43,495 nt of DNA from positions 1 through 43,495 of the forward strand of contig JAATGF010000109.1 in the NCBI GenBank assembly GCA_015654795.1. Direction: 5' to 3'. Shown piece by piece: positions 1-43,495 of the stretch (its first letter is position 1; each line of letters starts with the position of its first letter). Both the position numbers and the translations under genes were made by a program. The notes below the pieces were generated by a model. The model worked only from the letters and a program-made list of their open reading frames with translations. It did no database searches and was not told where the DNA came from. This DNA comes from Bacteroidales bacterium (GTDB lineage Bacteria > Bacteroidota > Bacteroidia > Bacteroidales > Prolixibacteraceae).

Positions 1-308
1 ACCTGTTTAATATGAAAAACACAACTCTAATTGTCACCTTTTCTCCTCATCACCCTCTCCGTTTCTCTGACTCGCCCTTTCTCCCCATCGCCCCATCATT
101 CCATTTCCCTGCTCTATATCGGATCCTCAAACGAAGATTTTTAATGATAATGACCATAATGACTTTTCAATGACGGCGAAGCCAATGACTATTTTAATGA
201 CCTTTTCAATGACGGCGAAGCCAATGACCTTTTCAATGACCCTTTCTCCTTTTCGCCCCATCGCCTTTTCGCCCTGACTCGCCATTTTCGCCCCATCGCC
301 CTTTCCTT
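1..308. repeat. Repeat-rich intergenic stretch downstream of the GH51 gene
   Basis: No gene is supported here. The stretch is built from short direct repeats. A 26-bp unit (core CAATGACGGCGAAGCCAATG) occurs at 164-189 and 203-228, with a partial third copy at 230-240. A 16-bp unit TTTTCGCCCCATCGCC occurs at 250-265 and 285-300, with looser relatives near 75-100. The 16-mer at 260-275 reappears on the opposite strand at 35293-35308. The stretch probably holds the 3' flank of the GH51 transcript and dispersed intergenic repeats; no clear terminator hairpin was found. Confidence 0.6.
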
Positions 309-1844
309 CTATTTCAACTGTATCAATACAACCGATTTAGCAGGAATTGAAGCTTCAACCAGTCCTTTATTTATTATGGCATCTTTAAAATCGGCCAAAG
401 AAACTTCCTCCTTTTTGCCGAAATCGTTAAACGCGTTGATCTTATTAGCAGTTACGATCTTGCCTGTTACATTTGCAAATTTAAGTCCCTGGATATCGAA
501 ACTAACATATTGTGCATTAACCGGATCAAGATTGCAAAGTGTAATACTTACAACGCCGTCCTTTACGGAGGCTGAAGCATTAATAGCATCAATTGAATTC
601 GTGCCGGAAGTGTATTTTCCACATTTAATCTCTAAAGGCAGCATCTTTGCATCCTGATGTACATTGTACATTTTGAAGACATAGTAAGTCGGCGTTAACA
701 CCATTTCCTTGTCTTTGGTTAGAATAACAGACTGCAAAACATTGATCATCTGCGCAATGTTGCTCATCCGAACACGGTCGGCGTGGTTATTAAAGATGTT
801 CAGATTGATACCTGCCACCAATGCATCGCGTAAGGTATTCTGTTGAAAAAGGAATCCCGGATTAGTACCAGGTTCAACGTCAAACCAGTTGCCCCACTCG
901 TCAACAAGAAGACCCACCTTTTTATCGGGATCATATTTATCCATGACTTCAGCGTGCTTAGTGACCAGTTCTTCCATTTTTAAGGTCTTCTGTAAGGTTG
1001 TAAACCACATTGTCTCATCAAATTGAGTTGCCGATCCCTTTTTGTTCCAATCCTGCGGCACCGTGTAATAATGCAATGAAATCCCGTTCATCATACCTCT
1101 GGCTTCCCGCATTAATACATCCATCCATTTATAATCATCAGCATTTGCTCCACTGGCAATTTTATATATTTCAGGAGCGCGCATATAGGAAGCATATTGG
1201 CGGTAAAGGTCTGCATAAAATTCAGGACGCATATTGCCGCCACAACCCCAGGTTTCATTTCCCGCTGACCAATATTTGACTTTCCAGGGTTTTTCGCGAC
1301 CATTCTTTTTGCGCAATTTGGTCATCGGACTTTCATTCGATGAAGTCACATATTCTATCCAGTCGGCAGCTTCCTGTACCGTTCCGCTACCAACGTTCAG
1401 ACAAATATAGGGATCAGCGCCTATTAATTCACAGAAATTGAGGAACTCATGTGTTCCAAAACTGTTATCTTCAGTAACTCCACCCCAATGTACATTTATG
1501 ATCGAAGAACGATCTGCTTTAGGCCCGATTCCGTCTTTCCAATGATAGGTATCGGCAAAACAACCACCAGGCCAACGAACCAAAGGAACTTTTAATGCTT
1601 TTAATGCGCTGACAACATCTGAGCGGAATCCGTTGATATTTGGGATATCCGATTTTTCGCCAACATAGATTCCTCCGTAGATGCAATGTCCAAGATGCTC
1701 GGCAAATTGCCCATAAATAGCTTTATCAATTTTCGATCCCGGCTGATCGGCATGAACAATGACCTTATTCTGCGAGTTCCCGGAAATCGACAGCAAAATG
1801 AAAGGAATGATCAGTAAAATCCCAATGCGACTCGTTTTTCTCAT
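309..1844 (-). CDS. GH51 alpha-L-arabinofuranosidase, secreted
   Basis: A 511-residue retaining glycoside hydrolase that releases terminal alpha-L-arabinofuranosyl groups from arabinan, arabinoxylan or arabinogalactan side chains. Residues 1-24 form a signal peptide, so it acts in the periplasm or at the surface. The (beta/alpha)8 domain contains the acid/base motif SAGNE (E197) and the nucleophile motif LVDEWG (E316), both standard for GH51. The last ~130 residues are the usual C-terminal beta-sandwich. Length is normal and the ATG start is unambiguous. It is divergent from the first sigma factor and shares a 164-bp promoter region with it. It may serve the adjacent PUL, but the orientation leaves open that it belongs to a locus to the left. 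Family assignment is firm; the exact substrate is inferred. Confidence 0.93.
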   Translation of the reverse strand: MRKTSRIGILLIIPFILLSISGNSQNKVIVHADQPGSKIDKAIYGQFAEHLGHCIYGGIYVGEKSDIPNINGFRSDVVSALKALKVPLVRWPGGCFADTYHWKDGIGPKADRSSIINVHWGGVTEDNSFGTHEFLNFCELIGADPYICLNVGSGTVQEAADWIEYVTSSNESPMTKLRKKNGREKPWKVKYWSAGNETWGCGGNMRPEFYADLYRQYASYMRAPEIYKIASGANADDYKWMDVLMREARGMMNGISLHYYTVPQDWNKKGSATQFDETMWFTTLQKTLKMEELVTKHAEVMDKYDPDKKVGLLVDEWGNWFDVEPGTNPGFLFQQNTLRDALVAGINLNIFNNHADRVRMSNIAQMINVLQSVILTKDKEMVLTPTYYVFKMYNVHQDAKMLPLEIKCGKYTSGTNSIDAINASASVKDGVVSITLCNLDPVNAQYVSFDIQGLKFANVTGKIVTANKINAFNDFGKKEEVSLADFKDAIINKGLVEASIPAKSVVLIQLK

Positions 1845-1882
1845 ATTAGTTGGTATTAAAAGTAGTTTGTACTTATAAAAGT

Positions 1883-1914
1883 CAAAAGTAATAAATACAA
1901 TTTATTTCTCCTAA
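1883..1914 (-). promoter_or_regulatory. Candidate promoter of the GH51 gene
   Basis: Read on the minus strand, TACTTTTG (1890-1883) matches the Bacteroidota -7 consensus TAnnTTTG. A TTAG at 1914-1911, 20 nt upstream, is one base off the -33 TTTG. The start codon lies about 39 nt downstream of the -7 box. It is a consensus match only. Confidence 0.4.
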
Positions 1915-1939
1915 TTAGCAAACAGATTAAACAAATAAC

Positions 1940-1972
1940 TTCGACCACGAACTACAAAAAAGCATATATTTG
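1940..1972 (+). promoter_or_regulatory. Candidate promoter of the PUL1 sigma factor gene
   Basis: TATATTTG at 1965-1972 is an exact match to TAnnTTTG. TTCG at 1940-1943, with a 21-nt spacer, is one base off the -33 TTTG. The predicted transcript would start near 1978 and leave a leader of about 30 nt. Housekeeping expression of the sigma gene, rather than autoregulation, is suggested. Confidence 0.45.
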
Positions 1973-2008
1973 TAGTTTGAATCGTCACCAGCTAATACCA
2001 TCATTGAA

Positions 2009-2590
2009 TTGAATAATTCAATACCATTAGAATCAGAATTGGTTAAAGCCCTGTCAAAGGGGGAAATCAAAGCATTTAATGACCTGTTTCAAATTTATGG
2101 AAACAGGATATTCCGGTTTGCGCTTGGATATTTGAAGTCGGAATCCGAGGCCGAGGAACTGGTACAGGATGTATTCATGAAAATCTGGGAAAAAAGATCC
2201 GAACTAAAAGAGAATCTTTCTTTTAAGGCATACATCTTTACGATTGCCTTTAATATCATCCGAAAACACTTCATAAAAAAAGCACTGACCACCAAATATT
2301 TTGAGCAGCAAGTTATTGAGGATGCCGATCTTTCCACTATTCAGAATATTGATTTTCAATCCACTAAAAAAGCAATTGACCATCTGGTTGACCAATTACC
2401 TGCACGAAGGAAAGAGGTATTTATTAGGAGCCGCATCGAAGGATGTTCAATTAAAGAGATCGCCGAGAAATTAGGGACGAGTCCCAAAACCGTAGAAAAC
2501 CAGCTTGGCGAGGCTTTAAAGTTTATCAGAGAGCATCTTGACAAGGATGATCTTACCGGAATGCTCTTCTTTATACTATTCTTTTCCTAA
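2009..2590 (+). CDS. ECF RNA polymerase sigma factor of PUL1
   Basis: A 193-residue ECF sigma factor of the Bacteroidota PUL-associated type. Region 2 lies at about residues 22-88 (LFQIYGNRIFRFALGYLKSE, then EAEELVQDVFMKIWEKR). Region 4 lies at about 122-176, with the helix-turn-helix SIKEIAEKLGTSPKTVENQ. No ATG precedes the conserved region 2 sequence. A stop lies in frame at 1973, so initiation must be at a non-ATG codon; TTG at 2009 gives the best fit. It should direct transcription of the neighbouring susC/susD operon once released by the FecR protein encoded 158 bp downstream. Its closest relative in the window is the PUL3 sigma factor. The family is certain; target promoters are not visible. 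Confidence 0.93.
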   Translation: MNNSIPLESELVKALSKGEIKAFNDLFQIYGNRIFRFALGYLKSESEAEELVQDVFMKIWEKRSELKENLSFKAYIFTIAFNIIRKHFIKKALTTKYFEQQVIEDADLSTIQNIDFQSTKKAIDHLVDQLPARRKEVFIRSRIEGCSIKEIAEKLGTSPKTVENQLGEALKFIREHLDKDDLTGMLFFILFFS

Positions 2591-2748
2591 CCTGCCCATC
2601 AAAAATTAAAAATCCAATAGGGGAAATAGGATGTTCAAGGATATTACAATTATCTCAGCAACATTAAACGTGTTGATCCGGGATAATAACTGAGCTAATT
2701 TATTGAAGATCCGTAACAATTGTAATCAAACAGGGAAAAAGAGAAAAT

Positions 2749-3777
2749 ATGTCTGAAATTGATACTCAAAGAATTGAAAACTACTTTAAAGGAGAATATT
2801 CACCCGAAGAGGAAAAATATCTATGTAATGCCTTTACAGAAGTATCAAATCTTGAGACATTAAAAGTAATATTTAAAAACCAATGGGACGAATCTTTCAC
2901 TGAAGATGATGATAAACATCAACTCAACCATATTTTATACAAATTAAACTATCAAATCAACGCTTCACAACCAAAGGATGTGAAACCACGGGCGATAAGG
3001 CTGATTACATGGTATTCACGCATAGCTGCCATTCTTTTGATTCCGCTTTTGGTATACACCGGGATTTGTACCCCCCAAAAAAGAAATACTGAAACAGCCG
3101 AAGGATGGGCTGAAATGAGCGCTCCACTGGGTGCACGAATTAAATTTAATCTTCCCGACGGATCGTTTGGCTGGTTAAACAGCGGATCAACCATAAAATA
3201 CGCATTGAACTTCAATAAACGAAGAGAAGTGCAACTATCCGGGCAGGCTTTTTTTGATGTGAAACATCAGGTTGACAATAAATTTGTGGTTAAAACCAAA
3301 TATTTGGACATTGAAGATAAAGGGACTGCCTTTGATGTGGCTGCTTATGATAATGAAGATCAAATTGATGTCACGCTTGAAAGGGGAAGTGTTTTACTGA
3401 AAAATGACAAATTCGCCACTCCAATTGAAATGAAACCTAACGAGCAGATCAACTACAACCATACAAATCAGAAGATTACAAAAACAATCGTTACTGCACA
3501 AAATATTTCAGCATGGAAAGAGGGAAAACTGATTCTTCGGAATGCCTCTCTCTCAGAACTGGCCAAGCAACTTAGCAGGTGGTATAATGTTGAAGTTAGG
3601 ACGCATAATGTTAGAGATACCGATTTTAGGTACAGGGCAACATTCGAAAATGAGAACCTGGATGAGGTACTTCGGTTGTTAAAATTAACATCGCCACTTA
3701 AAGTTAAAATAGAGGAAAGAGAGAAACAGGCAGACGGCAGTTTTTCAAAACAAAAAATATTATTGAGTATCAAATAA
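2749..3777 (+). CDS. FecR-family anti-sigma factor of PUL1
   Basis: A 342-residue inner-membrane anti-sigma regulator. The cytoplasmic N-terminus (1-88) binds the sigma factor, one transmembrane helix spans about 90-107, and the periplasmic FecR domain (about 118-215) receives the signal from the SusC STN domain. The C-terminal DUF4974-type domain covers about 255-340. The usual beta-strand motif KVLGTTFNV reads EDKGTAFDV here, an unusual departure from the family and from the PUL3 paralogue. It lies between sigma and susC, as in most hybrid-free PULs. A spacer of 138 bp to susC carries a conserved antisense RNA signature. The role follows from established family knowledge. Confidence 0.93.
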   Translation: MSEIDTQRIENYFKGEYSPEEEKYLCNAFTEVSNLETLKVIFKNQWDESFTEDDDKHQLNHILYKLNYQINASQPKDVKPRAIRLITWYSRIAAILLIPLLVYTGICTPQKRNTETAEGWAEMSAPLGARIKFNLPDGSFGWLNSGSTIKYALNFNKRREVQLSGQAFFDVKHQVDNKFVVKTKYLDIEDKGTAFDVAAYDNEDQIDVTLERGSVLLKNDKFATPIEMKPNEQINYNHTNQKITKTIVTAQNISAWKEGKLILRNASLSELAKQLSRWYNVEVRTHNVRDTDFRYRATFENENLDEVLRLLKLTSPLKVKIEEREKQADGSFSKQKILLSIK

Positions 3778-3826
3778 CCAAATTATTCACCAATTAAACG
3801 CAATGCCTATGGGATAAATCAGCATT

Positions 3827-3903
3827 AAAAAAGTAACAGGAAAGCGTTGGCCCGCCTTCCTGTCAAAATTTTAGCAGAGATAAAAAATAAAAATTTCCAC
3901 TAA
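3827..3903 (-). ncRNA. Predicted DonS-like cis-antisense RNA in the PUL1 FecR-SusC spacer
   Basis: The minus strand carries a TACTTTTG promoter box at 3916-3909, a predicted start near 3903 and a terminator hairpin. The hairpin arms are 3836-3846 and 3853-3863 (11 pairs, 6-nt loop), followed on the minus strand by UACUUUUUU ending at 3827. The single plus-strand A.C mismatch becomes G.U on the minus strand. Predicted length is about 77 nt, close to DonS of Bacteroides fragilis, which is antisense to the leader of a SusC-like gene and represses its PUL. The likely role is to base-pair with the susC leader and dampen SusC expression. Start and end are predictions; the same layout recurs in PUL2 and PUL3. 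Confidence 0.6.
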
Positions 3904-3908
3904 CAATA

Positions 3909-3916
3909 CAAAAGTA
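3909..3916 (-). promoter_or_regulatory. Antisense -7 promoter box overlapping the PUL1 susC start codon
   Basis: Plus-strand CAAAAGTA reads TACTTTTG on the minus strand, an exact TAnnTTTG match. Its first base pairs with the A of the susC ATG. The identical octamer sits at the identical position in front of the two other susC genes. No convincing -33 TTTG was found about 20 nt further into susC. Confidence 0.5.
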
Positions 3917-6900
3917 TGAATAAAAAATTAAAACGTGGGGATACGTATGCCCCAATACTAACTAAACTTTCACGAATTATGCGACTAATGATCTTGATGT
4001 TTATTCTTGGGATTAACAGTCTGTTGGCAGCATCTGGTTATTCACAATCAGCAAAGATAACGTTGAAAATGTCAAATGCCCGGATTGAAGAGGTCCTGAA
4101 TAAGATAGAAAGCAAAAGCGAATTTTATTTTCTATTTAACCAAAAACAAATCGATATCAATCGAAAAGTATCGATTGAAGCTAATGACGAAAAGATTTCA
4201 GATATTTTAGATGAGTTGTTTGCAGGAACTGATGTAAAACACCAGGTAATTGATCGTCAGATCGTTTTAACTGCAACTCCGGTAACGGAGAATCAGCAGC
4301 AGGGGAAAAAAGTTGCTGGTAAAATAACGGACAGTTCAGGAGTTCCATTACCAGGCGTTTCTGTAGTTATTAAAGGAACGACAACCGGAGTGATTACAGA
4401 TAATGACGGAAAATATTCTCTTTCGAACATCCCTGAGAATGCAACTATTCAATTTTCTTTTGTCGGAATGAAAATGCAAGAGATAACAGTTGGAAACCAA
4501 ACAGCTATAAATATAGTATTAGCAGAAGAAACTATTGGATTAGAGGAGGTTGTAGCTATCGGGTATGGCACTCAGAAGAAAAGTAGCATAACAGGTTCAG
4601 TTGCTGGTATATCGGCAGCCAATCTAAAAGACAGATCCCTCGTATCGGGGGTTGAGGCAATGGTTGGACAGGTTGCCGGAGTTCAGATTCAACAAATTTC
4701 TGGTGCACCCGGAGCGGAGGGATTGTCAATACGAGTAAGAGGTACAGGATCAATAACTCAGTCAAATGAGCCTCTTTATGTCGTCGATGGGTATCCAATG
4801 GAAGCAGGTGCATTTAGATTATTAAGTTCATCGAATATTGAGAAAATTGAAGTATTAAAAGATGCTTCTTCAACTGCAATTTATGGTTCGAGAGGTGCAA
4901 ATGGTGTAGTTATCATTACTACAAAGAAAGGTAAAGGTAAGGCTTCCATCAGTTTCAATATGTATGGTGGATTCCAACAGGCTGAAAAGTATTTTGACAT
5001 GATGAATCGTGATCAATACGTTGAATATTTTATTGAAGGGCGAAATAATGCATGGTTAGATGCGGCTCTTATTTCAACTGACCCTAATACAACAGCTCAT
5101 TCGATTAATGATCCAAATAGCAGAAGAAAACTGTATGCCAGTGCAGCAACTCAATATTTAATTCCTGACGGAACCGATGGATATACTTACAACTTTCTGG
5201 ATCCCAAATCCGTTGCAACAATGCCGGATAATGACTGGCAAAAATTACTTTTTAGAAATGCGATGATTCAGAACTATGAAGTTTCGCTTTCCGGAGGAGA
5301 CGATAGAACACAATACATAGTTTCTGCCAGTATATTAAAACAAGATGGGATTGTAATCAATACCGATTATCAAAAGATTAATATTAACTCCAATGTAAGC
5401 AGCAAAATAGGTGACCGCTTAAAAATTGGACTTAATATGAACTCCTATTTTTCTTCTAATAATGAACAAGTTTCAGGAAAATATTCTCCAATACAAATTG
5501 CATTACAATTGCCTCCTATTTTCCCTGTGAATAATGCGGATGGAACATATGGTTCAATGGTGCGAAATTATGATATATTTTCCGGGGATGTTGCCAGTCC
5601 TATCGGAATGGCGGAACAAACCACTAATTTCAGAAAGCGTAATGGATGGATGGGTATATTGTTTGCTGATTTAGAAATCATAAAAGACTTAAATTATAAA
5701 ATAAGTGTCAATGGAGGTATGCAGGATAACAATTTGAAGTATTATTTACCTTCATATGTTGATATGGATGCTTCCAGAGCGCCACGAATAGCACAAGGCA
5801 GTAAGACCAGTACAAGCGATCAGGATTGGGTAATTGAACAAACGTTGACCTATCAAAAGACGCTTGCCCAAAAGCATAATTTTGAGGTGTTAGGTGGATA
5901 TACTGCACAAAAACACATCTACGAATATATGTACGGTGAGGCACGGGGTTTTCCGAATGATGCTATCCAAACATTGAATGCCGGAACCATGTATAATCTT
6001 TCATCAACAGAATCAGAATATTCTATGATTTCTTATCTGGCTCGTCTTAATTATTCATACGATAACAAATACTTGTTTTCTGCTGCATTCCGTAGTGACG
6101 GCTCTTCCCGATTTGGGAAAGATAATAAATGGGGTTCCTTCCCATCACTATCTGCTGGTTGGCGAATTAAACAAGAGAATTTTATGAAGAATATCGATTT
6201 TATAAACGATTTAAAATTACGCGCCAGCTGGGGCATATCCGGGAATAACAGAATTGGAGATTACTCTGGAATTGGGTTGTTAAATATTGGGTACTATCCA
6301 ACAGGTGATGCCTTACAAAACACAGTGAACCCAAGTACGATGTCGAATGATCTTCTGGGATGGGAAAAAACACGACAGATAAATTTTGGATTTGATTTGA
6401 GTATGTTTTCAAACAGGGTTCGTTTAGAAGCTGATTTTTATAATAGTGAATCACAGGAATTGCTGTTAGACGTTCCGGTTCCTACAATTACAGGATATTC
6501 AACGCAAATGCAAAATGTTGGGAAAGTGCAAAATAAAGGAATGGAGTTTTTATTATCCACCAAAAATTTTACAGGTGAATTTAAATGGTCCAGTGACTTT
6601 AATATCAGTTTTAATAAAAACGAAGTACTTGAATTGGGACCAGGAGGCCAACCTATTTATGCCAGTGCTCCTAATGCGTCTAATGCTTTTATTACCCAAA
6701 TAGGACATCCTATTGCCAGTTATTACGGGTACAAATACGATGGTGTATATATGAATCAGGCAGAATTGGATAAATACCCTCATCTGTCAGGTGATGAAGT
6801 TGGAGGTCCTCGTTTCACCGATGTAAATAAGGATGGAGTTCTGGATGCAAACGACAAAACAATTCTGGGTGACAACCAACCGATTTTTACTGCAGGGTTT

Positions 6901-7383
6901 AACAATACCTTTTCATATAAAAACTTCACTCTGGGACTTCAATTTACCGGATCTTATGGAAGTGAGATATTCAGTATTTATAAACGAATGATTGCTGTTT
7001 ATCATGGTGATCGTAATGGAATGGTTGAATGTACTGATCGTTGGCGTTCGGAAGAAGATCCGGGAAGCGGTAAGGTTTTCCGGCCAACTCGTACGCCATC
7101 CGGCTGGTCGCGCGATCCTTCTTCATATTGGATTACTGATGGCTCGTATTTACGACTAAGAAGCGCATCTTTATCCTATACATTCAACAATAGTGTGATT
7201 GAAAACTTAAATATGAAAGGACTTCGTATTTATATTACCGGACAAAATCTATTTACGATAACCAACAATCCTGGCTACGATCCTGAAACCAGTAGTGAAG
7301 GCGATGGTTTAACCCGTGGAGGTGATTATACTGGATATCCTGCCGCCAGATCTTTTATTCTGGGTGTTAATGTTACATTTTAA
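3916..7383 (+). CDS. SusC-family TonB-dependent glycan transporter of PUL1, with STN domain
   Basis: A 1155-residue outer-membrane TonB-dependent transporter that imports oligosaccharides with its SusD partner. An extended N-region and hydrophobic signal segment occupy about 22-42. The STN signalling domain (about 47-120) contacts the FecR protein in the periplasm. A carboxypeptidase-regulatory-like beta-sandwich spans about 133-205 (GKITDSSGVPLPGVSVVIKG). The plug begins near 210 (EEVVAIGYGTQKKSSITGSV), and the 22-strand barrel ends in an aromatic residue (GVNVTF). It lies 18 bp upstream of susD and the two are surely co-transcribed. The STN domain means the transporter also signals through the sigma/FecR pair. 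The predicted antisense RNA at 3827-3903 overlaps its leader. Substrate cannot be told from sequence. Confidence 0.96.
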   Translation: MNKKLKRGDTYAPILTKLSRIMRLMILMFILGINSLLAASGYSQSAKITLKMSNARIEEVLNKIESKSEFYFLFNQKQIDINRKVSIEANDEKISDILDELFAGTDVKHQVIDRQIVLTATPVTENQQQGKKVAGKITDSSGVPLPGVSVVIKGTTTGVITDNDGKYSLSNIPENATIQFSFVGMKMQEITVGNQTAINIVLAEETIGLEEVVAIGYGTQKKSSITGSVAGISAANLKDRSLVSGVEAMVGQVAGVQIQQISGAPGAEGLSIRVRGTGSITQSNEPLYVVDGYPMEAGAFRLLSSSNIEKIEVLKDASSTAIYGSRGANGVVIITTKKGKGKASISFNMYGGFQQAEKYFDMMNRDQYVEYFIEGRNNAWLDAALISTDPNTTAHSINDPNSRRKLYASAATQYLIPDGTDGYTYNFLDPKSVATMPDNDWQKLLFRNAMIQNYEVSLSGGDDRTQYIVSASILKQDGIVINTDYQKININSNVSSKIGDRLKIGLNMNSYFSSNNEQVSGKYSPIQIALQLPPIFPVNNADGTYGSMVRNYDIFSGDVASPIGMAEQTTNFRKRNGWMGILFADLEIIKDLNYKISVNGGMQDNNLKYYLPSYVDMDASRAPRIAQGSKTSTSDQDWVIEQTLTYQKTLAQKHNFEVLGGYTAQKHIYEYMYGEARGFPNDAIQTLNAGTMYNLSSTESEYSMISYLARLNYSYDNKYLFSAAFRSDGSSRFGKDNKWGSFPSLSAGWRIKQENFMKNIDFINDLKLRASWGISGNNRIGDYSGIGLLNIGYYPTGDALQNTVNPSTMSNDLLGWEKTRQINFGFDLSMFSNRVRLEADFYNSESQELLLDVPVPTITGYSTQMQNVGKVQNKGMEFLLSTKNFTGEFKWSSDFNISFNKNEVLELGPGGQPIYASAPNASNAFITQIGHPIASYYGYKYDGVYMNQAELDKYPHLSGDEVGGPRFTDVNKDGVLDANDKTILGDNQPIFTAGFNNTFSYKNFTLGLQFTGSYGSEIFSIYKRMIAVYHGDRNGMVECTDRWRSEEDPGSGKVFRPTRTPSGWSRDPSSYWITDGSYLRLRSASLSYTFNNSVIENLNMKGLRIYITGQNLFTITNNPGYDPETSSEGDGLTRGGDYTGYPAARSFILGVNVTF

Positions 7384-7401
7384 TTCAAATCTTATCTGGA
7401 T

Positions 7402-8970
7402 ATGAAAAAGTTATTAATGATTTTTACCGTAATGATTATTTCGGTATCTTGTAGTCAGGACTTTATAGACTTAAGTTCCCCTTCAAATTTAAATTCTGCA
7501 GGTTTCTATAAAACACAAGCAGATATGAATCAAGCTGTATTATCAGCTTATGCAGACCTCCGTCCATTTTATAACGCTCCGGCTTATCAATTAGGTGAAA
7601 TTCGATCCGATAATACAACTTATTCCTGGTTATCCGGAAATCCGGCAAATGAAAAAGGGGTTGATGAGTTCGCATCTCCGTTATTAAGCGAAAATGGTTT
7701 TTCAACTAATTGTTGGAATTATTGTTACAATACTATTTTACGGACAAATATTGTTATTGATAGAATCGATCAGGCTACTTTCGATACTGAAAATTTACGG
7801 ATCCAGTATAAAGCTGAAGCACAATTTATTAGGGCACTTACTTATTTCTGGTTAAACAGAGTTTTTGGAGGTTACGATCTAAGTGGTCAATTATCAGGTG
7901 TACCAATAGTAGATCATGAAATTTCGCAGGTAGAGGCTTATGCCATAGTAAGATCTTCATTACAACAAAATTACGATCTTATAGTGAGCGATCTGAAATT
8001 TGCAGAAGCAAATCTGCCTGAAAGTTATTCATCGAATGACAAAGGTCGGGTGACCAAAGCAGGTGCAACCGGATTATTAGGGAAAGTATATATGACTATG
8101 GCCGGTTATCCACTAAATAAAGGTAATGAATATTATACTTTAGCCATAAAACAATTTGAAAGCTTGGTGAATAATTCAAAATATTCATTGGTTCCCAGCT
8201 ACAAAAGTTTATTTGACGTTGCCAATAAAAATACCTCTGAATCTTTATTTGAAGTGCAATATAAGAAAGGAACTGCTAACGGAGCAACTGGTAGTCCCTG
8301 GAATAATGATTTTGCACCACGCTTCTCTTCGAAGGAAGTGGTACTTGTTGGCGATAAAAGTGGAAACAACGCTCCTACCGGAGATATGTCAAGAGCATAT
8401 GAAACAGGTGATCCCAGAAAATATGTTTCAATGCGTGATGGTTGGTTAAGTGCAACAACCGGAGTATGGCAAAATGATAAGTATGTTTGTAAATACTATG
8501 ATGTTGCAACAAGCGGATTAGATAATGGCAATAACTGGATTGAACTGCGTTTAGCTGACATTTATCTTCTATATGCAGAAGCATTGGTTCGCACAAATGG
8601 AGATAAAGGTATTGCATTAAACTATGTGAATAAAATACGTGAGCGGGCCAGGAATACTCCCGGAGACCCAACTATTACACCAGCTCCGAATTTATTGGCT
8701 GATTACCAGCTCACTGATTTTACTACTGATCAGGCTTTTTTACTAGCCATCGAAAACGAACGTCGTGTTGAGCTGGCGTTTGAAAATCATCGTTGGTTCG
8801 ACTTGGTTAGAACGGAACGAGCAAAAGATGTTATGATAGCAGAACAAAATGCTGATGGTTTCCCTTCTTTTGTCTGGGACGATAGCATGCTTAGTTATCC
8901 AATTCCAATGACAGTGATGCAATCAAATCCTGGCAAGATTATCCAGAACAAGGGTTATACACAACTTTAA
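7402..8970 (+). CDS. SusD/RagB-family glycan-binding lipoprotein of PUL1
   Basis: A 522-residue surface lipoprotein that caps the SusC barrel and binds glycan. The lipobox SVSC places the lipidated cysteine at residue 17. The N-terminal part contains the helical TPR-like repeats (for example YKAEAQFIRALTYFWLNRVFGG near residue 133), and the C-terminal half carries the typical ADIYLLYAEALVR and ENERRVELAFENHRWFDLVR motifs. Length and order are normal for RagB/SusD. It is paired with the upstream susC gene 18 bp away. A strong stem-loop follows it at 8982-9011, before the enzyme genes. Confidence 0.96.
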   Translation: MKKLLMIFTVMIISVSCSQDFIDLSSPSNLNSAGFYKTQADMNQAVLSAYADLRPFYNAPAYQLGEIRSDNTTYSWLSGNPANEKGVDEFASPLLSENGFSTNCWNYCYNTILRTNIVIDRIDQATFDTENLRIQYKAEAQFIRALTYFWLNRVFGGYDLSGQLSGVPIVDHEISQVEAYAIVRSSLQQNYDLIVSDLKFAEANLPESYSSNDKGRVTKAGATGLLGKVYMTMAGYPLNKGNEYYTLAIKQFESLVNNSKYSLVPSYKSLFDVANKNTSESLFEVQYKKGTANGATGSPWNNDFAPRFSSKEVVLVGDKSGNNAPTGDMSRAYETGDPRKYVSMRDGWLSATTGVWQNDKYVCKYYDVATSGLDNGNNWIELRLADIYLLYAEALVRTNGDKGIALNYVNKIRERARNTPGDPTITPAPNLLADYQLTDFTTDQAFLLAIENERRVELAFENHRWFDLVRTERAKDVMIAEQNADGFPSFVWDDSMLSYPIPMTVMQSNPGKIIQNKGYTQL

Positions 8971-8981
8971 CAAATTGTAAT

Positions 8982-9011
8982 AGAGGCCAGGAGAGATTTT
9001 GCCTGGCCTCT
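8982..9011 (+). other. Stem-loop between PUL1 susD and the enzyme genes
   Basis: A perfect 10-bp stem (AGAGGCCAGG at 8982-8991 with CCTGGCCTCT at 9002-9011) closes a 10-nt loop. A few outer A/T pairs can extend it past a small bulge. No U-tract follows, so it is more likely an mRNA-stabilising or partial-attenuation element than a full terminator. Confidence 0.55.
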
Positions 9012-9039
9012 TCTATTATAAATTTATAAAAATTCAACA

Positions 9040-9738
9040 ATGAAAACTAAACTGATATTATTAATTATTTTATTCTGCAATGTTGGGGTTATTGAGGCTC
9101 AGTTACCCCAATTAAATTCAAAAGAATTAAAGGAAGGATGGACACTGCTTTTTAATGGAAAAACGCTGGATGGCTGGAAAAAGTCGAATGGAGAGCCTGT
9201 CCCTGATAAAGGATGGAAAATTGAAAATGGTGTACTTTCGGTCGATCCATCATCTGGTAGAGGCGGAGATATTGTTACAAAAGAAAAATTTTCAAACTTC
9301 GAATTTTCTGTGGAATTTAAACTAACAGAAGGTACAAATAGTGGGATAAAATATTTTTTATTCGATAACACATCGCTTGGTTGTGAATTTCAGATTTTGG
9401 ATGATGCGAATCATCCCGATGCCAAGATGGGGAAGAATGGAAACAGGCTGCAAGGTGGGCTCTACGATTTAATTTCTCCATCAAAGAATAAAAAAGACAT
9501 GCCAAGAGGTCAATGGAATAACGGAAGGATTATATCGAAAGGGAACCATGTTGAACACTGGTTAAACGGAAAGAAAGTTGTGGAATATGAAAGAGGAGGC
9601 GAGTTATTTAAGCAGCTTGTCGCTGAAAGTAAATACAAGAAAGAAACCGGATTTGGAACGATTGACCAATCTCCGATTTTGCTTCAGGACCATGGTGACA
9701 TCGTCTATTTTAGGAACATAAAAATAAGAAAACTATAA
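9040..9738 (+). CDS. DUF1080 (3-keto-disaccharide hydrolase-like) protein, exported
   Basis: A 232-residue protein with an N-terminal signal peptide (1-20, ending IEA-Q) followed by one concanavalin-like DUF1080 domain covering nearly all the rest. Hallmarks are KEGWTLLFNGKTLDGWKK, GGDIVTKEKFSNFEFSVEFK, NSGIKYF, HWLNGKKVVEY and the C-terminal YFRNIKIRKL. Members of this family have been linked to hydrolysis of 3-keto-glycosides made by Gfo/Idh/MocA dehydrogenases. The next gene, 15 bp downstream, is such an oxidoreductase, which supports that job here. No lipobox is visible, so a soluble periplasmic location is likely. A second copy lies at 11229. Family membership is clear; the reaction is inferred from relatives and context. 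Confidence 0.88.
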   Translation: MKTKLILLIILFCNVGVIEAQLPQLNSKELKEGWTLLFNGKTLDGWKKSNGEPVPDKGWKIENGVLSVDPSSGRGGDIVTKEKFSNFEFSVEFKLTEGTNSGIKYFLFDNTSLGCEFQILDDANHPDAKMGKNGNRLQGGLYDLISPSKNKKDMPRGQWNNGRIISKGNHVEHWLNGKKVVEYERGGELFKQLVAESKYKKETGFGTIDQSPILLQDHGDIVYFRNIKIRKL

Positions 9739-9753
9739 TTTTAAAAATAGCAA

Positions 9754-11091
9754 ATGAAAAACTCACGACGGAATTTTTTAAAAAATGTGGCTGCAACATC
9801 TTCTTTGATCACTATGGGAGGTGCCGGCTTAGGATTTTCAGCTAAAAGTTATTCACGTATTATTGGTGCCAATGATCGTATTATAATCGGTGTAATGGGC
9901 ACAAATGGACGTGGAGCCGGAATGGCAAAAAACTTTGCATTACAAAAGAACACCGAAGTAATTTATATATGTGATGTAGATGACAACGCACTGATTAAGG
10001 GTATCAACGCAGTTAAAAGTGTTACAGGAGTAACTCCAAAATCCGAAAAAGATATTAGGAAGGTTTTAAACGATAAAGATATAGACGCTATGTATCTGGC
10101 TCCGCCCGATCATTGGCATGCTCCGGCGGCCATAATGAGTTGTGTAGCCGGAAAACATGTATATGTTGAAAAACCTTTATGTCACAACCCGCGTGAAGGA
10201 GAAATGGCTGTTGCAGCTGCCCGAAAATATAAAAGAGTAGTTCAAATGGGTAGTCAGCGAAGATCCTGGGATATCTTAACACAAGGTATCAATGAATTAA
10301 AAGGTGGTGTAATTGGAAATGTGTACATGGCCAAAACGTGGTACACGAACAATCGTAAATCGATAGGTATTGGGAAAGTGGTAACCGTTCCTTCGGGTCT
10401 CGATTATGATCTTTGGCAGGGACCAGCTCCGCGTCTTCCGTATAAAGATAACCTGATTCATTACAATTGGCATTGGTTCTGGCATTGGGGAACAGGCGAA
10501 GCCTTAAACAACGGAACGCATGAAATAGATGTTGCCCGTTGGGGACTGGGCATTGATTACCCATCTAAGGTAAATTCAGTTGGTGGCCGTTACCAGTTTA
10601 AAGATGATTGGGAAACTCCGGACACTCAAATTATAACATTTGAATGTGAAAAGGGTGCTTCAATAGTTTGGGAAGGACGAAGTTGTAATGGCGCTTTTGT
10701 CGAAGGTCTTGACCGGGGTGTAATCTTTTATGGAGATAATGGCAGCTTGCATACAGGCGGAAATAATTATGCCATTTACGATTTGAAAGGGAAACTGGTC
10801 AAAGAAATTAAGTCAAATATAGTTGTTGACGGGAGAGATACTTCCAGTCCAAATGCCAGTCTGGATGGCGTTCATATCAGTAATTTCTTAAAATGTATTC
10901 GCGAAGGCGGAACGCCAAATGCCGATGTTGAGGTTGGTCGCAAAAGTACGCTTTGGGTCCAATTGGGAAACATTGCACAACGCGTAGGATACACCTTAAA
11001 TATTGATCAGGAGAATGGTCATATTAAAGATAATAATGCAATGAAACTTTGGGGACGCGAATACGAACCAGGTTGGGAAATAACTTTTTGA
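9754..11091 (+). CDS. Gfo/Idh/MocA-family oxidoreductase with Tat signal
   Basis: A 445-residue NAD(P)-type sugar oxidoreductase. The N-terminus carries a twin-arginine motif, SRRNFLK, at residues 4-10, followed by a hydrophobic stretch, so export in folded, cofactor-loaded form is expected. The Rossmann nucleotide-binding loop is VMGTNGRGAG (47-56). The conserved EKP motif is at 139-141 with catalytic-type K140. A C-terminal alpha/beta substrate domain follows, containing GTHEIDVARWGLG. It sits between two DUF1080 genes. The likely role is oxidation of the C3 hydroxyl of a glycoside, or reduction of the released 3-keto sugar. It could instead be a GH109-like or cofactor-recycling glycosidase, since those share this fold. 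Substrate is unknown. Confidence 0.9.
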   Translation: MKNSRRNFLKNVAATSSLITMGGAGLGFSAKSYSRIIGANDRIIIGVMGTNGRGAGMAKNFALQKNTEVIYICDVDDNALIKGINAVKSVTGVTPKSEKDIRKVLNDKDIDAMYLAPPDHWHAPAAIMSCVAGKHVYVEKPLCHNPREGEMAVAAARKYKRVVQMGSQRRSWDILTQGINELKGGVIGNVYMAKTWYTNNRKSIGIGKVVTVPSGLDYDLWQGPAPRLPYKDNLIHYNWHWFWHWGTGEALNNGTHEIDVARWGLGIDYPSKVNSVGGRYQFKDDWETPDTQIITFECEKGASIVWEGRSCNGAFVEGLDRGVIFYGDNGSLHTGGNNYAIYDLKGKLVKEIKSNIVVDGRDTSSPNASLDGVHISNFLKCIREGGTPNADVEVGRKSTLWVQLGNIAQRVGYTLNIDQENGHIKDNNAMKLWGREYEPGWEITF

Positions 11092-11136
11092 GTCTATCGA
11101 ACTTGGATTTCATACACTCATACGTTCTTTATAATT

Positions 11137-11169
11137 CAAAGATAGACCAAATGATCTATCTTTGTTTTT
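11137..11169 (+). terminator. Intrinsic terminator after the Gfo/Idh/MocA gene
   Basis: A 10-bp perfect stem (11137-11146 with 11155-11164) closes an 8-nt loop and is followed at once by TTTTT (11165-11169). It separates the oxidoreductase from the second DUF1080 gene, so that gene may be expressed separately or by read-through. Confidence 0.65.
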
Positions 11170-11228
11170 AATTGATCGTAAAATATCAATCTTTATATGC
11201 TATGGTTTAAAACTTTACATCATGAATT

Positions 11229-11975
11229 ATGTATAAAATATATCAGGTTATATTGTTGACATTCAGTTTCGCTTTACTCATTTCTTGCGGTTCTGTTGAT
11301 AAGTCTTCAACAAATGCTTTATCAAAAGAGGAGACAAAACAAGGGTGGACTCTTTTGTGGGATGGTAAATCCTTTGAAGGTTGGAGAGGTATAAATAAAG
11401 ACTATTTTCCTGAACAGGGATGGATCATTGAAAATGGAGAGTTAATTTGTTTGGGAGAAGAAATGCCCGATTCACTAAGAGGAGGCGATATCATTACAGT
11501 AAAGCAATATGGAAGTTTTGAATTGAAATTGGAATTTAAAATGTCGGAAAAATGCAATAGCGGGATTAAATATTTTGTAAGCGAGACCCTGAACTCAAGC
11601 CCTAAACATGGTTTGGGTCTTGAGTTTGCAATCCTCGACAACAATAATTGGCCTTATGACAAGCCTGATTATAACCGGACTTGTGGTTCACTGTATGATA
11701 TGGTTCGTGCTCCTAAAAACGCATTTATAAAACCATATGGACAATGGAACGAGGCCAGAATTTTGGTAGAAGGTAATCATATATCCCATTGGTTGAACGG
11801 AATTAAAACAGTTGATATAGAAAAAAACAGTCCGGAATATAACACGCTTTTGGCTAAAAGTAAATATGCTCCAATTGCCGGATGGGGTGATTTCGCCAAG
11901 GGAAATATTCTGCTTCAGGATGAAGGCTCGAGAATTTCTTTTAGAAATATTAAAATAAATGAATTGAAGAACTAA
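11229..11975 (+). CDS. Second DUF1080 (3-keto-disaccharide hydrolase-like) protein, lipoprotein
   Basis: A 248-residue protein with a lipoprotein signal (lipobox LISC, cysteine at residue 20) and a single DUF1080 domain. It shares the hallmarks of the first copy: KQGWTLLWDGKSFEGWRG, RGGDIITVKQYGSFELKLEFK, NSGIKYFV, HWLNGIKTVDI and a final SFRNIKINEL. It differs in being lipid-anchored and in having a longer insertion around residues 115-125. It lies beyond the terminator at 11137-11169, so it may form its own unit. The two copies probably split the work by location or by linkage. The predicted reaction is cleavage of 3-keto-glycosides; this is inferred from family and context. Confidence 0.87.
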   Translation: MYKIYQVILLTFSFALLISCGSVDKSSTNALSKEETKQGWTLLWDGKSFEGWRGINKDYFPEQGWIIENGELICLGEEMPDSLRGGDIITVKQYGSFELKLEFKMSEKCNSGIKYFVSETLNSSPKHGLGLEFAILDNNNWPYDKPDYNRTCGSLYDMVRAPKNAFIKPYGQWNEARILVEGNHISHWLNGIKTVDIEKNSPEYNTLLAKSKYAPIAGWGDFAKGNILLQDEGSRISFRNIKINELKN

Positions 11976-12640
11976 AAATAATATGAAGACTGTAAACAGA
12001 ATTCTGTAAAGAACAAAAACCTTTATGTTTGAACTTAGGTGATAACGATTTGTATGGGTAATTGGATTCCATAATGATTGCTAATGGCGCTATTAGTGAC
12101 TGGCGACTGGCAGATTCGCTTACTAAAAAATAAGAAATTATCTTAATTTTAAAATGATTAGGTTCATATAGTTAGTATTATCATGCCTGCTGCAAGTTGC
12201 CAAAAGCCAGCTGCTTATTGTATAAGCCATTTGAAACAAGCATGGTACGAATAAGACAAAAGGAGATGAATCGAAGATCTGCGTAGCCAATAATCCGTCA
12301 GCTGACCGATGCGAGTTCCACACCGTTGATTATTTCAAAAAGTAATGCTATCAATACGAATTAGATATTAATAACTTACAAAAATTTAAACGAGTGAAAG
12401 CTGTTTGCAAAATTTACCTACACGATCCGTCACAGATCTCTAATTATCCATTACTGAAAAAGCGACCTCCGTTCCGTTTTTAAATTCGTCAGAAGCTAAG
12501 CCTGTAGTGCAAATTCCATCTGGAAAATTGTACGAATGGGAACTGTTGCAGGCAGAGAATATCAATTATAAGTTAAAAAATAGCTGCATTTCACTCAAGC
12601 AAATCGAAAACCTTGTCTTCAAAAGAGATGAGGTTTTTTG
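11976..12640. other. Gene-poor stretch after PUL1
   Basis: No intact gene is supported. Open stretches are short and show no family motifs. From about 12508 to 12640 the plus strand can be read as a roughly 43-residue fragment (beginning VQIPSGKLYEWELLQAENIN), cut off by a stop. I do not recognise it, but it looks protein-like and may be the decayed flank of the IS110 remnant that follows. Confidence 0.45.
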
Positions 12641-12853
12641 TTGACTTTAACATATGAACACAAGACTATGAGTCAGAATCCTGACCCCTATTTGTCAGCG
12701 AATTATCTTAAGCGAAACTTTCCGGGGGGTAATTACCATGCGGTATATGAAGCTGGATTTAGCGGTTTTAAATCGTATCGTCAATTGAATCAGCTGGGTG
12801 TTAATTGCATTGTTGTCGACCCGGCAGATGTTCCAACCAGTCAAAAGGAGAAG
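12641..12853 (+). pseudogene. IS110-family transposase remnant
   Basis: About 70 codons match the DEDD-transposase region of IS110 elements as I know them: YLKRNFPGGNYHAVYEAGFSGF followed by a segment ending VDPADVPTSQKEK. There is no intact start, the catalytic N-terminus is missing, and the C-terminal transposase_20 part is absent. Homology stops at about 12853, where the plus strand runs into the antisense of a helicase fragment. It is a non-functional leftover of an insertion. Confidence 0.75.
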
Positions 12854-13328
12854 GGACCAAAAAATTCAGGATCAAGGATTCCCATAATCGAAAATATATC
12901 AATCAGCCGGTTTTCTATGGACGTTCCGGTGATGACCAGTTTGTGTTTGGCTTCGATTCTTTTTAACGATGAAGCCGTTTTGGTCTCATAATTTTTAGCC
13001 CGCTGTGCTTCATCGAGCACCAGAAAGTCTATCCCTGCCTTATTCATGGCCACCTGATCGTGCAAAACAGTTTCGTAATTCACGAGATGAAGAAGAAATA
13101 ACTCTCATCCTTATACTGTCTCGCCCGTTCTTCGGGCGTGCCGGTAACAACCAATGCTCTTTCACTGCTAAATTTTTCTATTTCGCTCTGCCATTGATAC
13201 TTTACTGAAACAGGGCAAACCACTAATCTTTGAGAATTTTTCCGAAAAAAACTAAAAGCAGTGACAAATAAAAATAGTTCACAAAGATTGATTTCTTTTG
13301 CAAGGAAATGTACATGACGCTCAGCCAA
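12844..13328 (-). pseudogene. SNF2-family helicase remnant, frameshifted and truncated
   Basis: Two minus-strand reading frames join to give the middle of an SNF2 helicase ATPase domain. The upstream piece (13328-13080) has RLVVCPVSVKYQWQSEIEKF, the motif Ia region. The downstream piece (13083-12841) has LVLDEAQRAKN, motif II (DEAQ), and HKLVITGTSIENRL, motif III. A frameshift near 13078 separates FFFIS from NYETVLHDQ, which are contiguous in intact relatives. Motif I (Walker A) upstream and motifs IV-VI downstream are missing. It is truncated at both ends and abuts the IS110 remnant at about 12850, so it is non-functional. Confidence 0.8.
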
Positions 13329-13384
13329 ACTTCAGACAATTTTTTTGTCTTTTCATAACTAATTAGTCTATTTTAAACTTGTCT

Positions 13385-13981
13385 ATGTCGATGCAAAAAT
13401 TTAAAAACGATCCGGAAGCACTGCTGCAATTGGCGGAAGGCAATCTTGATGCTTATCGTTTTTTGTTTGACCATCATTTTACGGACCTCTGTAACTTTCT
13501 GTTAATCTATTTGCACAGTAAAGAGCTTGCTGAAGATATTGCCCTTGAAATTTTCACCTTCATCTGGGAAAAACGTCAAACGCTGGTAATCAAAACAAAT
13601 TTTAAATCGTTTCTTTTTTCAGCAGCCAAAAACAAGGCCATCACGCTTTACCGAAAGGAACATCAAAAAATATTCGCTTCAATCGATATCTGCGAATCAT
13701 TCATGCCGATTGATTCCTCTGCTCAATTTACAATTGAAAACAACGAACTTCGCGATCTGATTAATGAAGCAATCTCCAAACTTCCGCAGAAAAGCCGACA
13801 GGTTTATCTGATGGCATGGGAAGAAAATATGTCTTATAAAGAAATTGCTGCTCAGCTTGGGCTAAGCACTAAAACGATCGAGAATCATATAGGGATTGCG
13901 CTGCATAAACTTCGCGAATCGCTTAAACCATACTATAAGCAAATATTTATGTGGTGGATGATATTACGATTTCTGGAATAA
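13385..13981 (+). CDS. ECF RNA polymerase sigma factor of PUL2
   Basis: A sigma factor of about 198 residues. Region 2 includes YRFLFDHHFTDLCNFLLIYL and AEDIALEIFTFIWEKRQ. Region 4 includes LPQKSRQVYLMAWEENMSYK and the helix-turn-helix EIAAQLGLSTKTIENHIGIA. Possible starts are TTG 13379, ATG 13385 and ATG 13391; ATG 13385 is chosen as the first ATG. It is more divergent than the PUL1 and PUL3 sigma factors are from each other, for example AEDIALEIF in place of AEELVQ-VF. It should activate the PUL2 susC operon under control of the FecR protein 247 bp downstream. No exact TAnnTTTG box was found just upstream. Confidence 0.92.
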   Translation: MSMQKFKNDPEALLQLAEGNLDAYRFLFDHHFTDLCNFLLIYLHSKELAEDIALEIFTFIWEKRQTLVIKTNFKSFLFSAAKNKAITLYRKEHQKIFASIDICESFMPIDSSAQFTIENNELRDLINEAISKLPQKSRQVYLMAWEENMSYKEIAAQLGLSTKTIENHIGIALHKLRESLKPYYKQIFMWWMILRFLE

Positions 13982-14228
13982 AGTGTACTCCAATCATTTA
14001 TTGGTTGAAAATTCGAATACAAATTATTTATAATAAGCATATTGCAGGAAATCTTTCCAATTAGTAAGCTGTGAGTTGCTAATTGCCGGGGGCGGATATT
14101 CACCATTAAAAAATTGGAACAAGATTCATTCCTCATACTACATCGGGAAACATTTATTTTCAAAATAAATTCAATTCCGATTGGGGGTTTTTTCTTTTTC
14201 TTTAGACATATAAACGAAACACCTTTTT

Positions 14229-15260
14229 ATGGAACCGCTAAACACCCCTTGGGAAGCAATTGCTGCCCGGCTAAAAAACGAAGCTACCGACGAACAACTT
14301 CTTCAGATTGAGGAATGGCTTGGATTATCGCCTGAGAATCAGGCGGTACTTTCTGAAATTGTGAGCACATGGTCGTTAACCAAACATAAAACCCAATTTT
14401 ACGAGCCAGACAAGTCTATTAACTGGAAGAAATTAATGAGGCGGATTGGCAAAACTCAGGGCCGGTCCATAGAATTAAACACCTGGACCCGATGGATTGC
14501 CGCAGCATCAATTATAGTTGTGGTTTTTCTGGCAGGCCTTGGTTTGGGCGATGGATTCTTTAAACATTCCTCAAATATTTCCGTTGCTAACGTAACAGCT
14601 ATTTCTTTTGTTAAGGTAACAGCCCCCGAAGGGTCTAAAACCCAAATTATTTTGCCCGACAGCACCCATGTCTGGTTGAATTCGGGAGCTGAATTGCAAT
14701 ATCCAAGTGATTTTACAACTAAAAATCGTGAGGTAGCCATGAAAGGCGAATGTTTTTTCGAAGTTACCAAAGATGCGGAACATCCCTTTATTGTGGATGG
14801 AACCAAACTCCGCATTAAAGTATATGGAACACAGTTTAATGTAAACGAAGATCGCTTTACCAATGGCACTGACGTTACATTGATTTCGGGGAAAGTAGAA
14901 ATTTACAACCAGGATAATCAACTCTTGTCAAAACTAAATCCCGGCGAGCAGTTAGTTTACGACAAAGGATTAAGTCGCGTTCAGAAAACACAAAACCCCG
15001 AAGCATTGACTTCATGGATTAATAATATGCTGATTTTTAACAATCAGCCATTTGAAGAAGTAATCCATTACCTCGAAAAATGGTATGAGGTGAAGATTAC
15101 GCTCGATAAAACGCTTTATTACAATTACAATTACACATTTAAGGTCAAAACTGAAAGTCTGCGTGAAGTACTTGAACTAATATCATTTATCACTCCTATC
15201 GAGTACCATATTGAAGGAGAAAAAGTAACCATTAAATACCGGAAACATATGAAGAAATAA
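14229..15260 (+). CDS. FecR-family anti-sigma factor of PUL2
   Basis: A 343-residue inner-membrane anti-sigma protein. The cytoplasmic sigma-binding part is at 1-86 and one transmembrane helix spans about 88-108 (AAASIIVVVFLAGLGLG). The periplasmic FecR domain covers about 125-225 (PDSTHVWLNSGAELQYPSDF, VYGTQFNV), and a DUF4974-type C-terminal domain follows at about 265-340. It lies between sigma and susC and receives the STN signal from the SusC protein. The 145-bp spacer to susC holds the longest of the three predicted antisense RNAs. Confidence 0.93.
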   Translation: MEPLNTPWEAIAARLKNEATDEQLLQIEEWLGLSPENQAVLSEIVSTWSLTKHKTQFYEPDKSINWKKLMRRIGKTQGRSIELNTWTRWIAAASIIVVVFLAGLGLGDGFFKHSSNISVANVTAISFVKVTAPEGSKTQIILPDSTHVWLNSGAELQYPSDFTTKNREVAMKGECFFEVTKDAEHPFIVDGTKLRIKVYGTQFNVNEDRFTNGTDVTLISGKVEIYNQDNQLLSKLNPGEQLVYDKGLSRVQKTQNPEALTSWINNMLIFNNQPFEEVIHYLEKWYEVKITLDKTLYYNYNYTFKVKTESLREVLELISFITPIEYHIEGEKVTIKYRKHMKK

Positions 15261-15274
15261 AAGAAAAAAAGCAC

Positions 15275-15393
15275 AAAAAAAAACAGGAAGTGTTCGAGAC
15301 TCCCTGTTTATTAAAGTAGTTTAACATTAAACCGAATTTTCTGTGCAAAATGCTTCCTGATAAAAGTGATGCACAAAAGATTCAAAAACTAAA
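15275..15393 (-). ncRNA. Predicted DonS-like cis-antisense RNA in the PUL2 FecR-SusC spacer
   Basis: The minus strand has a TACTTTTG box at 15406-15399, a predicted start near 15393 and a strong terminator. Arms 15281-15291 and 15299-15309 form 11 pairs around a 7-nt loop, running straight into a U-tract from the nine plus-strand A residues at 15275-15283. The one plus-strand A.C mismatch becomes G.U on the minus strand. Predicted length is about 119 nt, longer than the two others. An extra inverted repeat (TGTGCA at 15342-15347 with TGCACA at 15370-15375) could add a second stem. The expected role is repression of SusC through its leader. This is the clearest terminator of the three. Confidence 0.62.
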
Positions 15394-15398
15394 TCATT

Positions 15399-15406
15399 CA
15401 AAAGTA
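15399..15406 (-). promoter_or_regulatory. Antisense -7 promoter box overlapping the PUL2 susC start codon
   Basis: Plus-strand CAAAAGTA reads TACTTTTG on the minus strand, an exact TAnnTTTG match, overlapping the A of the susC ATG exactly as in PUL1 and PUL3. No good -33 TTTG is seen inside susC. Confidence 0.5.
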
Positions 15407-18400
15407 TGAAAAATTTAATTCGTTTGTACCGGCTAAAGCCAACCATTCAAAAAATTCTATTAACTATGCGACTAACACTCTTATTCCTGGTTATTAGTGT
15501 TTTCAGTGCATTTTCGAATACCTATGCACAAAAAACGAAACTGGACATCAATGTTCAAAACAGTACGGTAAAAGATGTCTTGACCGAAATTGAATCTCAG
15601 AGCGAATTTTTCTTCATGTACAACAACAAACAGGTAGATGTGGAACGCAAAGTCGATCTTGATGCAAAATCCACAACAGTTGATGTTGTATTGCAAAAAT
15701 TATTTGCCGGAACCGATGTGAATTTCAAAGTTGTAAACCGTCAGATTTTGCTCTTCCCAAATGACATCATCAATTTGGCTGAACAGCAAGGCAAAAAGGT
15801 TACAGGTAAAGTTACCGATCTATCTGGTGCACCAATTCCAGGAGCAGCTATTATCGTAAAAGGCACCACAATTGGCATCACGTCTGATAATGATGGTAAT
15901 TTCTCATTATCATTACCTACGGATGCCAAAATACTTGTCTTTTCTTTTGTAGGAATGAAAACTACGGAAATTTCCGTTGGAAACCAAACAAAGATTGATG
16001 TAACTTTAGCTGACGAAACAATAGGGATTGAAGAAGTTGTTGCTATTGGATACGGAGTACAGAAAAAAAGCGATTTAACCGGAGCGATATCATCAATAAA
16101 TGATCGTAGTATAAAGAATGAGCCCATCCAACGAATGGAACAAATGTTACAGGGTAGAATAAGTGGGGTTTCTGTCACATCAACCTCCGGTGCTCCGGAC
16201 GGAAGTGTTATGATTCGAGTTCGTGGAGCTAATTCAATTAATGCAGGTAATGATCCATTATATGTTGTTGATGGAGTTGCCAATAGTGACCTGTTTAAGT
16301 CACTTGACGTTAATGATATCCAGTCGATGGAAGTCCTGAAAGATGCGTCTTCAACGGCAATTTATGGTTCAAGGGGTGCGAATGGCGTTATTATCGTAAC
16401 AACAAAAAAAGGAATTCAAGATAAATCAAAAATACAATTTGAAACGCAACAAAGCTGGGGAACCGTAGCAAAAAAATACGACATGTTAAATGCCGTTGAA
16501 TTTGCAAAGTTTTACAATGACTATCGTAAAGTTAAAGGATCAACATCTGATTTTTATTCTGCAGATCAAATTAATGACTGGACTAAAAATGGTGGTTATG
16601 ATTGGCAGGATTTAATGTTTCAAACTGCCTACTCAAAAAACTATAAGCTTTCTACTTCTGGAGGTTCTTCAAAAGTACGTTACTATTTGTCAGGTAATGT
16701 TCGCGATGCAGAGGGAATTCTAATAGAATCGAAATATAAGAAATATGGCGTCAGGGCAAATATAGACGTTAATAGTTTTGACTGGCTCACTGTCAATTTT
16801 GCGATGAATGCTTCTCATGATGAATCAAGCGGGAATTCAAGCGGAATAACAGGTGTTGGCGGAGTTATCTGGGACGCACTTACTTATAGTCCAACCGTTG
16901 GTTTAAAAGATGCAGATGGTAATTGGATAACAGATAATGTAAGTTCTTATCAGAAAAATCCTTATGGAAGAAGAATGCAAAATAAAGATGATATTCTTTC
17001 AAATTCTTTTGGCGGAAATACCCGGTTTAGTTTTATTCTACCCGTTAAAGGTTTAACTTTTGATGTTTTAGGAAGTGCAAATTATTTGAATAGATCAAAT
17101 TATGGTTTGACCTCTGCGTTATATAATCTGAATGTTCAAAATGCAGCATCAAATGGTAAAAATGAATACATTAGCTGGCAAAATACGAATCAGTTAACCT
17201 ACACTAATAAATGGGGTAGTCATAGCTTTACAGCCACCGCAGTAGCCGAGTATACAAAAGAAACATCAAATTATCAATCAATTGCAGTAGATAATTTGCT
17301 GACAGAATCAGTTAGCTATTGGAATCTGAACTTGGGCTCAATGAATAATTTTGGGAATGGTTATAGTAAATCGACTTTATCTTCCTATTTAGGCCGTGTT
17401 ATGTATCAGTTAAAAGATAAATATTTATTTACAGCAACTGTAAGGCGTGATGGTTCATCAAAATTTCAAGGAACTAATAAATGGGGGTATTTCCCATCAG
17501 TAGCATTGGGATGGAGAGTAAGTGAAGAAAATTTCTTAAAAGGAAATAAAACCATAAACAATGCCAAATTGAGAACAAGTTGGGGTGTTACCGGAAATCA
17601 GGGTATTGGTGCGTATTCAACATTGGGTATGTTATCAAGTTCAAGTTATTCTTGGGGAACAGCGACTCCGTATCCGGGTTATTGGACTCAAAATCAACCT
17701 ACCCCTAATTTAACATGGGAAAAAACTTACCAATGGGATGCAGGGTTAGATCTTGGTTTTTTTAACAATCGTTTGGTTGCGTCAATTGATTTTTATTTGA
17801 AAAATACAAAAGACTTGTTATTGCAAAAAGCCATTCCTTATTACGATGGAGGAGGTTCAGTTTATGCGAATTTAGGAAGTGTAAGAAATAAAGGATTTGA
17901 AATTAGTTTAAATATTATTCCTATAAGTACAAAAAATTTGAACTGGGAATCTTCAATAAACGTTGCATATTCTCAAAATGAAGTCGTTGAAATGGGAGGA
18001 AACGAAAGACTATTTCCCGGTGATTTTGACAATCTGATTACTTTTAATCCCTCTGTATTGCAAGTTGGTCAACCCATGGGTTCATTATGGGGTTATCAAT
18101 GGTTAGGTCTTTGGAAAACCACCGAAGAAGCAGAAGCCGCAAAATACGGGCAAAAACCCGGAGACAACAAAATATTGGATAAAAATCAAGATTATATCAT
18201 TGATAGTAATGATCAGGGAATTATTGGAAAAGCTTTTCCCGATATTACATTTGGTTGGAATAATACCATTTCATGGAAAAAATTCGAATTTAACGTGTTT
18301 TTTCAAGGGGCAGTTGGTGCCGATAGATTAAACCTCACTCGCTATGGAATATCCGAATCTATTAGCGATGCAAGGTTTATAACATCGAAAGAAGGATTTT

Positions 18401-18726
18401 ATGATATGTGGACTCCTGATAATCAAAACACCAATATTCCAAATCCATACAGCACAACGATAAGAACAAATGCAGGATCAACTCAATATTTGGAAAGCGC
18501 CGATTATTTACGGTGTAAGAACATTAGTATTGCTTATAACTTACCTTTAAAATCCAACAGCATTAAAATTTCATTTAGTGTACAAAACTTATATACCCTT
18601 ACTTCATATAGTGGTTATGATCCAGAGGTTACGAGTTCAGGTACAAGCGATACACGATCAGGAATTGAGACTGGAGCTTACCCTTCACCAAGAACATATA
18701 CAATTGGCTTAAGAGTCGATTTCTAA
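15406..18726 (+). CDS. SusC-family TonB-dependent glycan transporter of PUL2, with STN domain
   Basis: A 1106-residue outer-membrane transporter. The signal segment lies at about 21-42 (MRLTLLFLVISVFSAFSNTYAQ), the STN signalling domain at about 44-117, and the regulatory-like beta-sandwich at about 133-205 (GKVTDLSGAPIPGAAIIVKG). The plug starts near 210 (EEVVAIGYGVQKKSDLTGAI), and the barrel ends at residue F1106 (GLRVDF). It imports an oligosaccharide with the SusD protein encoded 55 bp downstream and signals through the FecR/sigma pair upstream. About 50 residues shorter than the PUL1 SusC, mostly in the barrel loops, which suggests a different ligand. Substrate is unknown. Confidence 0.96.
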   Translation: MKNLIRLYRLKPTIQKILLTMRLTLLFLVISVFSAFSNTYAQKTKLDINVQNSTVKDVLTEIESQSEFFFMYNNKQVDVERKVDLDAKSTTVDVVLQKLFAGTDVNFKVVNRQILLFPNDIINLAEQQGKKVTGKVTDLSGAPIPGAAIIVKGTTIGITSDNDGNFSLSLPTDAKILVFSFVGMKTTEISVGNQTKIDVTLADETIGIEEVVAIGYGVQKKSDLTGAISSINDRSIKNEPIQRMEQMLQGRISGVSVTSTSGAPDGSVMIRVRGANSINAGNDPLYVVDGVANSDLFKSLDVNDIQSMEVLKDASSTAIYGSRGANGVIIVTTKKGIQDKSKIQFETQQSWGTVAKKYDMLNAVEFAKFYNDYRKVKGSTSDFYSADQINDWTKNGGYDWQDLMFQTAYSKNYKLSTSGGSSKVRYYLSGNVRDAEGILIESKYKKYGVRANIDVNSFDWLTVNFAMNASHDESSGNSSGITGVGGVIWDALTYSPTVGLKDADGNWITDNVSSYQKNPYGRRMQNKDDILSNSFGGNTRFSFILPVKGLTFDVLGSANYLNRSNYGLTSALYNLNVQNAASNGKNEYISWQNTNQLTYTNKWGSHSFTATAVAEYTKETSNYQSIAVDNLLTESVSYWNLNLGSMNNFGNGYSKSTLSSYLGRVMYQLKDKYLFTATVRRDGSSKFQGTNKWGYFPSVALGWRVSEENFLKGNKTINNAKLRTSWGVTGNQGIGAYSTLGMLSSSSYSWGTATPYPGYWTQNQPTPNLTWEKTYQWDAGLDLGFFNNRLVASIDFYLKNTKDLLLQKAIPYYDGGGSVYANLGSVRNKGFEISLNIIPISTKNLNWESSINVAYSQNEVVEMGGNERLFPGDFDNLITFNPSVLQVGQPMGSLWGYQWLGLWKTTEEAEAAKYGQKPGDNKILDKNQDYIIDSNDQGIIGKAFPDITFGWNNTISWKKFEFNVFFQGAVGADRLNLTRYGISESISDARFITSKEGFYDMWTPDNQNTNIPNPYSTTIRTNAGSTQYLESADYLRCKNISIAYNLPLKSNSIKISFSVQNLYTLTSYSGYDPEVTSSGTSDTRSGIETGAYPSPRTYTIGLRVDF

Positions 18727-18781
18727 TATATTGAATATTAACTTATTGAAAACATAAGACTAATTAATTAAAGATAATTAT

Positions 18782-20329
18782 ATGAAAAATTATAGTGTTT
18801 TAATATTAGCGTTTCTTCTTTTTTCTTGTGATAATTTTTTGAAGGAAGATCCCAAAGGGCAGTTACCCACAGATAATTTTTTCACGAGCAAGGCTGACTT
18901 AGATATGTCCATAACTGCATTGTTTGGTCAGTTTCAGAATCTAAATCAACAGCCAGGACGAGCACTTTATGCTTATTCTGCCGACGACGTAACGGCACAG
19001 AATAGCGGAAATAAAGCACGGTTTGCTGAATATGACATGTTCAATTTTACTTCAGGAAACGTCGAATTAGGTAATTGGTATTCCTATTTATATGCAACAA
19101 TAAAAGCGACCAATTTTATTATCAATAATGCAGATAAAACGCCCGCTGATGAAAATTTCATAAACGCCCGGCTGGGACAAGCATACCTAATTCGTGCATA
19201 TTGTTATTTTAATCTGGTAAGAATATGGGGAAGTATTCCAATTGTCACTAAAGTTGAAATAAACTATGATGCCAACAAGGAAACACCTGCCGCAGTATAT
19301 GAATTGATAGAATCAGATTGCACGATGGCAGAAAAGATGTTACCAATTAAGCATGATATAGTACCCTATTTTCAGAATGGAATTAATGTAGCTCCCGGGA
19401 AAGGCGCCGCAAAAGCCTTGTTGGCTTCTGTTTATATGACAGAAGCAGGATGGCCATTAAAAAAAGGAGCACCTTACTATGATAAAGCCGCTGAAAAATA
19501 CAAAGAAATAATTGACAATGAAGCAGCGTATGGGTATATTCTTGAGCCAAAAATTATTGATTTAACTGTAGAAACTACCGGAAACTATTCAAAAGAAATT
19601 GTTTGGGGGGAATTCCATAACATAAATCAACAATCCTATATGGGCTGTCTTAGTGAATTACCAGAAGAAACTGCCGGATGGTGTGATTTACTTGTAGAAA
19701 TTGAATTTTATAATAGTATGCCTGCCGGGTCCCGTAAAGATGCCTGGATTCTGAAAGATATTTGTCTTTTGAGCAAAACTGATCCGGTTACAGGAAAACC
19801 GGCTATGGTTCCGTGGAATTCTACAGAAACGAACCAACAACATCCACACTGGAGAAAAAATATTGACAATGGGAAATGGGATTTTAAAGTCGATGCGAAT
19901 GGAACGGTTTCGTACACAAGTGCTGGATTAGCTTGGAATAGTGGAAGAACAAAATTCATATTCAGGTATGCAGACATTTTATTGTTATATGCTGAAGCAA
20001 AATCTTTTGGGAGCAGTGCACCAGATGATCTTGCCTATACCTGCATTAACAGAGTTCGTATTAGAGCCGGACTGGAAAATATTCCTGCAATGTCAACCGC
20101 TGACTTTCAAAAAGCTGTACTTGATGAAAGACGATGGGAAACAGCAGGGATGGAAAATGGTTGTATGAGCCGTTTTTTCACGATGCAGCGGCAGGAAATA
20201 CTACACAAACAAAAAGATTATCGCGATGCTAAAGATAGTCCAATAAACCAGGCTTTGACATTAAGCGAAAGTTTTTACTATTTCCCTATCCCTGACAGAG
20301 AGATACTTATTGTTCCACAAATGAAATAG
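18782..20329 (+). CDS. SusD/RagB-family glycan-binding lipoprotein of PUL2
   Basis: A 515-residue surface lipoprotein with lipobox LFSC (cysteine at residue 16). The N-terminal SusD-like part has NFLKEDPKGQLPTDNFFTSK, the TPR region has ARLGQAYLIRAYCYFNLVRIWG, and the C-terminal RagB motifs are FRYADILLLYAEAKSF and VLDERRWETAGMENG. The region VLDERRWE replaces the usual ERRxELAxE. It partners the SusC protein encoded 55 bp upstream. It is separated from the next gene by a 212-bp gap with a long stem-loop. Confidence 0.95.
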   Translation: MKNYSVLILAFLLFSCDNFLKEDPKGQLPTDNFFTSKADLDMSITALFGQFQNLNQQPGRALYAYSADDVTAQNSGNKARFAEYDMFNFTSGNVELGNWYSYLYATIKATNFIINNADKTPADENFINARLGQAYLIRAYCYFNLVRIWGSIPIVTKVEINYDANKETPAAVYELIESDCTMAEKMLPIKHDIVPYFQNGINVAPGKGAAKALLASVYMTEAGWPLKKGAPYYDKAAEKYKEIIDNEAAYGYILEPKIIDLTVETTGNYSKEIVWGEFHNINQQSYMGCLSELPEETAGWCDLLVEIEFYNSMPAGSRKDAWILKDICLLSKTDPVTGKPAMVPWNSTETNQQHPHWRKNIDNGKWDFKVDANGTVSYTSAGLAWNSGRTKFIFRYADILLLYAEAKSFGSSAPDDLAYTCINRVRIRAGLENIPAMSTADFQKAVLDERRWETAGMENGCMSRFFTMQRQEILHKQKDYRDAKDSPINQALTLSESFYYFPIPDREILIVPQMK

Positions 20330-20388
20330 TATCATACAGTTTTAATATTAGAATAGACGAGTAGAGGAAAGAAATTACCTCGGTTTTT

Positions 20389-20435
20389 CCAATTTTTGAT
20401 TTTTCTACAGTTATTTGCGGGAAAACAAAAATTGG
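20389..20435 (+). other. Long stem-loop after PUL2 susD
   Basis: CCAATTTTTG (20389-20398) pairs perfectly with CAAAAATTGG (20426-20435). Inside, TTTTC (20401-20405) pairs with GAAAA (20421-20425), leaving a 15-nt loop. No clear U-tract follows. It may attenuate or stabilise the susCD transcript before the DUF5107 gene. Confidence 0.45.
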
Positions 20436-20541
20436 GAAGACTAAGTCTAAATAACTGAAATGTTTTTAACAAATTCTAAGAATTTTACCATCTACAATCT
20501 TACGAATTAATGATTGCATCGAACCATTTAATTATGAACAC

Positions 20542-23500
20542 ATGAAAGAATTTCAATTAAAAGAAAAAAAAATCTTGACAAGGAATTTCCGTCTCAGAAT
20601 TCAGCCAACACATTTCGAGCGATATGAGTTAATTCATAATATCAGCTTATTGCATAAATGCGCACCAAATCTAAGATTTATTTCCATTTTGTTTGTTGGC
20701 ATTATCATGCTGGCTCTTCCGTCCACGAGCATAGCACAATCGTTAGTCACAGTCAGTGAAGTCAACCAAGTCATCCCAACCTATCTTGCCGGTCCTCCCG
20801 ATCCGAACCCCATGTTCTTCTTTGGAAAAGGATCGCAGGGAGCCGAGGGACGCATTTATCCTTATTCGCTCTATGATAATCTTACGAACAAAAAGAGCGA
20901 TAAAACTTACAAACTTGTATATATTGAAAACGAATATGTGAAGATAGGTATTCTTCCTGAGATTGGTGGCCGATTATTCTCGGCGATAGACAAAACAAAC
21001 AATTACGACTTCGTCTATCAGCAGCATGTCATCAAGCCTGCACTTATTGGCCTGACGGGAGCATGGATTTCAGGTGGTATTGAGTGGAATATACCACATC
21101 ACCATCGGGCAAGCACATTTATTCCTGTTCAATGGAGCAAAGAAGAACATGCTGATGGCAGCAAAACCATTTGGGTCGGTGAACTTGAAGTACGGCATCG
21201 TATGCGTTGGGCGGTTGGGTACACGTTACGGCCAGGCAGTTCTGTTCTTGAGTGCTCAGTGCGAATCATCAACCGTACACCTATGGTGAATACGATGCTC
21301 TGTTTTGCAAATGTAGCAGTACAAATCAATGACAGCTACCAAGTCATATTCCCACCAAGCACGCAATGGTCTACAGGTCACAGTAAACGTAGTTTCTCAC
21401 CATGGCCTGTTACTGACAATGTTGATGTAAGCTGGTACAAAAACAATAAAAGTTCTGCCTCGTGGTTCGCGGTGAATTACGAGGATGATTTCATTGCCGG
21501 TTATGATCATGGTAAAAACGCTGGTATAATGACCATTGCCGATCACAATATCATCCCTGGCAAGAAATTCTTCACATGGGGAAAAGATAATATGTGGGAT
21601 AAGATTCTCACAGATGATGACGGCCCTTATCTGGAAATTATGGTTGGTGCCTACTCCGATAATCAGCCCGACTATTCGTGGCTGCAACCCTTCGAAGAGC
21701 GTTCGTTTGAAATGTCATGGTATCCTTTCCGAGGCATTCAAGGAGTAAAAAAAGCCAATTTGGATGCAGCAGTTAACCTCGAAGTAAAAGATGGCAATGC
21801 AATATTAGGATTTTATACAACGAAAGCTTATCAAAATGCGACTATTACACTTAAAGCGGGTACAAAAGTTCTTTCAGAAGAAAATATCTCAATCGATCCG
21901 GGTAAACCCTTCACCAAACAAATAGCTTTACCATCTGATCTGGACGAACATGACTTACGGGTTTCTATCTCGTCAGGAGGGCGCGAACTTGTAGCATATT
22001 CTCCGATCCGTCTGCAACCTACCTCAAAACCAGAGGCGACCAGTAATCCAGCAGCACCTTCAGATATTAAAAATGAAGAAGAGCTTTTCCTGGCTGGTCA
22101 ACGTATTGATCAGTTTCACAATCCTGCACTTGATGCAAATCCTTATTGGGAAGAAGCGCTCCGTCGGGATTCGGGCAACGTTGCAGCTAACACAGGAATG
22201 GGGTTGTTAAGTTTGAGGAGTGCAAAATTTGTGCTTGCTGAAAGCTATTTTAGAAAAGCAAATGACCGGCTCACTGCTCAGTATACCACACCTAAGAATG
22301 CCGAACCCACCTATTATTTAGGCGTTTCCCTTAAAGCGCAAGGACGCATAGACGAAGCATTTTCTGCATTCTATAAAGCCACATGGAGTCAGGAATGGAA
22401 ATCCCCCGCCTATTTTTCAATTGCCGAAATTGCTTCTTTACGCGGTGACTTTTCAGCTTCTCTAAATTATATTAATCGTTCGCTCGATGCTAACGCACTC
22501 AATGTTCGTGCGTATGGTTTAAAAGCAGCTGCGTTACGCCACCTCAATCGTAATGATGAAGCACTTCAGGTGCTTGCTTTTGCAAAAGAAAAAACCGACC
22601 CGCTTGATGTACGTCTCATGACTGAACTATGGCTGATATCGAAAGATGCAAAAGTTGCAGAAACACTTTTTGCAACATTAAATACCCACCCGGCTACTGC
22701 ACAAGAAGCGGCAGCAGAATTCTGCAATGCAGGTCTTTGGAGCGATGGTATCTCTGTTTTATTACAGGCGATTGCAACGGCACAAGACAAGACAAATATT
22801 TCTCCGCTTGTTTATTACTATCTTGGATATTTCAGTGAAAAACTGGGTGATCATACAAAAACTGCAGAATATCGCCAGCAAGCAACACTTCAGTCTCCGG
22901 ATTACGTTTTCCCCTTTCAATCGGAGGCTATTACTGTGCTTAGTCGGGCAATGGAAGCCAATCCAAAAGATGCCCACGCTCCTTATTATCTTGGTAATCT
23001 GCTCTTCGACTGGCAACCCGATGAAGCCATCTCACTTTGGGAAAAGGCTGTCGAACTTGATCCGCAATCAATTACTTTGAGAAACCTCGCACAGGCCTAT
23101 TCGCATAAAGCTGGAGATGAGTCGAGAGCAAAAGCAATTTCTTATATGGAAAAAGCAGTCGCTTTAAGCAATCCCGATCCAACTCATTTTGCAGAGCTCG
23201 ATCTGCTCTATAAATCTGCAGGCACATCGGTTGAAAAACGGCTTGCCTTGCTCGAAAAGAATCAAAAGACTGTTCTCAAAAAGGATGAAGCGCTTGGCGA
23301 CTTGATTAATCTAAAGATTTTCGTTGGAAAGACCGACGAAGCTATTCAATTGTTAAAGAGCCGCGTGTTCAGTATATGGGAGGGAGATAATGCATTTAAC
23401 ACGGGACAGGCCTGGACTGATGCTCATCTGGTTCGTGGTCTGCAAAGTTTTGGGGCAAAAAAATATCGTGATGCTCTTGTCGATTTTGAAGCAGCACTCA

Positions 23501-24072
23501 ATCCTCCAGAAAATCTGCGTGCCGAACAACGTTTCGACAAACGAAAGGCTGAAATCGCTTATTGGGTCGGCTGTATTTATGCTGCGTTGGGGGAAAAGGA
23601 AAAAGCTCAAAAATCATGGGAAGAAACAGTCGCTACCAAATCACAGGCTGGCATAGAAGGTTTCATGCATGGTGGAGCCCTTGCACCCAATCAAATTGCC
23701 GTCAATAGACAGGCGAGTATAGTGGGTGGTATCAGCAAGAAAGGTAACAATCAACTTTTCAACGGAAGCCAACGGTATTATCAAGCACTTGCACAGCAGA
23801 AACTTGGGAATAAAGATGAGAATGAAGCCATATTTAATGATATGGTGACATCTGCGTCAAAAGCTTTGAACCAGTTTACCAATGCAGAAATAAATGATTC
23901 TTTAGTTTCCCCCAAACACCGTTCGAATACGAGTATAGCAATGGCTCATTATATTGCAGGACTGGGCTATTCAGGTCTTGGCAATAAAGCTAAAGCCCGC
24001 GAAGAGTTTAATAATGCTTTGGCCTCCTCGCCCGACTTTCTGAATGCAAAGATCGCTTTAAACCAGCTCTGA
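20542..24072 (+). CDS. DUF5107 domain protein with C-terminal TPR repeats
   Basis: A 1176-residue protein of unproven function. A long basic N-region precedes a signal segment at about 46-67 (ending STSIAQS), so it is probably exported. The DUF5107 domain covers about 70-385, with NEYVKIGILPEIGGRLFSAID, GAWISGGIEWNIPHHHRAST and FFTWGKDNMWD. Its motifs recall the galactose-mutarotase-like sugar-binding fold. A beta-rich linker (about 390-495) is followed by many TPR repeats to the end (about 510-1176). It is the only enzyme-like gene of PUL2, so it should act on the imported glycan. It may be an uncharacterised glycosidase or a sugar-binding scaffold. A good terminator follows at 24115-24147. 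Confidence 0.85.
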   Translation: MKEFQLKEKKILTRNFRLRIQPTHFERYELIHNISLLHKCAPNLRFISILFVGIIMLALPSTSIAQSLVTVSEVNQVIPTYLAGPPDPNPMFFFGKGSQGAEGRIYPYSLYDNLTNKKSDKTYKLVYIENEYVKIGILPEIGGRLFSAIDKTNNYDFVYQQHVIKPALIGLTGAWISGGIEWNIPHHHRASTFIPVQWSKEEHADGSKTIWVGELEVRHRMRWAVGYTLRPGSSVLECSVRIINRTPMVNTMLCFANVAVQINDSYQVIFPPSTQWSTGHSKRSFSPWPVTDNVDVSWYKNNKSSASWFAVNYEDDFIAGYDHGKNAGIMTIADHNIIPGKKFFTWGKDNMWDKILTDDDGPYLEIMVGAYSDNQPDYSWLQPFEERSFEMSWYPFRGIQGVKKANLDAAVNLEVKDGNAILGFYTTKAYQNATITLKAGTKVLSEENISIDPGKPFTKQIALPSDLDEHDLRVSISSGGRELVAYSPIRLQPTSKPEATSNPAAPSDIKNEEELFLAGQRIDQFHNPALDANPYWEEALRRDSGNVAANTGMGLLSLRSAKFVLAESYFRKANDRLTAQYTTPKNAEPTYYLGVSLKAQGRIDEAFSAFYKATWSQEWKSPAYFSIAEIASLRGDFSASLNYINRSLDANALNVRAYGLKAAALRHLNRNDEALQVLAFAKEKTDPLDVRLMTELWLISKDAKVAETLFATLNTHPATAQEAAAEFCNAGLWSDGISVLLQAIATAQDKTNISPLVYYYLGYFSEKLGDHTKTAEYRQQATLQSPDYVFPFQSEAITVLSRAMEANPKDAHAPYYLGNLLFDWQPDEAISLWEKAVELDPQSITLRNLAQAYSHKAGDESRAKAISYMEKAVALSNPDPTHFAELDLLYKSAGTSVEKRLALLEKNQKTVLKKDEALGDLINLKIFVGKTDEAIQLLKSRVFSIWEGDNAFNTGQAWTDAHLVRGLQSFGAKKYRDALVDFEAALNPPENLRAEQRFDKRKAEIAYWVGCIYAALGEKEKAQKSWEETVATKSQAGIEGFMHGGALAPNQIAVNRQASIVGGISKKGNNQLFNGSQRYYQALAQQKLGNKDENEAIFNDMVTSASKALNQFTNAEINDSLVSPKHRSNTSIAMAHYIAGLGYSGLGNKAKAREEFNNALASSPDFLNAKIALNQL

Positions 24073-24114
24073 TGAGCTAATTAGTTAATAATAAATAAAA
24101 ATTCTTCAACATCT

Positions 24115-24147
24115 GCCCTTCGTTTTTAACGGAGGGCTTTTGGTTTT
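24115..24147 (+). terminator. Intrinsic terminator of PUL2
   Basis: GCCCTTCGTT (24115-24124) pairs with AACGGAGGGC (24128-24137) across a 3-nt loop, with one G.U pair. TTTT, GG and TTTT follow. It ends the PUL2 transcript 43 bp after the DUF5107 gene. Confidence 0.8.
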
Positions 24148-24228
24148 ACATTATTAACCTAGCTTGATATTAATCGTTTTTCATTTAAGTGGTTATCGTA
24201 ATCTAAAGCACTTTAGCACTTTTATACT

Positions 24229-24261
24229 CAACACGATGCGAACACGAAGGGAGAGCGGAAC
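24229..24261 (+). repeat. 33-bp dispersed repeat, copy 1
   Basis: This segment (core GCGAACACGAAGGGAGAGCG) matches 35344-35376 at 32 of 33 positions, differing only at 24237 (T against C). Both copies are intergenic and flank PUL3. Just after it, CGGAA-CTTA-TTCCG can form a small hairpin. Confidence 0.75.
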
Positions 24262-24323
24262 TTATTCCGTGAAAATAGTTTCTATATTCGCTTCATTGGC
24301 ACATAAACTGCATAGCACATTAC

Positions 24324-24354
24324 TTTATTTTTACCAGTCAGTAATATATATTTG
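24324..24354 (+). promoter_or_regulatory. Orphan promoter in the PUL2-PUL3 gap
   Basis: TATATTTG at 24347-24354 is an exact TAnnTTTG match. TTTA at 24324-24327, with a 19-nt spacer, is one base off the -33 TTTG. No open reading frame follows, but an intrinsic terminator lies about 100 nt downstream. Confidence 0.45.
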
Positions 24355-24360
24355 AATGCA

Positions 24361-24472
24361 ACACTTTATGCAACAACAATAGCATAATCATCGTATTGTC
24401 AATCAACTATATATAAATATTTCATAAAACAACTTTTGCATCGCTTATGGGCACCACTCTGGTGCTCTTTTT
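24361..24472 (+). ncRNA. Predicted orphan small RNA of about 110 nt
   Basis: It is bounded by the promoter at 24324-24354 and a strong intrinsic terminator. Arms 24449-24456 and 24460-24467 form 8 pairs with one G.U around a 3-nt loop, followed by TTTTT (24468-24472). The only ATG-led frame is 4 codons long, so it is non-coding. ATGCAA (24368-24373) and TTGCAT (24436-24441) could close an outer stem. It could regulate a neighbouring PUL in trans, or be a relic leader of a lost gene. The prediction rests on the pairing of promoter and terminator only. Confidence 0.45.
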
Positions 24473-24805
24473 ACTATGAAAAATGTTGCAGAAAATGATG
24501 CACAGAAAAGAAACAACAAGTTACTATTCAGGCCAATGCACAGATCTTTTTGTTGCATGAAAATATAGAAGTCAAAATCTTTGAATTAAAAGATTTAGGA
24601 TGGTAGTAAGAGAATCCTGAGAGTTTGGCTGTCATTATGTCTATAAAGAATAAGACCAGCAATTGATTCGCACTATAACATACTACTATCCCAAAATTTA
24701 ATCAGACAATACGAAACGATTTATTATCCCCTCACCTACCCAGCCAAAAGGACAAAAACCAAAATCTTTGCTCGCATTAATAAGCAATCATCGCTGTTAT
24801 TTTAA

Positions 24806-24813
24806 TACATTTG
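24806..24813 (+). promoter_or_regulatory. Candidate -7 box of the PUL3 sigma factor gene
   Basis: TACATTTG is an exact TAnnTTTG match 29 bp before the ATG. No matching -33 TTTG is present at the right spacing. Confidence 0.4.
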
Positions 24814-24842
24814 TCAGCAAATTATCCGACTAAGTATTATTG

Positions 24843-25424
24843 ATGGCTGAAACACGTGATGATCACAACCTAGTTCAGTTACTTCAGAAAGGAAATGTTA
24901 TTGCATTTGATTCACTTTTTGAAGTTTATGGCCCAAAGTTGTTTGGCTTTGCATTTAGGTATTTCAAAAATGAAAGTGAAGCTGAAGAACTTGTACAGGA
25001 AGTGTTCGTGCAAGTGTGGGAACATCGTCAATCACTGAAATCAGAGCTTTCATTCAAGTCGTACCTCTTTACAATTGCCCTTAATCATATCAGAAAATAT
25101 TTCAATAAAAAAGCAATTTCTCTTCGTTACCTCGAAAGCCTTCAGCACGACAATGAATTAACAGATAGTGAGAATGTTCACGATGATTATGAGTCGATGA
25201 TGAATCAGATTAACCAACTTATAGAACAAATGCCGCCGCGCCGGCGAGAAATATTTATAAAGAGCAAATTCGAGGGAAAAAGTTCGAAAGAAGTTGCTGC
25301 TGAACTAAATATATCGGCCGGAACTGTCGATAATCAGATTTCGGAAGCACTTCATTATATCCGATCTCACTTAAATAAAGAAAACATCGGCGTTTTACTC
25401 TTTCTCGTTTTATTTGTGTATTGA
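24843..25424 (+). CDS. ECF RNA polymerase sigma factor of PUL3
   Basis: A sigma factor of about 193 residues. Region 2 is LFEVYGPKLFGFAFRYFKNE then EAEELVQEVFVQVWEHRQ. Region 4 is MPPRRREIFIKSKFEGKSSK with the helix-turn-helix EVAAELNISAGTVDNQISEA. The ATG at 24843 is chosen; a TTG sits just before it. It is clearly a close paralogue of the PUL1 sigma factor (same EAEELVQ core, same C-terminal hydrophobic tail), which raises the chance of cross-talk between PUL1 and PUL3. It is followed after 159 bp by its FecR partner. Confidence 0.93.
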   Translation: MAETRDDHNLVQLLQKGNVIAFDSLFEVYGPKLFGFAFRYFKNESEAEELVQEVFVQVWEHRQSLKSELSFKSYLFTIALNHIRKYFNKKAISLRYLESLQHDNELTDSENVHDDYESMMNQINQLIEQMPPRRREIFIKSKFEGKSSKEVAAELNISAGTVDNQISEALHYIRSHLNKENIGVLLFLVLFVY

Positions 25425-25583
25425 ATTCAGATTTTAATAGGTCTGGTTCTCTGCATATTGAAAATATTTCAAAAAAACGTCTTAACGACCCATGAGAAAA
25501 ACCACCCTATCGGATATAAGATCCAAAGCATTTGAAAAAAAATCGTATTGACTTCCTAATACAAAAATGGCCAAGCAGTTTTA

Positions 25584-26633
25584 ATGAAAATATATTTACA
25601 ACAGTTAATTCAAAAATATTTGGATGGCAAAATAAACCTGAAAGAACAAATAGCGCTTTCGGAATTATTGGCTGATCCGAAAAATATTCATGCTGAAGAA
25701 ATCATGAACGATGAATGGAAGTCGCAACTTGATAATGAAATCATCAGTAACTGGAATTTAAAACCGGTTCTTGACCAGGTTCATCATCGCATCCGACTGA
25801 ATGATAATAACAAACCGAAACAGATGAATTGGACATTAACCTTTCAACGTATTGCTGCAGTGTTAATTATTCCGCTTCTATTATCATTTTTAACCTACTA
25901 TTATTTTCAGTCAAGAATATTTCAAGGAGCCGATTCGTATGCCGAAATACAATGTCCATTGGGAGTACGCACAAAGTTTTTACTTCCGGATGGATCGACA
26001 GGGTTCCTAAACAGCGGATCAAGTCTGAAATATCCGGTACAATTCGCACATAAACGAACCGTTGAACTAACAGGTGAAGCATTTTTCGATGTTGTACACA
26101 ATAAAGAGATACCTTTCCATGTGAATACCCGAAATCTCGATATTAAAGTTTTGGGGACTACTTTTAATGTACTTGCAAATGAGGATGAAAATACAGAAGA
26201 AATCGTACTTCAAACAGGAAAAATTGATGTATCGTCGAAAAACGGAAAACAATTGGCAGTTTTATTGCCTGATGAACAATTAATTCTAAACACAGATAAC
26301 CAAACGTTTACGAAAAAAGAGGTAATCGCATCGCAATACGCCACTTGGAAAGAGGGCATACTCGTTTTCAGGAATGAAAATATGCAACAAATGGCGCGTC
26401 GGTTAAGTCGCTGGTACAATGCTGAAGTATTAGTCGATGATCATATGCTTAACGATTATACTTTTCACGCAACTTTTATAGATGAACCACTCGATGAGGT
26501 GCTTAAACTAATTTCAATAACGACACCAATCACTTATAAAGAAGAAAGGAGGACAAGCAACAAAGAGGGATTATTCCAAAAGAGGAAGATTACCCTGCGT
26601 ATCGATAAATCAAAAATTAATCAATTTAATTAA
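25584..26633 (+). CDS. FecR-family anti-sigma factor of PUL3
   Basis: A 349-residue inner-membrane anti-sigma protein. The cytoplasmic N-terminus is at 1-86, one transmembrane helix spans about 88-107 (QRIAAVLIIPLLLSFLTYYY), and the FecR domain covers about 118-220 with the canonical LDIKVLGTTFNV. A DUF4974-type C-terminal domain follows at about 258-340. It closely resembles the PUL1 FecR. Its gene ends 90 bp before susC, and that short spacer contains the third predicted antisense RNA. Confidence 0.93.
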   Translation: MKIYLQQLIQKYLDGKINLKEQIALSELLADPKNIHAEEIMNDEWKSQLDNEIISNWNLKPVLDQVHHRIRLNDNNKPKQMNWTLTFQRIAAVLIIPLLLSFLTYYYFQSRIFQGADSYAEIQCPLGVRTKFLLPDGSTGFLNSGSSLKYPVQFAHKRTVELTGEAFFDVVHNKEIPFHVNTRNLDIKVLGTTFNVLANEDENTEEIVLQTGKIDVSSKNGKQLAVLLPDEQLILNTDNQTFTKKEVIASQYATWKEGILVFRNENMQQMARRLSRWYNAEVLVDDHMLNDYTFHATFIDEPLDEVLKLISITTPITYKEERRTSNKEGLFQKRKITLRIDKSKINQFN

Positions 26634-26711
26634 AATGAAACAGGAAAGTGTTCGAACCACTCTCCTGTCATATCAAGCAGTATCACACCCAATTATTGTT
26701 TAACTACTTAA
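26632..26711 (-). ncRNA. Predicted DonS-like cis-antisense RNA in the PUL3 FecR-SusC spacer
   Basis: The minus strand has a TACTTTTG box at 26724-26717, a predicted start near 26711 and a hairpin. Arms 26640-26650 and 26658-26668 form 11 pairs around a 7-nt loop, followed by UUCAUUUU on the minus strand. The single plus-strand A.C mismatch again becomes G.U on the minus strand. Predicted length is about 80 nt, like the PUL1 copy. The 3' end runs into the last codon of the fecR gene. Its U-tract is interrupted, so termination may be weaker than in PUL2. Confidence 0.57.
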
Positions 26712-26716
26712 TGATT

Positions 26717-26724
26717 CAAAAGTA
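26717..26724 (-). promoter_or_regulatory. Antisense -7 promoter box overlapping the PUL3 susC start codon
   Basis: Plus-strand CAAAAGTA reads TACTTTTG on the minus strand, an exact TAnnTTTG match, and overlaps the susC ATG exactly as in the other two loci. The preceding bases (ATTCAAAAGTATG) are also identical to PUL2. Confidence 0.5.
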
Positions 26725-29700
26725 TGCAAAAAAAACGAATTAGGAGACTCGTAACTAACCGTGTGCTCCTTAAATTTTGGAAAATTATGCGCCTAAGTGT
26801 ATTTCTTTTATTTTTCTTTGCTGCGCAAGCTTATTCAACAGTGACTTATTCGCAGCAAAAGCTCCTGACGCTAAAAATGCAGGGAGCAAAAGTCGTAGAT
26901 GTTTTAACTAAAATTGAAGATGAAAGTGAATTTTTCTTTCTGTTTAATCAAAAATTACTCAACGTCGAACGACAGGTAAATATTGATGTTAAAAACGAAA
27001 GTATCGGGAAAATTCTTTCCGAACTATTCGAAAATACTAATGTAACCTATGTGGTTAAAGATCGCCAGATCATTTTAACAACCGATAACAGTGGAAAAGA
27101 ATCGGAACTGACACAGCAAGGTAACAAGGTTACAGGTAAAGTGACCGATAAAAGTGGAATACCACTCCCTGGTGTTGCAATTGTAGTCAAGGGCACTACA
27201 ACTGGTGTTATCACCGATAACAACGGTAATTATTCGCTGACCAATGTTCCTGAGAGTGCTATTTTGCAGTTTTCATTTGTAGGAATGAAAATGGAGGAAA
27301 TAAAAGTTGGAAATCAATCAGTCTTGAATGTTTTAATGAAAGATGAAACAATAGGATTGGAAGAAGTTATTGCAATAGGCTATGGAACTGTGAAAAAAAG
27401 TGATTTAACAGGATCTGTCACATCGGTAAAAAGCAATGAAATAAAAGCATTTGCTTCATCTAATGTAATGCAATCACTTTCCGGTCGTGCTCCGGGAGTA
27501 CAAGTTTCGCAAAATACAGGAGCTCCAGGAGGATCAGTAAGTGTACGTATTCGGGGTACAAATTCTATTCAAGGCAGCAATGAACCATTATATGTAATTG
27601 ATGGATTCCCGTTTTCAGGCACCAATCCTACAGTTCTGAGTAATAGTGATATCGAAAGTGTTGAGATTCTTAAAGATGCTTCGGCTACCGCAATATATGG
27701 CTCACGCGGAGCAAATGGTGTTATTTTGATTACAACAAAACGAGGGAAAGCAGGTAAAACAACTGTTGACTTTGAATCAAGTTATGGGGTTCAGACCTTG
27801 CGTAAGAAGCTTAATTTGATGAATGCAAAAGAATACGCAACATTCTATAACGAACAGGCAGCAAACGATAAATTAGCTCCATATTTCACACAAGATCAAA
27901 TTAATGGTTTTGGGAATGGTTACGATTGGCAGGATATGGTTTTTGAGGCAGCCCCAATTTTAAACAATACATTGTCAATTAATGGCGGCAATGAAAAAAC
28001 AAAATTTTCTGTATCGGGAACTGTCTTCGACCAACAGGGAATTATTAAAGGCAGCAATTATAAAAAGTATTCTCTCCGCGCCTATTTCACAACCGAAATC
28101 AATAAAATGTTATCGTTTGAATATGGAGCAACATTGACCAAAAATACAACTTCCCGACAGAATTCGTCAGGAGGAAACAGAGGCCAATCGCTTATTGGAG
28201 GGGCAATATCTGCTCCGCCCACGTTAACTCCGTACAATGATGAAGGTTCATACCGGGTATTAGCAACAGCTTATCCGTTTATCTCTAATGTAATTATCAA
28301 CCCATTGAATTTTATTAATGAACAAAAAGACGACGGTGAAAGCAATATTGTATTAGCCAATGCATCTTTAATTTTCGAACCAATTAAGGATCTTAAATTA
28401 AAAATTTATGGTGGCGTTGAAAATACAGATTACAGAAGTGATTATTATCAAACAACCAATTTTGTAAATTCGCAAGGAAGTGCCTCTGCCTCAGCATCAA
28501 ACAATGTGAGTCTTTTAAATGAAAATACATTAAGCTATAACAAGACGATTAACGACAAACATAGCATTGGTGCAGTGATTGGATTTACCTATCAAGACTT
28601 CTTGTATCGCAATTTGGGTGGCTCAGGAAATGGTTTTTTAAGTAATGTTACCGAAGATTTTGACCTTGGAGGAGCCAGTACACCGGGCATACCAAGTTCG
28701 AGTTACTCTAAGTCAGTTTTAATGTCCTATCTCGGACGTATCAACTATTCCTTCAATAACAAATATTTGTTTACCGCCAGTGTTCGTGCCGATGGATCTT
28801 CCAAATACAGTGAAGGTAGTAAATGGGGTTATTTCCCATCAGGCGCATTTGCATGGAAAATAAAAGAAGAAGGATTCATGAAAAATGTTGAGCTCATTTC
28901 CGACTTAAAGTTTCGTTCCAGTTATGGTTATACCGGAAGTCAGGCTATTAATGCCTATGCTACCTTAAATCAACTATCATCCAATAAAACAATATTTGGT
29001 GATGCGTTGTATAACGCCATTGCACCAGGAACAACACTACCGGGTGATCTGAGATGGGAAACAACTGAACAGGCTGATATGGGTTTTGATGTGGCTATTT
29101 TAAACAATAGGTTTCGTCTTAGCGCTGATGCCTATCTGAAAAATACCCGTGATTTATTAAACTCAGTTAAACTGCCTTCCTCTCTTGGGTTTACACAAAC
29201 CATTCAGAATGTTGGACAAATCCGAAATAAAGGAATGGAACTCTCTTTGGATGCAAAGATATTGACAGGTGAATTCAAATGGGATATGAATGCCAACATT
29301 GCTTTTAACAGAAGTAAGGTAATTAAACTTTATGGAGGTCAGGACATTTTAACCGGCAGCATCAATGTAACATTTATTTCCGATAATTCAAGCTTGCTAA
29401 GAGAAGGTTTACCAATGGGTGTTTTTTATGGCTTTAAGAAAAATGGTTACGATGCAACCGGCAAAGAAATTTATAAAGATTTGTCGAGTGCAAACGGAAC
29501 CCCTGATGGCATCATCAATCAATTTGATAAAACAATTATTGGTGACCCTAATCCCGATTTTATTTATGGGCTAAATTCCAATATGTCCTATAAAAATTTT
29601 GAATTGACTTTATTCTTTCAGGGATCGCAAGGCAATGATATTGTTAATGTGAGCGCTGTAGGTAATACGCTGGATTATGGTTTTGGTTTAAATATGACCA

Positions 29701-30053
29701 AGGATGTATACAATGATCACTGGACACCAACCAATACCAATGCTAAGTACCCAGTACTGACACGAAGTTCATCGATGAGATATTCAGACCGTTTAGTCGA
29801 AGATGGCTCGTTCCTTAGGTTAAGAAATATTCAATTGATGTACACTTTACCTACTCAAAAATTAGGAATGAAATGGTTCCGCAATTTGCAAATTTATGCC
29901 AGCGGACAAAATCTGCTGACATGGACAAAATATTCGTGGTGGGATCCGGAGGTAAACTCACAGGGAGGTGCAAATTCAACAGCACAAGGGATTGATCATT
30001 ATTCATACCCAACAGTTAAGAGTGTAACACTTGGAATTAAAGTAGGTTTCTAA
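26724..30053 (+). CDS. SusC-family TonB-dependent glycan transporter of PUL3, with STN domain
   Basis: A 1109-residue outer-membrane transporter. The signal segment lies at about 22-43 (MRLSVFLLFFFAAQAYSTVT), the STN domain at about 46-120, and the regulatory-like beta-sandwich at about 134-207 (GKVTDKSGIPLPGVAIVVKG). The plug starts near 212 (EEVIAIGYGTVKKSDLTGSV), and the barrel ends in GIKVGF. It lies 18 bp upstream of susD and the pair is co-transcribed. The STN domain couples import to the upstream FecR/sigma pair. Downstream GH2 and GH35 enzymes suggest a beta-galactoside-containing glycan as ligand; that is inference. Confidence 0.96.
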   Translation: MQKKRIRRLVTNRVLLKFWKIMRLSVFLLFFFAAQAYSTVTYSQQKLLTLKMQGAKVVDVLTKIEDESEFFFLFNQKLLNVERQVNIDVKNESIGKILSELFENTNVTYVVKDRQIILTTDNSGKESELTQQGNKVTGKVTDKSGIPLPGVAIVVKGTTTGVITDNNGNYSLTNVPESAILQFSFVGMKMEEIKVGNQSVLNVLMKDETIGLEEVIAIGYGTVKKSDLTGSVTSVKSNEIKAFASSNVMQSLSGRAPGVQVSQNTGAPGGSVSVRIRGTNSIQGSNEPLYVIDGFPFSGTNPTVLSNSDIESVEILKDASATAIYGSRGANGVILITTKRGKAGKTTVDFESSYGVQTLRKKLNLMNAKEYATFYNEQAANDKLAPYFTQDQINGFGNGYDWQDMVFEAAPILNNTLSINGGNEKTKFSVSGTVFDQQGIIKGSNYKKYSLRAYFTTEINKMLSFEYGATLTKNTTSRQNSSGGNRGQSLIGGAISAPPTLTPYNDEGSYRVLATAYPFISNVIINPLNFINEQKDDGESNIVLANASLIFEPIKDLKLKIYGGVENTDYRSDYYQTTNFVNSQGSASASASNNVSLLNENTLSYNKTINDKHSIGAVIGFTYQDFLYRNLGGSGNGFLSNVTEDFDLGGASTPGIPSSSYSKSVLMSYLGRINYSFNNKYLFTASVRADGSSKYSEGSKWGYFPSGAFAWKIKEEGFMKNVELISDLKFRSSYGYTGSQAINAYATLNQLSSNKTIFGDALYNAIAPGTTLPGDLRWETTEQADMGFDVAILNNRFRLSADAYLKNTRDLLNSVKLPSSLGFTQTIQNVGQIRNKGMELSLDAKILTGEFKWDMNANIAFNRSKVIKLYGGQDILTGSINVTFISDNSSLLREGLPMGVFYGFKKNGYDATGKEIYKDLSSANGTPDGIINQFDKTIIGDPNPDFIYGLNSNMSYKNFELTLFFQGSQGNDIVNVSAVGNTLDYGFGLNMTKDVYNDHWTPTNTNAKYPVLTRSSSMRYSDRLVEDGSFLRLRNIQLMYTLPTQKLGMKWFRNLQIYASGQNLLTWTKYSWWDPEVNSQGGANSTAQGIDHYSYPTVKSVTLGIKVGF

Positions 30054-30071
30054 TCAGTAAAACGAAGAATC

Positions 30072-31517
30072 ATGAAGAAAATATTATATTTCATACTTGC
30101 ATCTTTTATCCTATTATCCTGCAAAGATGCGTTGGTTGAAGCGCCGAAGTCATTGGCGGAGGAGACCTTTTACAATACTCCTGCTGAAGTTGAATCTGCC
30201 ATAGCCGCGATATATTTGCCCTTGCGTGACGCTGGGTGCATGGGCGGGCTTTATCCAACTCAGCTGGAATGCTATACAGACTATGGTTATGGCCGTGGGA
30301 GTCATGCCATGTTAAGTGATTTCCAAGGTCTTGACGGAACAAATCAAACGAAGACAGATGGATTTTGGGGCTATTTTTACTTAAGTATACGAAACGCCAA
30401 TATAGTAATTAAAAATGCGCCAAACGGGAATAAACTAACCCCAGCCGATACCTGTAAATATATTGCTGAAGCCAAATTTCTACGAGCATTTACTTATTTT
30501 ACAATGGTTCGGAATTGGGGAGGAGTTCCTATCCGCACTGAAAAGAACATGACCGTGCAAAACATCAAACGCAATACCGTTGATGAAGTGTATCAGTTAA
30601 TTTACAGTGACCTGAAATTTGCAGAAGCAAACTTACCCGAATATGCACCTTTAGTAGGAAAACCATCAAAATGGTCTGCTAAAACTTTGCTTGCTGATGT
30701 TTATTTCACTCAGGGGAAGAATGCTGAAGCCCGCGATAAAGCTAAAGAAGTGATATTATCCAATAAGTATTCGTTAGTTCCGGTTACTACTGCTGATGAT
30801 TATTCGAAAATTTTCGGACCGGAAGTAATTACTACTTCGGAAGAGATCTTTTATTTAAAATTTTCAAGACTTGGAAATTCTTTGGGATTTGCCTATTTAA
30901 TGTATCTTAATCATCCGGGAACAAAATATTACGGTGGTGGAGGTTATTATACGGTTTATAGCACTACTGATAATTCAGTAATAGCAAGTTGGGATAAGAA
31001 AGACCTGCGTTACTCATTGTGGTATTCCTATAATATCGGGCTTGGTACGAATACAATACTGACAAAAAAGTTTATTGATCCGCTTGCGCCAAATGCCAAT
31101 GGCGGTGGTAATGATTATCCTTTATACCGCTATGCCGATGTGTTATTAATGTATGCAGAAGCCGATTGTAGGGCATCTGGTGCTCCATCAGCTGATGCAA
31201 TCGAAAAGCTAAACATGGTACACAGACGGGCCTATGGAAAGAATCCAACACTACCGGATGCATCTGTCGACTTTAAAATAGCCGATTATAACAAAGATTC
31301 TTTCAATGACCTAGTTCTAAGAGAAAGGGGGTTCGAAACACAATTTGAAGGCAAACGATGGTTAGATTTGAAACGAACCGGTAAGGTTAAAGAAATTATT
31401 CTCGCTGCAACTGGTAAGGTAGTAGCAGACAAACATCTTCTTTGGCCCATCCCAGTTTCAGAGCTAAACTATAATTCAGCAATCGATCCTACTAAGGACC
31501 AGAATCCAGGATACTAA
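30072..31517 (+). CDS. SusD/RagB-family glycan-binding lipoprotein of PUL3
   Basis: A 481-residue surface lipoprotein with lipobox LLSC (cysteine at residue 17). Typical SusD features are ALVEAPKSLAEETFYNTPAE, YIAEAKFLRAFTYFTMVRNW in the TPR region, YRYADVLLMYAEADCRA, and the C-terminal RERGFETQFEGKRWLDLKRT. It is shorter than the two other SusD proteins. It partners the SusC protein encoded 18 bp upstream. A stem-loop follows at 31531-31560. Confidence 0.96.
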   Translation: MKKILYFILASFILLSCKDALVEAPKSLAEETFYNTPAEVESAIAAIYLPLRDAGCMGGLYPTQLECYTDYGYGRGSHAMLSDFQGLDGTNQTKTDGFWGYFYLSIRNANIVIKNAPNGNKLTPADTCKYIAEAKFLRAFTYFTMVRNWGGVPIRTEKNMTVQNIKRNTVDEVYQLIYSDLKFAEANLPEYAPLVGKPSKWSAKTLLADVYFTQGKNAEARDKAKEVILSNKYSLVPVTTADDYSKIFGPEVITTSEEIFYLKFSRLGNSLGFAYLMYLNHPGTKYYGGGGYYTVYSTTDNSVIASWDKKDLRYSLWYSYNIGLGTNTILTKKFIDPLAPNANGGGNDYPLYRYADVLLMYAEADCRASGAPSADAIEKLNMVHRRAYGKNPTLPDASVDFKIADYNKDSFNDLVLRERGFETQFEGKRWLDLKRTGKVKEIILAATGKVVADKHLLWPIPVSELNYNSAIDPTKDQNPGY

Positions 31518-31530
31518 CAATTGCAAATCT

Positions 31531-31560
31531 GAGGGATGCTGAATAAAATTGGCATCCCTC
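31531..31560 (+). other. Stem-loop between PUL3 susD and the enzyme genes
   Basis: GAGGGATGC (31531-31539) pairs perfectly with GCATCCCTC (31552-31560) around a 12-nt loop. No U-tract follows. It occupies the same position as the stem-loop after the PUL1 susD, suggesting a shared role in separating susCD from enzyme expression. Confidence 0.55.
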
Positions 31561-31783
31561 TAACTCTATAATGAGGGTTTATGAATTCTTAAGTAATATT
31601 AACTCAAAAATTTATAAATTACAATGATTTTTAACGAGTTGAAAGACTTCTACACCCACCTGTTTAAAATGTAAAAGTCAAAGCATTAAATGTTGCAAGA
31701 GTTGATCGCATTTGGAAATTATCAAATACGGGTATGTAAAGTCGGATAGATTCCTATTTAAAATAAAACTAAAAATATTAATC

Positions 31784-33286
31784 ATGGCAAAAGAATCCCG
31801 AAGAAAATTTATTGTCAATTCGACGGCTACTTCATTCTTTACCTTCGCAGGCATCTCAATGTATCCATTTATGAATGCAGAAGCAACATCAACACCACCC
31901 CAAAAAAGCAATACCTATCATTTTAGTCGTGAAATTAAAGTAGAAGACAACTATGATGTGATTGTAGCCGGAGGAGGACCAAGTGGAGCAGCTGCTGCAA
32001 TAAGTGCCGGACGTTTAGGAGCAAAAGTATTGCTTATAGAAGCTACCGGATGCCTGGGAGGAATGGGAACATCTGGACTTGTAACAGCATTCGACCCAAT
32101 GTCGAACGGAAACGAGTTGCTTGTGGGTGGAATTATGCAAGAAATAGTTTTCAAATTGTTTAAAAGAGGATTTTTAGGGCCTCAAGAAACTCCTGAAATT
32201 TTCACTAAAGCATATCACCACTGGACCCCCTTCAACGTTGAAGGATATAAACTTATTCTGGATGAATTGGTAATTGAGGCTGGAATTGAGGTGCGCTTCT
32301 TTACAAAAATTATTGATGTCGAGGCTGATAAAAAGAAGGGAATCGTTGACGGAGTAATCATAAATAATATAGAAGGGTATCGCTTTATCAAAGCCAAAAC
32401 ATTCATAGATTGCACAGGTGATGCAGTATTATCAGATCTTTGTGGTGTAACTTGCAAAGAAGCAGGCCGAGATACTCCAAACATAATGCCAGCTACACTG
32501 TGTTCGTATTTTACAAATATTGATTTCGAACATGCTGAAAATGTAGGGACACATAGTCCTATATTATTAAAAGCAATAAAAGACGGCCATTTCACGCAAC
32601 CGGACAGACATTTACCAGGAATCAGCAGAGTGGGACAAACACTCGGATATTTAAATGGAGGACATTTATTTGATCTCAATTCGCTAAGATGTGACAGCCT
32701 GACTAATGGCATGATATTGGGTAGAAAAATTGCACAGGAATACTTATCTTTTTACAGGAAATATGTAGCAGGGTATGAGAAAATTGAACATACAACGACT
32801 GCATCAGTAATGGGCGTTCGTGAATCGCGAAGAATAGAGGGGGAATACGAGTTAAGTTTTGAAGACCTCAAAGCTAAACGGAAATTCCCTGATCAAATAG
32901 GTATTTTTAATAAGGCTGTTGATATTCACCCATATAATACATCATTAGAAGAATTTAACCGTTATGACATTCAATATGAAACCATTGGTCGTTTGAAAGT
33001 GGGCGAATATTTCGGAATACCATATTCTATTTTAGTTCCAAAAGGGTGGTCGAATTTGTGGGTTGCCGGTAGATGTGTTTCAAGTGATGTTATGGTTCAA
33101 GGATCAATTCGGGTGCAACCATCTGCATCGATGATGGGCCAAGCTGCGGGAACGGCCGTTGTACAATCCTTAAAAACCGGTCAACCTGCTTGGGATCTTA
33201 ACACTGAACAACTTGTTACAACATTGAGGGAAAATGGAGCTATCCTTCCTCAAAAGCAATTATCTTCCAGAATGACGTTAATTTAA
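31784..33286 (+). CDS. FAD-dependent oxidoreductase (PF12831-type) with Tat-like signal
   Basis: About 500 residues starting at ATG 31784. A TTG 72 bp upstream would add a non-conserved basic tail and is rejected. The N-terminus MAKESRRKFIVNSTATSFF resembles a twin-arginine signal (SRRKF). The FAD-binding loop is VAGGGPSGAA (61-70), followed by IEATGCLGGMGTSG. The family motif FIDCTGDA lies near 210, and the C-terminal FAD motif is NLWVAGRCVSSD with QGSIRVQP. It is the first enzyme after PUL3 susD, 266 bp downstream. It is likely an exported oxidoreductase acting on a sugar or aglycone; substrate and electron acceptor are unknown. Confidence 0.87.
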   Translation: MAKESRRKFIVNSTATSFFTFAGISMYPFMNAEATSTPPQKSNTYHFSREIKVEDNYDVIVAGGGPSGAAAAISAGRLGAKVLLIEATGCLGGMGTSGLVTAFDPMSNGNELLVGGIMQEIVFKLFKRGFLGPQETPEIFTKAYHHWTPFNVEGYKLILDELVIEAGIEVRFFTKIIDVEADKKKGIVDGVIINNIEGYRFIKAKTFIDCTGDAVLSDLCGVTCKEAGRDTPNIMPATLCSYFTNIDFEHAENVGTHSPILLKAIKDGHFTQPDRHLPGISRVGQTLGYLNGGHLFDLNSLRCDSLTNGMILGRKIAQEYLSFYRKYVAGYEKIEHTTTASVMGVRESRRIEGEYELSFEDLKAKRKFPDQIGIFNKAVDIHPYNTSLEEFNRYDIQYETIGRLKVGEYFGIPYSILVPKGWSNLWVAGRCVSSDVMVQGSIRVQPSASMMGQAAGTAVVQSLKTGQPAWDLNTEQLVTTLRENGAILPQKQLSSRMTLI

Positions 33287-33395
33287 TCATTCGTATAATG
33301 CTATTAATTTCTTCAAAATCGCATCCCAAAAAAATCTGGATATTATCATAATTCAGTAATTAAACAACAGTGTCATAATTATTAACTTGCCAGTA

Positions 33396-35063
33396 ATGAT
33401 GAAAAACAAATACAGATCATTTATTCTTAATACGCTATACTTCATTGTTTTATTCTATATATCATCGTGTAGCAACAAAGACAATATACACAAAGCAGAT
33501 ATAATTATTTACGGCGGTACTTCGGCTGCAGTAACAGCTGCTGTTGAGGCGATACAATCAGGAAAAACAGTTTTGGTTGTTTCACCTGACACTCATCTTG
33601 GTGGTCTTTCTTCCGGCGGACTGGGTTTTACCGATACCGGTGATAAATCAACGATTGGTGGTTTATCACGTGAGTTTTATCACAGGGTATGGCAACATTA
33701 CAGCGATTCGGCGGCCTGGAAATGGCAAAAACACGCTGAATTCGGCAACAAAGGTCAGGGAACAGTAGCAATGGATGGTGAAAACCGTACCATGTGGATT
33801 TTCGAACCACATGTGGCTGAAAAGGTTTTTGAAGATTTCATTGCTGAAAATAAAATCATCGTTCTGCGTAATGAGTGGCTCAACCGAACCAATGGAGTGG
33901 TAAGAAAAGACGGTAAGATCATTTCTTTTAAAACCCTTTCAGGAAAAATCTTCTCAGGGAAAGTATTTATTGATGCCACTTACGAAGGTGATCTGATGGC
34001 TGCGGCCGGAGTGTCATACCATGTTGGCCGAGAAGCTTGCTCCGTATATAATGAAACATGGAATGGAGTTCAGGCAGAAGTTTTCCAACACGGACATCAT
34101 TTCAAAGATAAAATCGATCCATACAAAACGCCTGGTAAACCCGAAAGCGGCTTAATATATGGCATTTCGTCCGAACCAATTGCCCCGAATTGCACGGGAG
34201 ATAATAAAATCCAGGCATACTGTTTCCGGTTGTGTATGAGTAATAACAAGGACAACCTTGTGCCTTTCCCAAAACCGGAGAATTACGATCCGGCGAATTA
34301 CGAATTGCTTGGTCGTGCGTTTGATGCTGGATGGCGAGAGTGGTTTAATAAGTTCGACCTGATTCCTAACCGAAAAACAGATACCAACAATCATGGACCG
34401 TTCAGCAGCGATTTTATTGGTATGAATTATGATTATCCGGAAGCTTCGTACGAGCGCCGGAAGGAAATCATCAAAGCGCACGAAGAGTACCAGAAAGGGT
34501 TGCTTTATTACGTGGCTAACGATCTACGTGTTCCAAAAGAGATTCACAACGAAATGCAAAACTGGGGATTAGCCAAAGACGAGTTTACCGACAACGGAAA
34601 CTGGTCGCGACAGTTGTACATTCGGGAAGCACGACGCATGGTTGGAGTATATGTGACCAGCGAAAATGATGTGCTGGCTAAACGCGAAGTCCCCGCACCG
34701 ATTGGAATGGGTTCTTATGCAATGGATTCGCACAATGCCCAACGTTATGTCGCTTCCGAAGGATTTGTGCAAAACGAAGGTGACATTGGCGTGTCGCCAG
34801 AATCACCATATTCTATTTCGTATGGTTCAATCATACCTAAAAAGGAAGAATGCAAAAATCTGTTGGTACCTGTTTGTGTATCGTCGAGCCACATTGCCTA
34901 TGGATCAATCCGTATGGAACCAGTCTTTATGATTTTGGGACAATCGGCCGCGTTAGCTGCTTCAATAGCCATTGATAATAATCAGGCCGTTCAGGACATT
35001 GAATATGTAAAGCTCAAGGAAATACTACTAAAAAAGAATCAAGTACTCAATTTGTCAAAGTAG
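33396..35063 (+). CDS. FAD-dependent oxidoreductase (PF12831-type), lipoprotein
   Basis: About 555 residues from ATG 33396 (ATG 33399 also possible; TTG 33387 is less likely). The lipobox ISSC puts a lipidated cysteine near residue 25, so it is probably membrane-anchored. The nucleotide-binding segment is ADIIIYGGTSAAVTAAVEAI, followed by LGGLSSGGLGFTDTG. The family motif is FIDATYEGDLMAAAGV and the C-terminal FAD motif is LLVPVCVSSSHIAYGSIRME. It belongs to a different PF12831 subgroup from the gene before it. It is the second of three such enzymes in PUL3. The reaction is unknown. Confidence 0.86.
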   Translation: MMKNKYRSFILNTLYFIVLFYISSCSNKDNIHKADIIIYGGTSAAVTAAVEAIQSGKTVLVVSPDTHLGGLSSGGLGFTDTGDKSTIGGLSREFYHRVWQHYSDSAAWKWQKHAEFGNKGQGTVAMDGENRTMWIFEPHVAEKVFEDFIAENKIIVLRNEWLNRTNGVVRKDGKIISFKTLSGKIFSGKVFIDATYEGDLMAAAGVSYHVGREACSVYNETWNGVQAEVFQHGHHFKDKIDPYKTPGKPESGLIYGISSEPIAPNCTGDNKIQAYCFRLCMSNNKDNLVPFPKPENYDPANYELLGRAFDAGWREWFNKFDLIPNRKTDTNNHGPFSSDFIGMNYDYPEASYERRKEIIKAHEEYQKGLLYYVANDLRVPKEIHNEMQNWGLAKDEFTDNGNWSRQLYIREARRMVGVYVTSENDVLAKREVPAPIGMGSYAMDSHNAQRYVASEGFVQNEGDIGVSPESPYSISYGSIIPKKEECKNLLVPVCVSSSHIAYGSIRMEPVFMILGQSAALAASIAIDNNQAVQDIEYVKLKEILLKKNQVLNLSK

Positions 35064-35216
35064 TTTTTAATTGGTCCATGGATGAATTACAAGACGGTAA
35101 CTGTTGCTCCAGGTGAGTCATTCAATTTTGTCTTCCCTGATAGTTTTCAATCCAGATGGATTAGATTTGTGACTGATACAGATTGTCATGCAACTGCCTG
35201 GTTAAAATATTTATAA
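35064..35216 (+). pseudogene. C-terminal remnant of an unidentified exported protein
   Basis: Directly after the TAG of the preceding gene, and in the same frame, 50 codons stay open to TAA at 35214. The tail NYKTVTVAPGESFNFVFP continues to SRWIRFVTDTDCHATAWLKY. This pattern (a beta-strand segment, then FP..F..RWIRF...D..ATAWL.Y) looks like the conserved C-terminus of larger PUL proteins. The FAD enzyme already has a normal end, so this is more likely the leftover of a deleted neighbour than a read-through extension. Parent family not identified. Confidence 0.5.
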
Positions 35217-35343
35217 TAATCGGATAACTTAAATATTATAAACACCTGGAAATGAGAAAATATAGTATTTATAAATGTAAAAAAGGGTAGATAGGGCGAA
35301 AAGGCGATTGGGCAAAAGAGCGAGTCAAAATCAGATCCGAATC

Positions 35344-35376
35344 CAACACGACGCGAACACGAAGGGAGAGCGGAAC
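35344..35376 (+). repeat. 33-bp dispersed repeat, copy 2
   Basis: It matches 24229-24261 at 32 of 33 positions. It lies next to the 16-mer shared with the window start. The following bases (GAAGCAATCTG) resemble common short interspersed palindromic repeats, but no full element with terminal repeats is visible. Confidence 0.75.
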
Positions 35377-35596
35377 GAAGCAATCTGATTTATTTATTTC
35401 AATTATGATAAAAATATATTGAAATTGAACTGCGCTCCGAAAGTCCACAAATCCGGTATTGGCAAAAGACGGCATTTATTTATTCCCATCACTTAGTCTG
35501 GTATCAAACAAATTTCACCTTTAAAAACGAAATTCATTAACATAGCTCATATACAATTTTTTAAGACTACAATTCGACAAAAAATTAAGTATTTTG

Positions 35597-35676
35597 GATA
35601 ATTCACCCCCTGTATGGGGTAAATTATCCGATATTTTACCCCATACAGGGGGTGAATTATCGGATATTTTACCCCA
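35597..35676. promoter_or_regulatory. Nested palindromic repeat upstream of the ATPase promoter
   Basis: A perfect 27-bp inverted repeat (35597-35623 with 35635-35661) flanks an 11-bp centre. The sub-sequence GATATTTTACCCCAT is then repeated directly (35630-35644 and 35662-35676). The core word is a GGGGTAAA/TTTACCCC pair. The array ends 3 bp before the -33 box of the ATPase gene, so it is a candidate operator or a mobile-element end. Confidence 0.55.
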
Positions 35677-35679
35677 TCG

Positions 35680-35711
35680 TTTGTAAATAAAATGAAATCT
35701 TCTTATTTTTG
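35680..35711 (+). promoter_or_regulatory. Promoter of the AAA/DUF4143 ATPase gene
   Basis: TTTG (35680-35683), a 20-nt spacer and TATTTTTG (35704-35711) match both Bacteroidota housekeeping promoter boxes exactly. The predicted transcript begins near 35717, about 12 nt before the ATG. It is the best promoter match in the window. Confidence 0.65.
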
Positions 35712-35728
35712 TTACAAAATTAAAGGCA

Positions 35729-36949
35729 ATGGTACGTAGGAAACTATTCGAAGATTTACAGGCTCATCTCTTGAAAAAAGAATTTTCCATTATCACCGGT
35801 GCACGGCAAACCGGAAAATCAACCTTGTTGAAACAGTTGGAGGTTTATTGCAAAGAAATGGAGATTCCGGTTGTTTTTCTTAATCTCGAAAATAAAACAA
35901 TACTTGCAGAACTAAACGAAAATCCGCTGAACTTATTGAAATTTATACCGGAACCGAACGGAAGAACAATCGCACTGATCGATGAAATTCAATACCTGGA
36001 TGATCCTTCAAATTTTCTGAAGCTCTTATATGATGAACATTCAGAACAAATTAAGGTGGTGGCAACAGGAAGCAGTGCTTTTTACATCGATAATCAATTC
36101 ACGGATTCGCTTGCTGGCAGAAAAAAAATATTTCAATTATACACCTGTTCATTTGATGAATATCTTGAATTAAGCGGTAAATCAGATCTCAGGGAAGAAA
36201 AAGACCAATTGCTTAAAAACGAGGATTTCAAAAGTACGCTCATCGATTACCTTCGTGTTGAATGGGAGTCGTACATGATTTATGGTGGTTATCCTGCCAT
36301 TGTCACAGAGCCGGATAAACAGGAAAAGATAAATAAGTTAAAGGATATCAGGGATTCCTTTGTGAAAAGAGATATTTTGGAGTCGGGTGTCGTTAACGAA
36401 ACTGCTTTTTTTAACCTTTTCAGAGTCTTGGCAGGTCAGACAGGTGGCATTGTCAATGTCAATGAACTTTCATCTACCCTTCGAATAAAGAACGAAACGG
36501 TGAATAACTTTCTTATAATCATGCAGAAGTGTTTTCACATTTCGCTTATAAAACCGCTTTTCCGGAATCTCAGAAAAGAACTGGTTAAGATGCCCAAAGT
36601 ATTTTTGCTTGATACTGGCTTAAGAAACTGCCTTTTAAATAATTTTCAACCACTTGCTATAAGAACGGACAAAGGCGAATTATGGGAAAATACCGTTTTC
36701 AGAATTCTTGCCGACAAAATTGGTCCGGATGCAATTCAACACTGGCGTACCAGTGCCGGAAATGAAGTTGATTTTGTACTTTCGGACGACGAAAGATTAA
36801 AAGCGATTGAGGCGAAATACGATAGTAACCAGGTAAACCTGAAAAAATACAAACTGTTTACACAAACTTATCCTGAAATTCCGATGCAATTTTTATGGCT
36901 CAATCCATTTAATGAGGATTTTTTCCGAAGAACTTATTTAAACATTTAA
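35729..36949 (+). CDS. AAA ATPase with C-terminal DUF4143 (PD-(D/E)xK-like) domain
   Basis: A 406-residue cytoplasmic protein. Walker A is GARQTGKST (24-32), Walker B is IALIDEIQYL (81-90), and ATGSSAFYI is the sensor region, all as in AAA_14. The C-terminal DUF4143 domain contains NEVDFVL and KAIEAKY, a PD-(D/E)xK nuclease-like arrangement. Such genes are scattered and multicopy in Bacteroidota, and their role is unproven. It has its own exact promoter and lacks any link to glycan metabolism, so it looks like an insertion into PUL3. It ends 18 bp before the GH2 gene, which may therefore depend partly on its promoter. Confidence 0.88.
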   Translation: MVRRKLFEDLQAHLLKKEFSIITGARQTGKSTLLKQLEVYCKEMEIPVVFLNLENKTILAELNENPLNLLKFIPEPNGRTIALIDEIQYLDDPSNFLKLLYDEHSEQIKVVATGSSAFYIDNQFTDSLAGRKKIFQLYTCSFDEYLELSGKSDLREEKDQLLKNEDFKSTLIDYLRVEWESYMIYGGYPAIVTEPDKQEKINKLKDIRDSFVKRDILESGVVNETAFFNLFRVLAGQTGGIVNVNELSSTLRIKNETVNNFLIIMQKCFHISLIKPLFRNLRKELVKMPKVFLLDTGLRNCLLNNFQPLAIRTDKGELWENTVFRILADKIGPDAIQHWRTSAGNEVDFVLSDDERLKAIEAKYDSNQVNLKKYKLFTQTYPEIPMQFLWLNPFNEDFFRRTYLNI

Positions 36950-36967
36950 CAAATAGAACTTCTACTT

Positions 36968-39397
36968 ATGACACTAAAATCATTTTTATGTGCTGCACTA
37001 CTGGTTTTTGCGGCAAGCATTCTTCAGGCAAAGCCGCAATTTGGCAGAGCTTTCCTCTTTAACGAGAATTGGCGGTTTAGCCTGTCGGATGAAAAAGACG
37101 GCGCTCAACCAAAATTCGATGATTCAAAATGGAGATTACTGAATCTCCCTCACGACTGGAGTGTTGAAGGTGTTTATAGTCCCGATAAAGCCAGTGCAAC
37201 CGGTTACCTTCCTGGTGGTATTGCCTGGTACCGAAAATCATTCACCGTACCGGCATCGGAGAAAGGAAATAATGTGTTTATCTATTTCGAAGGCGTTTAC
37301 AATCACAGTGAAGTTTTTATCAACGGACAATCTGTCGGAAAACGGCCGAATGGATATATCTCATTTATGTACGATCTGACCCCATTTCTTAAATACGGGG
37401 AGGAAAATCTAATTTCAGTACGCGTCGATCATTCGCTGGATGCTGATTCACGCTGGTATTCAGGATCGGGTATTTACAGAGATGCTTATCTCGTCTATTC
37501 TTCTCCTGTGCATATCGATTTATGGGGAGTCTATTTTAAAGCCACCAATGTTACTGATAAAAAAGCAGATATTTCGGTTGAGGCCACGATCAATAATAGT
37601 CTTTCAACTGGAGTTAATGTGAAGATTTCGCACGAGATCATTGATCCTGCCTCGGGAAAAGTTGTTGCCAGGGGGTCAAAAAATCTGGAGGTTGGAGGCA
37701 AGCTCAAAGAGACTTTAAAACAGACAATATCTGTTTCTTCACCAAAACTGTGGTCTTTGGAACAACCAAATCTCTACACAATAAAAACAACAGTACAGCA
37801 AAACGGAAAGACAATTGATCAGAATGAGCAGCAATTAGGAATTCGCGAGCTGACTTTCGATCCGAATAAAGGTCTGGCAGTGAATGGTGTTTGGACAAAG
37901 GTAAAAGGTGTTTGTATTCATCATGATGCCGGTTGTTTAGGTTCAGCCGTTCCCCGCGAAGTCTGGAGAAGAAGGTTGCTTACATTAAAAGATATGGGTT
38001 GTAATGGGATCCGGATGACACATAATCCGCAAGCCACTGATGTATATGAATTGTGTGATGAAATAGGACTGCTCGTAATGGATGAAGCCTTTGACGAATG
38101 GGAATTTGCCAAGAAGAAATGGCTAAAAGGGTGGAACATAGGCACTCCCGGATTTCAGGGAGCCGCTTCCTACTTTAATGAATGGAGCGACAAGGATCTT
38201 GGTGATATGGTCAGGCGAGACAGGAATCATCCGTCTGTAATCATGTGGAGCATTGGGAATGAGGTCGATTATCCGAATGACCCGTATTCGCATCCGGTAC
38301 TTGATCATGCAAATATTAACCAACCTGTTCAGGGAGGATATTTACCTGGTAATCCCAAAGCTGAGCGGTTAGGAGGTATTGCAAAACGATTGGCAGGTAT
38401 TGTCCGTGGACTTGATACATCCCGCCCCGTTACGGCTGGTCTGGCAGGTGTCGTAATGTCAAATGAAACAGATTACCCCGCAGCGCTTGACATCACAGGA
38501 TATAATTATACGGAAAATCGGTATGCGCAGGATCATGCCAAATATCCTAAACGGGTCATATTTGGAAGTGAGAACGGACACAGTATGGAGTCCTGGAAAG
38601 TCGTGAGAGATACTGAATATATTTTCGGTCAATTTATCTGGACTGGTATCGATTATCTGGGAGAATCAGGCGCATGGCCATCGAGAGGTTTTTATTCCGG
38701 GTTCCTCGATTTTGGAGGATTTCTCAAACCAAGAGGGCATTTCCGGCAGGCTTTATGGAGCGTAAAACCAGTAACCTACATTGGCACATATCATCTGCCT
38801 GAGAAAAATGATTTTCTGTCAATGGATGCATGGCCAATCTGGAACTATAAAGAGGGTGAGATGATTCGCGTAGTCTGTTACACCAACGCGGCAAAATCCC
38901 GTCTGATATTGAATGGCAAACAAATAGGTGAGATTAAGAATTACAATGACAACACAGGGATCATCTATTGGGATATTCCTTATCAGGATGGAAAATTGGA
39001 AGTTGTAGGATTGGATAAGGACGAAAAAGCAACGTGTAATTATACATTACAATCATCGGGCAGACCTTTTGCGTTAACCGCACAGTCGGATGTATCATCG
39101 ATGAGCAAAAACCGGGGACTTGCCCATGTGGTAGTGCAAGTGGTTGATGAAAAAGGAATCCCTGTTCTTCTTTCTGAAGACGAAGTTACATGCACGATCG
39201 ACGGACCCGCAACGCTGTTAGGTCTCGAAGCGAGTAACAACTCCGACATGGGAAATTATTCAGATAACGTGCAGCATGTTTATCACGGGCGATTGTTGGC
39301 CTACGTGCAGTCAACCGGCAAAACAGGCAACGTAAATCTGACATTTACAGCACCCTGGTTAAAAGAAACAAAAATAACAATCAATATTTCAGAATAA
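36968..39397 (+). CDS. GH2-family glycoside hydrolase, probable beta-galactosidase
   Basis: An 809-residue exported enzyme (signal peptide 1-21, ending LQA). Domains in order: sugar-binding jelly roll (about 24-180), Ig-like domain (about 183-292), and catalytic TIM barrel (about 297-600). Acid/base E432 lies in WSIGNEVDYP and nucleophile E535 in FGSENGHS. A DUF4982-type domain (about 605-700) and a C-terminal GH2 domain 5-like region (LGLEASNNSDMGNYSDN) follow. This architecture is typical of Bacteroidota beta-galactosidases; beta-glucuronidase or another GH2 activity is possible. It lies 9 bp upstream of an FAD enzyme gene and works with the GH35 enzyme on the imported glycan. Confidence 0.93.
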   Translation: MTLKSFLCAALLVFAASILQAKPQFGRAFLFNENWRFSLSDEKDGAQPKFDDSKWRLLNLPHDWSVEGVYSPDKASATGYLPGGIAWYRKSFTVPASEKGNNVFIYFEGVYNHSEVFINGQSVGKRPNGYISFMYDLTPFLKYGEENLISVRVDHSLDADSRWYSGSGIYRDAYLVYSSPVHIDLWGVYFKATNVTDKKADISVEATINNSLSTGVNVKISHEIIDPASGKVVARGSKNLEVGGKLKETLKQTISVSSPKLWSLEQPNLYTIKTTVQQNGKTIDQNEQQLGIRELTFDPNKGLAVNGVWTKVKGVCIHHDAGCLGSAVPREVWRRRLLTLKDMGCNGIRMTHNPQATDVYELCDEIGLLVMDEAFDEWEFAKKKWLKGWNIGTPGFQGAASYFNEWSDKDLGDMVRRDRNHPSVIMWSIGNEVDYPNDPYSHPVLDHANINQPVQGGYLPGNPKAERLGGIAKRLAGIVRGLDTSRPVTAGLAGVVMSNETDYPAALDITGYNYTENRYAQDHAKYPKRVIFGSENGHSMESWKVVRDTEYIFGQFIWTGIDYLGESGAWPSRGFYSGFLDFGGFLKPRGHFRQALWSVKPVTYIGTYHLPEKNDFLSMDAWPIWNYKEGEMIRVVCYTNAAKSRLILNGKQIGEIKNYNDNTGIIYWDIPYQDGKLEVVGLDKDEKATCNYTLQSSGRPFALTAQSDVSSMSKNRGLAHVVVQVVDEKGIPVLLSEDEVTCTIDGPATLLGLEASNNSDMGNYSDNVQHVYHGRLLAYVQSTGKTGNVNLTFTAPWLKETKITINISE

Positions 39398-39405
39398 ACT
39401 TAATA

Positions 39406-41271
39406 ATGAAGAATTTAAGGATTATAATACTATTTTTTACTTTCATTTGCAGCCTGCCATCTACGTTGTTTTCGCAGGTGCTTGTCGAAGCAGAGAGTTT
39501 CACGAACAAAGGCGGATGGGTTGTAGACCAACAATTTACAGATCAGATGGGATCACCATTTTTGATGGCGCACGGACTGGGAAAACCTGTCGCTGATGCT
39601 TCAACCAAAGTTAGCTTTCCGGAAGCAGGAAATTACAATGTATTTGTACGAACACGAAATTGGGTTGGTTATTGGTCTGACAAAGAGACTCCCGGAAAAT
39701 TTAATGTAATCATCAATAATAAGCCGTTGAAGGCGGTTTTTGGAACTCAGGATACAGAATGGAACTGGCAATTTGGGGGTTCAGTAAAGATAAAAGCAGG
39801 AGAATCAAAAGTCTCGCTGCACGATCTTACAGGCTTTAACGGCCGTTGCGATGCAATCCTTTTTAGCAATGATCCTTTATTCCGTCCTGAAAATTCACCG
39901 AAAAAGCTGGCTGCGTTCAGAAAAAAAGCTTTGGGCTTGCCTGAAATACCCGAAACCGCCGGAAAATTTGATTTCGTAGTGATTGGTGGAGGAATGGCCG
40001 GAACCTGTGCTGCCCTTTCGGCTGCACGTCTTGGTGTTAAAGTAGCACTGATTCAGGATCGTCCTGTGCTGGGTGGAAATAACAGTTCCGAAGTTCGTGT
40101 TCATCTGGGTGGACGAATCAACCTGAGCCCCTACCCTGCCTTGGGAAATCTGGTAAATGAGATCGGACCGGTCAAAGGGGGTAATGCCCAACCGGCATCT
40201 TTTTACGAAGATCAGAAAAAATTAGATGCAGTTATAGCCGAGAAAAATATTACGCTCTTTCTCAACTATCGTGCAAACGGCGTTAAAAAAGAGGGTGATC
40301 AAATCAAAGCTGTGCGTGCGGTAAACATCGAAAACTCAAAAGAACTTTACTTTGAAGCGCCTCTTTTTGCCGATTGTACTGGCGACGCAACGATTGGTGT
40401 ACTGGCCGGAGCCGATTTCATGATGGGACGTGAAGGGAAAAGTGATTATGGAGAACCGACAGCTCCCGATGTAAAAGATAAAATGACAATGGGTGCATCG
40501 GTACAATGGTACTCAGAGGAATCATCAAAACCGGAGTTATTCCCTGTCATTCCATGGGGGCTGAATTTTAATGAAAAAAGTGCACAAATAGTAAAAATGG
40601 GCGAATGGACCTGGGAAACAGGTATGAATTACGATCAGGTTAAAGATTTTGAGCGGATCAGAGATTACGGATTAATGGTGGTTTTCTCCAACTGGTCGTA
40701 TCTGAAGAATCGTTTCACAGAGAATCAAAGTTATAAAAACAGCCAGCTCAAATGGGTTGCATATATTGCCGGGAAACGTGAGACACGACGATTGATCGGT
40801 GATCTGGTGCTCAAAGAACAGGATTTAACTGAGGCTATAAACTATCCTGACGGCACTGCTCCAACATCATGGACCATCGACTTACATTATCCCGACCCAA
40901 AGAACACCCGGTACTTTCCCCGGGAGGAATTTCTCTCTATCGCCAAACACAAACCAATTTACCCATACCCTATTCCGTACCGTTGCCTCTATTCGCGCAA
41001 TGTCAACAACCTTTTTATGGCAGGCCGAAATATCAGCGTAACACATGTAGCCCTTGGAACAGTGAGAGTAATGCGCACTACAGGAATGATGGGCGAAGTT
41101 GTTGGTATGGCAGCTGCGGTATGCAAAAAACACCAGGTTCTTCCGCGAAGTATTTATGAACAGTACTTGCCTGAATTAAAAGAACTGATGAATAAAGGCA
41201 CCGGAAAATCGGAAATTCCAAATAATCAAAATTATAATGAAGGTGGTACATTGTTGAAGATATCACAATGA
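39406..41271 (+). CDS. Two-domain protein: N-terminal beta-sandwich plus FAD-dependent oxidoreductase
   Basis: A 621-residue exported protein (signal peptide 1-24). Residues about 25-158 form a carbohydrate-binding-module-like beta-sandwich (VLVEAESFTNKGGWVVD, NYNVFVRTRNWVGYW, RCDAILFSND). The rest is a PF12831-type FAD domain, with FVVIGGGMAGTCAALSAA (190-207), FADCTGDATIGVLAGADF and NLFMAGRNISVTHVALGTVR. It starts 9 bp after the GH2 gene, so the two are tightly coupled. Attachment of a sugar-binding-like module implies a glycan substrate. The chemistry is unknown. Confidence 0.87.
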   Translation: MKNLRIIILFFTFICSLPSTLFSQVLVEAESFTNKGGWVVDQQFTDQMGSPFLMAHGLGKPVADASTKVSFPEAGNYNVFVRTRNWVGYWSDKETPGKFNVIINNKPLKAVFGTQDTEWNWQFGGSVKIKAGESKVSLHDLTGFNGRCDAILFSNDPLFRPENSPKKLAAFRKKALGLPEIPETAGKFDFVVIGGGMAGTCAALSAARLGVKVALIQDRPVLGGNNSSEVRVHLGGRINLSPYPALGNLVNEIGPVKGGNAQPASFYEDQKKLDAVIAEKNITLFLNYRANGVKKEGDQIKAVRAVNIENSKELYFEAPLFADCTGDATIGVLAGADFMMGREGKSDYGEPTAPDVKDKMTMGASVQWYSEESSKPELFPVIPWGLNFNEKSAQIVKMGEWTWETGMNYDQVKDFERIRDYGLMVVFSNWSYLKNRFTENQSYKNSQLKWVAYIAGKRETRRLIGDLVLKEQDLTEAINYPDGTAPTSWTIDLHYPDPKNTRYFPREEFLSIAKHKPIYPYPIPYRCLYSRNVNNLFMAGRNISVTHVALGTVRVMRTTGMMGEVVGMAAAVCKKHQVLPRSIYEQYLPELKELMNKGTGKSEIPNNQNYNEGGTLLKISQ

Positions 41272-41305
41272 CCGGGATGACAAAATCAATGTAAAGTCAT
41301 TGTGA
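41263..41305 (+). other. Inverted repeat overlapping the stop codon of the FAD enzyme gene
   Basis: TCACAATGAC (41263-41272) pairs perfectly with GTCATTGTGA (41296-41305) around a 23-nt loop, and the TGA stop lies within the left arm. No U-tract follows. The 3' side (CTCGAACACATGGTGAAGG) faintly resembles the 33-bp dispersed repeat. Confidence 0.45.
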
Positions 41306-41439
41306 CTCGAACACATGGTGAAGGGGGAAATAACTAATTGAATTGAACATTAGTGAAAATCATAAATGAAATGTTCCTAATTTTGGATTCCGGCAAAAGC
41401 TGAAAATAAAGTAAACTAAACGCTAAACATTTTAATATA

Positions 41440-43254
41440 ATGAACCGAATTTTGATTTCAATGCTGTTTGTTTTATTGTTGCAGGGATGGGGTTGGTCGC
41501 AGGAAAAAAACCATATTTTTAAACTTGGAAAAACCGAGTTTTTGCTGGATGGCAAACCCTTCCGGATAATTTCGGGAGAGATGCATCCGGCACGCATTCC
41601 GGTTGAATACTGGCGTCACCGTATTCAAATGGCCAAGGCAATGGGTTGCAACACAATTGCAGCATATGTATTTTGGAATTACCACGAATCGGAACCTGGC
41701 GTATTCGATTTCCAAACCGAAAATCACAATATTGCCCAATTCATCCGAATTGTCCGGGAAGAAGGTATGTGGCTGATGTTACGCCCGGGGCCCTATGTTT
41801 GTGCAGAATGGGATTTCGGAGGATTACCTTCGTATCTGCTCAGCATACCTGACATCAAAGTACGTTGCATGGATCAACGATATACCGAAGCCGTTGAGCG
41901 ATACGTCAAAGCGCTCGCGCTTCAGGTCAAAGATTTACAAGTAACCAAAGGGGGACCAATTGTTATGGTTCAGGTTGAGAATGAATATGGAAGCTACGGA
42001 AACGATCGGACTTATATGAAATGGCTTGAGGAATTATGGAAGAAAAATGGGATAGATGTACCTTTTTATACCGCCGATGGTGCAACACCCTTTATGCTCG
42101 AAGCGGGATCGTTGCCCGACGCAGCCATTGGTCTTGATCCGGCAGCTAACGAATCGGATTTTGCCGAAGCCACCAAGGCCAACCCAAATGTCCCTTCGTT
42201 TTGCAGCGAATTGTATCCGGGATGGCTCACACATTGGGGTGAAAAGTGGCAACGTCCCGATACCGTCAACCTGATTAAAGATGTTAAATGGTTGATGGAC
42301 AACAAAAAATCATTCAACTTTTATGTGATTCACGGCGGAACCAATTTCGGTTACTGGGCAGGTGCAAACGCATTTAATCCGACTCAATATCAACCAAATG
42401 TAACAAGTTACGATTACGATGCACCCATCAACGAAATGGGGCAGGCAACTCCTAAATATAATGCTTTGCGCAATCTGTTGGCAAAGTATCGACTTTCAAA
42501 ACAAAAACTGCCTGCTATTCCGGCGCCGATGCCGGTTATCGAAATACCCGAAATCACATTTACATCTTCGGCTTCTGTATGGGATAACCTTCCTTCTGCA
42601 ATCGGATCGGCACAGCCCAAACCGATGGAAATGTTTGGACAGAAAGCAGGTTTTATCCTTTATCGCACCAACCTGATTGGTCATAAAAAAGGGAAACTAC
42701 GCATCACCGAACTTCACGACTACGCGACCGTTTTTCTGGATGGCAAGTATATCGGCAAACTCGACCGTACCAAAGCTGAGAACACAATTGATTTGCCCGA
42801 ATCGGCCAATGCGAATCCACAACTCGATATTCTCGTTGAAGGGATGGGACGCATTAATTTTGCCGAATATATGATCGACCGCAAAGGAATTACGGACCGC
42901 GTTTCGCTCAATGGAATGACCCTTATGGACTGGCGGGTATTTACTCTTCCGTTCGATGAAACATATCTGGACATACTGAAATTTAAAGCTGAAAGCACTT
43001 CTCGTCCGGGAATTTTCTTTAAAGGCGAATTTCAGTTAACAATAACAGGCGATACCTATCTTGATGTAAGTCAGTGGGAAAAAGGTATAGTTTGGGTGAA
43101 CGGCCACAACCTCGGAAGATATTGGAAAATTGGACCTCAGAAACAACTCTTTTGTCCGGCTCCATGGCTGAAAAAAGGAAAGAACGAGATCGTGATTTTC
43201 GATATGCATCAACTTAACCCCAAAACTATAAAGGGAGTTAAAACCATGGAATAA
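41440..43254 (+). CDS. GH35 beta-galactosidase, exported
   Basis: A 604-residue retaining beta-galactosidase with a signal peptide (1-20). The TIM barrel carries the GH35 signature GGPIVMVQVENEYGSYG with acid/base E182, and nucleophile E257 in CSELYPGWLTHWGEK. C-terminal beta-sandwich domains include ITELHDYATVFLDG and KGIVWVNGHNLGRYWKIGPQ. Length is normal for bacterial GH35. It is the last gene of PUL3, 168 bp after the FAD enzyme, and a terminator-like hairpin follows. It should remove terminal beta-galactose from the glycan handled by this locus. Confidence 0.95.
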   Translation: MNRILISMLFVLLLQGWGWSQEKNHIFKLGKTEFLLDGKPFRIISGEMHPARIPVEYWRHRIQMAKAMGCNTIAAYVFWNYHESEPGVFDFQTENHNIAQFIRIVREEGMWLMLRPGPYVCAEWDFGGLPSYLLSIPDIKVRCMDQRYTEAVERYVKALALQVKDLQVTKGGPIVMVQVENEYGSYGNDRTYMKWLEELWKKNGIDVPFYTADGATPFMLEAGSLPDAAIGLDPAANESDFAEATKANPNVPSFCSELYPGWLTHWGEKWQRPDTVNLIKDVKWLMDNKKSFNFYVIHGGTNFGYWAGANAFNPTQYQPNVTSYDYDAPINEMGQATPKYNALRNLLAKYRLSKQKLPAIPAPMPVIEIPEITFTSSASVWDNLPSAIGSAQPKPMEMFGQKAGFILYRTNLIGHKKGKLRITELHDYATVFLDGKYIGKLDRTKAENTIDLPESANANPQLDILVEGMGRINFAEYMIDRKGITDRVSLNGMTLMDWRVFTLPFDETYLDILKFKAESTSRPGIFFKGEFQLTITGDTYLDVSQWEKGIVWVNGHNLGRYWKIGPQKQLFCPAPWLKKGKNEIVIFDMHQLNPKTIKGVKTME

Positions 43255-43290
43255 CAAATCGCAAAGCTTAACAATATCCCAACTTGGCCC

Positions 43291-43318
43291 CTTTCACTTT
43301 TGTGAAAGAACCTTTTTT
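43291..43318 (+). terminator. Probable intrinsic terminator after PUL3
   Basis: CTTTCAC (43291-43297) pairs with GTGAAAG (43302-43308) around TTTT, followed after four bases by TTTTTT (43313-43318). The stem is short, so efficiency is uncertain. The rest of the window end shows no gene. Confidence 0.5.
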
Positions 43319-43495
43319 GTGACAAAGAATTAAAGATAAGTAATGAGAAATAAATAATGTCGTAAAACGTTCTTCGTCTCACCTGAACTAGTCCCTTCCT
43401 TTTAGGATGAATTTAGATGAGTTTTATTAAACCGGACTATATTAGAATGTCTTATTTTAGAAAAAGTCATTTTTTGGGAGGACTCCCCATCCCCC

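Follow-up and report, generated by a model that had tools for sequence, protein, structure and literature searches.

Genes and hairpins of the three units

The window analysed here is the whole stretch of 43,495 nucleotides from contig JAATGF010000109.1 (assembly GCA_015654795.1) of a Bacteroidales bacterium of the Prolixibacteraceae. It contains three units in which genes for an ECF sigma factor, a FecR anti-sigma factor and a SusC-type receptor follow one another on the plus strand (Table 1). Each FecR-SusC spacer contains a hairpin of 11 pairs in which the sole plus-strand mismatch, A.C, corresponds to a G.U pair on the minus strand; these properties and all three hairpin positions agree exactly with an earlier sequence-only reading of this DNA. 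Other parts of that reading require qualification. The hairpin arm was said to begin with ACAGG, which does not hold at site 2 (AAACAGG) or as a general feature of the family. The U-rich tract said to follow each hairpin on the minus strand is strong at site 2; at site 1 (TACTTTTTTAAT) a short gap precedes it, and site 3 of the window (TTCATTTTAATT) has a weak one, unlike eight of nine aligned site-3 orthologues, where a U-run follows the stem directly. The statement that sequence and loop differ between sites is correct only in part, because sites 2 and 3 have a GTTCGA core in common and their loops are thus not wholly unrelated. The element TGCCTATG located after fecR is a candidate piece of the sense susC promoter or, alternatively, a tiny open frame; a -35 partner at a fixed distance from it was sought and not found.

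Table 1. Coordinates of genes and predicted elements in the window
Feature	Unit	Position	Strand	Remarks
ECF sigma factor	1	2009..2590	+	
FecR anti-sigma factor	1	2749..3777	+	
TGCCTATG element	1	3804..3811	+	just 3' of fecR
U-rich tract past hairpin	1	3826..3835	-	TACTTTTTTA
Predicted antisense RNA 1	1	3828..3904	-	about 77 nt (75-79); 5' stem, linker, terminator hairpin; ends predicted
Terminator hairpin	1	3836..3863	-	11 pairs, loop of 6; full pairing on minus only
Antisense -7 box TACTTTTG (TAnnTTTG)	1	3909..3916	-	overlaps first base of susC start codon
SusC-type TonB-dependent receptor (STN, plug)	1	3916..7383	+	presumed target
ECF sigma factor	2	13379..13981	+	
FecR anti-sigma factor	2	14229..15260	+	
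Predicted antisense RNA 2	2	15273..15394	-	about 122 nt; ends predicted
Terminator hairpin	2	15281..15309	-	11 pairs, loop of 7; U-run follows on minus
Antisense -7 box TACTTTTG	2	15399..15406	-	overlaps first base of susC start codon
SusC-type receptor	2	15406..18726	+	
ECF sigma factor	3	24840..25424	+	
FecR anti-sigma factor	3	25584..26633	+	
Predicted antisense RNA 3	3	26632..26712	-	about 81 nt; ends predicted
Terminator hairpin	3	26640..26668	-	11 pairs, loop of 7; weak U-tract
Antisense -7 box TACTTTTG	3	26717..26724	-	overlaps first base of susC start codon
SusC-type receptor	3	26724..30053	+	

Strand preference of the spacer hairpins

The hairpin is not a chance feature of FecR-SusC spacers, and a strand-neutral search recovers it in 21 of the 22 such spacers of the same genome. 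Wobbles that favour the minus strand outnumber those that favour the plus strand by 30:3 in these spacers and by 85:4 in relatives, compared with 22:33 in a first control set of 80 spacers that included one FecR-SusC spacer (L011), supporting the earlier proposal that structure is kept specifically on the minus strand. A terminator score of at least 35 on the minus strand is reached by 19/22 spacers of this genome, 51/67 spacers of relatives and 17/25 further family spacers, whereas mononucleotide-shuffled versions of the genome's own spacers reach it in 16 of 440 cases.

A hairpin directly downstream of fecR could instead be a sense terminator that closes the sigma-fecR mRNA, and plus-strand terminators of this score do occur in 10/79 other co-directional spacers (3/79 on the minus strand; L011 was removed from this later control set). 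However, no plus-strand score of at least 35 is found in the same 22, 67 and 25 FecR-SusC spacers or in 67 spacers of three additional genomes, and the A.C mismatches fall on the plus strand. Moreover, the 8 nt ahead of the hairpin on the plus strand are 69-71% A, compared with 33% in controls, and are thus U on the minus strand. The sense-terminator reading was rejected, and we give it almost no credence.

A promoter-like box at the susC start codon

The -7 box consensus of Bacteroidota is given as TAnnTTTG in PMC7366714. Of the genome's 23 FecR-SusC pairs, 19 have an exact match to this box in antisense orientation at the susC start, compared with only 1 among 255 other genes (Fisher p = 1.5e-24); three of the remaining pairs (L011, L014 and L019) lack it, and in the fourth (L015) it is one base off. 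Among relatives it occurs at 45/67 susC starts accompanied by FecR and at 1/13 without FecR, and at the start of 1/147 other ORFs in the same loci. The box is exact in 10 and near in 9 of 27 family loci. Of 13 Bacteroides oleiciplenus spacers, 8 have the box and 5 do not, 8 have a terminator (score at least 30 in this case), and 7 have both. The ten site-3 orthologues agree throughout in TA and TTTG and vary in the intervening nn. A clear -33 TTTG element was not found in 64 aligned boxes, while the -7 box is present at all three sites of the window.

Since A-rich leaders are common ahead of start codons in this genome, CAAANNTATG might be a translation-start signal of SusC and no promoter at all. 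Its near absence from the other genes and other ORFs, and from SusC loci that lack FecR, is contrary to this explanation, and the start-signal artefact was rejected. A further point against it is that C is the first base in 80% of 93 sites selected for NAAANNTATG, compared with 9% in control genes, an excess that matches the prediction from TAnnTTTG. In favour of an antisense start, the plus-strand base at -12, at which C corresponds to G as first base of the minus-strand transcript, is C in 49% of 93 boxed sites compared with 9% of 183 control genes. A pure translation signal is regarded as very improbable, and the box is predicted to be the minus-strand promoter, the missing half of the antisense unit.

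Length and fold of the predicted RNAs

The predicted RNAs, measured from box to U-tract, are about 77, 122 and 81 nt long, so that the earlier estimate for the first is unchanged and those for the second and third (119 and 80 nt) are slightly revised. The median predicted length is 83 nt, and 57 of 63 values lie within 70-135 nt. Folds on the minus strand have z = -5.31, -4.34 and -5.49 at sites 1 to 3. The 5' stem and terminator hairpin of RNA 3 are retained in its orthologues.

The plus strand still folds at all three sites (z = -3.63, -4.63 and -3.65; -16.2, -26.7 and -16.5 kcal/mol), as would be expected if the hairpin acted within the sense susC leader, as a cis-regulatory RNA or protein-binding site, with the antisense features incidental; at site 2 the plus-strand z is as strong as that of the minus strand, and by this measure the whole-RNA fold there has no minus preference. 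Nevertheless, the best local hairpin is more stable on the minus strand in 81 of 89 cases, and in site-3 orthologues A/G changes in the 5' arm of the hairpin preserve pairing on the minus strand (A-U/G-U) and would break it on the plus strand. A role confined to the sense leader is thus scarcely credible.

Once the terminator is left out, the remaining RNA body is likewise more stable on the minus strand in 76 of the 81 loci considered, with a mean z of -2.47; these 81 were selected from 116 for a box that is exact or near, a terminator score of at least 33 and a body length of 20-110 nt. The hairpin loop of the antisense set (128 hairpins, 131 minus three duplicates) differs from that of a small set of generic terminators (23, after removal from 24 of L079, which is antisense). 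Both observations bear on the possibility that transcription interference is how the antisense unit mainly works, with polymerase at the start-codon promoter blocking or colliding with sense polymerase, the terminator only protecting fecR and the sense promoter, and the RNA a by-product. The box does overlap the susC start in most FecR-SusC pairs examined, and antisense transcription would converge with susC, but interference alone needs neither a strand-specifically structured body nor a distinctive loop, and as the main mode of action it is considered unlikely.

Family search and covariation

A covariance-model search of related FecR-SusC spacers, as proposed in the sequence-only reading, recovers the same element, with 225 matches spread over 15 further Bacteroidota genomes. 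Of 50 matches inspected, 43 are antisense and located between FecR and SusC. Within the genome itself 17 of 20 matches (E<=1) are inside FecR-SusC spacers, on which basis a dispersed repeat was rejected. Rfam yielded no match over the window at gathering scores and none on 12 loci at E<=0.5.

An initial MAFFT alignment of hairpins with mixed loop lengths (A2; 48 of 70 listed hairpins) yielded a model based on sequence only (R1), without any consensus structure. It was replaced by a gap-free alignment of hairpins with six-base loops (A3, giving model R2), which took 33 of 41 such hairpins and omitted eight weaker or odd ones. All 11 pairs of A3 covary, although this is not independent proof, because the members were chosen for forming the hairpin. 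One orthologue group of ten sequences has only one-sided changes of the A-U/G-U type and no double compensations; the double changes come from paralogues and distant homologues selected for forming the hairpin.

Proposed antisense unit

We consider it likely that each FecR-SusC spacer encodes a small antisense RNA that represses SusC-SusD, with initiation and termination deduced from the DNA and repression from analogy with DonS. The unit is probably a built-in control on the three susC genes, because the arrangement of promoter and stop recurs in distant relatives. From the TAnnTTTG box, housekeeping RNA polymerase would initiate on the minus strand some 12 nt ahead of the susC AUG, read back across the susC 5' leader, and halt at the hairpin and U-tract upon reaching the end of fecR or shortly before doing so. 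The transcript would form two structures, a 5' stem and a terminator hairpin; as G.U on the minus strand is A.C on the plus strand, the sense leader forms the hairpin less stably. By the DonS precedent the RNA would most likely pair with the susC leader beside the start codon and repress the SusC-SusD mRNA, in its translation or its stability, as long as the activity of the ECF sigma factor is not strong. Collisions between convergent polymerases may contribute, and if the sense susC mRNA starts downstream of the hairpin only short pairing would be possible.

Comparison with known antisense RNAs

DonS-type RNAs lie between a susC homologue and an anti-sigma gene. Cao et al. in 2016 reportedly described DonS and cis-antisense RNAs of PULs from transcripts of gut Bacteroides, together with repression by DonS. 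Antisense RNAs of PULs, DonS included, are described as antisense to susC homologues and 78-128 nt long (PMC7366714), and those of Bacteroides are also treated in PMC9723704. The predicted RNAs share the position beside susC and between susC and the anti-sigma gene at all three sites, and have a Rho-independent terminator at the predicted 3' end (with a weak U-tract at site 3); the predicted lengths of 122 and 81 nt fall inside the DonS range and that of 77 nt (75-79) at its edge, all ends being predictions. The DonS-type reading offered earlier is supported by this anatomy and by conservation, with a matching -7 box and predicted lengths close to the DonS range. However, transcripts and repression are known for DonS, whereas the present RNAs are predicted and likened to it by layout and length, not by DonS sequence. 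They are also predicted in a genome with Prolixibacteraceae as its nearest named matches and seen in other Bacteroidota orders, whereas DonS is known from gut Bacteroides, and the box overlapping the start codon and the hairpin with a recurrent loop may be further differences.

Plasmid copy-control and type I antitoxin RNAs are likewise short, structured, terminator-ended and cis-antisense to a leader, but differ from the FecR-SusC RNAs in target, promoter type and genome context. FopS and GibS of B. thetaiotaomicron are small RNAs that touch sugar metabolism; 4 of 14 FopS members are given as antisense RNAs and 9 of 14 as intergenic, and GibS as intergenic (PMC11697453, PMC7366714). Their likeness to the present set, as sugar-linked small RNAs of Bacteroidota, is one of published description and not of sequence, and the passages cited here do not connect either of them with FecR-SusC spacers. 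Some pairs of antisense RNA and PUL in B. thetaiotaomicron correlate positively (PMC10994844), so that simple repression is not general.

A wider proposal is put forward tentatively, with the balance somewhat against it: the RNAs may form an old, structured, phylum-wide family that is a fourth part of the ECF sigma/FecR/SusC unit, with a 5' stem, a terminator hairpin with a recurrent UUNNNG-type loop (U-A and G-C closing pairs) and a promoter fused to the susC start codon, the loop being read by a common RNA-binding protein or the RNAs cross-acting on their targets.

Significance

Functional study of the antisense class is still called for in PMC10994844, and PMC11697453 describes the mechanism of DonS as unknown. 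The present results suggest that sigma/anti-sigma/SusC units of several Bacteroidota orders commonly include an antisense RNA. The signature of a -7 box at the start codon and a hairpin paired on the minus strand only permits candidates to be annotated in a genome and supplies the exact bases for mutation, which makes a role in glycan priority directly testable.

Layout of the window and the three hairpins

Three units, each made up of genes for an ECF sigma factor, a FecR anti-sigma factor, a SusC receptor and a SusD, lie in the window amid sugar-related enzymes. The nearest named matches of the SusC N-termini are from Prolixibacteraceae and unclassified Bacteroidota assemblies, which suggests a genome of the same affiliation. 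Coordinates re-read from the sequence place a hairpin of 11 pairs at each of the three positions proposed by the sequence-only reading, each with the one A.C mismatch on the plus strand that becomes G.U on the minus strand, a pattern that makes the sense leader's version of the hairpin weaker than that of an antisense RNA. The ACAGG start claimed for every hairpin arm fails at site 2, which opens AAACAGG, and the U-tract described after each hairpin on the minus strand is weak at site 3. Farther downstream than the third SusC-SusD pair, an AAA_14/DUF4143 ATPase gene has FAD oxidoreductase genes on one side and glycoside hydrolase genes on the other.

Features of the window; RNA lengths are from box to U-tract
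Feature	Position	Predicted RNA (nt)	Fold z, minus	Fold z, plus
Hairpin, site 1	3836-3863	about 77	-5.31	-3.63
Hairpin, site 2	15281-15309	about 122	-4.34	-4.63
Hairpin, site 3	26640-26668	about 81	-5.49	-3.65
Copy of TGCCTATG	3804-3811
AAA_14/DUF4143 ATPase gene	35729-36949

A predicted promoter box at the susC start

Across the susC start all three sites read CAAAAGTATG, or TACTTTTG on the minus strand; in PMC7366714 the primary sigma factor of Bacteroidetes is given a -7 consensus of TAnnTTTG. An exact box is found at the SusC start of 19 of 23 FecR-SusC pairs of the window's genome, compared with 1 of 255 other genes, drawn from the window and a sample of 20 stretches. Among relatives, taken as the best 80 of 593 loci from a genome-collection scan, FecR is upstream in 67, of which 45 have the exact box and 54 the box either exact or with another first base; FecR is absent in 13, of which one has an exact box, and 1 of 147 other ORFs in the relatives' loci has the box. 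The same family supplied 29 FecR loci, 27 of them usable; among these 27 the box is exact in 10, near in 9 and neither in 8. A C at -12 on the plus strand, present at 49% of boxed sites vs 9% of control genes, would equal a G start base on the minus strand. No clear -33 box was seen at the boxed sites examined.

FecR-SusC spacers of the genome and its relatives

The genome surveyed comprises 3.68 Mb in 180 contigs and is an estimated 69% complete. The FecR C-terminal family has 29 matches, corresponding to 23 FecR genes and six matches in long frames (882-1187 aa) that are taken for the STN domain of SusC. The spacer before SusC is at least 82 nt in 22 of the 23; the exception, L019 (G000:C33), has a spacer of 26 nt with neither box nor hairpin and is a natural exception useful for comparison. 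In a strand-neutral search scoring G.T and A.C alike, hairpins occur in 21/22 own spacers (30 A.C, which are G.U on the minus strand, vs 3 G.T), 52/67 relatives' spacers (85 vs 4) and 21/80 control spacers (22 vs 33), one of the 80 controls being a FecR-SusC spacer. Terminator scores (stem plus U-tract) of at least 35 are reached on the minus strand in 19/22 own, 51/67 relatives' and 17/25 further family spacers, and on the plus strand in none of these; in 79 cleaned controls the minus strand reaches that score in 3 and the plus strand in 10.

Antisense hairpin loops differ from those of generic terminators, a small control (n = 23): six-base loops occur in 65 of 128 distinct antisense hairpins vs 3 of 23 (p 0.0011), UG..CA closing in 52 vs 0 (p 2.6e-5), and the UUNNNG loop in 24 vs 0 (p 0.026). 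The six-base loops include two mirror forms, UUNNNG (24/65) and the reverse-complement-like [CG]NNNAA (13/65; for example loci L064, L091, L003 and L010), which look as if the hairpin or loop could be inverted.

The element TGCCTATG is present near the fecR end in 35/112 FecR-SusC regions vs 0/79 controls, and GCCTATG in 40/112 vs 1/79, at a median distance of 124 nt before the susC ATG. TGCCTATG may be a tiny open frame or serve as the ECF -10 element; the ATG of GCCTATG reaches a stop within 4 codons in 28/40, and the next frame likewise in 26/40.

Predicted RNA and its distribution

Predicted RNA length over 63 loci, with the start placed 2 nt further in, has a median of 83 nt and is 70-135 nt in 57. 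The plus-strand fold z scores of the three sites indicate that this strand too has some structure, and the two z values of site 2 give the minus strand no advantage. In the 81 of 116 loci passing the filters, the minus-strand RNA body without its terminator is more stable than its plus-strand counterpart in 76, with a mean z of -2.47 against dinucleotide shuffles, and its ends are paired in 46 (27% of shuffles).

A covariance model built from 33 hairpins, with up to 150 initial candidates scored per genome, gives at least 20 matches in the own genome at E<=1. Of these, 17 fall within FecR-SusC spacers, every one antisense; 10 of the 17 belong to the training set and 7 do not, and the remaining 3 matches lie elsewhere. 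Across 15 genomes that were reached via named loci, the model gives at least 225 matches at E<=0.1. The antisense placement expected from the sequence-only reading recurred in other genomes: 28 of 30 fetched matches are antisense between FecR and SusC, with the box exact in 24 and near in 3 of these 28, five of which are training loci by coordinates. Both misses are from Flavicella: L193 and L207, the two model loci fetched from the Flavicella marina genome, lie outside FecR-SusC spacers. Twenty further matches, selected among those listed at E values from 4e-5 to 0.011, include 15 between FecR and SusC, 13 of them with an exact box, and 5 that are not so placed. Bacteroides oleiciplenus has 18 FecR loci, with 13 spacers of at least 40 nt, 8 boxes and 8 terminators; Chitinophaga eiseniae 30 (best of 113 matches), with 29 spacers, 17 exact and 4 near boxes and 21 terminators; and Sinomicrobium weinanense 27, with 25 spacers, 13 exact and 6 near boxes and 15 terminators. 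None of these 67 spacers has a plus-strand terminator. Rfam gave no match for the window or sampled loci.

Ten orthologous site 3 spacers, chosen from 17 loci read because they are alignable, preserve the hairpin as well as the initial ~25 nt; TA and TTTG of the box are invariant and the two middle bases variable. A 5' stem and the terminator hairpin are predicted from this set. Paired changes are one-sided (A-U/G-U, U-A/U-G), with no double changes at pairs; exceptions to pairing are a few gaps plus, at the hairpin base, two unpaired cells.

Relation to DonS and proposed mechanism

PMC7366714 describes DonS-type RNAs, 78-128 nt long, as cis-antisense RNAs that reduce the expression of susC homologues. 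The predicted RNAs resemble them in appearance and position. Two other reports give 32 annotated PUL-associated antisense RNAs in B. thetaiotaomicron, some correlating positively with their own PUL (PMC10994844), and antisense RNAs for 15 PULs in B. fragilis (PMC9723704). The literature covered, which leaves out most subscription papers, contained no mention of a promoter box at the start codon, of the recurrent loop or of a spread beyond Bacteroides; this is weak evidence of absence.

What the sequences show is the box, the hairpin with its U-tract, a structure specific to one strand, and the conservation and placement of these features. Minus-strand transcription would start from the box and terminate at the hairpin and U-tract. 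By analogy with DonS, the antisense RNA would pair, close to the start codon, with the susC leader, which the weaker sense hairpin would leave more open for pairing, and would repress susC.
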